Positions 1-64,000 of a stretch of DNA of 64,000 nucleotides are shown piece by piece. The notes under the pieces are model-generated. The model was not told the DNA's origin, ran no database searches, and worked only from the letters and a program-made list of their open reading frames with translations. The stretch spans positions 1-64,000 of the forward strand of contig NZ_QREV01000024.1 in the NCBI RefSeq assembly GCF_003363715.1, given 5' to 3'. A program made the position numbers and the translations under genes. The number at the start of each line of letters is the position of its first letter. Positions within the stretch are counted from its first letter, which is position 1. The stretch comes from Parabacteroides acidifaciens (GTDB taxonomy: Bacteria > Bacteroidota > Bacteroidia > Bacteroidales > Tannerellaceae).

Positions 1-418
1 GAACGTTTTTTTTAGTCATTTTTCAAGTAAATTTTTGCTTTGCAAATATGCTTTGATATTCAAAAGATAATAGCATTTGCAGTAAAACACTTACATTTTT
101 GAAAGAAAAGCTGCCGAGGGTTTTCTAAATGTATTTTTACAAAATACACTTTTCCAAGAGGGTTTTCCGCACGTTCCGCAACTTCCATACTACACACGTT
201 TATCGTTGTAATTTTATTGATTTTCAATGCATTATACCAACACTTACCACTCGTGATTCGTAAGATCAGCACCTTTTTACACTAACGTATAAGAGCTGAT
301 TCAACTGATCTTTTTCCATTCCGAGAATATGGCCTTTGTCGAAGGCTTCTTTTATTGTAAAATTTTCACCTAATTAGAAAAAAAGTCACTCGCTGACGAA
401 CGGGTTCAAGATCGGATT
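1..418. other. Intergenic, no gene recognised
   Basis: AT-rich stretch before the dispersed repeat. A 70-codon open frame on the minus strand (60-272) has no recognisable motif and no convincing ribosome binding site, so it is not called. I see no hairpin terminator or tRNA here. The preceding gene, if any, lies outside the window. Confidence 0.5.
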
Positions 419-926
419 AATTACAATAACCCCCATTTCGGCCGTTTTTCTATTTCGTCTGAAATTTTGGTCGATTTTGGTTTGACTTTTTTCATTGATT
501 ATCCCTTCCTGTCTGACAACAGATGAAGTGAGATGCGCAGCCCATTCCAAAAGGCATTCTTTTTGATTGTCGAAAACCAGAAACGCCGTCAAAGTGATAA
601 AGCTTAACTCCTGGAGAATCGCCTGTAGCAAAATAAAACGGACGGCGTTCCAAATATCCCAAGGAAATTTTAGCGGTTTTTAGGCATGAGGACGGTCGTT
701 TTTCAAAAGAAGACGGTCATAACCGCCATTACGACCGTCCTAATGGGTAATGCACTCGGCACCTCGCAAAGATTAGCACGGTCGCAATGGCGAAGAGGAC
801 GGTCGTGATGGCAAAAAACTCCCGGAAAAGGGAAAAAAGTGCATTTTTGACGGCTGAAAAGTGGATTAACATTTATTTTATTTCGTGCGTCTTCCGAACC
901 TGAAAAATGCGTTTTTTACAATAAGT
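419..926 (+). repeat. 508-bp dispersed repeat, copy A
   Basis: This stretch is clearly homologous along its whole length to 40022-40529, and both copies are 508 bases long. They start at the shared string ttacaataaccccc and end at acaataagt. Shared landmarks in the same order are gcgcagcccattccaaaa, gtgataaagcttaactcc, acggacggcgttccaaatat and ggattaacattt. The middle carries five copies of a gacggtc core in both orientations. A minus-strand frame is conserved between the copies (about 32 of 52 residues identical, no frameshift), including the shared string LEWAAHL. That frame in copy A has only a TTG start and no motif I recognise. The copy ends about 20 bases from the stop of the ABC permease gene. 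It is not an insertion sequence I know, because no transposase or terminal inverted repeats are visible. Confidence 0.85.
725..791. repeat. Stem-loop inside repeat copy A, loop in orientation 1
   Basis: Inverted arms lie at 725-744 and 772-791 (gccattacgaccgt pairs with acggtcgcaatggc with one mismatch, then ctaat with attag). They enclose a 27-base loop (745-771) containing tgcactcggcacctcgc at 751-767. In copy B the same loop appears as its reverse complement between equivalent arms. Confidence 0.85.
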
Positions 927-946
927 CCCCCTCGAATAGTTGAAAG

Positions 947-1660
947 TCACACGAACTTCTCCCTCTTTTGCAAGTTCAACAGGCCGATGAGCATCCAGAC
1001 GATACTGGCGACGAGGAGGAAGATGCGGCTTTTGATGATGATGCCTTCCCAGATGATCGGCAGGAAATTGCGGGGGATGGAGAAGGGGTTGAGCATGATG
1101 TTCCAGAAGGAACGCTCGATCAGGGGGGTATTGCTGAAGATCAGGAGGACGATACCGATGACGATCATCAGGACAGCCGTTCCGTTACCGCTGCGGGTAA
1201 TGGTGGAAAACATGAAGGCGAGGTTGCCGAAGAAAAGGATCGGGAACATCAGCTGCGTGGCCATCTCGAGGGGATTGACAGGATAGAGCAACAGCGTTGC
1301 CAACCACGAGAAGGCGATCAGGATCACGAAGATCGCCACGTAGATCATCAACAGACGGATGCCCCATACCTTATATTTATAGTTGGGGATGCCGAAAAGT
1401 ATCTCCAATATCCGGCTGTCCTCATCGTTCTGGATGCCGAACACGGCGGGATAGAACACTAACAGGACGCAGGGGAACATCAGGAGGTTATAGATCAGCC
1501 CTTCGTTGATCTCCGCCCGGTTCCAGGCACTCTGGAACATGAACAGGCCGAAGAAGAGGAACGCCGCCAGCAGGAACCAGATGAATTTCCCGGCAAAGAT
1601 GATCTTCAGGTTATACTTAACCAGGCGGGGCAAGAGGGATATGAGTTGTTTCAGTGTCAT
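947..1660 (-). CDS. ABC-2 type transporter permease
   Basis: A 237-residue integral membrane protein with about six hydrophobic segments (roughly residues 26-46, 58-78, 103-128, 134-152, 160-178 and 212-230). This is the usual size and layout of a short ABC-2 permease. The start codon lies one base after the stop of the RND-ABC fusion gene, so the two are very probably translated together. This protein would then be the membrane partner of the fused ATPase domain. The substrate is unknown. It is the last gene of the seven-gene export operon. A short gap follows, then repeat copy A, and no clear hairpin terminator is visible. The family call is from topology and context rather than a specific motif. 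Confidence 0.75.
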   Translation of the reverse strand: MTLKQLISLLPRLVKYNLKIIFAGKFIWFLLAAFLFFGLFMFQSAWNRAEINEGLIYNLLMFPCVLLVFYPAVFGIQNDEDSRILEILFGIPNYKYKVWGIRLLMIYVAIFVILIAFSWLATLLLYPVNPLEMATQLMFPILFFGNLAFMFSTITRSGNGTAVLMIVIGIVLLIFSNTPLIERSFWNIMLNPFSIPRNFLPIIWEGIIIKSRIFLLVASIVWMLIGLLNLQKREKFV

Positions 1661-1661
1661 C

Positions 1662-4600
1662 CTATAATCCTTTTAATAAACATAAATATGCATCTTCCAG
1701 GTTCGGCTCGACTTGCACTGCGCCTTCGTAGGGGAAGGCGGCGGAAAGATAGCGAACCCGGATCCGGTCGTCTTTCTGGATATGGTTGACGATACGGGAT
1801 TTATCTAATGCTTGTTCAAACGCTGTCTTGTCGATATCGAACTGCCAGACTTTACCGGCGGCCATACCGACCATATCGACCGGGTCACCGAAGTAACGCA
1901 GGGCGCCCTTGTTGATCACGACAACCTGGCTGCACGAGCTGGATATATCTTCGATGATATGGGTGGAGAAGATGACGATACGGTCCTTACTCAACTCGAC
2001 CAGCAAGTTACGGAAGCGGATACGTTCGCGCGGATCGAGTCCGGCTGTCGGTTCGTCGACCACTAAGATGCGCGGCAGGTGCAACAGGATCAAGGCGATA
2101 CCGATACGCTGTTTCATACCGCCGGAGAAAGAGCCGATCTTCTCGTCCTTTCGGTCGTACATGTGGACGGCTTTGAGGACATATTCGAGGCGCTCACGGC
2201 GGACAGCACCGTCGACAAGGCCTTTCAGGATCGCCTGGTAGTCGAGGAACTCCCACGACGACATATTCTCGTACGTCCCGAACTCCTGCGGCAGAAAGCC
2301 GATGAGACTCTGCAGCTCTTCCCGGTAGATGCGGGTGTCGAGTCCGTTGATCCAGATGCTTCCGTAACTCTGCTCCAGGATGCCGCAGATGATGCGCATC
2401 AGGGTGGATTTACCCGCTCCGTTAGGTCCTAACAAGCCGAACATACCGGTACGGATCTCGAACGACACGCCCCGGAGCGCCTTGAACGGGCGGCGGCGTT
2501 TGCCGATCAGCGGGATGCCTTTCACCAGCCGGAACCACGAACGGCGGAGTCCGGCAAAGCGTCCCTTCACACGCTCGATATTGATCTCCTTCTCAAACAG
2601 GTAACCGGCAGTCACGTAAACGGCGATACAGAACGCCCACAGCAACCCGACGGTACTGACGAGGTTCGGATTGTCCAACCTGCGGAACAGGGCGAAGAGG
2701 ATCAGCGGCGGGATGCTCCAGAAGATGACACGGTTGAGAATCCTCACCGTACGGCTTCCGGCAAAACGCCAGTAGAGGTATTCGCGCACCTTCCTCCACA
2801 GATAGAGCGTGGCGGCATAGATTGCGAAGGAAAGGATAAAGATCCACAGCCTGCTCCCGATAAAGAACCAGGTGAACCAGATGGCGAAGCCTAAGAGGGC
2901 GAACTGCCAGCTCAGTTCCATAAAGAACCCTCTTTCCCGCGCTTGACGCGGGATCGCAGAGGTACTGGCGGTGTCTGCATCATCAGAAGAGGGATCGGGG
3001 TTGTTCTTTTGCGATCCCGCGTCAAGCGCGGGAACGAGGTAGCTTTTCTCCAAGCCCAACCGACGGCGGATCAACAGACCGCTCCGCCACTGGCGGCTGA
3101 CACGTCCCGGCCAGTCGTATATCTTCACTAAGTTGCGGACGGAGATATGGATGTCCGCCTCCGGGTCGATCACCTTCGAACGGGCACGGCGCAAGCTGGT
3201 CTGCATAAAATAAGTCATGCCCGGAGTACCGGCCAGCAACACCACTCCATAGATAGATTGCCACAACAGGCTGCCGCCATAGAGATAGATGCAGCTCATG
3301 CCTGCAACAAGGAGCACGCCGTGCAACACCCATACCTTCGGCGACAGGCCCCGGTACCACTGCAACGTATTTTCCAGCCCCATGCAGACAGTCGGGATCA
3401 GTATCAATGTCAGCAATGCCGAGAAGGACAGGCCGCCGATCACGGTAATGGCGAAAGGCGCACCGATCGCACCGGCATACTCGTCATTGCCCATCGCCAT
3501 CGGGAACATGGCGACAATCGTCGTAATGGAGGTAATCAGGATCGGACGGATACGCGACAGCCCTGCCGTCATCAACGCCCGGTTACGGCGATAGCCACGC
3601 CGCCGCAGGATATTGGCATAGTCGATCAGGATAATACCATTGTTCACCACGACGCCTAACAGGATCAGGAAGCCGATCATCACATTCGCATTATTCAGCA
3701 GACTGTTGCCCGTCAGCAGCAGCGCTAACAAAGAACCGATAGCCGCTAACGGAATGGAGAACAGCAGGACGAACGGTGTCGCAAGGGATTCGAACACCGA
3801 GGCAAGGATCATAAAGATCAGGATAAAGGCTGCCAGCAGGAGGAACTTGAAGTCAGCAAAAGTATCTTCCTCATGGAACACCTCGACCGCCACACCCGAC
3901 GGGAGATTATAGCCCGCCACCAACTGGTCGATATCCGAGCGGTAGCCTTCGAGAAGGTCTTTGGAATCTTCCACGTCGCGCGAGAAGGAGTAGAACAGTT
4001 CGATCTGCTTGTCCTGGTTCACACGGGTGATGCGGGCACGTCCCCGTCCATAGTCGATCGTGGCGATGTCTTCAAGGCGGTGCAGTCCGCCGGATGCATT
4101 CGGGATGCGTACTTCGCGGAGGTCGTCGACCGTCTTGTCCTGCTTCTTTTCGGCTTCTAATTCTTCTTCCGTCCGGTTCTCCCGGTTACGGATGATGATG
4201 TCGTAGGTGTCTTCGCCAACCTTAAAGGAGGTTCCGGAAGACATCTCCGGGTTCAGCGAGGCGAGGCCGGAGGATATATTTTGGCGGGAGATATCGAAGG
4301 AGGTGAGCAGGATCGGGTCGAAGCCGAGACGGACCTCCGGCTGGCGGCGGTTGTAGGAGACACGGGTGTTGCGGATGAACTCCTGCTCGTCGAGGTAGTA
4401 ACGGAAGTCTTCCGCCACACGCTGCATACGGTCGAAGTCGGAACCCTTGATAACGATCCGTTCACGGTTCTCACCCATTCCGAGGAGGCGCATGAAACCG
4501 CCCATACCGGACATATCGCTACCTCCCCCAAAGGCTCCGCCCTGACCTCCGCCCGAAGGGGAAGATAAGGATATCTCGGCGCCGTTAATGGCCCGGAGGC

Positions 4601-6563
4601 GGGTTTGCACATCGGACTTGATATCGGAGATCTTGCGTTTTCCGATCTTCTGGTAATCTTCTTTGAGGACAAACGTCAGCTCGGCATCCGTCTCGCGGAT
4701 GCGGCTGATCAGGTCTTGCTTCTCAGGGAACTCGGCGAGGCGTTCTTCAATGACGCGGACCACCTGGTCGGCATTCTCTAACGTGCTGCCTGTAGGCATG
4801 GTCACATAGATACTGAAACGATCGTTCTCCACCTCTTTACGGTCCTGTATATTGAGAGAGATCGAGAGGATCAGGGAGACGAAGAGCAGGATGACAGCCC
4901 CGAATATTGTCACACCCGGATTCCGCATACAAGTCTTCAGCAGCACTAAGTATATCTGCACAGGCCGCTGCGTCACGGACACCTTCTCGTAGAAGACAGT
5001 GTCCCCTCCACGCATTACCGGACGCAGATGACGCATGAAAAGTCTGCGTCCTTCTGCGTTATCTGCGTCATCTGCGTCCGATAATTCCGTTTGTTTACGC
5101 CTCAACACCGTATAGGTCGCCATCGGGATGAAGAGGAGGGCGACGATGAGGGAGATTGTCAGAGTAGAGATGATCGAGACGCCGATATGGTGCCCCATAA
5201 GCTTGATCAGGAAGTTATCGGAAAAGACGAAAGGCAGGAAGACCGTAACTGTCGTCAGCGTAGCCGCTAAGATAGAGCGCCAGACCTCTCGCGTACCTTG
5301 CGTCACCGACTGTTCGGGACTCTTACCGGCGGCCGAGAGACGGTATATGTTCTCTAAGACGACCACACTATTATCCAGCAGCATACCGATCGCTAACGCC
5401 ATACCGACCAGCGTCAGGCTGTTAATCGAGATCCCCGCCCCGTAGAAGAAGTTGAACGCCGTATAGACCGAAATCGGAATAGAAAGGGCGATGAAGAACA
5501 CCAGCCGGAGATTCTTCAGGAACAGCCAGAGAATAAGAACGGCAAGCAGGCCGCCGACGAGGGCAAGGTGGATAATCTGGTCGATATTGTCTTCCATCGT
5601 CTCTGCCTGGTTGCTCTCCACCACGATTGAGAGATCGAGCGGCGCAAGCTGTTCGTTCAGGCGGCCGATGACGGCTGTCGTACGGTGGGACAGTTGAATC
5701 AGGTTCGCCTGCGAGTCGGCAAGCAGGGAGACAGAGACAGCGTCTTTCCCGTTCACACGGCTATAGCTGGTCTCCTCCTTCTTGTCGAAAAAGATCGTGG
5801 CGATGTCTTTCAGCAGGATAGGGCCGGGAGCGACGACGATGTTCTCGAGGTCCGACACTTCGGCGTAGGGCGAGTCGACGTGTACGAAATACTTCCCGTC
5901 AGGCTCTGTGGCGTATCCGACAAAGGCTTTCTCCTGCGTATTCTGCGTCAGGATGCTGCTGATAGTGGAAGGTGTCAGGTTAAGCGCCTTGCAGGCATCG
6001 GGGTCGAGCTGCACTTCGATCGCCTTCTCACGGCCTCCGTAGACGTTGACCGAGGCGATCCCGTCGATATTTTCCAGGTCGGGACGTATCTCCTTCTCCA
6101 CGAGGTTACGGACACGGTCGGTACCGCCCGAACCGCGCACCTGCAACAACATGAAGCCGCCGCTAAGCATAGAGACGTCTATCTTCTGTATCTGTACCGT
6201 GAAACCTTCGGGCAGGGTCGAGGCTGTCTCGTTGATCTTCTCCTGCAGCTTGAGGGCGGTGATCTTGAAGTTTACGTTCGGCTTGAAGTCTATCTTGATA
6301 GAGGATTGGCGGCTGTCGACCTGCGATTCGATCTGTTCCACACCGCCTATCGTGCCGATCGCACCTTCGAGCGGGATGATGACCTCCGACTCCACATACG
6401 ACGGGTCCATATCCTGCCGGGCAGAAACCTGCACGAAGAGCATCGGCAGCTCCGCATTGGGCAACAACTCGACGGGCAACTGCTTATACGAGACATAGCC
6501 GAGGCCTGTCAGGGCTATAAACAGCATGCAAATCGCAATCCTTCTATGTAGTAAAAAGTTCAT
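1662..6563 (-). CDS. RND efflux pump fused to an ABC ATPase
   Basis: A 1633-residue chimera. Residues 1 to about 1060 are a full AcrB/HME-type RND permease: TM1 at the N-terminus, two large periplasmic loops and two TM bundles, with the central cytoplasmic loop near 485-535. After two additional TM segments (about 1070-1125), an ABC-type first strand (ISVRNLVKIY, about 1138-1148) appears. About 205 residues with several TM segments follow before the ABC domain resumes (KALRGVSFEI, about 1358). The ATPase looks intact: Walker A GPNGAGKST near 1377, Q-loop LPQEFGTY, signature FSGGMKQR, Walker B VVDEPTAGLDP and switch STHI. It resembles the separate ATPase of the same operon (15704-16600; shared RIRFRNLL and FGLLGPNGAGKSTLMRI). 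Two in-frame palindromic repeats lie in predicted cytoplasmic loops. It starts two bases after the upstream RND gene. Likely role: inner-membrane export using proton motive force and ATP. Substrate unknown. Confidence 0.85.
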   Translation of the reverse strand: MNFLLHRRIAICMLFIALTGLGYVSYKQLPVELLPNAELPMLFVQVSARQDMDPSYVESEVIIPLEGAIGTIGGVEQIESQVDSRQSSIKIDFKPNVNFKITALKLQEKINETASTLPEGFTVQIQKIDVSMLSGGFMLLQVRGSGGTDRVRNLVEKEIRPDLENIDGIASVNVYGGREKAIEVQLDPDACKALNLTPSTISSILTQNTQEKAFVGYATEPDGKYFVHVDSPYAEVSDLENIVVAPGPILLKDIATIFFDKKEETSYSRVNGKDAVSVSLLADSQANLIQLSHRTTAVIGRLNEQLAPLDLSIVVESNQAETMEDNIDQIIHLALVGGLLAVLILWLFLKNLRLVFFIALSIPISVYTAFNFFYGAGISINSLTLVGMALAIGMLLDNSVVVLENIYRLSAAGKSPEQSVTQGTREVWRSILAATLTTVTVFLPFVFSDNFLIKLMGHHIGVSIISTLTISLIVALLFIPMATYTVLRRKQTELSDADDADNAEGRRLFMRHLRPVMRGGDTVFYEKVSVTQRPVQIYLVLLKTCMRNPGVTIFGAVILLFVSLILSISLNIQDRKEVENDRFSIYVTMPTGSTLENADQVVRVIEERLAEFPEKQDLISRIRETDAELTFVLKEDYQKIGKRKISDIKSDVQTRLRAINGAEISLSSPSGGGQGGAFGGGSDMSGMGGFMRLLGMGENRERIVIKGSDFDRMQRVAEDFRYYLDEQEFIRNTRVSYNRRQPEVRLGFDPILLTSFDISRQNISSGLASLNPEMSSGTSFKVGEDTYDIIIRNRENRTEEELEAEKKQDKTVDDLREVRIPNASGGLHRLEDIATIDYGRGRARITRVNQDKQIELFYSFSRDVEDSKDLLEGYRSDIDQLVAGYNLPSGVAVEVFHEEDTFADFKFLLLAAFILIFMILASVFESLATPFVLLFSIPLAAIGSLLALLLTGNSLLNNANVMIGFLILLGVVVNNGIILIDYANILRRRGYRRNRALMTAGLSRIRPILITSITTIVAMFPMAMGNDEYAGAIGAPFAITVIGGLSFSALLTLILIPTVCMGLENTLQWYRGLSPKVWVLHGVLLVAGMSCIYLYGGSLLWQSIYGVVLLAGTPGMTYFMQTSLRRARSKVIDPEADIHISVRNLVKIYDWPGRVSRQWRSGLLIRRRLGLEKSYLVPALDAGSQKNNPDPSSDDADTASTSAIPRQARERGFFMELSWQFALLGFAIWFTWFFIGSRLWIFILSFAIYAATLYLWRKVREYLYWRFAGSRTVRILNRVIFWSIPPLILFALFRRLDNPNLVSTVGLLWAFCIAVYVTAGYLFEKEINIERVKGRFAGLRRSWFRLVKGIPLIGKRRRPFKALRGVSFEIRTGMFGLLGPNGAGKSTLMRIICGILEQSYGSIWINGLDTRIYREELQSLIGFLPQEFGTYENMSSWEFLDYQAILKGLVDGAVRRERLEYVLKAVHMYDRKDEKIGSFSGGMKQRIGIALILLHLPRILVVDEPTAGLDPRERIRFRNLLVELSKDRIVIFSTHIIEDISSSCSQVVVINKGALRYFGDPVDMVGMAAGKVWQFDIDKTAFEQALDKSRIVNHIQKDDRIRVRYLSAAFPYEGAVQVEPNLEDAYLCLLKGL
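2934..3034. repeat. 25-bp perfect inverted repeat within coding sequence
   Basis: Arms 2934-2958 and 3010-3034 are perfect reverse complements over 25 bases, with a 51-base spacer. They lie inside the RND-ABC fusion gene and encode about residues 1177-1210, just before a TM segment in the region that interrupts the ABC domain. The reading frame passes through both arms without a stop. It looks like an intergenic-type palindromic repeat captured in frame. Confidence 0.85.
5019..5080. repeat. 17-bp perfect inverted repeat within coding sequence
   Basis: Arms 5019-5035 (cggacgcagatgacgca) and 5064-5080 are exact reverse complements. The spacer between them repeats the tctgcgt core. It encodes about residues 495-515 of the fusion protein, a charged stretch (SDADDADNAEGRR) in the central cytoplasmic loop between the two RND halves. 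Confidence 0.85.
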
Positions 6564-6565
6564 AC

Positions 6566-9500
6566 TTATCTTCTTTTCATCTTCTCAAACACGTAATAAA
6601 CACACGGTATCACCACTAAACTCATGACCGTCGAGGTGACAAGCCCCCCGATCACCGCTATCGCCATAGGCGAACGGAGCGATGCGCCTTCCCCGAAACC
6701 GAACGTCATCGGCAGGAGGGCAAGGATCGTCGTAAGCGTGGTCATCAGGATCGGACGGATACGCTGGCTGCCGGCCTCCACAATCGCATCGTCGAGCGGC
6801 ATACCGGCCTGGATCAACTGGTTGATACGGTCGACCAGGATAATCGAATTGTTCACCGCTATACCGACCAGCATCACGATACCGATCACACCCATCATGT
6901 TGATCGTCGTCCCGGTCAGGAAGAACAACAGGATCGCCCCTACGACCGCCAACGGAATCGTCAGCAGGATCGTGAAAGGATGCAACAGCGACTCGAACTG
7001 CGAAGCAAGCACCATATAGACCAGGATAACCGAGAGGGCAAGGGCAAACAGGAGGCTGTTCATGGACTCCTGGCGTTTCTCTTCTTCTCCGGTGACGGTG
7101 ATCGAATAGTTGTTCGGCAGGTCGATATCTTTCACGGCAAGCCGTATATCGGCGGCAACACGGTCGAGCGAATGCCCGGCGTCGAGACTGGCGGTCACCT
7201 TACTGATACGGTTCTGGTTGCGGCGGAAGATCTCCTTCGGCGCCTGTGAATGGGTGATCGTGGCGATCTCCTGCAGGCGGAATTCCTTCTCGCCGCTCCG
7301 TATGACGAGCGTACCGAGGTCACGCAGGGTGATGTCGGGCACTTTGATCAGGATGTCGCGCATCTCTCCCCTGTACTCCATCTTGCCGGATTCCAGGCCG
7401 GTGAGCTGCTGCTTCAACTGCTCGATAACGGTTGAGACGCTTACGTTATTGATACCGGCAACCGTGCGGTCGACGGAGATAGTCACCTCGGGGGCGCCGT
7501 CTTCGACGGACGACTGGATGTTATAGATGCCCCTGACATCCCCGAGACGCTGCTTCACCTCATCCGTAAGGGCGGCGATCTCGTCCAGTTCCTCTCCCTT
7601 CACCTCTACGACAATGGGAGCGCCTTCGCTGCCTAAGAGGGAGCTGAGGGAGTTCTCTTCCTGCTTCAGGGTGATTTCCAATCCTTCGGTGTTTTCAGTG
7701 GTCTGCACGAACTGTTCCATGACCACCTCCGGCGGGACAGGGCAGGAAGGCGAGAGGATCACTTTCATTACGGCAGTATTCTCTCCCTCGAATATATCAT
7801 TCTCCGAGCCGCTCCCCGACCCGATATGGCTGTAGATCGTACAAAGCGAATCCTGAGAAATCGTGTGCATCAATGTTTCTAAGTTCCCGACGGCCGAAGC
7901 GGTACGTTCTAACGGAGTCCCTTCCGGCAGCTTGATAACAGCCGTGAAAGCCCGGCTCTCTGCCCGGGGCATAAACTCCGTCCCGATAAAAGGCACCAGC
8001 AAACCCGCCAGCGCAATCAACCCCACGGCACAGCCGATCACCACCCAACGGTGCCGTAAGAGGGCACGCAGGAAGGGGGCGTAGGCGGTAATCCGAATGC
8101 CAATTACCGTCTGCGTTGTATCCACCGTCGTCGTTTCGACCGTAGAGACGCACGGCCGTGCGTCTCTACATACGCCACCCACGCCATCACCATTATCCCG
8201 TCGTCCGGTAATCCGGTCATATAACATCGGGATCACCAACACCGCCACAAACAGCGACGACACTAACGAGAAGGTCACCGTCCAGGCCTGGTCCTTAAAC
8301 AACTCTCCGGAGGCGCCATGCAGGTAGACGATCGGCAGGAACACGACGATCGTCGTCAACGTCGAGGCGATAACAGCCCCCGCCACTTCGGACGTTCCCG
8401 TAATGGCAGCTTCGCGCACCGTCATCCCTTTCTCCTGGTTACGGAAGATACTCTCGATCACTACGATCGCATTGTCGACCAGCATACCCGCCCCGAGGGC
8501 CAGACCGCCGAGTGTCATAATGTTCAGGGTAAGATGATTGAAGAACATCAGGTTGAACGTGGCAACGATCGAGATCGGGATCGCCAGACTGACAATCAGC
8601 GTCGTCCCCAATCGTCGGAGGAAAACGAAGATAATGATCACCGCCAGGATAATACCTAACACGGCACTGTTCTTCACCTCCCCGATCGCATTCTTGATAA
8701 AAGTCCCCTGGTTGGTAATCACCTGGAAACGGTAGCCGGGCAACGCCTGTTCGATCATCCCCAACTGGCGGATCACGCCGTCTACCACCTTTATGGTATT
8801 AAACCGCATCTCCTTATAGACCGACAGCCCGATGCTGCGCTCGCCATTGATACGGACAATATTCTCAGGCCGTGCATTCTCGAACCGGACATCGGCAACT
8901 TCTTTCAAAAAGATCGGCGCCTTATCGACACTTCCTGCCGTCGTGCTACCGGCTGTTGCCGAAGCGCCTTCCTCCACCTTGACCGCCTTATAGCCGACGA
9001 TCAGATTCTCGAAATCGCTTTCCGTAGCAAAGAGGCTCGAACTCTTTACCAGGTATTGCAATCCCAACTCGCTGACTCGGCCACCGGAGATGCTCTGATT
9101 GTTGGCTTCTATCTTGGAGGAAATATCATTAACGGTCAGCTTAAAGGCATCTAACTTATAGGGATCGGTACGGATCGTCAGCGTACTGACCTCATCGCCG
9201 GACAGCGTGACATCGGCAACACCTTCCAGGCGGATCAGTTCGTTACGGATATAGCTCTCGGCCACCTTGCGGAGCTCCGCCATATCGGTAATGCTGCGGT
9301 GCGAGAGGCCGATCAGGACGACGGGCGACTGGTTCGGGTCGTGCTGCGTGATCTTCAGTTCGGTGATATCCTTGTTCTGGGCATACGGATTCATCGCTTT
9401 CTGCAAATCGAGGAAAGCCTCGTCCATATCCTTCTTCCAGGTATATTCGACGGTGATACGGGCAGAACCGGCACGGATCACGGACGACACCTGCGTCACA

Positions 9501-9730
9501 TCGCTCTGGCGTATTGCCATCGATTCGATGTTCTTGACGAACTGCTTCTCTATCTCCTCCGGCGGACGTTCGCCTGCCTTCAGCTCGATAAAGAGCCGGG
9601 GGTTATTCAGGTCGGGCAGCAGGTCGACAGCCAACTGGTCATAGGATATCTTGCCCAACAGCAGGATCGCCAGTACGAGCATGCAGATAGTGACCGGGTT
9701 GCTTACTGCAAATTTGATAATGCTTTTCAT
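6566..9730 (-). CDS. RND-family efflux pump, inner-membrane subunit
   Basis: 1054 residues, the normal length of an AcrB/CusA-superfamily pump. TM1 is at about 10-30, followed by the first porter loop, a TM2-6 bundle at about 340-500, a variable cytoplasmic loop near 500-545, TM7 at about 560, the second porter loop, and a final TM bundle at about 875-1050. It would exchange protons for exported substrate together with the membrane-fusion protein (9829-10890) and TolC-type channel (10897-12372) encoded just upstream. The RND-ABC fusion starts two bases after its stop. A 28-bp perfect palindrome is translated in the central loop (about residues 521-530). The substrate cannot be told from the sequence; I see no clear heavy-metal residues. 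Confidence 0.9.
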   Translation of the reverse strand: MKSIIKFAVSNPVTICMLVLAILLLGKISYDQLAVDLLPDLNNPRLFIELKAGERPPEEIEKQFVKNIESMAIRQSDVTQVSSVIRAGSARITVEYTWKKDMDEAFLDLQKAMNPYAQNKDITELKITQHDPNQSPVVLIGLSHRSITDMAELRKVAESYIRNELIRLEGVADVTLSGDEVSTLTIRTDPYKLDAFKLTVNDISSKIEANNQSISGGRVSELGLQYLVKSSSLFATESDFENLIVGYKAVKVEEGASATAGSTTAGSVDKAPIFLKEVADVRFENARPENIVRINGERSIGLSVYKEMRFNTIKVVDGVIRQLGMIEQALPGYRFQVITNQGTFIKNAIGEVKNSAVLGIILAVIIIFVFLRRLGTTLIVSLAIPISIVATFNLMFFNHLTLNIMTLGGLALGAGMLVDNAIVVIESIFRNQEKGMTVREAAITGTSEVAGAVIASTLTTIVVFLPIVYLHGASGELFKDQAWTVTFSLVSSLFVAVLVIPMLYDRITGRRDNGDGVGGVCRDARPCVSTVETTTVDTTQTVIGIRITAYAPFLRALLRHRWVVIGCAVGLIALAGLLVPFIGTEFMPRAESRAFTAVIKLPEGTPLERTASAVGNLETLMHTISQDSLCTIYSHIGSGSGSENDIFEGENTAVMKVILSPSCPVPPEVVMEQFVQTTENTEGLEITLKQEENSLSSLLGSEGAPIVVEVKGEELDEIAALTDEVKQRLGDVRGIYNIQSSVEDGAPEVTISVDRTVAGINNVSVSTVIEQLKQQLTGLESGKMEYRGEMRDILIKVPDITLRDLGTLVIRSGEKEFRLQEIATITHSQAPKEIFRRNQNRISKVTASLDAGHSLDRVAADIRLAVKDIDLPNNYSITVTGEEEKRQESMNSLLFALALSVILVYMVLASQFESLLHPFTILLTIPLAVVGAILLFFLTGTTINMMGVIGIVMLVGIAVNNSIILVDRINQLIQAGMPLDDAIVEAGSQRIRPILMTTLTTILALLPMTFGFGEGASLRSPMAIAVIGGLVTSTVMSLVVIPCVYYVFEKMKRR
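8142..8169. repeat. 28-bp perfect palindrome within RND gene
   Basis: The two halves (gtagagacgcacgg and its reverse complement) abut without a spacer. The palindrome lies in the codons of the central cytoplasmic loop of the RND pump and contributes residues around CRDARPCVSTV. A degenerate copy (20 of 24 bases) occurs at 40528-40551 outside genes, which shows that this is a dispersed repeat. Confidence 0.85.
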
Positions 9731-9744
9731 ATTAATAATGTGCT

Positions 9745-9830
9745 GATGTGCTAATATGCCAATGTGCCAATGAAATGTACCAATTCATTCGCATATTTAG
9801 CGAAGCGCCACATTGGCATATTGGCACATT
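9745..9830. repeat. 22-bp imperfect inverted repeat between MFP and RND genes
   Basis: Arms 9745-9766 and 9809-9830 pair at 20 of 22 positions around a 42-base spacer that itself has a small aatgaa/ttcatt stem. The right arm reaches into the stop codon of the membrane-fusion gene. There is no U-tract on the minus-strand transcript, so it is more likely an intercistronic processing or stability hairpin than a terminator. Confidence 0.7.
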
Positions 9831-10890
9831 ATTTTTGTACTTTTACCTTCGCATTCTCCTTCAACGTCTCGAAGCCTTTCACCACCAGGTTGTCGTTTTC
9901 CTTCAGGCCTTCCAGAACCTGGATGTTCTTGTCGTCTTCGAGGCCGGTCTTCAGTTCCCGAAGCAGGGCGGTGTTCTTTTCAACGATATAAACGTATTTG
10001 GTACGGCGGTTGGACTGGATCACATCTTTCGGGATGATAATGGCGCTGTCCGCCTTGTTGACGATGATATCCGCCTTGACGAACATTCCAGGACGGAGTT
10101 TGAGACCGTCGTTCTGGATCAGTATCTTTCCCTTGAAAGTACGCGTCTCGGAGCTGATAGCCGGCGACAGTTCGCTGATCACCCCTTTGATCGTATCTTC
10201 CGGCAAAGTATAGTGGGTGATACGGACCGGCTGATCCGCCTTCACATATCCGATAGCGCTTTCCGGCAGGTTGATGTCCATATACATGCGGGCATAGTCC
10301 ATGATGCCGACAACCGGTTTCCCCTGCTCGATCCGGACATCGGACGTATAATGCGGCAGGTCGACAATCACACCGTCGAAGGGAGCCGTGATGTTCATCT
10401 TTTCCAGATTGAGCTTGCCGTTCTCGAAGTCGTAGCGGGCGTTCGTCACCTTTACCTCCGTGTTACGCATCTCGCTAAGTGTCACGCCACCCTTTTCGTA
10501 AAGGGCTTTCTGCTTCACCTGCTCCTGCTCGGCTATTTCGAGGCTCAGTTCTTTGGCGTCGATCGCAATGCCGTTCTCATACTCTTTGTCTTCGAGGCGG
10601 ACGATCAGTTGCCCTTTGGAAACGAGATCACCCAACTTAAAGGGCTTACCGGTACGCGGGTTCGTCTGTAACTTATACAGGCCGCTCATCTCGGAATTGA
10701 GGGTGACGCCGTAGGTGGGCTGTGCCGTCCCGGTAGTATTGACCAACTTGCTGATAGAACCTTTCTTGAGTTCCATCACGGAGACAGGGGTTGCAATATC
10801 GTTCTGCGTATTTTGAGGCTGATTGTTACAACCGGCCAGTAAAACAGCTGACAGCGAAAGAGAAACAAGGATGGTATTATAGTGCTTCAT
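9829..10890 (-). CDS. Membrane-fusion lipoprotein of the RND efflux system
   Basis: 353 residues of the AcrA/HlyD periplasmic adaptor family. A lipoprotein signal ends in LLAGC (Cys at about residue 21), so the protein is probably tethered to a membrane and projects into the periplasm. The barrel-sandwich strands, the helical hairpin (about 105-150, rich in Glu/Lys) and the beta-barrel part are recognisable, including TAPFDGVIVDLP at about 170. It links the inner-membrane pumps with the TolC-type channel. It starts seven bases after the TolC gene, and an inverted repeat at its stop separates it from the RND gene. Confidence 0.9.
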   Translation of the reverse strand: MKHYNTILVSLSLSAVLLAGCNNQPQNTQNDIATPVSVMELKKGSISKLVNTTGTAQPTYGVTLNSEMSGLYKLQTNPRTGKPFKLGDLVSKGQLIVRLEDKEYENGIAIDAKELSLEIAEQEQVKQKALYEKGGVTLSEMRNTEVKVTNARYDFENGKLNLEKMNITAPFDGVIVDLPHYTSDVRIEQGKPVVGIMDYARMYMDINLPESAIGYVKADQPVRITHYTLPEDTIKGVISELSPAISSETRTFKGKILIQNDGLKLRPGMFVKADIIVNKADSAIIIPKDVIQSNRRTKYVYIVEKNTALLRELKTGLEDDKNIQVLEGLKENDNLVVKGFETLKENAKVKVQK

Positions 10891-10896
10891 AACCGT

Positions 10897-12372
10897 TTAT
10901 TTTTTCGTTATTAAATCTTTCATCGGAACAACAGCCACATCGTGCTCGAAGTCGTAGAGGGAAAGTATTTTGAGGTTCAACAATTCGATTTTATAGTTGA
11001 TAAGCGATTGCGTGTAGGCAATCTTCTTATTGGAAAGCTGCGTCTGGAACTGGTTCATGTCCATACCGGTGATATCGCCTTCGCGGTAGCGGGTCAGGTT
11101 CAGGTCGTAGGTACGCTGGGCGTTCAGTACGTTCTGTTCGGCGATCTTGATCTGCGAAAGCAGGTTCTCCAAGCTGCGCCAGGTCTGACGGATATTCAGC
11201 TCGATGCTCACCTTGTCTTCGTGAAATTCCAGTTGGTTGATCTTCTGGGCTACCTCCTGCGCCTTGACACGGGCTTTCTTTTCTCCCCAGTCGAAGATAG
11301 GAACAGAGAATGTAATCGCGACGCGGGGGTTCTGCGTCGGGTTGTTATAGATCTGGTCCAGGTGGCGGTTATCACCGATCAGACCGAACGAGAGCGAAAT
11401 GTCGCCCTTAAATTCGTTCAACGCCTTTGTCTTGATCATGTCAAAAGCCAGTTCCTTGCTCTCGATCTCCCGCTGGCGAAGTTCGAGGCGCGACTCGAGG
11501 CCATGCTGGATCGCCTTTTCCAGGTTCACCTCCACCGGCTTGATCTGCACTTCGGCAAAGACCATCAGGTCTTCGTCCAGGTTCATCCCCAACGTCTGCT
11601 TCAGCTGGTCTTTCGCGTTTTCGAGCGAAACTTGCTGCTCTTCCATAGAGGAACGGGCGGATGCTAAGTTTACCTCCGCCTGGAACAGTTCATCGCGGGC
11701 GGCCAGGTCGGCTTCGACCTTATTCTTGATGATATCATAGCTCTGCTGTGCGTTGGTCAGTTCTTCCTTCGTAATGGCCAGCTGGCTTTGCGCCATATAA
11801 ACGGAATAGAACTGCTGGGTGATGTCTTTCTCCGTATTGAGCCGTTGCAGGGCATAGCTGATATTGGCATTCTCGTAGTCATATTCGATCTGTTGCAGTT
11901 CCATCTTACGCTTGTTATAGGTAAAGATAGGCTGCGAGAGTTGCAGATAGAGGTCGTTACTGAAAGCCTTGTTGCTGGTCTTCGTCCCGTCTATATTGGA
12001 GTTGTTGTCCTGCCATCCGAAACGGTTGATCAGCGAAAGGACACCATCCGTCCACAAGATCGGCTGGTCGACCTGGAACGTCCCGCTCGTACTGAACCTC
12101 TCATTCGTGTACCATTGCGACAAACGGTTGTCGAAACTACGGCTCTTGCTATAGTCCACCGGATTAAGGTTCAGCGAGAACCTCGATTTCAGGGAGGCCC
12201 GCTGTGCAACCAGGTTCTGCTGGTAGCGTTCCAGGTTCATGTGGGAACGACGCAGGGAAGGGCTGTTCTCTTCCGCAATATCCATCGCCTTCTCGATCGT
12301 CAGCGCGATCTGCCCGTAGGAAGGGACCGACAGGCTCAAGCAGGCAAGGCCTGTCAGCAGCATCTTTTTCAT
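10897..12372 (-). CDS. TolC-family outer-membrane efflux channel
   Basis: 491 residues from the start chosen here. The frame is open further upstream into the preceding gene, but the signal peptide (MKKMLLTGLACLSLSVPSYG) begins at 12372. An alternative start 24 bases further upstream (12396) is also possible. The mature protein has the duplicated long-helix pattern of TolC proteins, with heptad-like Leu/Gln-rich stretches and repeated motifs such as LSQPIFTYNKR and FSVPIFDWGEKKAR. It should form the outer-membrane duct for the adaptor and pumps encoded downstream in the same operon. The upstream gene ends about 40 bases away. Confidence 0.88.
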   Translation of the reverse strand: MKKMLLTGLACLSLSVPSYGQIALTIEKAMDIAEENSPSLRRSHMNLERYQQNLVAQRASLKSRFSLNLNPVDYSKSRSFDNRLSQWYTNERFSTSGTFQVDQPILWTDGVLSLINRFGWQDNNSNIDGTKTSNKAFSNDLYLQLSQPIFTYNKRKMELQQIEYDYENANISYALQRLNTEKDITQQFYSVYMAQSQLAITKEELTNAQQSYDIIKNKVEADLAARDELFQAEVNLASARSSMEEQQVSLENAKDQLKQTLGMNLDEDLMVFAEVQIKPVEVNLEKAIQHGLESRLELRQREIESKELAFDMIKTKALNEFKGDISLSFGLIGDNRHLDQIYNNPTQNPRVAITFSVPIFDWGEKKARVKAQEVAQKINQLEFHEDKVSIELNIRQTWRSLENLLSQIKIAEQNVLNAQRTYDLNLTRYREGDITGMDMNQFQTQLSNKKIAYTQSLINYKIELLNLKILSLYDFEHDVAVVPMKDLITKK

Positions 12373-12413
12373 GGATAGTAACTCTCTTTGCATCATGTAT
12401 CGTAATCTACTAA

Positions 12414-15400
12414 TTAATATCGTTTTACTATTTTGACCGCATCGGCCGTAACACTCCGGAGCTTGCACTCGTTCGTGAGGGTGATCCGGATCGTATCGCC
12501 GCTGAAGTAGTAAGCCCCTAAAGGCTCCCACCCTTCATTCGCCTTCTTCAAATCTATATACGCATCTTCGCTCTCCTCATCATAGGCCACCTTGAAGTGG
12601 TATTCCCCGCCGGCCTGCTTATTATATTTCAATTCGTTATCCTTGGAAACATAATAATAGACATCATATTGCCCGGCAGCCGGGACAGGCACTTTCCAGG
12701 TAGCCGTCTGGTTCCCGTTGCCACTCTTGATGACATAGGCGGAACGGATATAGCGGCCGTAGTAAGCCGCATTCGTCGTCGCCGTCCACTGAAGCGGAGC
12801 GCGCCAGGGAGAAACGCCGGCATACTTGAAGGAGGTGTCTTCCACCTTATCGAGCCATTTAGGCAGCAGCCCGACAACGGCCGGTTCGGACAGGGAGAAA
12901 AGCGCATCTTCATTATCGACGATCACCTCCCCCTCCGCCTCGGGAGAAAAGTTTTGTACGATGAAATCTCCTTCCGGATCGACCGTACGCTCCCGTTCTT
13001 CCGGGATATTGGTGATAGGCAGGTTCAGCACATTCGGCAGGTTACCGGATATCAGCGTATTGACATCCACCTGAAGAGGCGCATCCTCCCAAACGGTTAC
13101 CAACAGCTTGGTCTGATGGGCGGCAAGCGGCAGTTTCCGGCTGGTGCGCGGATCGATATCCGGACCATTGCCCCTGGCCTGTATATCGAGCTGGAGCATC
13201 CCGTCGTAATCTGAATTATTGCTCACCAACTGTTTCAACACAAAACTCTCCTGCCCCTTATTCGTTACCTTCGTCACCCCGGGCTGTCCGATCGTATAGA
13301 ACGGAAGCGGCGTCGGACGTTCCCAAGCAGAGATACCCGAACGGATATCGGACCGGCTGATCATCCCTAACGTATCGAGCAGAGACTCGAAACGAATGTT
13401 TTTAAACTCATTCCGTTTCAGCACGGCATACAGGGAATCGCGGAACAGGCTGACCCCGATATTTACCTCGGCAGGGGCAAACAGGCTGTAGCCTTTCAGA
13501 CTGATAATATTGTTCAGCAAGTCACGATGTTCGACATCGGACAGCAGCTCCTTAAACGACTGCTTCTCCATCAGCAGGTTCGCCTTCTCGTTATTACTGA
13601 TGCCGTTAATCTCCCGCTCCCAACCGTTGTTATCGGCTTTCTTTTGCAGGTAAAGCTCGATGATACGGTTCGTAACGGGCCATGCGGATGAATAGATATT
13701 GTACCGGAAATTATAAAGCTCGGGAAACAACAGATAAGGATTGCTCTGGGAAGAGATATTGAACTTGCCCCGGCTGCCGGAAGAGAAGTTATAATTACCC
13801 TCCGTCTGCGAGAATATCCACAGGAAACTGTTCAACGTCCGTATCTCAGCCTCCTCCTCGCTAATCTCCCGCCCTCCGCGTTTCGCCCATCTCAACTGGT
13901 TTTTCTTGCTCCTGACGAAGTCCATCTGGTTGAACATACACCCCATTTCGGGGAAAAGAACCATCTCCGGCTGCACAACCTCCTGCGCCTGCGACCAGGA
14001 ACGGACATAGCTATAGAACTGTGCGGGGACCTCCACCACCGAGAAGCGGTCGAACGGATAGCTCAACTTATAAGTGCGTTCCAGATTATCCCGCAGGTTC
14101 CGGACAAGTCCCGGAATCGTATCGCGGATCGAATCGAAAGCCGCCTGATAATAGTCATGCCCTTTTATATGCCAGACACTATAGAGCGTACTGTCGCTCT
14201 CGAAGCTCTTCTGCTCATACCGCCCGATAATCAGCGAGACTGACTGATAGGGGGCATTACCCGACTGCGAAACGGCAACCAGCCCGGGCAGTGGCTTCAC
14301 ATCCAGCCGGAAACGGCTGAAATAGGTCTGCTGCCAGTCCGGACTCACATCGCTGTATGCTGTGCCGGGACGGGGATACCAATATGTCTCGGGTGTAAAC
14401 AGCACATAGTCGGGTGTCTGGAAACTATATTTCTTATCTATCTTCAGTAGTTCCTTCTCATACGGTTCCTGCAAGACCTCGGCCGGAATATCCAGGTAAC
14501 AGAAGTTATCCGCTATCCGTCCCGCATAGCGTACCGAAAGCGAAACCGTGTCCCCCTCCTCTATCTTCCTACCGAAATCCACCAGCAGGATCTGTTTGTC
14601 CCGTTTAAAATCGAGCGCCTTCTCCCCTTCCCTTACCTCTTCCACCTTCAATCCCGGATTCAGGCAGAAGGTAAAGACATCGGATGCGGCAAGGGCCGCC
14701 CCTTTCATCGTGACGACCGATTCGATCGATTCAGGCTTCTGTTCCACCGAAATATCATAGCAGTCGATCACCATCTTAGGCGTATGGACATATTTATTGT
14801 TGATGCTTGTGTATAAAGCCCGCACCTCTCCTTCCTCCAGGATAAGGCGTATATGCCGGAAACCCGCCGTCCCCGCCACCCCGAACATACAGAGGGAAAG
14901 GAACAACCAGGGATAATGACTCCGCCGGGCATTAGGCAACCGCTTGAACAGAAAGATCGTAAAGAAGATAAATCCCAATCCGGCAAAAAGGTAGATAGCC
15001 CGGTGATTCAACATCAACTCCGGACTGCTAAACCCGACAATCGTCGATTTGAACAACGGCAGGTTATACGCCATATAATCGAACAGGTAACAAAACTTAT
15101 CCTGTATATAGAACAACGTCAACCCGATATACCCCAACAACAGGATAAAGGTCAACGCCTGGTTCTTCAACAACAACATCAGGAAAATGGAAAGCCCGAT
15201 AATAAAAATAAGCGTCGGCAGGCTGACCAGGAAGAAATAGATGAAATAGGCCTGCCAGTCGACCGCAATACCGGGCGCCATAAAGTTTAAAGCCATCACA
15301 ATCCCCAATATCAGCACATTCAGAAGCAGGAACACACGCAGGTTTCCCCATATCTTCCCGACCACATATTCCGCATTGCTGAGCGGACGGACATAAAAGA

Positions 15401-15686
15401 CTTCGGACGTATCGAGCTTCTTATCCCGCTTCAGGAACTCGGACGAGAGGAAGACAGCCACCACCGCCTGCCCCGTGTTCAACAGCAACAGACTAAAATA
15501 AGGTATATTGGAAGCAACCGATTTCTCGAACCAAAGCCCCCCGCTATCCTCCATCAACAGCATAGCAAAGTTGAAGAACCCTAAAAAGGCGACGGCAAGC
15601 AGCGTGAAGATCCGGAAGAACCAGCTTCGCACCAGTATCTTGCTTTCGTATTTAGCAACGGATTGTATGTTTGTGATAAATGACAT
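12414..15686 (-). CDS. ABC permease fused to degenerate M1-peptidase-like and golvesin-like domains
   Basis: 1090 residues from the start at 15686, which has an AAAGGAGG ribosome binding site. A longer frame from 15719 overlaps the ATPase gene by 16 bases and is less likely. The first 260 residues are an ABC-2-type permease with about six TM segments. The middle (about 290-850) resembles the extracytoplasmic part of Bacteroidetes ABC permease/M1 aminopeptidase proteins, but I find no HExxH zinc motif, so peptidase activity is unlikely. The last 145 residues look like the golvesin C-terminal or Xly carbohydrate-binding-like domain (ATWKVPVPAAGQYDVYYYV, DAVKIVKRY). It is the membrane partner of the ATPase encoded immediately upstream. 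Role: export, or coupling of export to the envelope. Substrate unknown. Confidence 0.75.
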   Translation of the reverse strand: MSFITNIQSVAKYESKILVRSWFFRIFTLLAVAFLGFFNFAMLLMEDSGGLWFEKSVASNIPYFSLLLLNTGQAVVAVFLSSEFLKRDKKLDTSEVFYVRPLSNAEYVVGKIWGNLRVFLLLNVLILGIVMALNFMAPGIAVDWQAYFIYFFLVSLPTLIFIIGLSIFLMLLLKNQALTFILLLGYIGLTLFYIQDKFCYLFDYMAYNLPLFKSTIVGFSSPELMLNHRAIYLFAGLGFIFFTIFLFKRLPNARRSHYPWLFLSLCMFGVAGTAGFRHIRLILEEGEVRALYTSINNKYVHTPKMVIDCYDISVEQKPESIESVVTMKGAALAASDVFTFCLNPGLKVEEVREGEKALDFKRDKQILLVDFGRKIEEGDTVSLSVRYAGRIADNFCYLDIPAEVLQEPYEKELLKIDKKYSFQTPDYVLFTPETYWYPRPGTAYSDVSPDWQQTYFSRFRLDVKPLPGLVAVSQSGNAPYQSVSLIIGRYEQKSFESDSTLYSVWHIKGHDYYQAAFDSIRDTIPGLVRNLRDNLERTYKLSYPFDRFSVVEVPAQFYSYVRSWSQAQEVVQPEMVLFPEMGCMFNQMDFVRSKKNQLRWAKRGGREISEEEAEIRTLNSFLWIFSQTEGNYNFSSGSRGKFNISSQSNPYLLFPELYNFRYNIYSSAWPVTNRIIELYLQKKADNNGWEREINGISNNEKANLLMEKQSFKELLSDVEHRDLLNNIISLKGYSLFAPAEVNIGVSLFRDSLYAVLKRNEFKNIRFESLLDTLGMISRSDIRSGISAWERPTPLPFYTIGQPGVTKVTNKGQESFVLKQLVSNNSDYDGMLQLDIQARGNGPDIDPRTSRKLPLAAHQTKLLVTVWEDAPLQVDVNTLISGNLPNVLNLPITNIPEERERTVDPEGDFIVQNFSPEAEGEVIVDNEDALFSLSEPAVVGLLPKWLDKVEDTSFKYAGVSPWRAPLQWTATTNAAYYGRYIRSAYVIKSGNGNQTATWKVPVPAAGQYDVYYYVSKDNELKYNKQAGGEYHFKVAYDEESEDAYIDLKKANEGWEPLGAYYFSGDTIRITLTNECKLRSVTADAVKIVKRY

Positions 15687-15703
15687 CTCGCAGGCAACCT
15701 CCT

Positions 15704-16600
15704 TTAATCGTTTCTCCACCGGTTCAACTTATTCTCCATATAATAGACGTAGGCATGTTCCAGGTTAGGTGTATAAGACTCCGCCTCATACCCCCGCACC
15801 TCATCGGCCACCACCTGCACTTCCCAACCCGTACCGGAAGGAATGGTCGAGATAACAGGGTACTGTTTGTCCACCTCATGCAGTTCGTCACTACTCACCC
15901 GTATGCGCCACACCTTCCCTTCCGCCTGCTTCAGCATATCCTGCGGAGAACCGAAAAACGACACTTCCCCCTTATTCATCAGCGCCATGCAGTTGCAGGT
16001 ACTCGAAATATCCCCCACGATATGCGTCGACAGGATAATCGTCACGTCATTCTCACTGACTTCCGACAGCAGGTTACGGAAACGGATGCGCTCTTCCGGG
16101 TCGAGCCCCGTAGTCGGCTCGTCCACGATAATCACCTTCGGATGATGGATCAACGCCTGCGCAATCCCCAAACGGCGCTTCATACCTCCCGACAGCTTGT
16201 TGGCATAGCGGTCGCGCACATCGAAAAGCCCCACGTTCTCCAACATCTCATCCACCGCTTTCTTCCGGAAAGACTTACGGTTTATTCCGGAAAGACGCGC
16301 AGCGTAGTCCAAAAACTCGTACGTTTTATATTTGGCAAAGAAACGGAAGTCCTGCGGAAGATACCCCAATATGCCCCGTATCTCTTTCCGCTGCTTCATC
16401 AGGTCGTAGCCGCAGATATCGACTTCACCGGAGGTCGGTTCCATAAGTGCGACAAGGATACGCATCAGGGTAGACTTACCTGCGCCATTCGGCCCCAACA
16501 GCCCGAACATACCGGTCGGTATTTCCAGATTGACATCTTTTAGTGCGTGGTTTCCATTCGGATACACTTTATTGAGATTTCTTATCGATATGCTCATCAA
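15704..16600 (-). CDS. ABC transporter ATP-binding protein
   Basis: 298 residues with all motifs of an export-type ATPase: Walker A GPNGAGKST at 36-44, Q-loop LPQDF, signature LSGGMKRR near 136, Walker B VIIVDEPTTGLDP near 155 and switch STHIVGD. The C-terminal 80 residues form the usual accessory domain. It is first in the seven-gene operon and its stop lies 17 bases before the chosen start of its permease. It is closely similar to the ATPase half of the RND-ABC fusion encoded 9 kb downstream, which suggests that an ATPase-permease pair was duplicated inside the operon. A -7-like box TATCTTTA lies about 35 bases upstream. Confidence 0.9.
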   Translation of the reverse strand: MMSISIRNLNKVYPNGNHALKDVNLEIPTGMFGLLGPNGAGKSTLMRILVALMEPTSGEVDICGYDLMKQRKEIRGILGYLPQDFRFFAKYKTYEFLDYAARLSGINRKSFRKKAVDEMLENVGLFDVRDRYANKLSGGMKRRLGIAQALIHHPKVIIVDEPTTGLDPEERIRFRNLLSEVSENDVTIILSTHIVGDISSTCNCMALMNKGEVSFFGSPQDMLKQAEGKVWRIRVSSDELHEVDKQYPVISTIPSGTGWEVQVVADEVRGYEAESYTPNLEHAYVYYMENKLNRWRND

Positions 16601-16633
16601 CAGGTAAATTCTGATTCATATAAATAGTCGGGC

Positions 16634-16641
16634 TAAAGATA
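16634..16641 (-). promoter_or_regulatory. Possible -7 promoter box for the export operon
   Basis: The minus strand reads TATCTTTA, one base off the Bacteroidetes -7 consensus TAnnTTTG, about 34 bases ahead of the ATPase start. No clear -33 TTTG box is present. Confidence 0.45.
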
Positions 16642-16660
16642 GAGTTTATTTCATAAAAAA

Positions 16661-16693
16661 CGCTCCCTTACAACATAATATTGTAAGGGAGCG
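16661..16693 (-). terminator. Intrinsic terminator after rubrerythrin
   Basis: A perfect 13-bp stem (cgctcccttacaa at 16661-16673 with 16681-16693) and a 7-base loop. On the minus strand it is followed by TTTTTTAT. It separates rubrerythrin from the export operon. Confidence 0.92.
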
Positions 16694-16719
16694 CCCTAAT
16701 TTAAAAACTAATAAGATAA

Positions 16720-17298
16720 TTAATAGTTCTGTTTCATCGGTTCGAAATAAGCCTGCGGGTGAGCACATGCCGGACATTTCATCGGAGCCTTCTTGCCTTC
16801 GAATACGAAACCGCAGTTACGGCACTGCCACATGATAGCTTCGTCTTTTTCGAATACCTTGTTTGCTTCCACGTTAGCCAACAGCTTGCGGTAACGTCTT
16901 TCGTGTTCAGCTTCCACCTTTGCGATCATACGGAAAACGACAGCGATTTCCTTGAAGCCTTCTTCGTCTGCGATATCAGCAAAAGCCGGATAAAGGTCTG
17001 CCCATTCTTCGTTTTCGCCAGCAGCAGCGGCAGCCAGATTTTCAGCAGTTGTTCCGATCACGCCAGCCGGATAAGAAGCTGTAATTTCAACCATTCCACC
17101 TTCCAGGAATTTGAAGAAACGCTTTGCATGTTCCTTTTCCTGTTCAGCTGTTTCCATAAACACACCTGCAATTTGTTCGTAACCTTCTTTTTTAGCTACA
17201 CTTGCAAAAAATGTGTAACGACTTCTTGCCTGAGATTCTCCGGCAAATGATTTCAGCAGATTCTGCTCGGTACGAGTACCCTTAATACTTTTTTCCAT
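16720..17298 (-). CDS. rbr: Rubrerythrin
   Basis: 192 residues, the standard length. The N-terminal four-helix ferritin-like domain has the di-iron ligands in [11 protein letters not shown] (about 19-29), [13 protein letters not shown] (about 49-61) and EAEHERRY (about 129-136). The C-terminal rubredoxin domain has CRNCG and CPAC (about 158-177), which bind one iron. It is a cytoplasmic NAD(P)H-linked peroxidase that protects anaerobes from hydrogen peroxide. It is a single gene between its own promoter (17358-17365) and a strong terminator (16661-16693), so it is independent of the two operons beside it. Confidence 0.97.
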
Positions 17299-17357
17299 AA
17301 CGCTAATATATGTAAGATAATTATGAGTTTGTCTAATCGCCTATAAATAATAACGCT

Positions 17358-17365
17358 CAAAGGTA
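17358..17365 (-). promoter_or_regulatory. -7 promoter box of rubrerythrin
   Basis: The minus strand reads TACCTTTG, a perfect match to the Bacteroidetes -7 box TAnnTTTG. It predicts a 5' leader of about 50 bases before the rubrerythrin start. No good -33 box was seen. Confidence 0.65.
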
Positions 17366-17434
17366 TGAAAATGTTTAAGGGGATTACTAATTTAGATGAT
17401 AAAAATATTTCTATATACTGATAGATGAGATTTA

Positions 17435-18172
17435 TTATATGACTTTCTCGCATTGCAACACCCAACCTGAATTTCTGAACTTTTTAATGACTCTAACTCT
17501 CTCCCAACCAAATCCTACCTTTTTATGTAACGCAAATTCATCTGTAGAATACACACGCTTTATATTTCCTGATTCGTAAGGCTTAATTTGCCGAGGGACA
17601 AATGTCGGTATATTTCCATACTGTTTACAAGTCGCCGAAAGATGAATATCCTCTCCATTATTACGAAATAAAGGACTTTCCAGTAAAAACATATCAATCC
17701 ATTCTTTCTTGAAGAACCACGAGTTATTGCCAAAGTCAACTTCTTTGTCAACAGTGCAGAAACTATGTTGGAATTCATAACCATCCCCAACAAATACTTC
17801 TGTCTGATTATTCCTGATATTCAACAATCGCCCATTTGGACAAACAATTGCATTTAACCGTTTACTTGTCTCCAATGCTTTTTCCAGAAAGCCAGGACCG
17901 GGAATAATATCATCGTCTATTATATATACATACGAAGTCGTAACATCCTTTACTGATTCGAAACGCCCGAATACCCCCGGATTATCCTCCCAACAAATAT
18001 ACTTTATATGATCCCGATATTTAGAAACAACACTATCCACATTGACATGATGTTGAGTTTGCTGTACCCAAATAACCTGCGGAGATAAGGTCTGTCCCAA
18101 CAATGCCAAAAGTTGTTCTTCCAGATGATCCCGTTTCCAAACAGTAAGAATTGCAGTTATAGTATTATCCAT
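17435..18172 (-). CDS. Glycosyltransferase family 2 protein
   Basis: 245 residues with a GT-A fold start (ITAILTVWKRDHLEEQL) and an acidic metal-binding motif in YIIDDDIIPGPGFLEKA (about 84-100). Downstream are an aromatic-rich acceptor region and NNGEDIHLS. It transfers a sugar from a nucleotide-sugar donor; donor and acceptor are unknown. It is the last gene of the 20-kb peptide/glycosyltransferase operon, seven bases after the GT-methyltransferase fusion. No hairpin terminator was found between it and the rubrerythrin promoter. Confidence 0.82.
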   Translation of the reverse strand: MDNTITAILTVWKRDHLEEQLLALLGQTLSPQVIWVQQTQHHVNVDSVVSKYRDHIKYICWEDNPGVFGRFESVKDVTTSYVYIIDDDIIPGPGFLEKALETSKRLNAIVCPNGRLLNIRNNQTEVFVGDGYEFQHSFCTVDKEVDFGNNSWFFKKEWIDMFLLESPLFRNNGEDIHLSATCKQYGNIPTFVPRQIKPYESGNIKRVYSTDEFALHKKVGFGWERVRVIKKFRNSGWVLQCEKVI

Positions 18173-18178
18173 AAATAT

Positions 18179-19831
18179 TTATATATTACTCCATAAAACA
18201 AATTCTTCTCCTTCTTTTGCAATTGAGGTAAAAGAAAATCGGCTCCTCTTTTTTACTTTTAAACCTTTTACCCAACCGAATAAACTCAAAAAAACAGAAT
18301 CATTAATTTCAATTGGTTCCGGAATAGTCGCCTCATGATAATGAACATGCATCAAAAATCTACAATCAGGTTTTGCCACACGTTGTAGTTCTTTCGCCAC
18401 TTTTTCCAAATTATCAACGTGATCAATTGCATTTACCGATAAAATAACATCAAAAAAATTATCTTCTATTGGTATTTCTTCACCCCCAGATGCCATAAAA
18501 TGTACATTCGGATAGAAACATAATGGGAATCCAGCCTTTTCATAATTTGAAATCAACGGGTCTACACCATAAATTTCAGCTTGCTCAAAACATGTTGCAC
18601 TTGGAATAGGACCACACCCAACATCTAAAACTCTTTTCCCCAAAAAACTATTTCCAGCAACGTCTAAGTCTTTTAAATATTTCGGCTTCTGATGCAATTC
18701 AGTCCATGTCAGAATAGCAGATTGTAAAAGATTGTTCCCGACGATTTTTTGTTCCGGAGAAGGACACGGAGTATTATACAATATTGGCAGATTACCATCA
18801 TACCAAGCTAAATAAGATTGAATCTCCGATTTCCAAAATGCAATTTCTGCATTATGTTTGATCTCTATATTCTGTTCATTAAATAATTTCAATATATCAA
18901 GAATAAAGCCATTCCGTTGCAAATAAGATAAACCGGACTTCATCTCATTCATAACAAACTGCTGTTGTTCTATCGATAAAGACTTAACATATCCAAGCAC
19001 TTTATATGCAAGCTGTTCTGCTATTTTAGTCCAGAACCGACTATTTAACAGCTTGCCACAATGGCAATAAAATATGATTTCACCTATTACGGGATGCCGC
19101 ATATCCTCACTTTCCGGCATATCATTTTCCAATGACTTGAATCTCCGTATCATTTCCAACTGGTATTTTTGCCGGATTTCACGGGCATATTTTTTTTGCT
19201 CCAGTCGATACACACTCGATATCTGAGTCTTATGTATACGATATTGCATTAAGACATCCGGCATATTGACAATTTCGCCTTTTAACGCCAATCGGCAAGC
19301 CAAATCATAATCAGAAGAGTATCTATACCTCTCATCATATCCTCCCAACTCTTTTAACACAGTTGTCCTAATAAATAAAGACGGATGCAGAAAACGATTA
19401 TCTTTTAATAACTGAAGCTGTATATCACAATTTTTCAGCGGTTTCGGATATGTATTATCCATTCCTATACAAATAAACTGGGATCCGCATGCTAACACAC
19501 CCGGATGTCGCTCCATGTATTCAAATTGTTTTTCTATTCTATCAGGGAATGCTATATCATCCGCATCCATTACACAAATATATTTTCCTTTCGCCACACG
19601 CATCCCTTTATTACGGGAAGGATAGTTTCCGATGTTTTCTATATTTCGAAGGCAAACCAGACGTGAATCAAAATAAGTACATAATACGTCCCAACTCCGA
19701 TCCGTAGAAGCATCATCTACCACGATCAGTTCAAAGTTTTCAAATGACTGCCCCAATATGCTATCAACCGCTTCTTCCAAATATGATTCCATATTATATA
19801 CGGGCATTATAACAGATACTTCCGGTTTCAT
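18179..19831 (-). CDS. Glycosyltransferase family 2 fused to an SAM-dependent methyltransferase
   Basis: 550 residues in two enzymes. Residues 1 to about 240 are a GT2 domain (VSVIMPVYNMESYLEEAV, VVDDASTD, CVMDADDIAFPDR). A mostly helical linker of about 150 residues follows. The C-terminal part is a class I methyltransferase with motif I VLDVGCGPIP (about 398-407), acidic motif GVDPLIS and SVNAIDHVDNLEKVAKEL. The fusion suggests that a sugar is attached and then methylated, or that a methylated residue is made on the same acceptor. The GT4 gene upstream overlaps its start by four bases. Substrates are inferred only from the setting with peptide precursors and other glycosyltransferases. Confidence 0.85.
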   Translation of the reverse strand: MKPEVSVIMPVYNMESYLEEAVDSILGQSFENFELIVVDDASTDRSWDVLCTYFDSRLVCLRNIENIGNYPSRNKGMRVAKGKYICVMDADDIAFPDRIEKQFEYMERHPGVLACGSQFICIGMDNTYPKPLKNCDIQLQLLKDNRFLHPSLFIRTTVLKELGGYDERYRYSSDYDLACRLALKGEIVNMPDVLMQYRIHKTQISSVYRLEQKKYAREIRQKYQLEMIRRFKSLENDMPESEDMRHPVIGEIIFYCHCGKLLNSRFWTKIAEQLAYKVLGYVKSLSIEQQQFVMNEMKSGLSYLQRNGFILDILKLFNEQNIEIKHNAEIAFWKSEIQSYLAWYDGNLPILYNTPCPSPEQKIVGNNLLQSAILTWTELHQKPKYLKDLDVAGNSFLGKRVLDVGCGPIPSATCFEQAEIYGVDPLISNYEKAGFPLCFYPNVHFMASGGEEIPIEDNFFDVILSVNAIDHVDNLEKVAKELQRVAKPDCRFLMHVHYHEATIPEPIEINDSVFLSLFGWVKGLKVKKRSRFSFTSIAKEGEEFVLWSNI

Positions 19832-20883
19832 GATACAAGTATTTTATATAGTTGTGACATTGTTATTGATGGTTCGAAACTCATTGCCTTTATTCCCGCT
19901 AAAACAGATAGCTCATTTCGTAACGAACAATTCAGAATCAACTGCTTTAATTCGACATATATAGACTCTTGGTCCCAATCGGCCAACACTCCATATTTAC
20001 CCCCTTCTAATATTTCATCAGCCCCTCCGGAACGTGTAGCCAATACAGGACGTTGCAGACATAAAGCCTCGCAAAGAACCAATGGAGCACCTTCAACCTG
20101 TGATGTCGAAACAAAAATATCTGCTGCCTTTATATAGGGATACGGATTTTTCAAAAAGCCTTTCAAACTAACATAATGCTCCAGTCGATGTTCACCAATA
20201 TATTGTAACAAACTTTCACGCAAATATCCCTCTCCCAAAATCCACACCTGAAAATCCAGTCCTTCCAAAACCAACCTATCAACCACCTGTAACAACAGCA
20301 TATATCCTTTTTCCGGATTTAAACGTCCAACACAACAAACAACCAGTTTCTCCTTTATAGGCACATCCACTTCAGCCTGACGGCAAATGAAATTCCGATC
20401 AATCAAATTAGGCAAGACATGCTGCTCAGACTGAATATCCGGATATAACTTCCCGAACTGTTTTTTCGTATACATAGAGACGAATACAAGTTTATGCATG
20501 GTATTAAAACATCTCTTTTCCTCTTCTTTATTCCGATAGAATTGTTTACACCAATGTAACTTATACAAATCCGTATGTATCCAAGCTATCTTCAATGCAT
20601 TACTTTTCCGGTAAGCAACATATTTAACAGCGACACCTTCTAAAAATGCAATCTCTACGTCATACTGCTTCCTGCGTAATGGATGATTCTTATCTTTAAG
20701 CCCTGCTAACCAAGTAACCTGTTGAGGTATATCATTCCGGTAAATTCCCCGATCAAAAAGGATCAAAAGCGAAACGTTATATAGTTCATAATCAAATCGT
20801 TTCAAGATTTCAATTAATAGATGTTCCGCTCCTCCTCCTTCCAAAGAATCGATACAAAAAAGTATGCTTTTCTTTTTTTCCAT
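19828..20883 (-). CDS. Glycosyltransferase family 4 protein
   Basis: 351 residues of GT-B fold. The N-terminal half opens with SILFCIDSLEGGGAEHLL, the acceptor side typical of GT4. The C-terminal half has VVCCVGRLNPEKGYMLLLQV and the EX7E donor-site motif in EGAPLVLCEALCLQRPVLAT (about 280-299), followed by GGADEIL. It is a retaining transferase using a nucleotide sugar. It starts three bases after the upstream galactosyltransferase-like gene and overlaps the next gene. The cytoplasmic location is inferred from the lack of a signal peptide. Confidence 0.9.
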   Translation of the reverse strand: MEKKKSILFCIDSLEGGGAEHLLIEILKRFDYELYNVSLLILFDRGIYRNDIPQQVTWLAGLKDKNHPLRRKQYDVEIAFLEGVAVKYVAYRKSNALKIAWIHTDLYKLHWCKQFYRNKEEEKRCFNTMHKLVFVSMYTKKQFGKLYPDIQSEQHVLPNLIDRNFICRQAEVDVPIKEKLVVCCVGRLNPEKGYMLLLQVVDRLVLEGLDFQVWILGEGYLRESLLQYIGEHRLEHYVSLKGFLKNPYPYIKAADIFVSTSQVEGAPLVLCEALCLQRPVLATRSGGADEILEGGKYGVLADWDQESIYVELKQLILNCSLRNELSVLAGIKAMSFEPSITMSQLYKILVS

Positions 20884-20886
20884 AAC

Positions 20887-22200
20887 CTAATCCCTCCATG
20901 TCCATGAATGAATATATTGATATAACTCAAGTTGTGTCATTCCACAAATTTTCAGAAACTCTTTTCGGTTCGACACTTCCAGTTCGGGAGTGGCAAAACC
21001 GGAATTTTCATTCCTCGGATGATGTAAATGGAATAAGCAACCAGTAGCCCGATAAACCGGCAAGCCCAATATTTTAATTCTCCGGAATCTCTCGAGGTCT
21101 TCCGGCCCCCAACCATAAAAATTTTCATTTTCTCCTCCAGCATTTAAATACATATATTTATTAACCAGAAAAGCGCCTCCTACAGAATAATCACCAGCCG
21201 GCAATTGGAAATCACCAATATGTCCGATTAATTCCGAGACCATCCCATTATCCGTAAAGTCAATACTTTGGGCTTCTGTAAGTGCACAAAACCGTCCGTC
21301 ATAAGGATAAGCCATCACGGCCTTTCCTGAATGAATCCGTTTTACAGCATCCATGATCTGATATTCCGGTATAATAACATCCGTATCCCAAATTCCAACT
21401 ATAGGACTATGCGCCATTTGTAATAATTGATTCAGATAACGGGTTCGATAAAACACGGGGTCATCATCTTGCACAAATACATATCGAACACAAGGATTAT
21501 CTATTTTCAACTTATACCGAGCTGTCTCATCTGCTTCCAACAAGATAATCTCCTTAAACTTCATTTTACACAAACCTGAAAGCAATACATCCAAATTTCT
21601 TACCCTCTCAGGAGAATCAATACGTAACGGAATTACAATAGAAACATCCGAACCTATTTCTAACAAACATGCAGTCTGTTCCGGGCAAACCCGTTCCGCC
21701 TGCAATCTTTTTAGTTCTTCAATAATACTATCGGGAAAAGTAGTTCCTTCCTCTTGATATTTATTCAATTTATCCAAGACAAGTATCAGATTTTGTTTGT
21801 TATTCAACTCATTTACCATATCCTTATCCCGGACGGACATACCTACCCGATTTCTAAGATAATATATTAATACAGCCAACTGACCGACATCCTGCTTCAA
21901 TATATCAGGAAAAAAACGATAAATGGCAGAATCCAACATGCGAAATAACATTTCGACAGTCCCCTTCAGCCTTTCTTTCCTATATAATGACAATAAAACG
22001 CTTCCCAAACGAACAAGCACATTCGCTTCCCCGTCAGTTTTCTCGCCAACCACTTCTTCAAACTCTGTCAACAACTTTACCGTATGCCGCTCATAACGCT
22101 TGTCTTGCTTTGTACATGCCAAAACATAACAATAGAGAATTCTTTTTACATCCAACCATGAAAGATCCGTTCCTGTTATTTCCAATTCAATATTATTCAT
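20887..22200 (-). CDS. Galactosyltransferase-like glycosyltransferase with unknown N-terminal domain
   Basis: 437 residues. The first 185 residues are helical and match nothing I recognise. From about 190 there is a GT-A domain with WDTDVIIPEYQIMDAVKRI (DxD motif, about 270) and the signature FYGWGPEDLERFRRIKILG (about 365), known from the GT7/GT27-type C-terminal galactosyltransferase domain. HLHHPRNENS follows. It is likely a sugar transferase acting in the cytoplasm. Its start overlaps the end of the C39-like membrane protein gene by eight bases, which supports translation as part of the same operon. Confidence 0.82.
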   Translation of the reverse strand: MNNIELEITGTDLSWLDVKRILYCYVLACTKQDKRYERHTVKLLTEFEEVVGEKTDGEANVLVRLGSVLLSLYRKERLKGTVEMLFRMLDSAIYRFFPDILKQDVGQLAVLIYYLRNRVGMSVRDKDMVNELNNKQNLILVLDKLNKYQEEGTTFPDSIIEELKRLQAERVCPEQTACLLEIGSDVSIVIPLRIDSPERVRNLDVLLSGLCKMKFKEIILLEADETARYKLKIDNPCVRYVFVQDDDPVFYRTRYLNQLLQMAHSPIVGIWDTDVIIPEYQIMDAVKRIHSGKAVMAYPYDGRFCALTEAQSIDFTDNGMVSELIGHIGDFQLPAGDYSVGGAFLVNKYMYLNAGGENENFYGWGPEDLERFRRIKILGLPVYRATGCLFHLHHPRNENSGFATPELEVSNRKEFLKICGMTQLELYQYIHSWTWRD

Positions 22201-23362
22201 ATCTTTCTCTCCTTCTGTAAGCCATATAAACAGACAAAAAAATAGGAACTGTACTCTTTATCGAATGATATTGATAAAGAATATTCGTAACCAACAGAGA
22301 TATCATAGCCGTGAACATTCCAAGCCAGCCATTTGGCCAACACATCCATCCGGCTAATCCTGCATTCAACAACAACAATGTTTTTACCCGTAGTCCTACA
22401 ATCTTTTTTACTTCTTCTATAAACTCAAGTTCTAAACTACTTTTTCCGGAAAAATGTAACTCTTGTCGTGACCGATACTGCCAAATACCATAGATCGTTA
22501 ATGGTATATATAATACATACACAAGTAATAAAAAAGAACTCTGATACAAAGTATAACTAATACCCCCCAAATACAAAACAAAAGCCAGAAATATTTTAAT
22601 AACCATCTGGGGGTATTTTTCCATCGCAAAGTACAATTGAGCCTGTTCGCCATAATTGACACGATTCATCATTATTCTCCAAAAACGGTTAAAACGCTCC
22701 GCTACAAATTGTTTCCATTTCAAATAGGCAACAGAAAAAATGTAATATCCTCCACAAATCAATAATAGAAATCCTAAAAGCATAAAAAAGTTAGAATACC
22801 AAAACCAAATTCCCCAAGCTACTCCTATAGCCAAAACAATACCACACAAGAAAACTATGAAATACTTCCAATCAGACTTTAAATAGAACCTTATATATCT
22901 GTTTATACGTTTTTCCTGATCCTCTTCCCGTTCAAAAGTATCATCCGGGAACACCATCATACAAATACCCTTTATCCACATCAGATCCATTTCATCCGGC
23001 CAATATTGCATTAGCCCCCATGAAGTATCGCCTACGATAAAACGATCGCCATCAAAACCATAATAAACTACAAAATCCTTTTTCCCCTGCTCTGTATCAA
23101 AAAATAAAATCGTCGGCGTATAAATACAACGCAATTTTTCTAACGTCATCTGCATTACTTGACAGTTGAAACCAGATCGCACAAAAGCATTTTTGAGTCC
23201 CTTTAAAGAGACCGTTCCGTTTTTCACATCGCTCCAGCGTTCTAACACCCATATTTCAGGTTTTCCTCCATAAAACCGATTCACAGAAAGTAAGCAAGCG
23301 ACTCCTGTAGAACAATGGTCAGCCAAAGTAAATGTTTGTTTTATGTATTCGTAATCTACCAT
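22193..23362 (-). CDS. Membrane protein with a catalytically degenerate C39-like domain, no ATPase
   Basis: 389 residues. The first 145 look like a C39 bacteriocin-processing peptidase: the string CLLSVNRFYGG (from residue 23) matches the CLRMIAKFYG part of the true peptidase encoded at 33943-36144. At the nucleophile position there is Thr19 (TGVAC instead of CGPSC). The His of HFVVLYG is Asp (DFVVYYG) and the oxyanion Gln is missing. Only the Asp of VGDTSWG remains. Cys17 two residues earlier could be an alternative nucleophile if the loop is rearranged. About six TM segments follow (about 165-225, 255-300 and 335-370), as in an ABC exporter membrane domain, but the protein ends without a nucleotide-binding domain. 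It may hold leaders or act as a partner of the exporter. It overlaps both neighbouring genes. Confidence 0.75.
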   Translation of the reverse strand: MVDYEYIKQTFTLADHCSTGVACLLSVNRFYGGKPEIWVLERWSDVKNGTVSLKGLKNAFVRSGFNCQVMQMTLEKLRCIYTPTILFFDTEQGKKDFVVYYGFDGDRFIVGDTSWGLMQYWPDEMDLMWIKGICMMVFPDDTFEREEDQEKRINRYIRFYLKSDWKYFIVFLCGIVLAIGVAWGIWFWYSNFFMLLGFLLLICGGYYIFSVAYLKWKQFVAERFNRFWRIMMNRVNYGEQAQLYFAMEKYPQMVIKIFLAFVLYLGGISYTLYQSSFLLLVYVLYIPLTIYGIWQYRSRQELHFSGKSSLELEFIEEVKKIVGLRVKTLLLLNAGLAGWMCWPNGWLGMFTAMISLLVTNILYQYHSIKSTVPIFLSVYMAYRRRERYE

Positions 23363-24702
23363 TATACTATCGAATTTATATAAGGAGTTAACGTATCCGG
23401 AGTTTCCTCCATTCTTTGCTTCATTTTCTGAAGATTCTCTTTATACATAAGATAAGAAGAACATATCTTCTTTATTTTTTGGTAGATTGTAATCGGAGAA
23501 TCCTTGGATATATTGCCTTTCAAACCTAATTTATGAAAAACAACACGGGCTGCATTCCCCGGTTGGTCCCAATTACGGTTTAAAGGATATACCAACATGG
23601 GAACTTGCCGATAGATACACTCAGTTATACTGTTCATTCCCCCATGAGTAATCATTAAATCACAATATTGAAGTAAATGGAATTGAGGAACCTGTCTAAG
23701 AATCAACATGTTTTCAGGAAGTGGCAACAAAGAATTATGCAAGAACATCTTTCCTACGGAACAAACAAAGAATAAACTACTGTCAGTAAATGCTACTTTT
23801 CTAATTTTACTAAAAAAACGGATCACTTTTTTCTTATCCGTATCCCCCAATGTTCCTAAAGAGCAATAAATCACAAATACTTTACCTTCTACACGCAAAA
23901 ATTGTAGTCTTTCTGTCAAAGCAGAATAGCGAGGAACAAACAAATGAATATCCCGATTCTCTTTTGCAGGAGAAAAAAAAGTTAACAAGTTTCGTTCTAT
24001 AGATGGAAAATCGAAAACAATCGGAGAAATAATAAGCTCCGTATATCCACTTAATTCCACACGAGAGACTGTATATCGGTTGCTTTCAATATATTTAGAA
24101 AGCGGATAATGACTTAAATTCGCTAATATGGTTACATTAGTAAAATAATTATTTGAAGAATAAAACAAACGCAGTATCCACTGATGAACATGATACCTAA
24201 GATGATACATTTTCCATAAAAGTTCACTTTTCAAAATACCTTTTCTCGTATAAGAAGGTAGACTTTCATAACAAACTGGTGCAATATAAGGATATTTATA
24301 TGTACTTACCATCGATTGTAATCGAACTATATGATTACATATATCATTATATATTACAGTTTTATAAAAATGGTGTGAATCCAGTAAAATCAAATCCGGA
24401 TGGAAAAGTTCACTTATTTGCTTATAACTCCGGAACATTTCCCTTAACAACCTTTTTCTTTTCAATACTGAAAAAGAGAAAATAGACGACCAAATACCGC
24501 TTAATCTCCTTTTTGCTTCAAACAATATCAAAGTATCAATATCAACTATATATGTTTCAAAACCACAACTTGCTATCATCTTTTGATAAGAGCCACCACA
24601 TACATATATAACACGATTTTCTTTTGACAAATGCTTTGCCAAAAGAAAAGTCGCATTATAATGACTTATTGCCGGATAGATATCAAATATAATAGTAGCC
24701 AT
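23362..24702 (-). CDS. Glycosyltransferase family 1 (UGT/macrolide transferase-like)
   Basis: 446 residues of GT-B fold. The C-terminal donor-binding signature is clear: THGGMNSITECIYRQVPMLV, then YPLNRNWDQPGNAARV (about 350-390), as in UDP-glycosyltransferases that decorate small molecules, natural products or lipids. The N-terminal acceptor half starts TIIFDIYPAISHYNATFLLA. The coding strand is AT-rich compared with the first operon. The last base of this gene overlaps the first base of the C39-like gene. A diverged relative lies at the other end of the operon (36141-37169). The natural-product type of this family fits a tailoring role on a peptide, which is inference. Confidence 0.85.
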   Translation of the reverse strand: MATIIFDIYPAISHYNATFLLAKHLSKENRVIYVCGGSYQKMIASCGFETYIVDIDTLILFEAKRRLSGIWSSIFSFSVLKRKRLLREMFRSYKQISELFHPDLILLDSHHFYKTVIYNDICNHIVRLQSMVSTYKYPYIAPVCYESLPSYTRKGILKSELLWKMYHLRYHVHQWILRLFYSSNNYFTNVTILANLSHYPLSKYIESNRYTVSRVELSGYTELIISPIVFDFPSIERNLLTFFSPAKENRDIHLFVPRYSALTERLQFLRVEGKVFVIYCSLGTLGDTDKKKVIRFFSKIRKVAFTDSSLFFVCSVGKMFLHNSLLPLPENMLILRQVPQFHLLQYCDLMITHGGMNSITECIYRQVPMLVYPLNRNWDQPGNAARVVFHKLGLKGNISKDSPITIYQKIKKICSSYLMYKENLQKMKQRMEETPDTLTPYINSIV

Positions 24703-24709
24703 AACATAC

Positions 24710-27052
24710 CTATCTGTTCATGTTAATAATACCGGCATCCGTATCTACATTGTTCAACTTCTTGTTTCCAGCTTTATGTTTCCGTCCGAAAGAAAAGTTA
24801 TAAGCTAAACGAATATTCAACAATCGCTTGGACTCTTTAATATACTCCCAGGAAGTTACCGGTGCATCCTTACTCAAACGCTCATACCCTTGGCGGAAAT
24901 TATTGGTAAAAGGAAACATCATGGCAACGCCAAGCTGGAGGTTGTTTTTCATCCAAAAAAGTCCCAGTGCAGACATATCCGTCCCGTTTTGTATTGTCTC
25001 ACCATACAAACTGCTCTTATACCGTCTGTATTGTCCGATAAGCGACAAGTTCCGATACGTAAGCGAAGCATTGATATTGAAATAAAAATCATCGAACGTA
25101 TGATCATAATTCCACCCCCTGCTCATATATTTAGAATAGCCGAAACCGGCATTAATGGACAGGAACCGCTTCAATGATCCAATAGTCAATCCATTTAAAC
25201 CCAAATTCAGATCTACATCAAACTGCTGATAGTAATCCTGATTATTCTCCGTCAAAATGACTTTATTGCCTTCAATGAACACATCTTCCATAATGGGATT
25301 CTTGGAGTATTGATGGTTTAAATTCAAATATCCACGAAAGATTCCTTTGGAATAAGAATAATTCAAGTTATTCTTAAATACTTTATACGTTTTCAAATTG
25401 GGATTACCCCGTACAATCTGGATCGTATCCAGCAACACTTCGACATCTGTCAAAGATGAAAGTGAAGGGATCGACGGATTCATCTGGAATGAATAACGTA
25501 AGAAACTGTTTTTATGGGGCTGCCATCCCAACTTTACCGTCGGAGTAAATATCCAATACGTATTATCGATCTCCCCTTCTTTAAACCAGCTACGGTTCAC
25601 CCCAACACCTGCCGAATAAGAAAACTTCTTCACCTTTCCGACAACTTCGGCAAAACCATACGTTTCAGATTGCATCATATCCGATAAAGTGCTTGTCGTC
25701 CCGGAATAGGTATTCTCCGTCTTCATCTGAGAATGTTTTAACCCGGCACTAAAATTAAATTTCTCGAATTCACGCGTGTAAATACCTTCCCCGATAAATG
25801 AATACTTCTTACCATCGATATTCGTCAGAATATTGCTAAAAGGATTATTCTGATCCACATATTCCAGATAAGTACGTTCACTATTCGTAGACATCAAAGT
25901 TCCCACAGCATTGAATTCAAGTGTTTGCTTTTTGGGCAGATTATACAGGAAATACAAGTCCAAGGAAGGTGTATAAGAATTATCTTCCTGTAAAACACGT
26001 GAATAAATAAAATCTTTCGTATTACTCCCATCATACAATTTATTGTAATAATTGTTATAAGGCGCATTTTTCAATGTATTACGGAAAATAGCATTAAAAA
26101 CATACTTATCCGGATTATACAAATTGTAAGACAGGTTTATGTCATTCTTAAAGTTTTTAGATTTGTCATCCAATCCTTCCTGAATGCGTTCAATCGTTTT
26201 ATCAGCAAAATGGTATTCTTCTTCCACATCTTTGTAACGATGCTTATACCCCCGATTCCCGTTTACAACACTTAATCCCCATTCCGAGCGACGGTTATTA
26301 AATTTCGCAGCCAAGAAGTTTTCCCCCCAAAGACGATTTGGAGCATCTGTTCCCTGAAAAGATACATATCCACCGGTTTCCCGACGGCGAGTTACAATAT
26401 TAACTACCGCTCCTAACCCCGGTTCTCCGTAACGGCTCCCCGGATCCTCAATGAATTCGATACGGAGCACGTCCTTCGGCAAGATGGCCGCAAGCTCGTT
26501 TGCAGAAACTTTGATACCGTTTATTCGTGTCTGAATAGAACCTCCATTGCTAACCTCCATCGTCTTCATAATAGGATTCACGTACAAACGCGGGATATTC
26601 AAGTTATTCATCAAATCGTAAGCATCAGCAGAAATATCTACAGCTGATTTAATGGGTAATATAACTTGCCTGTCTACCCGGTTGATAATATTGGAAGCCG
26701 TCACTTCCACATTTCCAAGTTCAACCGATGATTCCCCCATCATAATATCACCTAAATCAATCGTTCCGGAAAGATTGTTTACGGCTATCGAAACAGTTTC
26801 ATACCCGATAAACGATGCGGAAACAATGTAATTTCCCTTTGCCAACTTTTCCAATTGGAAAATACCTTTTGCGTCTGTTGCACAGCCACCCACAAAAGCA
26901 GAATCAGCCGTTAGCAAGGAAATAGAAACTGCCTCGACAGGAAGTTTCTTTTCACCTTGCGTTTCAACAACACGCCCCTTAATTTTTGCATTCTGTGCTT
27001 GTACACTTAAACAGAATGCAAAAAAGATAAATGTATATAAGTATGTTTTCAT
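24710..27052 (-). CDS. TonB-dependent-receptor-like outer-membrane beta-barrel protein
   Basis: 780 residues. A signal peptide (about 1-19, ending VQAQ) is followed by a carboxypeptidase-regulatory-like domain (about 22-110: KIKGRVVETQGEKKLPVEAV, GDIMMGESSVELGNVEVTAS), a plug domain (about 125-225, with VLRIEFIEDPGSRYGEPGLG) and a long beta-barrel of the OMP_b-brl_3 type. There is no SusD partner. It sits 12 bases after the radical SAM gene and eight bases before the GT1 gene, inside the peptide operon. It could take up or sense the peptide, give self-protection, or help the product across the outer membrane. The sequence does not decide among these. Confidence 0.85.
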   Translation of the reverse strand: MKTYLYTFIFFAFCLSVQAQNAKIKGRVVETQGEKKLPVEAVSISLLTADSAFVGGCATDAKGIFQLEKLAKGNYIVSASFIGYETVSIAVNNLSGTIDLGDIMMGESSVELGNVEVTASNIINRVDRQVILPIKSAVDISADAYDLMNNLNIPRLYVNPIMKTMEVSNGGSIQTRINGIKVSANELAAILPKDVLRIEFIEDPGSRYGEPGLGAVVNIVTRRRETGGYVSFQGTDAPNRLWGENFLAAKFNNRRSEWGLSVVNGNRGYKHRYKDVEEEYHFADKTIERIQEGLDDKSKNFKNDINLSYNLYNPDKYVFNAIFRNTLKNAPYNNYYNKLYDGSNTKDFIYSRVLQEDNSYTPSLDLYFLYNLPKKQTLEFNAVGTLMSTNSERTYLEYVDQNNPFSNILTNIDGKKYSFIGEGIYTREFEKFNFSAGLKHSQMKTENTYSGTTSTLSDMMQSETYGFAEVVGKVKKFSYSAGVGVNRSWFKEGEIDNTYWIFTPTVKLGWQPHKNSFLRYSFQMNPSIPSLSSLTDVEVLLDTIQIVRGNPNLKTYKVFKNNLNYSYSKGIFRGYLNLNHQYSKNPIMEDVFIEGNKVILTENNQDYYQQFDVDLNLGLNGLTIGSLKRFLSINAGFGYSKYMSRGWNYDHTFDDFYFNINASLTYRNLSLIGQYRRYKSSLYGETIQNGTDMSALGLFWMKNNLQLGVAMMFPFTNNFRQGYERLSKDAPVTSWEYIKESKRLLNIRLAYNFSFGRKHKAGNKKLNNVDTDAGIINMNR

Positions 27053-27063
27053 AAGATATAATA

Positions 27064-28536
27064 TTAATTATCATTACATTTAGGACATAAAATATCAGGA
27101 TAATACCACTTATCTTCCCCATATTTTTTTAGGATTTCTTTATAACAAACCTGTTTTACTGATCTACATTTCCTGAAAACATCACATGTAGAACATAAAG
27201 ATTCTTTAGGAATATTTTTTTGATTAATATAAAACAAATCCAATGCCTTCTGAGAATTCCAAATTTCTTCTATGCTTTGATTCAAAATATTACCAACCAA
27301 AAAATGAGGATTCCAATATAGTTCTTCACAAATAGTTACCTGCCCATCCGGTAATATAAATAACCCCGAATAATTTGCAGAACAATTCGCACGATTGAAA
27401 AAATCATTCATACTTTTTGGTTTAGGCAAAAAAGATATATTCGTTGCTGGCTTAGGATTCCTTATCGCAAAATCAACATCTGAACGAACAGAATCAATAA
27501 AAAGGGTAATATCTGAAATATTATTTTGACGAGAAGCTATTCTTTCATAATCTTCTTTCAAATACATAGATTTACCAGCTGTATCTATTTTCCATTCCAG
27601 GAGATGACTATAATCTTTTATTGAATTAAATATCGATTTCATATCTTCCACACTATCATTTTTACAGGTTAAAACAGTATGAATAAAAAAGTTGATATCA
27701 TGTTTCTCTAATAAATCAAGAGTATTCATTATCTTATTTACATAAGAATGTGTAACCCCTATCATAGATGAAAGATGATCTGTAATTAACGTGTCCAAAG
27801 ATATTTGAATATCTTCTACTCCCAATCTTGTCAACTTTAACACATCGGACTCTTCCATTGGTTTCTTTGTAGATAGATAAGGATGATAACCTTGTGAGTA
27901 TAAATATTCCACCAATTCAAACCAATACTCATACAAAAAAAACTCTCCCCCTATAACATCGATTGTTTTTACATCCAATTTTACAGCTTCATCTATCAAC
28001 TCTTTCATTCGACTGAAAGGAATTTGGCAATCAATCTTATTTCTTCGATCTGCATAGCAATAAAAACAATTTGTATAACATCTGTTATTGACCATTAACG
28101 TCAGATTGGAAGGTGTAAAATAACGTCTATTTTTCAGATCTATAAAATCATATTTAAAAGACTTATAATCAAACCTATTAGTTAAATTATCTTCATTACT
28201 ATCTACAATACAGAATGGAGGAAAAACCGAAACTCCGTCCTTTGATCGAATTGATAAAAACTTATCCTTGTTATATATTTTATAAATAAAATTTCTTATT
28301 AAATTTGGATCTATATTTAAAGAGATAGATGCATTCTGTATAGAGACTTCCATATCATCTCCATTAAAGAATGATAATATTTGAGCATATAATGGATGTA
28401 TCAAAGCTTCAAAACTACTTATAACTCCCGCGGGCATCCGATTATCTCTACCATAATATCGAGCCAAAACAAGAACTCTACCCCCATCAGATTTTAAGGT
28501 ATAATTCGTATTAAATATCACATTTTTCATATACAT
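27064..28536 (-). CDS. Radical SAM/SPASM peptide maturase (cassette B)
   Basis: 490 residues. The N-terminal 110 residues form a domain shared with the other maturase (ALIHPLYAQILSFFNG compared with SFIHPLQAILLSFF), possibly a leader-recognition element. The radical SAM core has CYTNCFYCYADR (CX3CX2C, about 150-160) for the S-adenosylmethionine-binding [4Fe-4S] cluster, and DVIGGEFFLY. The C-terminal SPASM-like region has CX12GX4C (ILPDGQVTICEELYWNP), then CX2CX5CX6C and a final CPKC, for auxiliary clusters. Enzymes of this class make thioether or C-C crosslinks in peptides. The substrate is probably the 46-residue precursor encoded just upstream (28593-28733), separated from it by a terminator hairpin. 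The gene is strikingly AT-rich. Confidence 0.9.
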   Translation of the reverse strand: MYMKNVIFNTNYTLKSDGGRVLVLARYYGRDNRMPAGVISSFEALIHPLYAQILSFFNGDDMEVSIQNASISLNIDPNLIRNFIYKIYNKDKFLSIRSKDGVSVFPPFCIVDSNEDNLTNRFDYKSFKYDFIDLKNRRYFTPSNLTLMVNNRCYTNCFYCYADRRNKIDCQIPFSRMKELIDEAVKLDVKTIDVIGGEFFLYEYWFELVEYLYSQGYHPYLSTKKPMEESDVLKLTRLGVEDIQISLDTLITDHLSSMIGVTHSYVNKIMNTLDLLEKHDINFFIHTVLTCKNDSVEDMKSIFNSIKDYSHLLEWKIDTAGKSMYLKEDYERIASRQNNISDITLFIDSVRSDVDFAIRNPKPATNISFLPKPKSMNDFFNRANCSANYSGLFILPDGQVTICEELYWNPHFLVGNILNQSIEEIWNSQKALDLFYINQKNIPKESLCSTCDVFRKCRSVKQVCYKEILKKYGEDKWYYPDILCPKCNDN

Positions 28537-28556
28537 ATAATATTATTATTAAAAAA

Positions 28557-28589
28557 TTTGAAGTGGAGAAAAGAATTCTCCACTTCAAA
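28557..28589 (-). terminator. Intrinsic terminator after the 46-residue precursor
   Basis: A perfect 14-bp stem (tttgaagtggagaa at 28557-28570 with 28576-28589) and a five-base loop. On the minus strand it is followed by TTTTTT. It lies three bases after the precursor stop and 20 bases before the maturase start, so partial read-through would give much more precursor mRNA than maturase mRNA. Confidence 0.9.
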
Positions 28590-28592
28590 AAA

Positions 28593-28733
28593 TCACATAA
28601 AGCCACTGTAACAATTTATTGTACATGCAGCACAACCCATTCCACCTTCAACCTCTTCCATCTCATTTTCAAGTAATTCGGAAACATCCAAATCTTTTTC
28701 CTGAGGCTGATTGTTCAAATCTTGTGTATCCAT
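28593..28733 (-). CDS. Double-glycine-leader RiPP precursor peptide, 46 residues
   Basis: A small gene with start at 28733. The acidic leader of 31 residues ends in the double-glycine motif MEEVEGG (LDVSELLENE before it), typical of substrates of C39 peptidase exporters. The predicted core is MGCAACTINCYSGFM: 15 residues with three Cys in the spacing CX2CX3C. The C39 exporter encoded at 33943-36144 should cut after Gly31. The radical SAM/SPASM enzyme encoded immediately downstream would install bridges from the Cys residues. A strong hairpin terminator follows the stop. Its leader resembles that of the second precursor (31780-31953) in having an LxxxELLE-type helix and a terminal GG. It is not a known peptide to me. 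The leader type resembles the Bacteroidales GG-leader natural-product precursors. Confidence 0.88.
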   Translation of the reverse strand: MDTQDLNNQPQEKDLDVSELLENEMEEVEGGMGCAACTINCYSGFM

Positions 28734-28758
28734 AGTAGTACAAGAATTTATAAATTAC

Positions 28759-29301
28759 CTACTCTATATGGTTTTCGGTATCCCCACTCGATTCTATATA
28801 TAAATATTGCATAAGGAGCAATTTAGTGATAACAGCTATTATTTTCCGTAATAAATCATTTCTGTCAACGGATCTGTTAGCCTCCAATATATCCTCAACC
28901 AGCTCCATCCCCGTAAAAGACTGCCTTCCGTAACAAATCCGTATAAAGAAATCTGTCCATAAATTATAAGGTTCACAAAAGATGATCTTTTGTTCAGTAT
29001 ACAATGTCGAAAATGAAAATATCACATTTACTTTCTTCCTTTCCAACATCCCAACTAACCGCTCGTCTATTTCCAGATTATATATTTTGATAAAACTATT
29101 CACACGTAGCTTCACATTAAGCAGATAACTTTCAAAATCCCCTCTTTTCAACAGTGATAATGCTGTTTTCGCATTATTCTGCTCAAACAAACGATAAAAA
29201 GAGCTACACAAATTATCTATTTCCAGTCTGTATTGCTCAATAGCCTCATTAAGCATCTTCCGATCCAAATGGCAAAACTGTATGTTGCATCGTCCTTTCA
29301 T
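28759..29301 (-). CDS. Hypothetical protein, 180 residues, in precursor cassette B
   Basis: I do not recognise this protein. It is a mostly helical, soluble-looking protein (no signal peptide or TM segment) with EQYRLEIDNLCSSFYRLFEQ near the start and an aromatic patch EPYNLWTDFFIRICYGRQ at about 110-127. It starts one base after the stop of the glycosyltransferase-like gene and ends 25 bases before the 46-residue precursor. This position suggests an accessory role in making or recognising that peptide, or immunity to it. Its composition is as AT-rich as its neighbours from 27 to 30.2 kb. Confidence 0.7.
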   Translation of the reverse strand: MKGRCNIQFCHLDRKMLNEAIEQYRLEIDNLCSSFYRLFEQNNAKTALSLLKRGDFESYLLNVKLRVNSFIKIYNLEIDERLVGMLERKKVNVIFSFSTLYTEQKIIFCEPYNLWTDFFIRICYGRQSFTGMELVEDILEANRSVDRNDLLRKIIAVITKLLLMQYLYIESSGDTENHIE

Positions 29302-29302
29302 A

Positions 29303-30160
29303 TTATCTATTATTGAGGAATTTAACTATACGATCATAATACTCAGGATACTCATAATATAACCTCTGTCCCATCATATAGCAAAGCATACTATTTTGTT
29401 TATGGTACCCGATAACATGTATAAATTTACAAGAATGCGGTACAGAGCTAAACCTGACCAGTTCTTTAAAAGAATCGCTAATCCCATCCAACAAATACTC
29501 AACGGGACAAGATTTATTCTTTGCCAAAGAATAATAAATATATTGTTCAAAAACATTATTTACAATTGAAACTTCTTTCTTAGTTAATTGAGATATAATA
29601 TCATAATTAACATCTATAAAACGAAACACTTTTTCAGTATAATCTTTAAAAAACTCTATGTTACAGCCACCAACTATACCTAAATTTGATTCATTAACAA
29701 CCGAATCATTTTCCGGTTTCATAAAACTATCATATTTTATACCTCTTTCTATCAAATCAAAAAAAGATTTTCTATTATAGGAATAATTATATTCAAAATG
29801 TTGAGCAATAAGCTGAGATGATTCTATTCTATTAGGAAATTTATTCCAAATGAAAATATCATTATCTACATGGATAAAAGGTTCATTTTGCAAACTATAT
29901 GTATAAATCTTACCTAATGCCCATAAACCTTCATCATAATGATCTATATCATTTAGACATACTTGAACCGATGTATAGGGAAGTCGTAATTTATTTATCA
30001 ATAAATCATATCCAGCCCTATCGGTAACAAGCTCAACCTTATCATAAAATTCAAGCAGTTTCAGACAGCTAAGTGTCCAACTTATATAATGGAATACAGG
30101 ATCATACCAACCTCCACTACCTTGAAATGGTTTCGACCAAAAACTTTGTATAATCTTCAT
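29303..30160 (-). CDS. Glycosyltransferase-like protein (DUF6734-type)
   Basis: 285 residues. The GT-A-like pattern includes SWTLSCLKLLEFYDKVELVT near the N-terminus, a metal-binding-like acidic motif FIHVDNDIFIWNKFP (about 95-109) and later NLGIVGGCNIEFFKDY, which together resemble nucleotide-sugar transferases. I believe it matches the family labelled DUF6734, but this is from memory. No signal peptide. It is the first gene of the AT-rich cassette B (transferase, 180-residue protein, 46-residue precursor, maturase), and an 87-base gap separates it from the upstream maturase gene. It would most likely glycosylate the peptide or another acceptor in the cytoplasm. Confidence 0.7.
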   Translation of the reverse strand: MKIIQSFWSKPFQGSGGWYDPVFHYISWTLSCLKLLEFYDKVELVTDRAGYDLLINKLRLPYTSVQVCLNDIDHYDEGLWALGKIYTYSLQNEPFIHVDNDIFIWNKFPNRIESSQLIAQHFEYNYSYNRKSFFDLIERGIKYDSFMKPENDSVVNESNLGIVGGCNIEFFKDYTEKVFRFIDVNYDIISQLTKKEVSIVNNVFEQYIYYSLAKNKSCPVEYLLDGISDSFKELVRFSSVPHSCKFIHVIGYHKQNSMLCYMMGQRLYYEYPEYYDRIVKFLNNR

Positions 30161-30247
30161 TTTATATTCCTTTCATATTGTTATTGCAAATAAAGTATAT
30201 ATTAGTCCGAAAATACAAGATCGAAATTTATTTATATCAATAAATTA

Positions 30248-31756
30248 CTAATAGCCTAAATTATTTATCATTTTAGGAGATATTAAACATCGAGGATCCG
30301 GAAAATCCCAATATTTTTTACCATATGCTTTTACAATATCACTCCAACATCTATTCCGATACTGGAAGCAGGAATTAAAAAGAGTACAATTTTTACAAGT
30401 ACTCGTTTTTTGTATTTCTTTTTGAGACAAATTGACTAACCTGATAGAGCGGGGAGAGTTCCATATTTCCTTTAAGTAATCAATAGTAGCATCACCTATA
30501 ATAAAAGATGGATGCCAATATAACTGTTCGCAGATAGTGGCCTGCCCATCCGGCAAAATAAACAAATGCGTATTCAAGGCTGAACAACTACTACCCTCGA
30601 AATAACGGCTTCCACCATCCGTCTGATGGAATTTTTGTTGCCGGAACGATTCATTCAACAATATAGTAAAAGGGGATGCCGGAATAATAAATTCCTGTAT
30701 ATAATCGAACAACCCGATAAGTTCCTCATAAGAAGGTTTGATTTTCTTCATTTCTCCAGGAGCCACATGCAAAGAATTGCTGACCGGAACAATCCGCCAG
30801 TCAGACAAATTTTCCAGCGTTAAAAGAAACCGAAACAAATCTGTCAGAACATGGCAGTTGCAATTATAAGTAGAAACGACTGTCGATACCTGATAATCAA
30901 AACCGCTTTGATCCAACAACCGCAGGCCATGTTCCATGTTTTGCCAATAAGTATCTGACACCCGTAGCGATTCTTGTAATACAGAAGATGAAACCGCATC
31001 AAGAGAAACCTGGATAATATGGCTGTAACCGGTCTTACGCAAGCGTTCCAATAACTCTGCTGTAAAAGGTATTTTAGTTGATAAATATCCCGGTGCAATA
31101 TCCCGTCGGACAAGTTCCTTCAATATAACCTCCCAATCCGGACGCAAAAAAACTTCCCCTCCGATCAAAGCAACCTGTTGTACCTGCAAATCTGCCGCTT
31201 CCTGTATCAATGCCAATATACGAGAAGCCGGAAGCAAATGCCTTACTTTTGTTTTAGTATCCGCATAACAGTATTTACAATGTGTTACACATTGATTGGT
31301 CAACATAAATGTCAACAACAACGGACCAGAATAAAGACGCCGTGAAAACAAATCCAATTTTCCGCATACGAAATTATCCGGCTTCAACTGTATAAATTGA
31401 AAATCATTTCCTGCATCTTCCTTTCTAATCAGAATTTTTTTAGGAAATACTATTTTTTGCCCATTCCATACGGTATAAACCGGAGATTCATTTTCCAAAT
31501 AAAGATCCAAAAGACGTTCCATATAGGTTACGTCCCGGTGAAAGAAATTAGCCAACGCCTCAATGTTTTCCTGCAAAGTCCTGTTATAGGTAAAAAAACT
31601 TAGCAAAATAGCTTGAAGAGGGTGAATAAAGGATTGCCAGTCTTTGGAACAGTCCACACCGTGTCGTATCCTGGAAAAAAGTATAATACGATATACATCG
31701 TTCCTCAACACATAACACGGATTCAAAACATATATATGATTCTTTCGCTGTACCAT
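30248..31756 (-). CDS. Radical SAM/SPASM peptide maturase (cassette A)
   Basis: 502 residues with the same layout as the enzyme at 27064-28536. The shared N-terminal domain (about 1-115) is followed by a radical SAM core with CVTHCKYCYADT (CX3CX2C, about 152-163) and ALIGGEVFLRPDW. The SPASM-like region has CX12GX4C (ILPDGQATICEQLYWHP), CX2CX5CX6C (CKNCTLFNSC) and a last Cys. It should bind three iron-sulfur clusters and form bridges in the 57-residue precursor encoded 23 bases upstream. Base composition is close to 40 percent GC in a sampled line, unlike the AT-rich partner, so the two maturases probably entered the locus separately. Confidence 0.9.
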   Translation of the reverse strand: MVQRKNHIYVLNPCYVLRNDVYRIILFSRIRHGVDCSKDWQSFIHPLQAILLSFFTYNRTLQENIEALANFFHRDVTYMERLLDLYLENESPVYTVWNGQKIVFPKKILIRKEDAGNDFQFIQLKPDNFVCGKLDLFSRRLYSGPLLLTFMLTNQCVTHCKYCYADTKTKVRHLLPASRILALIQEAADLQVQQVALIGGEVFLRPDWEVILKELVRRDIAPGYLSTKIPFTAELLERLRKTGYSHIIQVSLDAVSSSVLQESLRVSDTYWQNMEHGLRLLDQSGFDYQVSTVVSTYNCNCHVLTDLFRFLLTLENLSDWRIVPVSNSLHVAPGEMKKIKPSYEELIGLFDYIQEFIIPASPFTILLNESFRQQKFHQTDGGSRYFEGSSCSALNTHLFILPDGQATICEQLYWHPSFIIGDATIDYLKEIWNSPRSIRLVNLSQKEIQKTSTCKNCTLFNSCFQYRNRCWSDIVKAYGKKYWDFPDPRCLISPKMINNLGY

Positions 31757-31779
31757 ATCCGATAACCGGCTTTTTTATC

Positions 31780-31953
31780 CTAATATATTCCTCCCAAAAA
31801 ACATCCTAACCCGCAATTCGCCAAATCTTCGTCATTCTCGATGCCACCTTGTATTTCCAGCAGTTCATCCAAATTCAGAAACTCTTCCACGGAATCTGCC
31901 GCTTTGTTGTCTGCCACCTTCGGCAGTTCTTCCTTAAACTGATTTTTTTTCAT
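31780..31953 (-). CDS. Double-glycine-leader RiPP precursor peptide, 57 residues
   Basis: The frame is open from 32019, but the start at 31953 (MKKNQFKEELPKV) gives a normal leader and overlaps the upstream glycosyltransferase stop by 20 bases. The leader is 37 residues, acidic and helical (SVEEFLNLDELLE), and ends in the double-glycine cleavage motif IQGG. The predicted core is IENDEDLANCGLGCFLGGIY: 20 residues with two Cys in CX3C spacing and Gly-rich turns. A second GG near the end (FLGG) could be an alternative cut but would leave only two residues. The C39 exporter should process it, and the radical SAM/SPASM protein encoded 23 bases downstream is its likely maturase. The core differs from that of the 46-residue precursor. 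Confidence 0.88.
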   Translation of the reverse strand: MKKNQFKEELPKVADNKAADSVEEFLNLDELLEIQGGIENDEDLANCGLGCFLGGIY

Positions 31954-32788
31954 AACATTCAATTCTTTTATAATTAGACAAACTTTGTGCAAAACGATAA
32001 ACCCAGACAAGACGATCATAGAACCAGTATCGTAACTCCCAGTCTTTTTCCTCCGTAAAGTTCTGTTGCATATATCCGTACAACTTGTCGGCTACATATA
32101 GCAAAGAATCGTAACGCTCCGGATTTTTCGAATGAGTTATAGAAGCATCATGCTGACGATAACCATAGAAATTAAAATCTATTACTTTCATACGTAGGGC
32201 AGAACAAACCACTATGGGCGACCATAACGCATCTTCATGAAAAATAGGAGCAAAACGAAATCGGTGCCTTCCGATAAATTCACGTCTGTACAAACATACC
32301 ACTACCATCGGATTAAAAACATGTTGTTTACTCAACTCCAAAAAGCACTCCCTGCCTGTTAAGACCTCCTGAAAAACAGTTTTATCCCTCCATCTGAACG
32401 GATTTATTTTCCTCCCGTTTTCATATAAATAGACAAGACCTGCCATCAAGATATCCGTTTGATATTCTTCCGCTTCGGTTACCAGTCGTTCATAAGACTT
32501 ATAGATTACCCAATCGTCACTATCGACAAAGGCTATATATTTACCGCATGCCACCTCCAAACCTGCATTCCTGGCATTTCCCAAACCTTTGTTAGCCTGA
32601 CGAATAATCTTAAAACGGCTATCCCTGCAAGCAAAATCATCCATGATTTCCACAGAACTATCGGTCGAGCCGTCATCTACAATGATAAATTCCATATCAT
32701 ACAAGGTCTGCCCCATTAATGATTGCAGACACGTGGATAAATATGTCTCCGTATTATATACTGGAACGATAACAGACACCATGCACAT
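31934..32788 (-). CDS. Glycosyltransferase family 2 protein
   Basis: 284 residues with a classic GT2 N-terminus: VSVIVPVYNTETYLSTCL, FIIVDDGSTDSS, the GNARNAGL motif and the metal-binding YIAFVDSDDWV (about 88-98). The C-terminal half is basic and aromatic. It lies two bases after the HlyD-type adaptor gene and overlaps the 57-residue precursor gene by 20 bases. Translation of the transferase and precursor may therefore be coupled. It is a candidate to glycosylate the peptide. Donor unknown. Confidence 0.88.
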   Translation of the reverse strand: MCMVSVIVPVYNTETYLSTCLQSLMGQTLYDMEFIIVDDGSTDSSVEIMDDFACRDSRFKIIRQANKGLGNARNAGLEVACGKYIAFVDSDDWVIYKSYERLVTEAEEYQTDILMAGLVYLYENGRKINPFRWRDKTVFQEVLTGRECFLELSKQHVFNPMVVVCLYRREFIGRHRFRFAPIFHEDALWSPIVVCSALRMKVIDFNFYGYRQHDASITHSKNPERYDSLLYVADKLYGYMQQNFTEEKDWELRYWFYDRLVWVYRFAQSLSNYKRIECYEKKSV

Positions 32789-32790
32789 AT

Positions 32791-33930
32791 TTATTTTCGT
32801 TTAAAGATTTCATATAAGGGTGTGAATATCCGCTTCAAGACACTCTTACTTGCCATAATAATTTCAGCCTGACCAGACAACCCCGTTTCATAATCGATTG
32901 TCTCACCTACCGATGTTACCAACTTATCAGGAAAAGCGACCTCGACAGCATAACTCTTATTGTAAGGAACATAAGAGACAGACGCTATCTTCCCTACCAC
33001 ATATCCGTAAGTATGTACCGGAAACTTGGCCAGTTCCACCTGCACAAGATCTCCCTGTTCTATACCACCAACTTCACTCTCTGCCAAAAACAATCTTCCA
33101 ATCGGTTTCCCTCTCGAACCGGAAACTACCGAACAGACTGTATCTCCTTTATGAACTACCGTCCTACGGCTCCAACTTTTACCCAACAGGAGTATACCAT
33201 CCGTCTTACTTTTGATCATATATCTACTTTCCCAGGTTTTCAAACTGTTCACCATATTCTCATAAGCCAGTTCCAACATCCGGCGGTTCTTCTGTATTTC
33301 CATCTTATGTGTAATATCCAGTTCGAATAATTCTCTTTTAAGTTGAAGAATCGCCAATCCGTTTTTATCATCCAATTCCGTTTGCAACCTAAGTTCCTCC
33401 TGCAAAAACGCTTTTCTCTGCGGATACAGATCCAACTCCTGATAGGCCAGACAGGTACGAACAGCTTGGGTAAACTGTTCATAAGCACCAGACATTTCAC
33501 CCATAATCAGGTCAAACGGATAATTTTTCAGATACCGGATATCATTCGTACGGTAATACCATTCTACGCAAGTCAATACCTGGCAAAACCGTTTTACATC
33601 TGTCAACGAAGCCGGATTTTGGATGATCCCCAGTGTATCATTCTTTTTTACAGAAGCGCGATCTTCCACAAAAAAACGATCGACCAACCCATCACTATTA
33701 GCTGTTATCCATTCCGCATTCGAACGGTCGTCGATAACAACAGAAGACTGTACTACATCCGGATATTCGAATAAAGCAGTTCCTACCAGCAAAAGCACAA
33801 TCAACCCATATATGATATAACTTCCCGTATGGATAAGCCAACCCGGAGCATCCCCCAGTATATCGTTGTTTTCACGGCTATACAGTTCGATTTTGTCCGC
33901 TTCTGTTTTCTGTTCATATAAAACTTCCAT
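32791..33930 (-). CDS. HlyD-family secretion adaptor protein
   Basis: 379 residues. A single N-terminal TM segment (about 35-57) is preceded by a cytoplasmic tail, then a lipoyl-like half (NAEWITANSDGLVDRFFVED), a coiled-coil hairpin (about 160-240, rich in Glu, Lys and Gln) and the second half with DGILLLGKSWSRRTVVHKGD and beta-barrel strands. This is the type-I-secretion or bacteriocin-export adaptor that spans the periplasm. It follows the C39 exporter by 12 bases, as in many peptide exporters. No TolC gene lies in this operon; the outer-membrane exit could be the TolC-type protein encoded at 10897-12372, another TolC, or the beta-barrel protein in this operon. Confidence 0.9.
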   Translation of the reverse strand: MEVLYEQKTEADKIELYSRENNDILGDAPGWLIHTGSYIIYGLIVLLLVGTALFEYPDVVQSSVVIDDRSNAEWITANSDGLVDRFFVEDRASVKKNDTLGIIQNPASLTDVKRFCQVLTCVEWYYRTNDIRYLKNYPFDLIMGEMSGAYEQFTQAVRTCLAYQELDLYPQRKAFLQEELRLQTELDDKNGLAILQLKRELFELDITHKMEIQKNRRMLELAYENMVNSLKTWESRYMIKSKTDGILLLGKSWSRRTVVHKGDTVCSVVSGSRGKPIGRLFLAESEVGGIEQGDLVQVELAKFPVHTYGYVVGKIASVSYVPYNKSYAVEVAFPDKLVTSVGETIDYETGLSGQAEIIMASKSVLKRIFTPLYEIFKRK

Positions 33931-33942
33931 CTTATACCGATA

Positions 33943-36144
33943 TTAAGCGTTCAACTCCAATTGATTTCTTACCAGCCGGAAATAATCTCCTTGTTGGGCA
34001 ATCAATTCCGCATGTGTTCCTTTCTCTGCTATAGTCCCGTCTTTCAGTACCACTATCTGATCGGCATTCTTCACCGTACTCAACCTGTGAGCGACAATTA
34101 CAACCGTCCTATCATGAAAGAAACGATCCAGATTCGACTGTATCACCCTTTCATTATCAGTATCTAAAGCATTGGTCGCCTCATCAAAAAATAGATAATC
34201 AGGATTTCTGTAAATAGCTCGTGCTATCAAAAGCCGCTGCTTCTGTCCCTGGCTAAGTCCCTGTCCGGAACTTCCAATGCGGCTGTTATATTTCAAAGGT
34301 AAAGACTCTATAAAATCTTGTATATTTGCCATTTTTACAGCATACAACAGACGTTCCCGATCTATCTGTTCAGAACCCGGCGCAATATTGTTAGCAATCG
34401 TATCATTGAATATGAACCCTTCTTGCATCACAACTCCACAATGTTTACGCCAGTCTTTAAAACTCATGTTCTGTAACGAACAGTCTCCGATTCGTACCGT
34501 ACCATCAGTCGGTGGATAAAATCCTAACATCAGTTTCAGTAAGGTTGTTTTTCCACTCCCGCTTAACCCAACAATAGCAGTCGTTTTCCCATAGGGAATA
34601 TCCAATGTCAACTCCTTGATTATTTTCTTCGATTTACCGGAACCATATGCAAATGAAACAGCATCCAACCGGATCGGCTGTCGTAGTTGTAACTGGTCTG
34701 TAATCCCCATTTCCTGAACTTCCTCATCTGGCTTACCATGAATTTCCCCAAGACGTTCAATACTGAGCCTGGCATCCTGTGTCTGCTGTACAAATGAAAC
34801 CATCTGTTCAATAGGTCCTTGCATCTGCCCGATAATATACTGAATAGAAAGCATAGCGCCCAATGTTATATTACCATCTAAGACTGCAGTAGCTGAAGTT
34901 ACAGTAATCAGGATATTTTTGATTTCATTAATCAAGACCGCCCCTACTTGTTGCCACTGTCCCAGGTTCAATGAACTCATGTTGGTACGGAACAAGGTTG
35001 CCTGTATGTTTTCCCATTCCCAGCGCTTCTGTTGTTCACATCCCAACAGTTTTATATCCTGCATGCCGTAAATCATCTGCATAACGTTATCTTGGTTAAC
35101 GGACATCTGCTCAAAATTCTTCCGGTTCAGATCAGCTCGTTTTTTCATAAACAGTTGTATCCACAAAAGATACAAGACACTGAAAAATAAAAAAACCAGA
35201 AATATTTTCCAATCATATATAGCCAATACGCTTCCGAATATCAGAATTGTGAGAGTAGCAAATAAAATACTCAGTACAGATTGCGTCAAAAACAATTCGA
35301 TACGTTTATGATCTTCAATACGTCGGATCAAGTCTCCAGCCATTTTGCTATCGAAAAAGCGCATTGGCAAACGCATCAGTTTTGCCAGAAAGTCGGAAAT
35401 TAACGCAATATTGACACGGCTACTGATATGTAAAAGAATAAAACGCCGGATCACTTCAATCAGTGTACGGCTAAAAATCAAAACTAATTGTGCAATCAGT
35501 ATTAATTGAATAAAATTAAGGTTGCGGTGTCCTATTCCTTGATCTACAATCGTTTGGGTCAAAAACGGAAAAATCAGTTGCAAAACACTTCCTCCCAGCA
35601 TCCCCAACAACAACTGGACAATCATCTTCCGGTAAGGACGTACATATTTCAACAGATACCACAGGGAAAGTTTGTCATATTCCGCCGGATCCGTACTATA
35701 AAATTGAGGAGTCACCTCCAACTGCATGGCAATTCCCTTTTCTATACCCCCCTGCCGGGTACTGATCCAGCACTTTTTAAATTCCTCTTCTTCATATTTA
35801 AGTAAACCATAGGCAGGATCGGCTATATAGAAATAACTTTTTCCTCTTTTAGTCCTGACACCATAAAGAACAACAAAATGTTGTTGATTCCAGTGCAGAA
35901 TACAAGGAAACTTGGACTGCTCTTTCAGCTTTGCCAAAGTCGTACGTACACCCGTTGCACGCATTCCAATACTCTCGGCAGCCTCGCTAATACCTAACAG
36001 ATTTACCCCTGTACGCTGTATAAAAGACTGGTCACGTAACTGCTGTACGGAAAAACTCTTCCCATAAAATTTAGCAATCATCCTAAGACAACTTGGTCCG
36101 CAGTCCATTGCATCCAATTGCCGATAAAAAGGAAAACGTTTCAT
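33943..36144 (-). CDS. Peptidase-containing ABC exporter (C39 PCAT)
   Basis: 733 residues in the standard order. The C39 peptidase (1 to about 130) has the catalytic set Gln9, Cys15 (MDCGPSC), His89 (QQHFVVLYG) and Asp109 (IADPAYG). A six-TM exporter domain spans about 165-450. The nucleotide-binding domain (about 490-733) has Walker A GLSGSGKTT, signature LSQGQKQR, Walker B LFFDEATNALD and switch VAHRLSTV. It cuts double-glycine leaders in the cytoplasm and exports the core peptide. Both small precursors in this operon carry such leaders. Overlaps the upstream glycosyltransferase gene by four bases. Confidence 0.96.
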   Translation of the reverse strand: MKRFPFYRQLDAMDCGPSCLRMIAKFYGKSFSVQQLRDQSFIQRTGVNLLGISEAAESIGMRATGVRTTLAKLKEQSKFPCILHWNQQHFVVLYGVRTKRGKSYFYIADPAYGLLKYEEEEFKKCWISTRQGGIEKGIAMQLEVTPQFYSTDPAEYDKLSLWYLLKYVRPYRKMIVQLLLGMLGGSVLQLIFPFLTQTIVDQGIGHRNLNFIQLILIAQLVLIFSRTLIEVIRRFILLHISSRVNIALISDFLAKLMRLPMRFFDSKMAGDLIRRIEDHKRIELFLTQSVLSILFATLTILIFGSVLAIYDWKIFLVFLFFSVLYLLWIQLFMKKRADLNRKNFEQMSVNQDNVMQMIYGMQDIKLLGCEQQKRWEWENIQATLFRTNMSSLNLGQWQQVGAVLINEIKNILITVTSATAVLDGNITLGAMLSIQYIIGQMQGPIEQMVSFVQQTQDARLSIERLGEIHGKPDEEVQEMGITDQLQLRQPIRLDAVSFAYGSGKSKKIIKELTLDIPYGKTTAIVGLSGSGKTTLLKLMLGFYPPTDGTVRIGDCSLQNMSFKDWRKHCGVVMQEGFIFNDTIANNIAPGSEQIDRERLLYAVKMANIQDFIESLPLKYNSRIGSSGQGLSQGQKQRLLIARAIYRNPDYLFFDEATNALDTDNERVIQSNLDRFFHDRTVVIVAHRLSTVKNADQIVVLKDGTIAEKGTHAELIAQQGDYFRLVRNQLELNA

Positions 36145-37169
36145 ATCATCCGTTCTTTTCTATTGACCAATTCTTCCAGCCAACTTATCACATAATGTAC
36201 CTGTTTGCTTTTCCGGTTAAACAGTTCAGACATCCTGTTCATTTTAGCTGTTATATCGTCTTTATTTTGTAAAAGAGTTTGTATTTGGTTTCTAAAATCA
36301 TCCACTGTACCGCATTTGCAGTCCATTTGCAATCCCAAACCATGATACACCATACGAGCAGTATTTTCAGCTTGTACTTTTGTAACCGGAAGTAATAAAA
36401 CCGGCAAACTATGATAAATGCAACTGACCAGCATATCCAAATCGCCATTCGTAACCAGCAAATCCCCTGAAGCCGTCAACCGACGGGAAGTATCGGACAA
36501 ATAAAACTGCATATTTACCGGTAAAGGAAAGAGCCGGTTAAGCCAGTCTTTACTGTTGGAACACACAATAATTTCATACTGTGGATATTGTAAACAAAAA
36601 TCTTTCACCAACTCATAGAAATGAAAACCGATATTAATATTTTCCGTCATTTCCGTTACAATAAACAAGGATAGCTTCGAATTCTGTTTTTTATATCGGG
36701 ACATACGTCCGGCCAATAATTCTTCTCTTTTCGATAGCACTTTCTCACTTATATTACCAATATCAAGCAATGGCCCGGCACACACCAACCAACCATCCGA
36801 CTGATCCTGGTAATCAAGCGGTGAAGGTGCTAAAAACAACAATGGGAAATCCTTCGATACATTTTGTTTATCGCCAAACCATAAACCCAGGTAGATAATC
36901 CGGATATTCCGGTTCCTATAAAACCCAATCCGATTCTCCAAGCGTCTATCCAACAATACCAAGTCCGGTTTAAACCAACGGAAATCGCCTGGATAGAGCA
37001 CACGCCCAATTCCTTTTTGCAGCAGATAAAAAGTAAATGCCGAATCAGATGAATCTGTATAATAAACTTCATGTCCTTCCTCATTCAACAGACAAGCAAG
37101 CTGTATGGTCAGTTTAACATCCGTATCGACGGGTAATATGTCAAAAAGGAATGAACTCATATAACTCAA
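36141..37169 (-). CDS. Diverged GT-B glycosyltransferase (GT1-like)
   Basis: 342 residues. The C-terminal half resembles the GT1 donor site but is altered: VTNGDLDMLVSCIYHSLPVL replaces the THGGMNS-type motif of the paralogue at 23362-24702, so the usual His-Gly-Gly is missing. The later part is retained (PVTKVQAENTARMVYHGLGL). The N-terminal half starts FLFDILPVDTDVKLTIQLAC, similar to the start of the paralogue. It may be a weak or inactive transferase, or one with another donor. It overlaps the small HTH gene upstream and the exporter gene downstream by four bases each. Confidence 0.75.
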   Translation of the reverse strand: MSYMSSFLFDILPVDTDVKLTIQLACLLNEEGHEVYYTDSSDSAFTFYLLQKGIGRVLYPGDFRWFKPDLVLLDRRLENRIGFYRNRNIRIIYLGLWFGDKQNVSKDFPLLFLAPSPLDYQDQSDGWLVCAGPLLDIGNISEKVLSKREELLAGRMSRYKKQNSKLSLFIVTEMTENINIGFHFYELVKDFCLQYPQYEIIVCSNSKDWLNRLFPLPVNMQFYLSDTSRRLTASGDLLVTNGDLDMLVSCIYHSLPVLLLPVTKVQAENTARMVYHGLGLQMDCKCGTVDDFRNQIQTLLQNKDDITAKMNRMSELFNRKSKQVHYVISWLEELVNRKERMI

Positions 37170-37444
37170 TTATCAGCCGATTCAAAACAATATTTTTCTT
37201 GACAAACGGAACAACGTTTGTTTCCCAGAATAGAACACAAGTCGTTGTCGCCATAATAATAAGTTTCCCGGTATTCATCATACCGTACATCCACCATTAA
37301 TTCATTACGCAAATAAGCCAGATACTCAAAAAAAGTAGCTCTGGACAGTTCAAGCCTCCGGGCAAGTTTGCCCGGAGTACCTGTACATTCACGTTGGATC
37401 AAAGAATCCATATACAACAATTTCTTCAAATCAACGTACTTCAT
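37166..37444 (-). CDS. Small winged-helix DNA-binding protein
   Basis: 92 residues. The helix-turn-helix part GTPGKLARRLELSRATFFEY (about 22-41) is followed by YLRNELMVDVRYDEYRETYYYG, the wing pattern seen in HTH_11-type domains of WYL-like regulators, but no ligand domain is attached. The C-terminus has CSVCQEKYC (with another Cys upstream), which could bind a metal. It is the second gene of the operon, so it may autoregulate it. No N-terminal signal. The HTH call is good; the cluster-regulator role is inference from position. Confidence 0.75.
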   Translation of the reverse strand: MKYVDLKKLLYMDSLIQRECTGTPGKLARRLELSRATFFEYLAYLRNELMVDVRYDEYRETYYYGDNDLCSILGNKRCSVCQEKYCFESADN

Positions 37445-37484
37445 AATAATTGAAAATTAGTGAATTATAAATCAATCAGTCAAT

Positions 37485-37874
37485 CTATTTGGCAAAATCA
37501 CCATAAAGATACCCTCCCCACTGATTTCTTAGTTCAAGCGTATAGGTCCCTTTTTCCCAATCAACAACGGATATTCCGATATTAGCTGTCTGTGCAGCAG
37601 GAACGGTTTTTTCGTAAATAATACTTCCATTCTTTACTATAGTAATAGTAATGTCGGAACGAAGAGTCGAGCTTTGGACAAATAAGAGGTCGCTCGTAAT
37701 ATAAGCAGAAACAGGTACAATCAGAGAAATACTTCTTTCAGTTTCATTCCAATGACCTTCCACTTCTATTTTTACAGGAGTTTGTTCTGCATATCCCATA
37801 ACCATTAATGTATTCAATACTGCTATAAGCATTACTCGTATGACCCATGTCATAATTGTCTTGTTTATTTCCAT
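37485..37874 (-). CDS. DUF3244-type secreted small protein
   Basis: 129 residues with a hydrophobic N-terminal export segment (about 8-28) and a beta-rich domain (KIEVEGHWNETERSISLIV, then TYTLELRNQWGGYLYGDFAK at the C-terminus). The pattern is like the DUF3244 family of Bacteroidales periplasmic or surface proteins, a call made from memory of the C-terminal motif. It is the first gene of the long operon, just after a well-formed promoter. Its role with the peptides is unknown; it could be unrelated to maturation or serve in immunity. Confidence 0.65.
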   Translation of the reverse strand: MEINKTIMTWVIRVMLIAVLNTLMVMGYAEQTPVKIEVEGHWNETERSISLIVPVSAYITSDLLFVQSSTLRSDITITIVKNGSIIYEKTVPAAQTANIGISVVDWEKGTYTLELRNQWGGYLYGDFAK

Positions 37875-37909
37875 AATATTACTAATTTTTTAATGATTGA
37901 TTCATACAG

Positions 37910-37941
37910 CAAAATTATCCGCATAGACTACAAAAAGCAAG
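37910..37941 (-). promoter_or_regulatory. Promoter of the peptide/glycosyltransferase operon
   Basis: The minus strand has the -7 box TAATTTTG (37910-37917), a perfect TAnnTTTG match. Twenty bases upstream lies CTTG (37938-37941) as a -33 box. It predicts a leader of about 30 bases ahead of the DUF3244 gene. Confidence 0.6.
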
Positions 37942-37982
37942 AAAAAAGCCTGTACTACAAGTGGACACACACTTATAAAACA

Positions 37983-38021
37983 AAAATGGTAATATGCTAA
38001 TAAATAGCGTATTACCATTTT
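37983..38021 (-). terminator. Terminator after the TPR-HTH regulator gene
   Basis: 15-bp arms (37983-37997 and 38007-38021) with one G-T pair and a 9-base loop. The minus strand continues with a T-rich run. It separates the regulator from the peptide operon promoter. Confidence 0.8.
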
Positions 38022-38050
38022 AATAAAAACAAAGGAAGTGGACAATCGTT

Positions 38051-39910
38051 TTAGTACCCTTGCAACCACATATCTAACGAGCCATTTTCCTCTAAATCTA
38101 AACTCATGCGTTCCTTCATACGCTGCTTGCGCTTCGTCACGGAAGCGGGAGAAATTCCCGTTAAGGTAGCGATCGTACTATTATTCAAATGGAGTTTGAT
38201 CAAAATACAAATTTGAATGTCACTCTCTGTCAAAGATGGATGTTGTTCACTCAAACGAATTGTATAATCATCATACAAAACATTTATCGCTTCAATAATA
38301 TTTTCCCACTCACCTTGCGTTTTGATATATTTGGGAGACAAACGAAGTTCTTTCAAGATGGTTGTTTGCTTCATCAATCGATCACATAAGAACTTCTCTC
38401 TATCACGCAAACGAATATTTTCTTCCGTGAGTTTCTTATAATCTTCAAGCTCGCTATCTTTTTGTTGCAAAGACTGAGTGAATTGATCTATATTTTCCTG
38501 CAAACGCTTATTAGCTTCCAATAAACCTTTATTCTGATTGTGCAGGCTTTCTATTTCCGAAGATTGTTCCTTGACCGATTCTTCCAAATTGGCATGATTG
38601 GACATTTCACCGGACAATTCTTCTATACGTTCTTGATTTTTACGAATAGTCAAATCATTTTCACGCAGTTGTCTGGTATATTGTCGTAATAAATCCTTAT
38701 CCCTCTGAATTGTACGCTCCTTTGTCAACAAACGACGTTGATAAACATAAACAAGTATTACTATGGTTAAAAGCAATAATGATAATATGAAAAGACTACT
38801 TTTGAAAAGTTGGCTCCTCTCCAATTCTAACACCATCTTCTCATTTTTAAGCTTCTCATAATTGTATTTAGCCTGTATTTCATCTATCGCATGGCTACGA
38901 TTAACCTGATCCACAGAGTCACGACATTCCCAATAATAATTATTATATGCTATCGCTTTTTCATAATTATGAGTTTCTTTATTTATAAGATACAGATATT
39001 GATATGCATTTGTTTTTGTATATATATTTGTTGTAACCAATGACTTCTCTAAATAGAATCGTGCCGAATCATATTTTTCTAACATTTTATATACCTCTCC
39101 TAATACTAAATAAGTTTGTGATAAATCTCTTCCATTTTCCAATTTTTCTTTTTCAGCTCTTTTCAAATTAGCAAGAGCTTCTTTATATTTTCCTATAGAA
39201 AGATAAATACCACCTAATTCACCTAAAGCCGATCCTAAACTTCTATCATACTCACACTTTATTGGTTCTGAAACTACAATTGCTTGCTTATACGCAGATA
39301 TAGACTTATCCCATTGCTCTGTTTTTCCATACATTCTTCCCAAATAGATTAAAGAAAAAGCAATATGGGAACTAACTTGGGATTGCTTTGCCAATTCATG
39401 CGCTTTCTGAAAAGCCAATAATCCTTCCTCATTAAGACCCCGATAAGCATAAATCATCCCCAAATTAGAATTTATCAAATACCCCAATCTATAATCCTCC
39501 GTCTTCTCCACCTCATCCGCTGCACGTAAATAAAACTCTGTTGCTTTCTCGATTTCCCCCAAGTCTTCATTTACTCGGCCTTCATAATTCAGAACCAAAG
39601 CCTTACGATTTAGATCTTCTTGTTTCATAAAATAATCGTAAGCAACATTAATCAGAGAATCGGATGTGTGTTCTATGTAGTTCTTATCTCGCGCCTGAAC
39701 CAGCAACAAGCTATAGGTTGCATTCTGCAATTTATTAGAAGGTGAAGGAGGATTCATATTCTCCAACAGGGACAACGCACTGTCAGGATGATCATACATC
39801 AAAGACTCTGCACGGGTCAATTCCGGCAAAAGTTCTATTGTTTGGTGGTGGGTACATGCCAGTAGATAGACCAAAATCAATAATAGTAATATATAAAAGG
39901 CGTTTTTCAT
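38051..39910 (-). CDS. Membrane-anchored TPR regulator with C-terminal HTH
   Basis: 619 residues. A lipoprotein-like signal ends LLAC (Cys19). TPR repeats occupy about 60-330, a TM segment lies at about 370-390 (SLFILSLLLLTIVILVYVYQ), a long coiled coil at about 395-500, and a C-terminal LuxR/sigma-type HTH at about 560-600 (LTESDIQICILIKLHLNNST, then ATLTGISPASVTKRKQRMKE). This Bacteroidetes layout places the TPR sensor outside the inner membrane and the DNA-binding part inside, a one-protein signal transducer. The gene has its own promoter and terminator and sits directly upstream of the peptide operon, so it is the best candidate to control it. Signal and targets are unknown. Confidence 0.82.
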   Translation of the reverse strand: MKNAFYILLLLILVYLLACTHHQTIELLPELTRAESLMYDHPDSALSLLENMNPPSPSNKLQNATYSLLLVQARDKNYIEHTSDSLINVAYDYFMKQEDLNRKALVLNYEGRVNEDLGEIEKATEFYLRAADEVEKTEDYRLGYLINSNLGMIYAYRGLNEEGLLAFQKAHELAKQSQVSSHIAFSLIYLGRMYGKTEQWDKSISAYKQAIVVSEPIKCEYDRSLGSALGELGGIYLSIGKYKEALANLKRAEKEKLENGRDLSQTYLVLGEVYKMLEKYDSARFYLEKSLVTTNIYTKTNAYQYLYLINKETHNYEKAIAYNNYYWECRDSVDQVNRSHAIDEIQAKYNYEKLKNEKMVLELERSQLFKSSLFILSLLLLTIVILVYVYQRRLLTKERTIQRDKDLLRQYTRQLRENDLTIRKNQERIEELSGEMSNHANLEESVKEQSSEIESLHNQNKGLLEANKRLQENIDQFTQSLQQKDSELEDYKKLTEENIRLRDREKFLCDRLMKQTTILKELRLSPKYIKTQGEWENIIEAINVLYDDYTIRLSEQHPSLTESDIQICILIKLHLNNSTIATLTGISPASVTKRKQRMKERMSLDLEENGSLDMWLQGY

Positions 39911-39932
39911 TTAAAAATAAAGTTTGTATTGC

Positions 39933-39962
39933 CAAAGATACTCAAATTTATATGAAGGCAAA
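39933..39962 (-). promoter_or_regulatory. Promoter of the TPR-HTH regulator
   Basis: A textbook Bacteroidetes promoter on the minus strand: -33 TTTG (39959-39962), an 18-base spacer and -7 TATCTTTG (39933-39940). It predicts a leader of about 15-20 bases. Confidence 0.75.
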
Positions 39963-40021
39963 TGAAAATATGAAATTTCTATCATCTGGATAACTATTTT
40001 CACGCACACTTTCGGAAAGGA

Positions 40022-40529
40022 AATTACAATAACCCCCTTTTTGTCTGTTTTTCTATTTCATCCAAAATTTTGATCGATTTTGGATTGACTCTTTTCACGG
40101 TTTAAGCTCCCCTTTCTGACAATAGGAAAAACGAGGTGCGCAGCCCATTCCAAAAAGTGTACAATTTGATTACCGAAAGACGGAAACGCCGACAATGTGA
40201 TAAAGCTTAACTCCCGGAGAATCGAATATTTGAAAATAAAACGGACGGCGTTCCAAATATCCAAAGGAAATTCAGGGGCTTTTTTGCCCTTATGACGGTC
40301 CTCTTTCCAATTACGACCGTCATAATCGCCATTACGACCGTCATAATCTTCGCGAGGTGCCGAGTGCACTACACATTAGCACGGTCATAATGGCAAAGAG
40401 GACGGTCGCAATGGCTGGAAACGCTCAAAAAAGAGGAAAAAGTCCCTTTTTGAGGTCAAAAAAAAGGATTAACATTTGTTTGGTTTCGGATGTCTTTCTG
40501 GAGTCAAAAATACGTTTTATACAATAAGT
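40022..40529 (+). repeat. 508-bp dispersed repeat, copy B
   Basis: The second copy of the element at 419-926, the same length and orientation, located between the regulator gene and the SulP gene. The conserved minus-strand frame is longer here (40058-40369, with an ATG start, 103 codons). It shares with copy A the strings DIWNAVRF, ELSFITL and LEWAAHL and a KIDQNF end. The motif gacggtc occurs five times in both orientations. Function unknown. Confidence 0.85.
40328..40394. repeat. Stem-loop inside repeat copy B, loop in orientation 2
   Basis: Arms 40328-40347 and 40375-40394 (gccattacgaccgt with acggtcataatggc, then ataat with attag) enclose a 27-base loop. The loop contains gcgaggtgccgagtgca at 40352-40368, the exact reverse complement of 751-767 in copy A. 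Over the full loop 24 of 27 bases agree only after inversion. Confidence 0.85.
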
Positions 40530-40551
40530 AGAGATGCACGACCGTGTATCT
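40528..40551. repeat. Degenerate copy of the gtagagacgcacgg palindrome
   Basis: It matches 20 of 24 bases of the perfect palindrome at 8142-8169 and abuts the right end of repeat copy B. It also creates an in-frame ATG (40534) that can be mistaken for the start of the SulP gene. Confidence 0.65.
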
Positions 40552-40677
40552 GAAGCCCGAACATCCATAACGAGATTTTATTTCCCAGTCCGATTTCTAT
40601 CGTTATATATCTTTTTCTGTATACAGGAAATTAAACCTTTTCTCATTAAGAATATATTATACAATTCACTTTCTTTG

Positions 40678-40685
40678 TACCTTTG
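40678..40685 (+). promoter_or_regulatory. -7 promoter box of the SulP gene
   Basis: TACCTTTG matches TAnnTTTG and lies 28 bases before the chosen start at 40714. It rules against the longer reading frame from 40534. Confidence 0.65.
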
Positions 40686-40713
40686 CAGCATTTTTAATCA
40701 ATCAGGCAGAAAG

Positions 40714-42405
40714 ATGAAGAACAGGTTTGATTTTCAGCCCAAGCTGTTATCGGCACTGAAAAATTATTCGAAGGAAAAATTTATGACCGACCTGATGGCC
40801 GGTATTATTGTCGGGATCGTGGCGCTCCCGCTTGCCATTGCTTTCGGTATTGCGTCGGGGGTTAGTCCGGAAAAGGGACTGATCACGGCTATTATCGGCG
40901 GGTTTATCGTATCGCTGTTGGGCGGCTGTAACGTGCAGATCGGCGGACCGACAGGGGCCTTTATCGTAATCGTATATGGGATTATTCAGAATTTCGGGAT
41001 CGAAGGATTAGCCATTGCGACGGTGGTAGCCGGGATTATCCTGGTGATTATGGGGGCATTGAAATTAGGTACGGTTATCAAGTTTATCCCCTACCCGATT
41101 GTTGTCGGTTTCACCAGCGGTATCGCCCTGACGATTTTCACCACACAAATGAAAGACCTTTTCGGTCTGACGATAGACAAGGTACCGGCTGATTTTATAT
41201 CCAAATGGATTGTTTACTTCGAACATTTCGATACGATGAACGTATGGTCTCTGTTGATCGGACTTGTCAGTATTGCGATTATAGCCTTCACACCTAAATT
41301 TTCCAAAAAGATTCCGGGCTCGCTGATCGCGATCATTGCCATGACAATCATCGTATATGTCATGCGGTATCATTTAGGTATAACAGGGATCGAAACGATC
41401 GGCGACCGTTTTACCATCAACGCTGCCCTGCCCGGTCCGGCATCTATCAGCTTCAATCCGGAAACAATAAACCTGTTACTTCCTTCCGCATTTACAATCG
41501 CCATGTTAGGAGCGATCGAATCACTGCTTTCCGCTACGGTGGCAGACGGTGTGACAGGTGATAAACATAATTCAAACACCGAACTGATCGCCCAAGGAGC
41601 AGCCAATATCATCGTGCCGATTTTCGGCGGTATCCCGGTGACAGGCGCGATTGCCCGTACCATGACGAATATCAATAACGGCGGACGTACTCCGGTGGCC
41701 GGTATCATCCATGCAATCGTATTGCTGTTGATCCTGCTTTTCCTGGGTCCGCTGACCAAACATATCCCGATGGCTTGTCTGGCAGGGGTGCTGATCATTG
41801 TCTCTTATAATATGAGTGAATGGCGAACGTTCCGTTCGTTGATGAAAAACCCGAAAAGCGACGTGTCTGTCTTGCTGGTGACGTTTTTCCTGACGGTTAT
41901 CTTCGACCTGACGATTGCGATCGAGGTAGGATTGCTGATCGCCATGTTCCTTTTTATGAAACGTATGGCGGAAACCACCCGTGTGTCTGTCGTGAAAGAT
42001 GAGATCGACCTTTCGGATGATGGGGAAATCCATCATGACGAAGAGGTTCTTTCATTGCCTAAAGGGGTGGAAGTGTATGAGATCGACGGACCGTTTTTCT
42101 TCGGTGTGGCGAGCAAATTCGATGACATTATGCACAATATGGGCGACAAGCCGAAGATACGTATTATCCGTATGCGTAAAGTTCCGTTCATGGATTCGAC
42201 GGGACTGCACAACCTGGAAAGCCTGTTCCGCATGTCGCAAGCCGAACATATCCACATGATTCTTTCCGGTGTAAACGAACAGGTACGTAAGATACTTGTC
42301 AAGTCCGGCTTCGACAAAAAGATCGGAACGGAAAATATTTGCAGCAATATTAATGAGGCGGTTGCAAAAGCCTGGGAACAGGACAGGAGACAAAAAGGTA
42401 ACTGA
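40714..42405 (+). CDS. SulP-family anion transporter with STAS domain
   Basis: 563 residues from the start at 40714, preceded by aggcagaaag and a -7 box. The upstream extension to 40534 crosses a repeat and is rejected. The membrane part (about 20-420) has 10 or more TM segments with SulP hallmarks: the N-terminal LPLAIAFGIASGVSPEKGL and GGCNVQIGGPTGAFIV. The cytoplasmic STAS domain follows (about 445-560; KGVEVYEIDGPFFFGVASKF and VPFMDSTGLHNLESLF). It carries an inorganic anion such as sulfate or bicarbonate across the inner membrane; which one cannot be told. It stands alone, convergent with a small minus-strand frame. Confidence 0.93.
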   Translation: MKNRFDFQPKLLSALKNYSKEKFMTDLMAGIIVGIVALPLAIAFGIASGVSPEKGLITAIIGGFIVSLLGGCNVQIGGPTGAFIVIVYGIIQNFGIEGLAIATVVAGIILVIMGALKLGTVIKFIPYPIVVGFTSGIALTIFTTQMKDLFGLTIDKVPADFISKWIVYFEHFDTMNVWSLLIGLVSIAIIAFTPKFSKKIPGSLIAIIAMTIIVYVMRYHLGITGIETIGDRFTINAALPGPASISFNPETINLLLPSAFTIAMLGAIESLLSATVADGVTGDKHNSNTELIAQGAANIIVPIFGGIPVTGAIARTMTNINNGGRTPVAGIIHAIVLLLILLFLGPLTKHIPMACLAGVLIIVSYNMSEWRTFRSLMKNPKSDVSVLLVTFFLTVIFDLTIAIEVGLLIAMFLFMKRMAETTRVSVVKDEIDLSDDGEIHHDEEVLSLPKGVEVYEIDGPFFFGVASKFDDIMHNMGDKPKIRIIRMRKVPFMDSTGLHNLESLFRMSQAEHIHMILSGVNEQVRKILVKSGFDKKIGTENICSNINEAVAKAWEQDRRQKGN

Positions 42406-42411
42406 TACTCT

Positions 42412-42582
42412 CTACATAAATGCAATATAAAGGTAACGATTGTCTAACCGGCAGTCGTTCTTTTTTGCTTCAAACACGGATTCTTTCGCAATTGTTTCCG
42501 CGTCTTCAAAACTAAATCCATTGTCCGGCTGGCTCCAATACCAAAGCTGCGGCATCTGTTTTTTACTTTTTGTTGATTCCAT
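42412..42582 (-). CDS. Possible small protein, 56 residues
   Basis: An open frame from ATG at 42582 to TAG, just below usual length limits. The product is hydrophilic and protein-like: MESTKSKKQMPQLWYWSQ, then FEDAETIAKESVFEAKKN, and a hydrophobic end LYIAFM. No domain recognised, and the ribosome binding site is weak. It fills the space between the SulP stop and the protease promoter and runs convergent to SulP. It could also be a chance frame. Confidence 0.4.
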   Translation of the reverse strand: MESTKSKKQMPQLWYWSQPDNGFSFEDAETIAKESVFEAKKNDCRLDNRYLYIAFM

Positions 42583-42661
42583 TGTCTTCAATTATTTATC
42601 TAACTTTTAATTATAAGACATGGAATTGACAAAAACCCCTATCCGGATCAGAAATAAATAT

Positions 42662-42669
42662 TACATTTG
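42662..42669 (+). promoter_or_regulatory. -7 promoter box of the secreted protease
   Basis: TACATTTG, a TAnnTTTG match 32 bases before the start at 42701. It supports that start rather than the ATG at 42620, which lies upstream of the box. Confidence 0.6.
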
Positions 42670-42700
42670 CGAATTAGTACATCATAAATCAACGTACATT

Positions 42701-45508
42701 ATGAATAAAAAGGCTCTCTTTCCGCTAATCAGCTTATTTCTGTTAGTAACAGGAATTATTTTGCCGGAATCTGTTCGTGCACAAATCAGTGAAGGCGGGA
42801 TACCTGCCTCTTTCAAGTACTCAAACACATTAAAAAGTGATCTGCCGACCGTTCGGATCCCCGTTAATTTTAGCGTGGAAGACCTGAAAACAGTCGACGC
42901 CTGGCAGGTGAGCCAGGGGGCGCCGCTGAAAGTGGGAACTCTCATAAATACGGATCTGACAATAGATAAATCCGGTAATTGGACTACTTTACCGGACGGC
43001 AATAATATATGGCAACTGCGCTTACAGGCAAAAGATGCTATTGCGCTGATGCTTAGTTTCAACGATTTTTATATTCCTGAAAATGGTAAATTATTTGTTT
43101 ATAATGCTGATAAAACACAGATAATTGGAGCTTTCACCCATCAGACCAACCCACCGACAAAAGAATATGCAACCGAGTTTCTGGCGGGCGATGATATTAT
43201 CCTCGAATATGAAACAAGCAGCCGGGAAGGAGAACAACCCCGTATTTCGATAGATGCAATCGGCTATGGATATAATCATTTATATATTTCCCGCACTAAA
43301 GCAAATACAGGTCCCGGAGCTTCCGGCTCCTGCATGGTAAACATAAACTGCGAAGAAGGAGATGCCTGGCAAACAGAAAAGAATGGTGTTTGCCTGATGA
43401 CGCTTATTATTGGTAAATATATTTATTACTGTTCGGGGGCATTGGTCAACAATACGGCAGAAGACCTGAAACCCTATATCCTTTCCGCTTATCATTGTAT
43501 AGATATGGATGAAACTGTTACGCAGGCAGACTTAAACAAATATACTTTCTATTTTCATTTCGAACGCACAGGTTGCGAGAACACCTCAGGCATAGCTTCC
43601 TATAAAACAATAATAGGCTGTAAGAAAATGGCCGGAATACCACTGGATGGCGGATCAGACGGTTTATTATTATTGTTGAATCAAAATATTCCGGAAAATT
43701 ATAATGTCTATTATAATGGTTGGGACAGAAGTAACACTTCTGCCAAATCAGGTGTAGGTATTCATCATCCGGCAGGAGATTATATGAAAATATCAACCTT
43801 CAGCAGAGAAGCAACCACTACTACCTGGTATGGTGTCGACACTGTAATCGGCGCAGCAAAAGCTCATTGGAACGTAATATTTGACCAAACAGCTAACGGA
43901 CACAGTGTAACCGAGGGAGGTTCGTCCGGTTCTCCTCTGTTTAATCAAAATAAATTGATTGTCGGAACACTTAGCGGCGGTTCTTCTTCCTGTGAAAAAC
44001 CTAATCAATCCAATACATACGGTAAACTATACAGTCATTGGGATCAATATAGTAAAGCCGATACGGCCCGTATGGACGTTTATCTGGATCCGGCCAGGAC
44101 GGGAGTAACCCAGTTAGCCGGACGCTATGCTACTGCCCATAAAGCAGCTCCAACCGATCTGATTCTGTCATATAAAAACGGAGAAGTACAATTGAACTGG
44201 AAAGCTCCTGCTTCCACTTCAGAGAAGCCTTCCCAATATGCTGTCTACAGAAATAATACATTAATCGATTATACAACGTCTACTTCTTATGTAGATAATG
44301 ACCCTGAAACAGGAACACAATTCTACAGCGTATCTGCTTTCTATGCCGATGGAAACGAGTCTCCTGTTATAGGTGAATTTATTTATATCTATGAGTTGAA
44401 GACACCTACAAACGTAACTGCTGCATCCAATGGCAATAACGTAACGATAAATTGGAAAGAACCTGTCTACCAACAGATGATTTATTGGGGAACCGGCTCT
44501 TCTTACATGATGGTCGGTTTTGGACAACCGTTCTATTTCGGACAGAAATGGGATAAAAACGACCTGGCTCCATTAAATAAAAACCTGATCAAATCCGTAA
44601 TCTTCTTCCCTGTTGCAGGAGTCCCCTATTCACTGCTGATCATCCAGGGCAACCGGAAGTATACACAGGAACTGAATAATCTGTCTCCCCAAAAAACAAA
44701 TACGATCGAATTGAAAGAGCCTTTCGTTATCGATGCTTCAAAAGAACTAATTATTGCTTTTTATGCCTCAACAAATAAAGTAACAGATTATCCGGCAGTT
44801 CTCGATGAAGGACCTGCTATAAATGGAAAAGGAAATCTTGTTTCTCTCGACGGCGAGAACTGGGAATATTTATACGAACCTTCGGAAAACGAAGAAGAAA
44901 ATTATGACAACAATTTTATGTTGGCTGCTGTCGTCAGTTCTGAACAGAAAGAAATACCCGACACGAAAGCTACTGCATCGGATGGAAATATAATATTATC
45001 CAAATCATCGGTAACACCATCATTTACCAAAAGAACGGAAGCTAATTCATCACTTCGCAGTACCGAAGCCACTACATTTCCGGAAATAACCGGTTACAAT
45101 ATTTACCGTAATGATATAAAAGTAGGAAATGTATCCAATAAATCAATTACCGAATATACGGATAAACAAGTGCCTGCCGCTCGTTTTACCTATCAGGTTT
45201 CTACTTTGTATGAAAACAATAATGAAAGTAAAAAGAGTGAAGCAAGTGCGGAAGTCAGTGTAAACAACGAAAGCATACGTACTTCAGAGGTAACCGTTAC
45301 ACCTACTTCATTTTCCGACAAAATACAGTTGACAGGAAATGAAAAAGTTTATTTGCTGGAAGTAGTTTCGGCTGACGGCAAATTGGTTATAAAACAGAAT
45401 AATCCAGAAGCTACTATTTATACAGGTTCACTTCCTTCCGGTATCTATTTCTTCCGTATCCATACGGACAAAGAAATAAAAGTGATAAAAGGCATCAGAA
45501 TAAATTAA
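42701..45508 (+). CDS. Secreted trypsin-like serine protease with FN3 and C-terminal sorting domains
   Basis: 935 residues. A signal peptide (MNKKALFPLISLFLLVTG, about 1-27) begins at 42701; the open frame reaches back to 42620 but the promoter box lies between. The protease domain carries His265 (SAYHCID), Asp320 (GGSDGLL) and Ser411 (GGSSGSPLF), the chymotrypsin/lysyl-endopeptidase triad. FN3-like modules follow from about 485 (APTDLILSYKNGEVQLNWKA; TNVTAASNGNNVTINWKE). The end (ASGIYFFRI-like SGIYFFRIHTDKEIKVIKG) matches a type A sorting domain of the type IX secretion system, so the enzyme is probably exported across the outer membrane. A bidirectional terminator separates it from the convergent gene. 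Confidence 0.88.
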   Translation: MNKKALFPLISLFLLVTGIILPESVRAQISEGGIPASFKYSNTLKSDLPTVRIPVNFSVEDLKTVDAWQVSQGAPLKVGTLINTDLTIDKSGNWTTLPDGNNIWQLRLQAKDAIALMLSFNDFYIPENGKLFVYNADKTQIIGAFTHQTNPPTKEYATEFLAGDDIILEYETSSREGEQPRISIDAIGYGYNHLYISRTKANTGPGASGSCMVNINCEEGDAWQTEKNGVCLMTLIIGKYIYYCSGALVNNTAEDLKPYILSAYHCIDMDETVTQADLNKYTFYFHFERTGCENTSGIASYKTIIGCKKMAGIPLDGGSDGLLLLLNQNIPENYNVYYNGWDRSNTSAKSGVGIHHPAGDYMKISTFSREATTTTWYGVDTVIGAAKAHWNVIFDQTANGHSVTEGGSSGSPLFNQNKLIVGTLSGGSSSCEKPNQSNTYGKLYSHWDQYSKADTARMDVYLDPARTGVTQLAGRYATAHKAAPTDLILSYKNGEVQLNWKAPASTSEKPSQYAVYRNNTLIDYTTSTSYVDNDPETGTQFYSVSAFYADGNESPVIGEFIYIYELKTPTNVTAASNGNNVTINWKEPVYQQMIYWGTGSSYMMVGFGQPFYFGQKWDKNDLAPLNKNLIKSVIFFPVAGVPYSLLIIQGNRKYTQELNNLSPQKTNTIELKEPFVIDASKELIIAFYASTNKVTDYPAVLDEGPAINGKGNLVSLDGENWEYLYEPSENEEENYDNNFMLAAVVSSEQKEIPDTKATASDGNIILSKSSVTPSFTKRTEANSSLRSTEATTFPEITGYNIYRNDIKVGNVSNKSITEYTDKQVPAARFTYQVSTLYENNNESKKSEASAEVSVNNESIRTSEVTVTPTSFSDKIQLTGNEKVYLLEVVSADGKLVIKQNNPEATIYTGSLPSGIYFFRIHTDKEIKVIKGIRIN

Positions 45509-45576
45509 AAATTAAAAATGGAGAATTGAAAATTAGTTGGACTTTCTATAATTTTCAATTCTCCATTTTCAATTTT
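45507..45576. terminator. Bidirectional terminator between convergent genes
   Basis: Arms 45507-45534 and 45549-45576 (core atggagaattgaaaatta) pair at 27 of 28 positions with A/T-rich flanks. They reach into both stop codons. It can act as a terminator on either strand and looks like a common Bacteroidales intergenic repeat type. Confidence 0.75.
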
Positions 45577-46355
45577 CAAGCAGATACCGTTACGTCGAAC
45601 CCTTCACAGCGGGCGCGATCGGCAATTGCTTCCAGCTCTTCTTTGGTCACCTTTTTCAGGTTCTTGACAGGCGTTTCCCGGTCTATCGTATAGATCATGA
45701 CCTGTTTCGGTTTGATTTGTTTGAGTGCTTCCAACCAGCCGGATATTTCATGTTCAGTTGTGTTGGTCACGCTCTCTCCGTCTATTTCTCCTTTCAGGAA
45801 CATGGTTTGGATGATCAGATTGCCGTTGAAGCGGCAAAGCTGTTCCAACAGGCGGGAGAAGGTAAAGGCGGGAGAATTGGGTACGTTCAGTTGCCGGATA
45901 CGGCTGTCCAGTATGGAATCGAGCTTCAGTATGTTATCTTCGATCTTATTCAATGCCTGGAAAACTTCTTCCTTATGAAGCATAGTCGAGTTGGAAAGGA
46001 CAGCTATCTTGGCGTTCGGGAAAAAGCGGTTACGGGTCTCGATCGTATCGTCGATAATACCGGCAAATTCTGGATGCATGGTTGGTTCGCCATTCCCGGC
46101 GAAGGTAATCACATCGGGGGCCACACCTTCCGCTTGCATGGCCGATAGCTTTTGTATCAAAGCCTCTTTTACTTCTGCACGGGCAGGCAGTTTGCTGCGC
46201 GTACGGCGTTCTTCATTCAGTCCGCATTCACAATAAATACAATTGAACGAACAGAGCTTGCCATCCGTAGGAAGCAAGTTCATACCCAATGAAACACCTA
46301 ACCGGCGACTGTGTATCGGTCCGAAGACTATTTTATCAAAAAGAATTGTCGACAT
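45576..46355 (-). CDS. Radical SAM protein
   Basis: 259 residues with the radical SAM cluster motif CSFNCIYCECG (CX3CX2C, about 33-43), preceded by FGPIHSRRLGVSLGMNLLP, and ITFAGNGEPTMHPEF (about 82-96). No SPASM or other auxiliary Cys set was seen. It belongs to the COG0731-like group of short radical SAM proteins; the reaction is unknown. It is not part of the peptide locus, as the N-terminal and SPASM parts of those maturases are missing. It lies 36 bases downstream of the outer-membrane HhH protein gene and may share its transcript. Confidence 0.85.
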   Translation of the reverse strand: MSTILFDKIVFGPIHSRRLGVSLGMNLLPTDGKLCSFNCIYCECGLNEERRTRSKLPARAEVKEALIQKLSAMQAEGVAPDVITFAGNGEPTMHPEFAGIIDDTIETRNRFFPNAKIAVLSNSTMLHKEEVFQALNKIEDNILKLDSILDSRIRQLNVPNSPAFTFSRLLEQLCRFNGNLIIQTMFLKGEIDGESVTNTTEHEISGWLEALKQIKPKQVMIYTIDRETPVKNLKKVTKEELEAIADRARCEGFDVTVSA

Positions 46356-46391
46356 AATGATTTATATTTGAGTACAAAGCTACGAAAGTTA

Positions 46392-48422
46392 TCAGAATTT
46401 CCAGCGTAGTAACGTATATACATCTGCTTTGGTATGCCCTTCAATCTCTTCCAGGTCGGTACCGATCACGTCGCGATCGGCATAATAGGTATATCCGAAC
46501 TTAGTTGAAAGGGAAAGACGTTTCATTATATTCCATCGAAAAGATACCGCTAACCGGACCCCCCTACCATAAAACGAAGGTATATTAAAGGCATACAGAA
46601 TATTTTTTTCATAAGAGGATATCCGGCTCTGATAGTCATCCGTATGAAATCCGGCCACATAGAAATCTGCCTGAACAGGCGTATCAACAGGTTTCCAACC
46701 AATACTTTGTGCAACCATCCACCCCCTACTCTTCCCCTCAACCTCCGTGTAAAGAACACCGTCCACGGATGTCCGTAACGAAACGAACGAAGAAACGGCA
46801 TATAAGGCTTGTAGCCGCAAACGTTGCTGATGGTAAGGAAACATATCCTGCTCTTTCTCCTTATACTTATAACGGATATAGGTTGACAAACTTCTGTTCG
46901 GCGTATAGTCCGCCTGAAGCATATACTCCTTCCCTGTCGAAGGTGCATCCATTCCATACTTCAACCAGGGAAAACGGAAAACATCGGCATAAGCAGATAA
47001 TTTCCAATGCCTGAAAGGTGTCCACTGTATTCCCATATATAACCCCTGTTCATTCTGGATTGTTGAACCTTGTGAAAAGGCACTTCCGAAAAATGCCTGG
47101 TAGCGTTTATCATAATACCGGTATAATAACAGGAAAGAAAAATAAGAGGCAGGTGTCAGTTGCAAGGCATTCAGCGAAGCTATCGCCCCATTCCGGCTTA
47201 GAGCAGTCTCGCCGTAAAACTTAATCAACCTATTTTTCAACAGATAATCCACACTTACATTCAGATTCCGATTACCACGAAAATAGAACAGGTTATAAGG
47301 TTTAGCTTCCGGTTGTACGGAATAATCTCCGAAAGAATAGGAAAGAGCGGTCAGACCGATACACAAATCCGGCGTCGCATATCTGATATTTCCCCCATAC
47401 GTCTGCATGGAAACCGTGTGCATCTTTTCCCTGTCGCGGACCAGCCGGTGCAAACCATCTGTTTTGAACGAGCGGACAATATTACTATCCACACCTGCAT
47501 CCAGTTTCCTATATGAATAAAACAGGCTAATATCAAACTTATTCCAATTGACAGTTGCCGCCGCTCCCCGGAAGAAATCGTTTTCATTGGTTGAAAAATG
47601 GCGCCTGAATCCGTTCGTTCTTCTTTCCGCTTGTGAAACGAAAGCGTTCCGGCTGGGGGAAAAATCATTGCTAATCACCAATCCCTGTCCGAAAGAAACT
47701 TTATAATCACCTATGGCAAGACTTTTCAACCACTTATTCATTTCCTTTAAAAAGAGATGAACCGAATAATAATCATACCCTTTATGATATTCGTTCCAGA
47801 AAGGTTCCCCCGCATCTTTCTCCGCCACTGCTCCAAACTGAACACGTTCGTCAAAGGCATACGAATAGCGAAATGAATGGTAAAACGATTCACCCAGGTA
47901 TTTACGGTTCGGATATTGTTGCAACACACTGTCAGGATATGAACCATAACCCTTCTTTTGTTGAAAACATCTGTCGTATCTGATTTGCAAATCATCAGAA
48001 CTATATTTCAACAGGTTCTTCACAGTTATAGGTCGCTTATCAACCATTATTTCACCGATATGGACAAAAGGAATCAACAGGGAAATCGTCTCATAATCGA
48101 ACGATTCTACATTTTTGAGTTCATAAAGCGTAACCATCTTACCATAATGCGAACGATATTCCAACAGCTTTTGTATCTGCAGATCGGAAAGGAAAGGCAG
48201 GCGGCGCAACTGTTCTTCCGTCACCGTATTCAGTTCGAAAGGGTGTTCGGCAAGGTAAGAAAGGTCGGTATAAAGTGTTTCGATACGTGCTTCATCTTCC
48301 GTTTCCGAAGCCATTTCCTCTATATATTCCATCCACTTATCAACAGAATATAATGTCTGGCTTTTAAGTTGATAACTGCTTATGAACAGGAATACCAACA
48401 GGTTTATAAACATTCGTTTCAT
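46392..48422 (-). CDS. Outer-membrane beta-barrel protein with N-terminal helix-hairpin-helix domain
   Basis: 676 residues. A signal peptide (about 1-21) is followed by a ComEA-like helix-hairpin-helix stretch (about 60-120: TVTEEQLRRLPFLSDLQIQK, then YGKMVTLYELKNVESFDYE). About 500 residues of alternating aromatic strands and a C-terminal aromatic residue (LLRWKF) are typical of a beta-barrel. Such proteins are common in Bacteroidetes and not characterised to my knowledge. It follows the PorV/PorQ-like gene by 12 bases, so the two may act together in the envelope. Confidence 0.75.
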   Translation of the reverse strand: MKRMFINLLVFLFISSYQLKSQTLYSVDKWMEYIEEMASETEDEARIETLYTDLSYLAEHPFELNTVTEEQLRRLPFLSDLQIQKLLEYRSHYGKMVTLYELKNVESFDYETISLLIPFVHIGEIMVDKRPITVKNLLKYSSDDLQIRYDRCFQQKKGYGSYPDSVLQQYPNRKYLGESFYHSFRYSYAFDERVQFGAVAEKDAGEPFWNEYHKGYDYYSVHLFLKEMNKWLKSLAIGDYKVSFGQGLVISNDFSPSRNAFVSQAERRTNGFRRHFSTNENDFFRGAAATVNWNKFDISLFYSYRKLDAGVDSNIVRSFKTDGLHRLVRDREKMHTVSMQTYGGNIRYATPDLCIGLTALSYSFGDYSVQPEAKPYNLFYFRGNRNLNVSVDYLLKNRLIKFYGETALSRNGAIASLNALQLTPASYFSFLLLYRYYDKRYQAFFGSAFSQGSTIQNEQGLYMGIQWTPFRHWKLSAYADVFRFPWLKYGMDAPSTGKEYMLQADYTPNRSLSTYIRYKYKEKEQDMFPYHQQRLRLQALYAVSSFVSLRTSVDGVLYTEVEGKSRGWMVAQSIGWKPVDTPVQADFYVAGFHTDDYQSRISSYEKNILYAFNIPSFYGRGVRLAVSFRWNIMKRLSLSTKFGYTYYADRDVIGTDLEEIEGHTKADVYTLLRWKF

Positions 48423-48434
48423 AGTCTGATCTGA

Positions 48435-49241
48435 TTAAAAGGAATAACTTAAACCAAGTCCGGTACTGACTCCCAAAACCGGATGATAAACAGTCGCTAC
48501 ATCAACAGTAAATCCCGACAGGCGGTATCCGACACCTAAAGTAGGCAATAGAGGAGTAGCTTGCATACCTGCCCGTATATGGAAGTCTTTGAACGGAGTA
48601 TATTCGATCCCGGCATTACCGGTTAATGTATGCTCTTTATTGCTTTCGAGTGTTCCTACTATCAACAAGCTGTTCATTACTTCCCATTGAAAACCTATTT
48701 GAACAGAATAGCTTGTAAAATATTTGATTTCAGAATTTTGCTTATTAATCGCCACAGAAGGAAAATTCATTATCAACATTCCAATCAACAGCTTGTCAAC
48801 GGGAACAAACAGGATTCCCACATCCGTAGACAATTGTTTCGGCACTTCCTCCAACAACTCTGTCTGTAACACGGCACACTGGAAGCTAACACCTATTCGC
48901 CACCGCTCATCCAATTGCTTTCCTAATGACAAACGGAAAAGTGTCTCCCTATACTTATCATACCCGAAAGAAGAGATATTAACACCTGCCGACAATCGTG
49001 AATCGGGATAAACAAAATTAATACCAACTGTTCCCAACTCTTTTACCCCATAGCGATTAAAGTATTCGATATGAACCACTTTATTACTATGCAATGTTAC
49101 CAATGCAGGATTGAACAGTACGGATTGTGTAACCCCGTTCCCTCCCATTCCCACACTGCGCATATCAGTCAAGCGGAGGTTATCAACAGCATGTATGTTG
49201 ACAGATACAAGAAATGCAACAAGTATATTTATTGATTTCAT
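48435..49241 (-). CDS. PorV/PorQ-like outer-membrane barrel protein
   Basis: 268 residues. A short signal peptide (about 1-18) is followed by DMRSVGMGGNGVTQSVLFNP, the N-terminal pattern of FadL/PorV/PorQ-type barrels, and amphipathic strands up to the terminal GLGLSYSF. The organism carries other T9SS traits (PorZ homologue, sorting domains), so a link to that pathway is possible but not shown. The gene starts 19 bases after the dinD stop and precedes the helix-hairpin-helix barrel gene. Confidence 0.7.
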   Translation of the reverse strand: MKSINILVAFLVSVNIHAVDNLRLTDMRSVGMGGNGVTQSVLFNPALVTLHSNKVVHIEYFNRYGVKELGTVGINFVYPDSRLSAGVNISSFGYDKYRETLFRLSLGKQLDERWRIGVSFQCAVLQTELLEEVPKQLSTDVGILFVPVDKLLIGMLIMNFPSVAINKQNSEIKYFTSYSVQIGFQWEVMNSLLIVGTLESNKEHTLTGNAGIEYTPFKDFHIRAGMQATPLLPTLGVGYRLSGFTVDVATVYHPVLGVSTGLGLSYSF

Positions 49242-49260
49242 AGTAAGGTTTGATTTATTA

Positions 49261-50100
49261 TCAGTTAGTAGAATTGTTTCGTTTCAAAACTTTCTTATCC
49301 TCATTTTCTATTCTCTTCTGAACTTTCTTAACATCTTCACCAGGCGATAACTGTTCAGGATGAATACCTCGTTTCAACAGCATATCCCGGACTGCTGAAT
49401 TATTATCAACATGTTCTTTTTCTATAGGAGGTTGTCCATATAAATCTTTTGACTGTACATTAATATTAGTCATTTCAGCAGCTAAATCTTTAGCTTTTAT
49501 GCTGATAGTCGGAAGAAAATCGGCAACCGGACGTCCGGAAGGAACTCCCATTTTCTTTTTTAACACCTGTGTATTCATATTAAACAAGGCTTGGTCACCT
49601 TTTGAACGAATAATTGCAAACCCTTTACTATCAATGCCACGCTCATATAATATACCAGATAGTTGTTTTTCTGTCCTGCTAAGCTTTTCACGAGCTTTTA
49701 CCCGTTCATAATCAAGAAGCCGTTGCTCAATAATCTCTGCTTTACGAGTTTGTACAGCAAAATAAGTTTGTGCAAAAGCAACCTGAGGTTTTCTGCTATC
49801 TCCATTTTGAGCTATTAAATAGCATGCATAACGCGTTAATAAGATGTCATCTATTTGTTTTTCAACACCATATCCTATAGAAACCATTTTCCCGACGTCG
49901 GGAAAATGGTTTTGTATATCTTCTCCTGCATTCCTACATGCCTCTTTGGCTTTCACCACAACATTGTTGATAAAGTTATCCCACTTTGCATATCCTAATA
50001 AAGTTTGTAATTCTCTGGCACTCCAGCATTCTACTTCTTCTACAACATTTGCAGCCGCCTCAAACTTATCTAATAAGTTTTTGATTTCTTCTTTTTTCAT
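49261..50100 (-). CDS. dinD: DNA-damage-inducible protein D (DinD)
   Basis: 279 residues. The N-terminal BRO-like DNA-binding region has WSARELQTLLGYAKWDNFIN (about 26-45) and AKEACRNAG, the hallmark of DinD. The middle holds LTRYACYLIAQNGDSRKP and FAQTYFAVQTRKAEIIEQRL, the C-terminus a variable charged tail. In Escherichia coli DinD inhibits RecA filament functions and is SOS-regulated. No LexA-type operator was recognised here, and control is unknown. A promoter box lies about 110 bases upstream. Confidence 0.9.
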   Translation of the reverse strand: MKKEEIKNLLDKFEAAANVVEEVECWSARELQTLLGYAKWDNFINNVVVKAKEACRNAGEDIQNHFPDVGKMVSIGYGVEKQIDDILLTRYACYLIAQNGDSRKPQVAFAQTYFAVQTRKAEIIEQRLLDYERVKAREKLSRTEKQLSGILYERGIDSKGFAIIRSKGDQALFNMNTQVLKKKMGVPSGRPVADFLPTISIKAKDLAAEMTNINVQSKDLYGQPPIEKEHVDNNSAVRDMLLKRGIHPEQLSPGEDVKKVQKRIENEDKKVLKRNNSTN

Positions 50101-50213
50101 AATACAAGTTTTTAAGTGATAATTATTTATATATTAAATATTTATGATTTATAAAGAATGGAAAGGAAGTCGGATATTTCATAGTCTGTTGATTTTAGTT
50201 GTTTGTACTGCTA

Positions 50214-50221
50214 CAAATATA
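50214..50221 (-). promoter_or_regulatory. Possible -7 promoter box of dinD
   Basis: The minus strand reads TATATTTG (TAnnTTTG). It predicts a leader of about 105 bases. The rest of 50101-50364 is AT-rich with no other feature seen. Confidence 0.45.
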
Positions 50222-50364
50222 ATGATTTATATAGAGTTGACAACATATTAACGACTTATTTATAAGATATCGTCTTATTATCAATAAATAGAACCATATA
50301 ACTGATTAGTCAAATTCTGTAAAACAAGCAGATGCTATTCGTAAATCAACTACATTTGTACACG

Positions 50365-50970
50365 ATGTTGAGACAAGGCAGGTATAAAATATTGATAATA
50401 TTCATGTTGTGTATGATAGGGGCCAAAGCACAAACATTGAAGATTAATACCGTTCCTGAAGGATTACAAAGAGCTTATCTGGATGGAAAGGATACGGTAC
50501 CTGTTGTCAATCTGCGGGAAATATTCATTTATCCACCGGTAAAGTTCAAAAACAAGCGTGAACAAGTCAAATACAATAAATTGGTTCGTGATGTGAAACG
50601 TACATTACCATATGCAAAAATGGTTTATGAAACACTGATTGAAACATATGAATATATGGAAACACTTCCGGACGATAAATCCCGTCAAGCTCATTTGAAA
50701 CGAATGGAAAAAGAACTCTTCCAGGAGTATAAACCGGAACTGAAAAAGCTTACTTTCTCACAAGGTAAGTTGCTTATCAAATTGATTGACAGGGAATGTA
50801 ACCAATCGAGCTACAATTTGTTGAAAGCCTACTTAGGAAGTTTCCGGGCGGGTTTCTGGAATATATTCGCTGGTATGTTCGGTGCCAGCCTGAAAACCGA
50901 ATACGACCCGAAAGGAAAAGACGCTATGACGGAACGAGTAGTCGTACTCGTTGAAAACGGATTAATCTGA
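50365..50970 (+). CDS. DUF4294 domain protein, secreted
   Basis: 201 residues from the start at 50365 (MLRQGRYKILIIFMLCMIGA, a signal peptide). The frame extends to 50332 but a TACATTTG promoter-like box (50351-50358) lies inside that extension. If that box is used, the message would be nearly leaderless. The DUF4294 region spans about 45-195 (REIFIYPPVKFKNKREQVKY; RDVKRTLPYAKMVYETLIET; IDRECNQSSYNLLKAYLGSF). Function unknown, probably periplasmic. The 3' end overlaps the convergent methyltransferase gene by nine bases. Confidence 0.82.
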   Translation: MLRQGRYKILIIFMLCMIGAKAQTLKINTVPEGLQRAYLDGKDTVPVVNLREIFIYPPVKFKNKREQVKYNKLVRDVKRTLPYAKMVYETLIETYEYMETLPDDKSRQAHLKRMEKELFQEYKPELKKLTFSQGKLLIKLIDRECNQSSYNLLKAYLGSFRAGFWNIFAGMFGASLKTEYDPKGKDAMTERVVVLVENGLI

Positions 50971-51492
50971 CAACTGCTTAAAGAAATCCCAGATAATAAT
51001 ACCGGTAGTAACCGAAACATTCAGGGAATGTTTTGTTCCATACTGCGGTATTTCAATACACATATCACAGTTATCAACGACACATTGTTGAACGCCTTTT
51101 ACTTCGTTTCCCATGACGACTGCATACTTCTTATCTTTGTCCAACAATAACTTATCCAACATTGTACTGCCTTCGGCCTGTTCCACTGCACAAACGATAT
51201 ACCCTTGTTGTTTCAGGTTATCAACAGCCTCCATCGTATCTTTAAAATATTTCCAGTCTACCGTCTCTTCCGCTCCTAAAGCAGTCTTATGGATTTCCGC
51301 ATGAGGCGGACAAGCCGTAATGCCACACAGATAAATACTCTCCACCCTGAAAGCATCGGACGTACGGAACACGGATCCTACATTATTTAAGCTCCTTACA
51401 TGATCCAACACGACCACCAACGGAATTTTTTTACTATCTTTGAATGCCTCCGGAGTCAGGCGGTTCAGTTCTGTTATTTTTAACTTGCGCAT
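50962..51492 (-). CDS. SpoU/TrmH-family RNA 2'-O-methyltransferase
   Basis: 176 residues from the start at 51492 (MRKLKITELNRLT). The frame is open to 51525 but a promoter box (51513-51520) lies there. SPOUT-fold motifs are present: VVLDHVRSLNNVGSVFRTSD (motif 1, about 26-45), VMGNEVKGVQ (motif 2, about 126-135) and IPQYGTKHSLNVSVTTGI (motif 3, about 149-166), forming the knot that binds S-adenosylmethionine. It methylates a ribose in tRNA or rRNA; the exact site is not clear. The N-terminal substrate-binding extension is short. Confidence 0.9.
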   Translation of the reverse strand: MRKLKITELNRLTPEAFKDSKKIPLVVVLDHVRSLNNVGSVFRTSDAFRVESIYLCGITACPPHAEIHKTALGAEETVDWKYFKDTMEAVDNLKQQGYIVCAVEQAEGSTMLDKLLLDKDKKYAVVMGNEVKGVQQCVVDNCDMCIEIPQYGTKHSLNVSVTTGIIIWDFFKQLSD

Positions 51493-51512
51493 AGCTATCA
51501 TTTCTTTGCTTG

Positions 51513-51520
51513 CAAAAATA
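51513..51520 (-). promoter_or_regulatory. -7 promoter box of the SpoU methyltransferase
   Basis: The minus strand reads TATTTTTG (TAnnTTTG), 20 bases before the ATG at 51492. Confidence 0.6.
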
Positions 51521-51991
51521 GTCAATTAATGTGGATATGCCGTTGAAAAGGTATTGATAAGTGGTGGACACAAAATGAAAAATAATTCTTGCATTATCCA
51601 AATTGTTCGCTATACGTGCTCTCATTTCTTTTATGCAATAGAAATAACAAATTATTTACTACGCTCTGTCAACAGTGGTTGTACACGTATCAACAGCATT
51701 CAACCGCTATGAACTTTTACACACAAGTAGTTTTCAACCGGAAATTAATAAAGTCTGTAAAGTAAAGAATAACAGGATATAATAAGAAAAACAGTATGTT
51801 GGTATCTACTTAATAAGTAGTTTACATCGTTTAATAACTAATCAGGCAAGTAATGTAACGAAAATGTATTAACTGTTTCAACCGGATATTATATTCATCA
51901 TATTTAGATTTAAAATAAAGAATAAATAAGAATATAATAATATGATTGTGGATAACTCGAGGAAGGGGGAAAAGTTCCGGATGAAAACAGT

Positions 51992-52039
51992 CGGCAGGTT
52001 TTTGGAGTTAGACGTACGTATTTTTGTGAAAACCTGCCG
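51992..52039 (+). ncRNA. Hairpin of unknown role upstream of nadA
   Basis: An 11-bp stem (cggcaggtttt at 51992-52002 with 52029-52039) around a 26-base loop that contains gacgtacgt. A T-rich stretch follows on the plus strand. It could be a terminator of a short transcript or a regulatory RNA element. No partner gene is visible upstream on the same strand. Confidence 0.35.
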
Positions 52040-52090
52040 TTGTTCTTATGGTTTTATATATGTTTCCTATGCGAGAATCAATAAAGTTCT

Positions 52091-52098
52091 TACCTTTG
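52091..52098 (+). promoter_or_regulatory. Possible -7 promoter box of nadA
   Basis: TACCTTTG matches TAnnTTTG. It predicts a leader of about 140 bases before nadA, long enough for leader regulation, though no known riboswitch fold was recognised. Confidence 0.5.
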
Positions 52099-52246
52099 CA
52101 CAATATCAACAATAAGTTGATAAGTAGAGTAAAATAAAGATTATCAGTGATAAGAATAGATGATAACTTTGTTGACAGGCTGTGAATAGCAGTTTGTACT
52201 CGTTAGCGGTTATTGAATTTTAGAATCATTTAATACAGAAGTAACT

Positions 52247-53233
52247 ATGTTGACAAACCAATCGATCGGATATATGGACGCCCCCATTCCAAAGGGTTTG
52301 GATTTGAAGGAAGAGATAAATAGAATGCGTAAAGAGAAAAACGCCGTTATCCTTGCTCATTATTATCAGACTGGTGATATCCAGGATATAGCGGATTTTG
52401 TAGGAGACAGCTTAGCATTGGCACAACAGGCAGCCAAAACGACAGCTGACATCATTGTTTTCTGTGGTGTCCATTTTATGGGAGAAACAGCTAAGGTGTT
52501 GTGCCCGGACAAGAAGGTATTGGTTCCCGATCTGAATGCCGGTTGTTCGCTGGCGGACAGTTGTCCGGCTCCTGACTTTGAAGCATTCGTCAGACAACAT
52601 CCCGGTCATGTGGTTATTTCGTATGTAAATACGACAGCTGCAGTCAAGGCTGTGACAGATGTGGTGGTAACTTCCACCAATGCCCGTCAGATTGTGGAAA
52701 GTTTTCCGGAGGATACGAAGATTATCTTCGGACCGGACCGTAACTTAGGTAATTATATAAATGGCATTACCGGACGTAAGATGTTACTTTGGGACGGCGC
52801 TTGCCATGTACATGAACAGTTTTCATTGGAAAAGATATTGGAACTGAAGAAGCAGTACCCGGATGCGGAAGTCATTACCCACCCGGAATGTAAGCAGCCC
52901 GTTATACAGGTTTCAGACTTTGTTGGTTCGACCGCGGCTCTTCTGAAGCACACGGTTAAGTCTGACAAGAAACAATTCATTGTAGCGACGGAAAGTGGCG
53001 TTATTCACGAAATGCGCAAGCAAAGTCCCGACAAGGAGTTTATTCCGGCTCCTCCCAACGACAGCACTTGTGCTTGCAACGAATGTAATTTTATGCGTTT
53101 GAACACAATGGAAAAATTGTATAACTGCCTGAAATACGAATTACCTGAAATCTTTGTAGACGAAGAAGTCCAGGAAAAGGCAATCCGCCCGATTAAGAAG
53201 ATGCTGGAGATATCGGAGAGGTTGGGGTTGTAG
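52247..53233 (+). CDS. nadA: Quinolinate synthase A
   Basis: 328 residues, the usual length. It condenses iminoaspartate with dihydroxyacetone phosphate to quinolinate in NAD synthesis. Characteristic strings are AVILAHYYQTGDIQDIADFV (about 34-53), FCGVHFMGETAKVL and the three Cys regions NAGCSLADSC, HPECKQPV and CACNECNFM; one Cys from each region is expected to hold the [4Fe-4S] cluster. No nadB or nadC is adjacent. The MBOAT gene begins two bases after its stop, so these may be cotranscribed despite unrelated roles. Confidence 0.97.
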   Translation: MLTNQSIGYMDAPIPKGLDLKEEINRMRKEKNAVILAHYYQTGDIQDIADFVGDSLALAQQAAKTTADIIVFCGVHFMGETAKVLCPDKKVLVPDLNAGCSLADSCPAPDFEAFVRQHPGHVVISYVNTTAAVKAVTDVVVTSTNARQIVESFPEDTKIIFGPDRNLGNYINGITGRKMLLWDGACHVHEQFSLEKILELKKQYPDAEVITHPECKQPVIQVSDFVGSTAALLKHTVKSDKKQFIVATESGVIHEMRKQSPDKEFIPAPPNDSTCACNECNFMRLNTMEKLYNCLKYELPEIFVDEEVQEKAIRPIKKMLEISERLGL

Positions 53234-53235
53234 GT

Positions 53236-54678
53236 ATGTTATTCAATTCGATTGAATTTTTAGTTTTTCTTCCGATTGTCTTTTTATCCTATTGGTTTCT
53301 TTTCAATAGGAGTGTGAAGTTACAGAACTTATTTGTAGTGGGAGTAAGCTATCTGTTTTATGGCTGGTGGGATGGACGTTTCCTGCTATTGATAGCTTTT
53401 ACTTCCTTCTTCAGTTGGCTGAGCGGAATAGGTATTGAAAAAATTAGAAATACATCGGAAGACAATTTGAAATCGATGCGGCTGAAGTGTCGCTGGATAG
53501 CAGGCGGTAATATCGTTTTGAACCTGTTGATATTGGGATTCTTTAAATATTATAACTTCTTTATAGAGAGTTTTGTCAGTGCTTTTTCATTAGCAGGTAT
53601 TACGTTGCATACTTCAACTCTTTATGTGATTCTTCCTGTAGGTATAAGTTTTTATACGTTTCAAGCATTAAGTTATACGATTGACGTATATAGAAAAAGA
53701 CTTGAACCTACGCATGATATAGTTGCTTTCTTTGCATTTGTCAGTTTCTTTCCACAGCTGGTAGCGGGACCTATTGAAAGGGCTACGAATTTGTTGGTTC
53801 AATTTTATAAACCGCGTACTTTTATTTACGATAATGCTGTGGATGGAGTTCGACAGATGTTGTGGGGATTCTTTAAGAAGATCGTGATTGCTGATAACTG
53901 TGCTCTTGTCGTGAATGATGTATTTGGAAACTATGGTCATTATTCCGGCAGCACTTTGTTGATGGGAGCTATCTTATTCGCTTTTCAGATATACGGAGAC
54001 TTTTCCGGATATTCGGATATTGCCATTGGTACGGCAAAGTTGTTCGGAGTTAATTTAAAACAGAATTTCAGATATCCTTATTTTTCTCTTAATATAATAG
54101 ATTTTTGGCGTAGGTGGCATATCTCATTGAATACATGGTTCGTTGACTACGTATATATTCCTTTAGGAGGAAACCGGGTCGGAAGATTCAAGCATATCCG
54201 GAATATTTTGATTATATTCTTGTTAAGCGGACTTTGGCATGGGGCAAACTGGACGTTTATAGGTTGGGGATTATATCATGGGTTATTATTTATTTGTTTA
54301 TTGCTGTTGAAAGGAAATAAACAACAGACACCTCGTTTATTAAAAATGTCAGTGACTTTTGCCTTTGTAACTTTAGGATGGATTTTGTTTCGTTCAGAAA
54401 CAGTATCTATGGCTTTTGCATATATAACAGATATGTTTTCTTCCTCTTTGTTGAAAGTACCTAAAGTTAGCGGTATTAATAATGTTATTGCTCTTATTTC
54501 TTTATTTTTCATTGCATTGATGTTATGTATAGAATGGAAAAACAGAGATAAACTTTTTGGGTTGGATTTATCTGCTGTACGAAGTATATGGATAAGATAT
54601 AGTTTGTATATGGTTATTCTCGTCTCCATCTATTTTTTCGGTAACAATTCATCTGACTTTATATATTTTCAATTCTAA
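53236..54678 (+). CDS. MBOAT-family O-acyltransferase (AlgI/DltB type)
   Basis: 480 residues with about 10-12 TM segments. It contains the MBOAT signatures DFWRRWHISLNTWFVDYVYI (about 290-309) and GLWHGANWTFIGWGLYHG (about 332-349), whose His is the catalytic residue of the family. It moves acyl groups, usually acetyl, through the inner membrane onto polysaccharide or another surface polymer. The gene downstream encodes an SGNH-like protein four bases away, the usual partner for the extracytoplasmic transfer step. The polymer is unknown. Confidence 0.92.
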   Translation: MLFNSIEFLVFLPIVFLSYWFLFNRSVKLQNLFVVGVSYLFYGWWDGRFLLLIAFTSFFSWLSGIGIEKIRNTSEDNLKSMRLKCRWIAGGNIVLNLLILGFFKYYNFFIESFVSAFSLAGITLHTSTLYVILPVGISFYTFQALSYTIDVYRKRLEPTHDIVAFFAFVSFFPQLVAGPIERATNLLVQFYKPRTFIYDNAVDGVRQMLWGFFKKIVIADNCALVVNDVFGNYGHYSGSTLLMGAILFAFQIYGDFSGYSDIAIGTAKLFGVNLKQNFRYPYFSLNIIDFWRRWHISLNTWFVDYVYIPLGGNRVGRFKHIRNILIIFLLSGLWHGANWTFIGWGLYHGLLFICLLLLKGNKQQTPRLLKMSVTFAFVTLGWILFRSETVSMAFAYITDMFSSSLLKVPKVSGINNVIALISLFFIALMLCIEWKNRDKLFGLDLSAVRSIWIRYSLYMVILVSIYFFGNNSSDFIYFQF

Positions 54679-54682
54679 ATGT

Positions 54683-55654
54683 ATGAAACCAACCAGGAAA
54701 CAGTTTAATAATATCATATGTTTCATAGTTTTTATATTGGGTCTGATTTATATATTGAATTTTGTGACTCCTTATTTATACAGGTGGTTGCCTAATGACT
54801 ATATACGTACTCATCTTATTATTGAAACATTGGCTGATACAGCTCAGACACCGGATGTAGTTATTTTTGGAAATAGTCGGGGAATGAGTGGTATAAATGG
54901 TTATATGCTGGAAGAAAAGATGAAAGGAAATCCTACCGTTTATAGCTTAACATCGACAGGACAGCAAGTCAGTGAAAGCGCTTTATATTATACATCTTTA
55001 CCAAGTTCAGTGAAAGTAGTTTTACAATGTGTAGATATCGATCAATTGTCTAAACCGATAGATATGGATACACCCAACCGGGTAGCTTTGCATATGTATG
55101 GGTATGAGATGGACGCATTGACTGAAAAAATTGTTCCTTCTTTATCTGAAAAATTAGACATTTCTCCTTTCTATTATAATTATGAAGCCAGAAATTGTTT
55201 ATTTACCGGTTTATCAATTGTTTTACGTAATCTACTGGATGATGATGTAATTCAGGATGCTACCGCAAAAGAACTTCGTTATCCAACTTCTAAAACCTCA
55301 GATAGGAATGACATAACTTATCAACGTGATGTTGATGAACAGAATCTAAATAATAAATTCGTGGATTATGAGATAATTCCTGAATGGAAGCAACTTTTGG
55401 AAGATTCTTATTTATATTTTCAAAAACGGGATATTATGTATTGTTTGATAATTATGCCTTATAATCCGGATATTAAGTCTTCGACTTTCCAGGAAAAGCA
55501 GAACGCTTTGGAATTAGTCAAAGAGACGTTTCAAAATATTCCGATGATTGATTGTTTTAGTTTGCTCGAGGCTTCTGATTTTTACGATGCTATTCATCCT
55601 AATAGTAAAGGAGCAAAAAAGATTACAGAACGGGTTATATTACAATTACCGTAA
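54683..55654 (+). CDS. SGNH-hydrolase-like partner of the MBOAT protein
   Basis: 323 residues. One N-terminal TM anchor (about 10-30) is followed by a periplasmic domain with VVIFGNSRGMSGING (block I with the Ser nucleophile, about 60-74) and a C-terminal DAIHPNSKGAKKI (block V Asp/His, about 302-314). This is the AlgJ/AlgX/DltD-like arrangement for acyl transfer or hydrolysis outside the membrane. It directly follows the MBOAT gene and ends overlapping the convergent acyltransferase gene by nine bases. Confidence 0.8.
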   Translation: MKPTRKQFNNIICFIVFILGLIYILNFVTPYLYRWLPNDYIRTHLIIETLADTAQTPDVVIFGNSRGMSGINGYMLEEKMKGNPTVYSLTSTGQQVSESALYYTSLPSSVKVVLQCVDIDQLSKPIDMDTPNRVALHMYGYEMDALTEKIVPSLSEKLDISPFYYNYEARNCLFTGLSIVLRNLLDDDVIQDATAKELRYPTSKTSDRNDITYQRDVDEQNLNNKFVDYEIIPEWKQLLEDSYLYFQKRDIMYCLIIMPYNPDIKSSTFQEKQNALELVKETFQNIPMIDCFSLLEASDFYDAIHPNSKGAKKITERVILQLP

Positions 55655-56698
55655 TTTTTTTGGTTTATACAGACAAGGTTTCTCTACGTATTTCCAGGAT
55701 AATGTTCCCAAATAAGTACAAATGGCAGTTGTCAATGCCAATGTCAGAACCAAACTGTATTTATTTAATCCGAAATGGATGAAGGTTTGTATGATGGGAA
55801 AATGGAGTAAAAATATACCATAAGAAAAGTTTCCCATACGATTAAAGAAGTGTAACCATTTAAAACTATAGGCTACCGATATGATAATAGAAGCCAATGC
55901 GATCGGTTCGAATATACTGAGAAACAGAACATTTCTAAATATAAATAGCAGAATACTTATCGGAAAAATATATTTCATGTACTTTCGGAACAACGGAAAA
56001 TAGGCTAATATGATGATACCGGAACAGAAATACATCATTTGTCCGGGGAACTGTCGTTTCAGAAATGCGTATATAGCGTTATGTGTTGTGTCATCCAAAT
56101 AGTTGCAAGTGGTGGAATAAATGAAAGATAGTACATATATCAATATTAGGCATATCAGTTTGTTATATTTCTTTAGTAGCCAATAAATGAGAGGAACTGT
56201 CATATATAACATCAATTCCACTTTGATTGTCCAGAGCGAACCGTTCATTGCATGCATCGTATTATTTTCAAAAACACCCGGAAGATCCGGACAGAGAAAA
56301 TTTAATGTCAACAGGTTGGTGAACAGATAAGTATATGGTTTGGATGATGTCAGAAATTCATGATGTGGCAGTGTGGTAAGAAAGAAACCCAATATCAGAC
56401 ATAACAGAATCACCAGCGAATAAGCCGGCATGATACGTTGTACGCGTTTACGAAAGAAAACATATGTATCCGGTGAGCGCAGGAAACTGAACATAACCAG
56501 GAATCCGCTGATAATGAAAAAACCTTTTACACGGAATCCGCCACTGACGAACCAGAAAGGGTCTGTATCCGTCAATGTACTGAAATGATTGAACATGACC
56601 GAATAAGCTAAAAAGAAGCGGATAAAATCAAAGTTATTCGCTTCTTTAACTTGTGCAATCAACTTAGAATTGAGCAATACCTTTTCTGTTGGATTCAT
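55646..56698 (-). CDS. Acyltransferase family 3 membrane protein
   Basis: 350 residues with about ten TM segments. The N-terminal NNFDFIRFFLAYSVMFNHF (about 21-39), with the conserved Arg and His, is characteristic of Acyltransferase_3 proteins that O-acetylate lipopolysaccharide, capsule or other glycans. It lies four bases after porZ and is likely cotranscribed with rdgB and porZ. On the opposite strand the MBOAT/SGNH pair is convergent, so two acylation systems meet here. Acceptor unknown. Confidence 0.9.
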   Translation of the reverse strand: MNPTEKVLLNSKLIAQVKEANNFDFIRFFLAYSVMFNHFSTLTDTDPFWFVSGGFRVKGFFIISGFLVMFSFLRSPDTYVFFRKRVQRIMPAYSLVILLCLILGFFLTTLPHHEFLTSSKPYTYLFTNLLTLNFLCPDLPGVFENNTMHAMNGSLWTIKVELMLYMTVPLIYWLLKKYNKLICLILIYVLSFIYSTTCNYLDDTTHNAIYAFLKRQFPGQMMYFCSGIIILAYFPLFRKYMKYIFPISILLFIFRNVLFLSIFEPIALASIIISVAYSFKWLHFFNRMGNFSYGIFLLHFPIIQTFIHFGLNKYSLVLTLALTTAICTYLGTLSWKYVEKPCLYKPKKLR

Positions 56699-56702
56699 TT
56701 CC

Positions 56703-59033
56703 TTATTTTATGACTGCGATCTTTGTTACTACACTTTCTTTTGAATCTTCGGTAGCAGAAAGTACAAGATAGATACCTGATGCTACACGAACACCTTTTT
56801 TGTTGCGACAGTTCCAAAATGCTTGTCCACCTAAGGATTTGGTTTGATAGATAAGATTTCCGTTCAAATCTGTGATTTTTACGTTTGAGTTATCCATTAA
56901 ACCTGTGATAGTAACTTTATCTGCATGTTCCGGCCGTACAGGATTTGGATAAGCGTAGACGTCAGAATAATCGCTTTTTCCTTCCGTTGCCTCTCCTTTA
57001 TAGGAGACTAAACCTTTATCTGTTCCAATAAAAACTTCACCTGTCTTTCCATTGATTTCGATGGAATATATTTTATCGGATAAAAGAGGACTGTTGGATG
57101 TATTGAATTGGTGAATGACTTCTTGATTGTCTCCGCTCAATACATAAACGCCATTGCCATCTGTACCTATCCATTTCCGGTTTCCATTATCTATTTTTAT
57201 AGTTGTCACCATTACGTTGTCGAGGAAATAGTAGGGTGTTCCATCTTCTTCATTGATAAGTTTGACACGTGTACAACGCATCGATTTATTGCTTTCCGAT
57301 GTTGCCAATTTAGGATTGGTAAAGTAAATGGCACCTTTATTAGTCCCTACCCATACATATCCGTTTTTGTCTTCTGCCATACAGGTGTAATTACTTGGAG
57401 AGAAATTATTACCATCAGTATCGGTAAAACTTTCAAAATAGTAGGAATCAGCTGTATCCAATGAATTACTATTTGCAATGACTGTAATGCGAACTTCACC
57501 GGCAGGACGAGGTATATTTACCCATTTATCATTGTTGGAAGTTATGAGAATGTCATTTATTGTATATTTATCTTTTAATGATTCAACAAATAAACTATGC
57601 CATTTTCCATCTTTATCTAATATTTTTATAGCATTATTTTTAACTTGAGAGTTAGTCATCCAAAGATTTCCATCCTTATCGAAAGAAAGTCCATCCATAT
57701 TTAAATAATTACCTGAATTTCCTCCCGCTCCTTCAAGTGGACTATTTGAACCATGATATCTGATTTCAGGTTCTCTATTTTTATATTGGATAATTCCATC
57801 ACCGAAAGAAGATACATAAATTATTTCATCTCCTGCATCGTTTGTACTCACAACAATACTGGTAAAGTCGCGAGGTAACATACCAAATTTACTTTGATTT
57901 TTGGAAGGTTCTAAGACTGTCCACTTATCATAATCATATATCATTACCAAACCTTCTTTACGAAAACGGAGGCCATCTGTCAGATTTTTACCACCGGGTA
58001 TGATGTATACTTTATCATTTTGACACACAATATCGAACGGACTATTGGAGTAGGGACCGTCCAACGTGATCGCTTCATTTACAGCTTCAAATTGATTGGC
58101 ACCGGTTCTCTTGATGGAACGCAAACCTTTGGCACCTTCTGCAATCCAATATTTATCAGTCTGATAAGTACTGATATCTTTTATGGCAAGATTGTTTATT
58201 TGGTCAAAAGTTTTTGTATCAGTGAAGATATAAACTTGTGAGGAAGCTATACAAGCTAATTTTTCACCAATTACTTTGATGCTATTTATTGGAACATTAT
58301 CGACTAAAGGAACAGTGGTATTATTTGATTCATAATAAATGCCTTTGTTTTTAGATAGATAAAACAGCTGGTTTTTGAATAATACAATTGTATCTATGGA
58401 GCTATCCGATGGAAATCCTGCAATTGTATATGTTTTCCAATTAGATCTATCCAATAGGTTATCGTCTAAAGATGCATATAAAACACCGTTGAATGTCTCA
58501 CTTTTTACAGAAGCGTATATCCGGTTATCCTGAATAGCGCAGGATGTGATATTTTGAGATAAGTTGTAGGTATCGGTTATTTCTTTTTTGTCCATGTTGA
58601 CAACTACTATACCTGATTTTATGGATAAGTAAGCATATTCGTTATGAATCATAACAGAATTGACATCTTTGTCTCTTATTGATGTAGTAGTATACAAGTA
58701 AGGAATATTCTTTACCGAACCTTCTTGCAGAATGTCAATATTACAGTTTTTATAAACAATCAGCAGGGATTTTGTCTGTTTATTATAGGAAATGAATTGA
58801 ATGTCGGTGTCATTCAATCCGTTTCCTTTATAATATTGCTTGATGCTGTTATCTTCTTTTCCATATGTATATAGAGCGCCTTCCGCTACTACAAATACCT
58901 GGTCAGCAGATTCTTCTACGTTGTTGGTGTTGTAGTAAGAAAGATATGTTTTCCATCCGAGTGTGTTATCATTGGCTGCCGTGGCAGTGAATGAAAGGAA
59001 AAAAAGTAAGATAACAGTCAATATATTTCTCAT
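56703..59033 (-). CDS. porZ: PorZ-like T9SS surface beta-propeller protein
   Basis: 776 residues, the same length I recall for Porphyromonas gingivalis PorZ. A signal peptide (about 1-19) is followed by two large beta-propeller regions with two-component-regulator-like blades (KNGYVWVGTNKGAIYF, about 555; GNRKWIGTDGNGVYVL, about 615; GEVFIGTDKGLVSY, about 660). A C-terminal type A sorting domain follows (AYPNPVRPEHADKVTITGL at about 690, GVRVASGIYLVL near the end). In the type IX system PorZ works at the cell surface with the PorU sortase and handles anionic lipopolysaccharide. It starts 13 bases after rdgB and precedes an acyltransferase gene. Confidence 0.85.
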   Translation of the reverse strand: MRNILTVILLFFLSFTATAANDNTLGWKTYLSYYNTNNVEESADQVFVVAEGALYTYGKEDNSIKQYYKGNGLNDTDIQFISYNKQTKSLLIVYKNCNIDILQEGSVKNIPYLYTTTSIRDKDVNSVMIHNEYAYLSIKSGIVVVNMDKKEITDTYNLSQNITSCAIQDNRIYASVKSETFNGVLYASLDDNLLDRSNWKTYTIAGFPSDSSIDTIVLFKNQLFYLSKNKGIYYESNNTTVPLVDNVPINSIKVIGEKLACIASSQVYIFTDTKTFDQINNLAIKDISTYQTDKYWIAEGAKGLRSIKRTGANQFEAVNEAITLDGPYSNSPFDIVCQNDKVYIIPGGKNLTDGLRFRKEGLVMIYDYDKWTVLEPSKNQSKFGMLPRDFTSIVVSTNDAGDEIIYVSSFGDGIIQYKNREPEIRYHGSNSPLEGAGGNSGNYLNMDGLSFDKDGNLWMTNSQVKNNAIKILDKDGKWHSLFVESLKDKYTINDILITSNNDKWVNIPRPAGEVRITVIANSNSLDTADSYYFESFTDTDGNNFSPSNYTCMAEDKNGYVWVGTNKGAIYFTNPKLATSESNKSMRCTRVKLINEEDGTPYYFLDNVMVTTIKIDNGNRKWIGTDGNGVYVLSGDNQEVIHQFNTSNSPLLSDKIYSIEINGKTGEVFIGTDKGLVSYKGEATEGKSDYSDVYAYPNPVRPEHADKVTITGLMDNSNVKITDLNGNLIYQTKSLGGQAFWNCRNKKGVRVASGIYLVLSATEDSKESVVTKIAVIK

Positions 59034-59046
59034 ATTAAATACAATA

Positions 59047-59628
59047 TTAGAACGTGTAATTTGAAAGAAAGACAGTCAGTTTCTTAACTGCTTCGGCGCG
59101 GTGGCTGATTTTATTTTTGAGCTCGTTACCCATTTCGGCGAATGTCTGCGAACAGGTGTCGGGAACAAATACAGGGTCGTAGCCGAAACCGCTTCCACCT
59201 CGTTTATCCCGGATGATGGTGCCGTTAACAACTCCTTCGAACAGGTATTCCTTGCCGTCCAGGATAAGGGCGATAACGGTACGGAAACGGGCTTTCCTGT
59301 TTTCTTTTCCTTCCATTTCCCGAAGTAGTTTATTCATGTTTGCTTCCGAATCATGTCCCGGACCGGCATAACGTGCGGAGTATACTCCCGGAGCGTTGTC
59401 CAGGGCTTCTACTTCCAGTCCCGTATCATCGGCGAAACAGTCGTAACCGAATTTCTCTTTGATATAACGGGCTTTTTGCAGGGCATTACCTTCCAGGGTT
59501 TCTGCTGTTTCGGGAATATCTTCGTGACAGTCGATGTCTGAAAGGCTTACTATTTCGGTGTATCCGGCTGTTATTTTCCGGACTTCGTCCAGCTTGTGCT
59601 GGTTATTTGTTGCAAATACAAGTTTCAT
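59047..59628 (-). CDS. rdgB: RdgB/HAM1 family non-canonical purine NTP pyrophosphatase
   Basis: 193 residues, standard length. It hydrolyses dITP, XTP and related nucleotides to the monophosphates to keep them out of DNA. Motifs are [17 protein letters not shown] (N-terminus), [20 protein letters not shown] (about 65-84), [11 protein letters not shown] (about 146-156) and a C-terminal [10 protein letters not shown]. Cytoplasmic homodimer. It is first of a rdgB-porZ-acyltransferase transcription unit, separated from the upstream YitT gene by a terminator. Confidence 0.95.
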
Positions 59629-59649
59629 TTTCGTTGTGTATAAATAAAA

Positions 59650-59693
59650 AAAGCACTTCTATACGATGTGTATATAACGTACGGAAGTGCTTT
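59650..59693 (-). terminator. Intrinsic terminator after the leuS-YitT unit
   Basis: A 10-bp stem (aaagcacttc at 59650-59659 with 59684-59693), a 24-base loop, and TTTTTTT following on the minus strand. Confidence 0.85.
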
Positions 59694-59713
59694 AAATTGT
59701 TCGAGTGACTGTT

Positions 59714-60592
59714 TTATGTTTTTATCTGGTCAAACCCTTCCCCGTACACGCCTCTGACGATGCTTTGCGAGATGAACGCCTGGTGGTCTATCTGTTTGAC
59801 CAGGCGGAAAATGGCGACCGATTCGGATTTCTTGGCCAACAGGACGACCACTTTGACCGGCTTGCGGGAATAACCGCCTACGCCATCGAGGATGGTGCAT
59901 CCGCGGTCCAGGTCGTGAATGATCCGTTCGGCTATTTCGTCGTACTTCTGCGAGAAGATGAAGAACTGGACCGATTGGCGGTTACCGTTTAATACCATGT
60001 CAAGCACATAATTACTTATAAACATCTCTACAAAACCGAATACGATCTTTTCGACGTCATGAAACAGAAGAAAAGAGGAACCGATGATGAAGAAGTCGCA
60101 GAACAGCAAGGCGCGGCCAATGGATATATTCTTGTATTTGTTGACAATAGCCCCGATGATATCCGTACCTCCCGTACTGCCGTTTGCCGAGAATACAAGT
60201 CCGAGACCGGCTCCGCAAAGGAAGGCTCCTATTATGATAGACATAAACGGCTGGTCGTGCAGGATGGTATGGTCTTTCAACAACCATTCGAAGAACGACA
60301 GGGATATGGATAGGGAGAAGACTCCGAATATCGTTTTTATCAGAAATTTAAACCCAAGTATTTTCAGGGCGGCCAACAGTAATACTACGTTTATCACGAA
60401 GTAAGATACAGACACGGGGATAGCCTCGTTGGTGGCAAAGAAGATTAAGGCACAAATACCGCTGACTCCACCGGTAATAATTTCATTAGACAAGATGAAG
60501 GCGTTGAAGCCGAAGCCGTACAAGAGAGTACCCAATATAATCATCAGGTAGTCTTGTACAGCAAAATAAACTTTATTGTTTATGAACTTCAT
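59714..60592 (-). CDS. YitT-family membrane protein
   Basis: 292 residues from the start at 60592; a frame further upstream overlaps leuS and is rejected. Six TM segments in the first 200 residues (YLMIILGTLLYGFGFNAFIL, then GGVSGICALI; SANGSTGGTDIIGAIV) and a C-terminal cytoplasmic DUF2179 domain (VQFFIFSQKYDEIAERIIHD, then GCTILDGVGGYS). The function of the family is not established. It starts eight bases after leuS, so it is cotranscribed, and is followed by a terminator. Confidence 0.9.
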   Translation of the reverse strand: MKFINNKVYFAVQDYLMIILGTLLYGFGFNAFILSNEIITGGVSGICALIFFATNEAIPVSVSYFVINVVLLLAALKILGFKFLIKTIFGVFSLSISLSFFEWLLKDHTILHDQPFMSIIIGAFLCGAGLGLVFSANGSTGGTDIIGAIVNKYKNISIGRALLFCDFFIIGSSFLLFHDVEKIVFGFVEMFISNYVLDMVLNGNRQSVQFFIFSQKYDEIAERIIHDLDRGCTILDGVGGYSRKPVKVVVLLAKKSESVAIFRLVKQIDHQAFISQSIVRGVYGEGFDQIKT

Positions 60593-60600
60593 ATAAATGT

Positions 60601-63438
60601 TTAGATTACGATGTTTACAATCTTTCCGGGAACAACGATAATCTTCTTCGGTGTCTTGCCTTCCATCCATTTGGCGGAGTTTTCATGTGCAAGAGCAGCT
60701 TTTTCTATCTCTTCGCGCGGCATATCGGCCGGAAGTTCCATGCTGAAACGGGCTTTACCGTTGAAGGAGATAGCATAAGTAAGCGAGTTTTCTTTCAGGT
60801 ATTCTTCGTTGCAGGCGGGCCATTTGGCGTCACAAACAGTCGTGTCGTGACCGCAGGTATGCCACAGTTCTTCGGCAAAATGAGGAGCAAACGGAGCCAA
60901 CAGGATGATTAATTCTTCCAGAATGGCCCGTTTGTTACATTTCAGGTTGCTCAGTTCATTTACACAAATCATAAAGGCACTGATAGAAGTGTTGTATGAG
61001 AAATGTTCGATGTCGAACGTCACTTTCTTGATCAGTTTATGCAGTGATTTCAGTTCGTCGGCTGTCGGCTCTGCATCTGTGATCTGCAATGTGTCCGTGT
61101 TACCGAAGAACAGTGCCCACAGCTTTTTCAGGAAACGGTGAACGCCGTCGATACCGTTCGTGTCCCAAGGTTTGGATTGTTCCAACGGGCCCAGGAACAT
61201 TTCGTACAGGCGAAGCGTATCGGCACCGTATTTTTCAACGATCATATCCGGGTTAACGACGTTGAACATCGACTTCGACATCTTTTCAACTGCCCAACCG
61301 CAGATATATTTGCCGTCTTCCAGTTCGAACTCGGCATCTTTATATTCCGGGCGCCAGCTTTTGAAGGCTTCCATATCCAGGACATCGTTCGATACGATAT
61401 TCACATCCACGTGGATAGGAGTCACCTCGTATTTATCTTTCAGGTTTAGGGAAACGAACTTGTTCGTACCGTTGATACGATACACAAAGTTGGAACGTCC
61501 CTGGATCATTCCCTGGTTGATCAGTTTCTTGAACGGTTCTTCTTCGCAGACAACACCCAGATCGAACAGGAATTTATTCCAGAAGCGGCTGTAAATCAGG
61601 TGACCGGTAGCATGTTCGGTTCCACCGATATAGAGGTCTACATTACGCCAGTATTCGTCTACATCTTTAGCTACTAATGCCTGGTCGTTGTGCGGGTCCA
61701 TATAGCGCAGGTAGTAAGCCGATGAACCGGCAAATCCCGGCATGGTACACAGTTCGAGCGGGAAAATAGTCTTGTTGTCTATTTTGGAGACTTCTACAAC
61801 TTCCTGTTTAGCGGTATCCCAAGCCCATTTTACGGCGTGTCCTAAAGGAGGTTCTCCCGTTTCGGTCGGCAGGAATTTATCGACTTCCGGCAGTTCGAGC
61901 GGCAGTTTGTCGACCGGCAACATCTGAGGCATGCCATCCGCATCGTAATAGACAGGGAACGGTTCGCCCCAATAACGCTGGCGGCTGAAGATAGCGTCGC
62001 GCAGGCGGTAGTTAATTTTTACACGTCCTAATTGATGTTCGGCTACATATTTCTTGGTGGCGGCGATTGCTTCCTTTACGGTCAGACCGTTCAGAGAGAG
62101 GTCGCAATAGGGCGTTACTTCCGGTCTCGGCGAGTTGCAGACGATGCCTTCTTTTGCATCGAAGCTTTCTTCGCTGACGTCGCATCCTTCGATCAACGGA
62201 ATAATCGGCAGGTTGAAATGTTTGGCAAATGCGTAGTCACGGCTGTCGTGTGCCGGAACGGCCATGATAGCACCTGTTCCGTAGCCGGCCAGTACGTAGT
62301 CGCTGATCCAGACGGGCACTGCGTCGCCTGTGAACGGGTTAATGGCGTATGAACCGCTGAATACACCGGTCACGGAACGGTCGGCGATGCGTTCGCGTTC
62401 CGTACGTTTCTTGGTGCGGTCCAGGTAAGCGTCCACTTCCTGCTTCTGCTCGGGAGTGGTTAGCTGGGCAACGAGTTCGCTTTCGGGAGCCAATACCATG
62501 AAAGTGACACCGAACATGGTATCTGCACGGGTCGTAAAGATCGTAAATTCCAGATCGCTGTCTTTCACCTTGAACTGGATTTCGGCTCCTTCGCTGCGAC
62601 CGATCCAGTTACGCTGTGTCTCTTTCAGCGAGTCTGTCCAGTCGATTGTGTCCAGTCCGTCCAGCAAACGCTGTGCATAAGCCGATACACGCAAGCACCA
62701 CTGGCGCATGATTTTCTGTTCCACCGGATAACCGCCGCGTTCGGAAACGCCGTTCACCACTTCATCATTAGCCAATACGGTTCCTAATGCGGCACACCAG
62801 TTTACCATCGTTTCGCCCCGATAAGCGATGCGGTAGTTCAGCAGGATTTCCTGTTTTTCTTTCTCACTCTTGGCTTTCCATTCGTCAGCCGTGAAGCTCA
62901 GCTCTTCGCCGCAGGCAACATTCAGGCCTTCTGTTCCGACCTGTTCGAAAGCGGCAACCAGTTCGCTGATAGGGCGTGCCTGCTTTTCGTCGTTGCAGTA
63001 GTAGCTGTTGAACATCTGGATGAATGCCCATTGTGTCCATTTATAATATTCCGGGTCGCAGGTACGGATTTCACGGCTCCAGTCGTAGCTGAAACCTATT
63101 TTATCCATTTGCTCGCGATACCGGGCGATGTTTTTCTTTGTCGTTACTTCGGGATGCTGTCCGGTCTGGATGGCATATTGTTCTGCCGGCAGTCCGTAAG
63201 CGTCATAGCCCATCGGGTGCAAAACGTTGAAACCTTGCAGGCGTTTGTAACGGGAATAAATGTCAGATGCGATGTAACCGAGCGGGTGGCCTACATGTAG
63301 TCCTGCTCCTGATGGATAAGGAAACATGTCCAAGACGTAATACTTAGGTTTGTCGGCATTCTTTTCGACTTTATAAACCTTGTTGGCAATCCAGTATTCG
63401 TGCCACTTTTTCTCAATTTCTCTGAAATTGTACTCCAT
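60601..63438 (-). CDS. leuS: Leucyl-tRNA synthetase
   Basis: 945 residues, a class I synthetase that charges tRNA-Leu in the cytoplasm. The HIGH-type motif is in [20 protein letters not shown] (about 40-59), the CP1 editing domain at about 240-450 ([20 protein letters not shown]), and the KMSKS motif in [15 protein letters not shown] (about 700-714). The anticodon-binding helices and the C-terminal extension complete the normal length. An insertion before KMSKS with [15 protein letters not shown] is typical of Bacteroidetes enzymes to my knowledge. It has a promoter box 43 bases upstream. Confidence 0.98.
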
Positions 63439-63480
63439 GATTGTTTATCGTTTATTTTTATCGTTTTCTATTTAAAGCCA

Positions 63481-63488
63481 CAAAGTTA
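63481..63488 (-). promoter_or_regulatory. -7 promoter box of leuS
   Basis: The minus strand reads TAACTTTG (TAnnTTTG), about 43 bases before the leuS start. No clear -33 box. Confidence 0.6.
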
Positions 63489-63501
63489 GTGAATTTTGTG
63501 A

Positions 63502-64000
63502 TTATACATATCCTATTCTATTTCTTGGTTTATTTTCTTTTTCTTTATTTCGGTTGGCTAATTCCGCCAGAGCCATGTAGATATCATCAAAATGCTGTTC
63601 ATAACTTTCGTGGTCTTTGGAAAGACTTTCCAGATCTTCTTGTAAGAAACGGAGTTGCAGTTTGAGTTCTGCTAATTCTTTGGCAGTCTGATTGCTTTCA
63701 AGTATATATTGCCTTGTTTTTACGAAGGCCCGCATGATGTTTATATTGACTTGTATTGCTATAGGGGAACGGAGTACGCTTGACAGCATGGCTATTCCTT
63801 CTTGCGTAAAGGCGGAGGGTATAATATAGCTGTGCTTCATTGTTTTGGGTAACTGGTCGCAAATTGCGACCAGTTCATTCCATTCTTTTTCTGTAAGTAT
63901 AAACATGAAGTCTTCTGGAAAACGTTCAATATTACGTTTAACTTGTTCTTTCAAACGTCTTGTTTCCACCTGATACAATGTTGCCAAATCAAAATCCAGC
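63502..64000 (-). CDS. ORF6N domain protein, 5' end outside the window
   Basis: About 166 visible residues. The frame continues through the window edge: the codons before the apparent start encode LDFDLATLYQVETRRLKEQV, the usual inner part of an ORF6N domain, so the true start lies beyond 64000. The conserved NIERFPEDFMFILTEKEW and YIIPSAFTQEGIAMLSSVLR follow, then a coiled coil and a charged C-terminus. These proteins carry a phage-type DNA-binding domain (KilA-N/BRO related) and are common, uncharacterised Bacteroidetes genes. It ends just upstream of the leuS promoter. Confidence 0.88.
   Translation of the reverse strand, partial: LDFDLATLYQVETRRLKEQVKRNIERFPEDFMFILTEKEWNELVAICDQLPKTMKHSYIIPSAFTQEGIAMLSSVLRSPIAIQVNINIMRAFVKTRQYILESNQTAKELAELKLQLRFLQEDLESLSKDHESYEQHFDDIYMALAELANRNKEKENKPRNRIGYV

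Follow-up and report, generated by a model that had tools for sequence, protein, structure and literature searches.

The island at 17.4–39.9 kb of the window (the whole 64,000-nt stretch of Parabacteroides DNA analyzed here) comprises 20 genes, all open and all on the minus strand (Table 1). Between 17435 and 37874, ORF listing and translation gave 19 genes with junctions of −20 to +87 nt; the original prediction had the strand and the tight junctions right, but counted 18 genes. The run extends past 37874 into the TPR gene, and because this gene and the edge of the insertion both lie further on, the position was rejected as the island boundary. The TPR gene, a second, degenerate C39 domain, the DUF805b RNA and the terminator-like hairpin come in addition to the features that the original prediction listed. 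The comparison of gene order across other Parabacteroides genomes, which the original prediction had suggested, found the genes flanking the island to be neighbors in 19 of the 37 other genomes of the genus; thus, the island is an insertion, and was probably acquired. The GC content of the right flank overlaps that of the island.

Table 1. Features of the island, in window coordinates.
Position	Strand	Feature	Basis
17435-18172	-	GT2-like protein, 245 aa (weak)	Pfam Glyco_tranf_2_3 23 bits, cut-off 27
18179-19831	-	GT2 glycosyltransferase fused to methyltransferase, 550 aa	Pfam 122.7 and 47.2 bits
19828-20883	-	GT4 glycosyltransferase, 351 aa	Pfam 86.3 bits
20887-22200	-	Glyco_transf_7C-type glycosyltransferase, 437 aa	Pfam 27.6 bits, cut-off 23
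22193-23362	-	Degenerate C39 domain and hydrophobic C-terminal part, 389 aa	Pfam C39 44 bits
23362-24702	-	UGT/GT1-like glycosyltransferase, 446 aa	Pfam UDPGT 33.7 bits, cut-off 19.5
24710-27052	-	CarboxypepD_reg domain and putative outer-membrane barrel, 780 aa	Pfam
27064-28536	-	rSAM1, radical SAM/SPASM, paired with precursor 1	Pfam, over cut-off
28557-28589	-	Terminator-like 14-pair hairpin followed by T run, between precursor 1 and rSAM1	
28593-28733	-	Precursor 1	Double-glycine leader; predicted core MGCAACTINCYSGFM after GG
28756-28788	-	DUF805b RNA (RF02914), upstream of precursor 1	37.7 bits, gathering 35.6
28759-29301	-	180-aa protein, RRE-like predicted fold, DUF6734 partner	
29303-30160	-	DUF6734, predicted glycogenin-like (GT-A fold) glycosyltransferase	Predicted fold
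30248-31756	-	rSAM2, radical SAM/SPASM, paired with precursor 2	Pfam, over cut-off
31780-31953	-	Precursor 2	Double-glycine leader; predicted core IENDEDLANCGLGCFLGGIY after GG
31934-32788	-	GT2 glycosyltransferase, 284 aa	Pfam 124.6 bits
32791-33930	-	HlyD-like membrane-fusion adaptor	TIGR01843 48.9 bits, under curated cut-off
33943-36144	-	C39 peptidase ABC exporter (PCAT)	C39, ABC membrane and ATPase domains over Pfam cut-off
36141-37169	-	UGT-like protein, 342 aa (weak)	Pfam 18.1 bits, cut-off 19.5
37166-37444	-	Small helix-turn-helix (HTH)-like protein, 92 aa	Weak matches only
37485-37874	-	DUF3244 protein, N-terminal signal-like segment	Pfam 77.3 bits; hydropathy
38051-39910	-	TPR protein, hydrophobic N-terminus, one TM segment, weakly HTH-like C-terminus	E 0.039 (HTH)
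39933-39962	-	Bacteroidetes-type promoter pattern, exact match	22 nt before TPR gene

Both double-glycine precursors of the original prediction are present and have homologs in related loci; its single product gives way to two precursors, each paired with its own rSAM. The predicted cores contain three cysteines in precursor 1 and two in precursor 2. CxxCxxxCY cores were also found in L032, L033 and L090, plus two in L111, and the CGLGC precursor and its rSAM occur as a pair in nine Bacteroides/Phocaeicola loci. Because both cores recur beside related rSAM genes in other taxa, we ruled out chance ORFs. In the suggested search of RiPP families (NCBIfam), neither precursor reached a curated cut-off: precursor 1 matched TIGR03949 alone among precursor families (14.7 bits, cut-off 21.5), and precursor 2 had no match at E 1.

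The two radical SAM/SPASM proteins are likewise as predicted, with the CX3CX2C motif and seven more C-terminal cysteines invariant across five aligned homologs. In the maturase search, rSAM1 exceeded the cut-off of the SPASM-domain model TIGR04085 (33.8 versus 27), the sole model over its cut-off among the matches listed; for every NCBIfam maturase equivalog among the best 25 of 40 and 25 of 59 matches, both enzymes scored far under the cut-off. Pfam identified no RRE in the rSAM N-termini at E 10. With rSAM1 alone as query, the first scan of genome contigs confirmed no relative. In a quick tree, which omitted rSAM ORFs of ≤420 aa and the duplicate stretches L012–L014 and in which five long rows leave the deep nodes unsure, four of the eight rows grouped around rSAM1 have other cores, and two of the 12 around rSAM2 (L090_5136 and L086_9920) have no CGLGC precursor by six-frame scan. 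SPASM enzymes perform several chemistries, so the proposal of a Cys-bridged product is a guess.

The complete exporter that had been proposed is confirmed by all three domains and by aligned catalytic Cys, His and Asp residues in the PCAT, which is 72–81% identical in eight of the nine related CGLGC loci; no PCAT was seen in the stretch of the ninth (L087). The adaptor is HlyD-like, as claimed, despite its sub-threshold score; it has no Pfam match at 0.01, and homologs that are 55–61% identical occur in CGLGC loci. For the outer-membrane barrel, the N-terminal CarboxypepD_reg domain is over its cut-off, but the barrel part is putative; the only PDB match was a SusC-homolog domain (E 0.031), and homologs of the protein profile occur in 63 of 80 rSAM loci. 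Given the GG leaders, the PCAT with its catalytic residues, and the precursor–rSAM pairs conserved elsewhere, peptide export and rSAM modification are well supported by sequence.

The other C39-containing protein (22193-23362) was rejected as a second normal peptidase. At its C39 Cys and His positions, all four aligned members (read by eye) have T/S/D and D/E, respectively; these catalytic residues are replaced in the standalone homologs of L100, L108 and L111 too, and the protein is a probable pseudo-peptidase. In a search of 393 genomes of the order, 10 had matches, not counting the window, and these covered only N-terminal parts of longer frames.

The island unites two conserved RiPP cassettes, and portions of it are also present in other bacteria of the gut. 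Cassette A consists of TPR, DUF3244, HTH, UGT, PCAT and HlyD genes with the CGLGC-core precursor and its rSAM; cassette B consists of DUF6734, the 180-aa partner, and the CxxCxxxCY-core precursor with its own rSAM. The gene order of CGLGC loci varies: UGT, PCAT and HlyD follow the rSAM in L097, and a further precursor–rSAM–barrel set lies in between in L092. That the cluster is a recent acquisition, decaying or silent and without a functional product, is consistent with the closest rSAM1 relatives in the 37 other genomes of the genus being only 36% identical, and with split ORFs in the related MAG loci L100 and L111 (in L111, the rSAM1 homolog spans two ORFs). However, all genes of the island are open, the PCAT retains its catalytic residues and the rSAMs their conserved cysteines, which makes this very improbable. 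Rather, the island very likely directs the synthesis of two small export-tagged peptides that would each be modified by a dedicated radical enzyme and then secreted.

The TPR protein is likely a regulator. Among the nine related loci, six have a stretch that reaches far enough, and all six have TPR, DUF3244 and HTH genes along with the CGLGC precursor (the other three stretches start inside or after this block); homologs of the 92-aa HTH-like protein occur in eight of the nine. The products might therefore be peptide signals read by the TPR and HTH proteins rather than antibacterials, a proposal that concerns role only and overlaps our best explanation. The TM segment and weakly HTH-like C-terminus of the TPR protein, and the lack of an immunity family among the Pfam matches of the cluster, are in keeping with signaling; yet the HTH assignment is weak, and bacteriocin clusters also carry regulators. 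In addition, the PCAT may itself confer immunity, as argued for other clusters in the part of PMC10352776 drawn on here (Fernandez-Cantos et al., 2023). On balance, we regard a signaling rather than an antibacterial role as rather unlikely. Secreted modified peptides could serve gut competition or signaling.

Precursor 1 is preceded, at a distance of 24 nt, by the orphan Rfam RNA DUF805b, which also precedes GG precursors elsewhere and occupies the corresponding position upstream of a precursor in L090. A second (pseudoknot) helix is suggested; covariation was read by script and by eye. RNAalifold on the DUF805b alignment (A5) returned this helix and not the Rfam stem, and thus our RNA model (R1) chiefly rewards sequence similarity. 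Of the 18 matches that it gave at E ≤ 0.01, 10 are rows on which it was trained. Literature searches for DUF805b, and for DUF805 with “RNA motif”, returned no paper. These observations suggest a possible regulatory target for DUF805b.

The hairpin after precursor 1 is strong (−22.2 kcal/mol, z −5.58), so a single uniform transcript may not span 17435–37874; terminator-like sites in the region are not above chance (eight found, 11.7 in shuffles). Matches to the promoter pattern, which we take to be Bacteroidetes-type, are also not above chance in the whole window (two found, 3.24 expected).

Of the eight glycosyltransferase-like genes in the original prediction, five exceed a Pfam glycosyltransferase cut-off, two fall under it (17435-18172 and 36141-37169), and DUF6734 is assigned by predicted fold; the predicted methyltransferase domain is present, fused to a GT2. 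We dropped as too strong the proposal that all eight act on the peptide. DUF6734 has a predicted GT-A fold with a DxD-type motif, based on which it would be a glycogenin-like glycosyltransferase, and its 180-aa partner is predicted to resemble a RiPP leader-binding (RRE) domain. PDB sequence searches with both profiles gave chance-level matches only, and a literature search for DUF6734 returned no paper. In two other loci, DUF6734 is fused with a domain to which the partner is homologous. With the C-terminal-domain profile, the hhalign probability dropped from 94 to 5 upon adding L015/L016. Among 123 genomes of the family, the partner has one marginal match besides the window (E 8.2e-4), which contains stops. 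A PF02709 protein, the type encoded at 20887-22200, also lies between DUF6734 and a PCAT in L118.

Peptide glycosylation is supported only indirectly, by the position of DUF6734 beside precursor 1 with its RRE-like partner, and the best hint that the sugar goes on the peptide is the homology of this partner to the DUF6734-fused domain. Alternatively, the two rSAM peptides would be made and exported, and the glycosyltransferases, sharing no more than the island with them, would make a glycan of the cell surface or one linked to protein. Consistent with this alternative, Ser and Thr are absent from predicted core 2, DUF6734 can be found with no PCAT in its vicinity, and profiles of three of the five glycosyltransferase-like genes at the downstream end (17435–24702) matched the window alone among 86 sources. 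Against it, the glycosyltransferase genes are contiguous or overlapping with those of the peptide system, among them the C39-like gene, whose homologs come after rSAM2-like genes in L100, L108 and L111; homologs of the UGT-like gene at 36141-37169 lie inside the CGLGC loci L097, L100 and L108; DUF6734 has an RRE-like domain as a separate partner or as a fusion; and the Pfam matches of the cluster include no flippase, polymerase or initiating transferase. We consider a separate glycan unlikely, and sugars are probably added to the peptides of the island.

Our best explanation, which we hold to be reasonably probable as a whole, is that two rSAM-modified peptides, the first glycosylated via DUF6734, are exported by the PCAT. 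The gene set, the domains, the recurring precursor–rSAM pairs, the edges of the insertion and the replaced C39 residues are evident from sequence, and the GT-A fold of DUF6734 and the RRE-like fold are predicted; we infer the chemical steps, glycosyltransferase substrates, export route, regulation and biological role as follows. The TPR, DUF3244 and HTH proteins would regulate the operon, and the hairpin would hold the level of precursor 1 above that of the enzymes. The Cys-containing core of precursor 1 would be altered by rSAM1 and that of precursor 2 by rSAM2, with thioether bridging plausible. The RRE-like protein would deliver precursor 1 to DUF6734 for attachment of the first sugar, and some of the other glycosyltransferases, with the fused methyltransferase, would extend the glycan. 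The degenerate C39-like protein would probably bind leaders without cleavage; the PCAT would cleave after GG and, with HlyD, carry the products through the inner membrane, with the barrel protein sitting in the outer membrane.

Glycogenin acts on Tyr. A more specific proposal, which we put forward tentatively as possible but doubtful, is that DUF6734 and its partner form a leader-guided glycogenin-type peptide glycosyltransferase that shares its precursor with the rSAM, possibly acting at the Tyr of CxxCxxxCY, with the DUF805b pseudoknot RNA controlling precursor synthesis. Tyr would not be a general sugar site, since it is missing from the core at L041, another locus with DUF6734. If true, this would define, in gut Bacteroidota, a class of rSAM peptides that also carry sugar, represented here by a two-peptide system.

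The island shares with the Bacteroidales GG-precursor/PCAT clusters described in PMC10352776 a GG-leader precursor, an rSAM maturase (here rSAM/SPASM, beside the precursor), a C39-containing exporter (here with catalytic residues) and TPR genes; those clusters sometimes have a fusion protein and an outer-membrane protein. In the part of that paper drawn on here, BGC3 has rSAM, LanC-like and glycosyltransferase genes, and BGC9 has glycosyltransferases and a methyltransferase. The original prediction that the combination is undescribed in Bacteroidales is therefore only partly right, since BGC3 already joins a GG-precursor/PCAT cluster with rSAM and glycosyltransferase. Compared with the clusters as presented there, the island has two precursor–rSAM pairs, eight glycosyltransferase-like genes, DUF6734 with an RRE-like partner, and a degenerate C39 protein, and its Pfam matches include no LanC, YcaO or LanM domain. 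The two precursor types defined here recur in gut bacteria.

Sactipeptides and ranthipeptides resemble the island in having SPASM rSAM enzymes beside Cys-containing precursors, but among the NCBIfam maturase equivalogs listed, rSAM1 and rSAM2 stay far under the cut-offs. Glycocins use a C39-type exporter. They are glycosylated ribosomal peptides (in the parts of PMC12139839 and PMC12457901 drawn on here); in the island, by contrast, the glycosyltransferases accompany two rSAM enzymes and include DUF6734 and UGT types, and export is of a Gram-negative type. GT2 proteins are present, with no glycocin model among their NCBIfam matches (best 25 of 50 and 25 of 27). The Rfam consensus of DUF805b has one stem; here a second helix is suggested, and in the island and related loci the RNA lies upstream of GG precursors. 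In the fusions reported in the relevant part of PMC12710340, an RRE is joined to a PF00535 glycosyltransferase, and the name DUF6734 is absent from the main text; here, the RRE-like domain goes with DUF6734, which offers a candidate function for this Pfam family of unknown function and a concrete enzyme pair for placing a sugar on a radical-SAM-modified peptide.

The original prediction placed 18 minus-strand genes in 17435-37874; the run is real, but the open reading frame (ORF) listing and translations give 19, and place a twentieth, the TPR gene, beyond that interval. Gaps and overlaps are very short as described, with junctions of -20 to +87 nt inside the interval; the gap from the DUF3244 gene to the TPR gene is 176 nt. 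Among the eight glycosyltransferase (GT)-like genes reported, five score over a Pfam GT cut-off and two fall short of one. The eighth, DUF6734, matches its function-unknown family with 319.8 bits and counts as a GT solely from its predicted fold.

Features of the window, with strand where assigned
Feature	Position	Strand	Remark
Rubrerythrin gene	16720-17298		left flank of island
389-aa protein	22193-23362	-	degenerate C39
Barrel protein	24710-27052	-	CarboxypepD_reg
rSAM1	27064-28536	-	radical SAM (rSAM) protein paired with precursor 1
Precursor 1	28593-28733	-	double-glycine (GG) leader
DUF805b (Rfam)	28756-28788		
rSAM2	30248-31756	-	paired with precursor 2
Precursor 2	31780-31953	-	GG leader
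PCAT	33943-36144	-	C39 peptidase ABC exporter
TPR gene	38051-39910		
Nested inverted repeats	40286-40415		flank before SulP gene; 41-nt arms, 78% complementary
SulP transporter gene	40534 onward		right flank of island

In 19 of 37 other Parabacteroides genomes, the rubrerythrin and SulP genes stand next to each other in divergent orientation with 56-269 bp between them, compared with 23,235 bp in the window; in the other 18 genomes, one of the two was not found (5), they fall on separate contigs (9), or they share a contig in another arrangement (4). By GC content per 2-kb step, the island (30-41%) is set off on its left side only (46-57%), because the right flank has 33-47%. The unit (17.4-39.9 kb) was probably acquired horizontally, since its PCAT is nearer in sequence to Bacteroides/Phocaeicola homologues (72-81% identity) than to those of a P. 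distasonis record (54-55%). The rubrerythrin-SulP site could be a hot spot for insertions. At the same site in genome G013, locus L113 has a different, smaller insertion; one short ORF in it is similar to the N-terminal part of the window TPR protein (46% over 35 aa).

A six-frame scan of 81 sources for CGLGC (I, V or M allowed for L) after GG/GA matched ten, all precursors (L087, L092, L097, L100, L102, L106, L108, L110, L111 and the window). The rSAM proteins of the nine other loci share 46-56% identity with rSAM2, and a branch with SH-aLRT 99 separates the ten CGLGC rows from the other labelled group. TPR, DUF3244 and HTH genes occur in all six of the nine stretches that reach far enough, the other three starting within or after that block; the fullest order, TPR-DUF3244-HTH-(UGT)-PCAT-HlyD-precursor-rSAM, is found in L100, L102 and L106, and L097, L092 and L087 depart from it. 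The other core, CxxCxxxCY, occurs once each in the window, L032, L033 and L090 and twice in L111, and the four placeable rSAM proteins of these loci likewise group together. Both cassettes occur together in L111, a Bacteroides MAG; therefore, the two-precursor pairing is not unique to the window.

Among the best 80 of 108 named loci from the rSAM alignment search, profiles matched an rSAM ORF in at least 79, a barrel homologue in at least 63, PCAT in at least 56, HlyD in at least 31, TPR in at least 21, DUF3244 in at least 12, HTH in at least 10, DUF6734 in at least 7, the 180-aa RRE-like partner of DUF6734 in at least 5 and UGT in at least 2 (a further UGT, in L097, was found by BLAST); these are lower bounds, because some loci are short or end at contig ends. 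The window GT4, GT7C-type and 245-aa GT profiles matched only themselves among 86 sources. In L070 (10881-12563), one protein between rSAM and PCAT joins a GT2 and a LanC-like domain. In L122 (8107-11074), three mutually similar Cys-rich proteins adjoin a DUF6734 gene, alongside a DxD glycosyltransferase, a VKOR-thioredoxin protein and a pyruvyl transferase, possibly a different glycoprotein system.

Directly 3' of precursor 1 are a 14-pair hairpin and a T run, fitting partial termination that would favour precursor over enzyme. Upstream, DUF805b, an orphan Rfam RNA, ends 24 nt from precursor 1, with the AGAGTAGG of the precursor as reference point; its position in L090 matches. An exact-pattern scan of 83 sources found 17 DUF805b sites, 11 of them (including the near-identical records L041 and L042) with a small GG ORF starting 22-28 nt downstream; this element or a close pattern match precedes GG precursor genes in the window, L032, L040, L041, L045, L063, L081, L090, L096 and L111. 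The other six sites are in L043, L069, L058, L060, L066 and L040 (minus strand). Those in L043 and L069 adjoin Ns or precursor-like sequence without a standard start, and the L040 minus-strand site looks like chance. Read by eye, the L058 and L060 sites have a hairpin-like repeat, not a precursor, as the next element downstream, a hint of attenuation. The stem covaries (AGC/GCU, GGC/GCC, UGG/CCA, CCC/GGG), and a second helix is suggested between loop (N-CC) and tail (GG-N), whose outer pair, parsed at 15 of 19 sites, is A-U in 5, G-C in 3, U-A in 3, U-G in 1 and unpaired in 3. DUF805b possibly forms an H-type pseudoknot, absent from the Rfam model.

The window PCAT retains the usual C39 catalytic residues. 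In the alignment, the 389-aa protein has other residues in place of the catalytic Cys and His, and so do three short homologues encoded directly after rSAM2-like genes (L100, L108, L111). We infer that it binds leaders without cutting them; alternatively, its catalysis may be altered, because a Cys two positions before the replaced site is conserved in all four proteins.

What the sequence shows is gene content, conservation and residue changes. As the most likely mode of working, we propose that each rSAM protein would modify its own precursor, that DUF6734 and its 180-aa partner would begin glycosylation of precursor 1, and that some other GTs and the methyltransferase would elaborate the glycan. 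PCAT and HlyD would cut and export the products, the barrel protein would sit in the outer membrane, and the TPR, DUF3244 and HTH proteins would be regulatory. Predicted core 2 lacks Ser/Thr, so any sugar there would be on Cys, Asn or Tyr.

Within an open-access collection that covers a minority of subscription papers, no paper on DUF6734 was found, and for a combined Bacteroides RiPP, radical SAM, glycosyltransferase and outer membrane cluster only PMC10352776; no account of this system came up there. RRE-glycosyltransferase fusions (PF00535) are mentioned in PMC12710340. Bacteroidales GG/PCAT/rSAM clusters are already known from PMC10352776, among them one that combines rSAM, LanC-like and glycosyltransferase genes, and we rate the window system as a variation on these.
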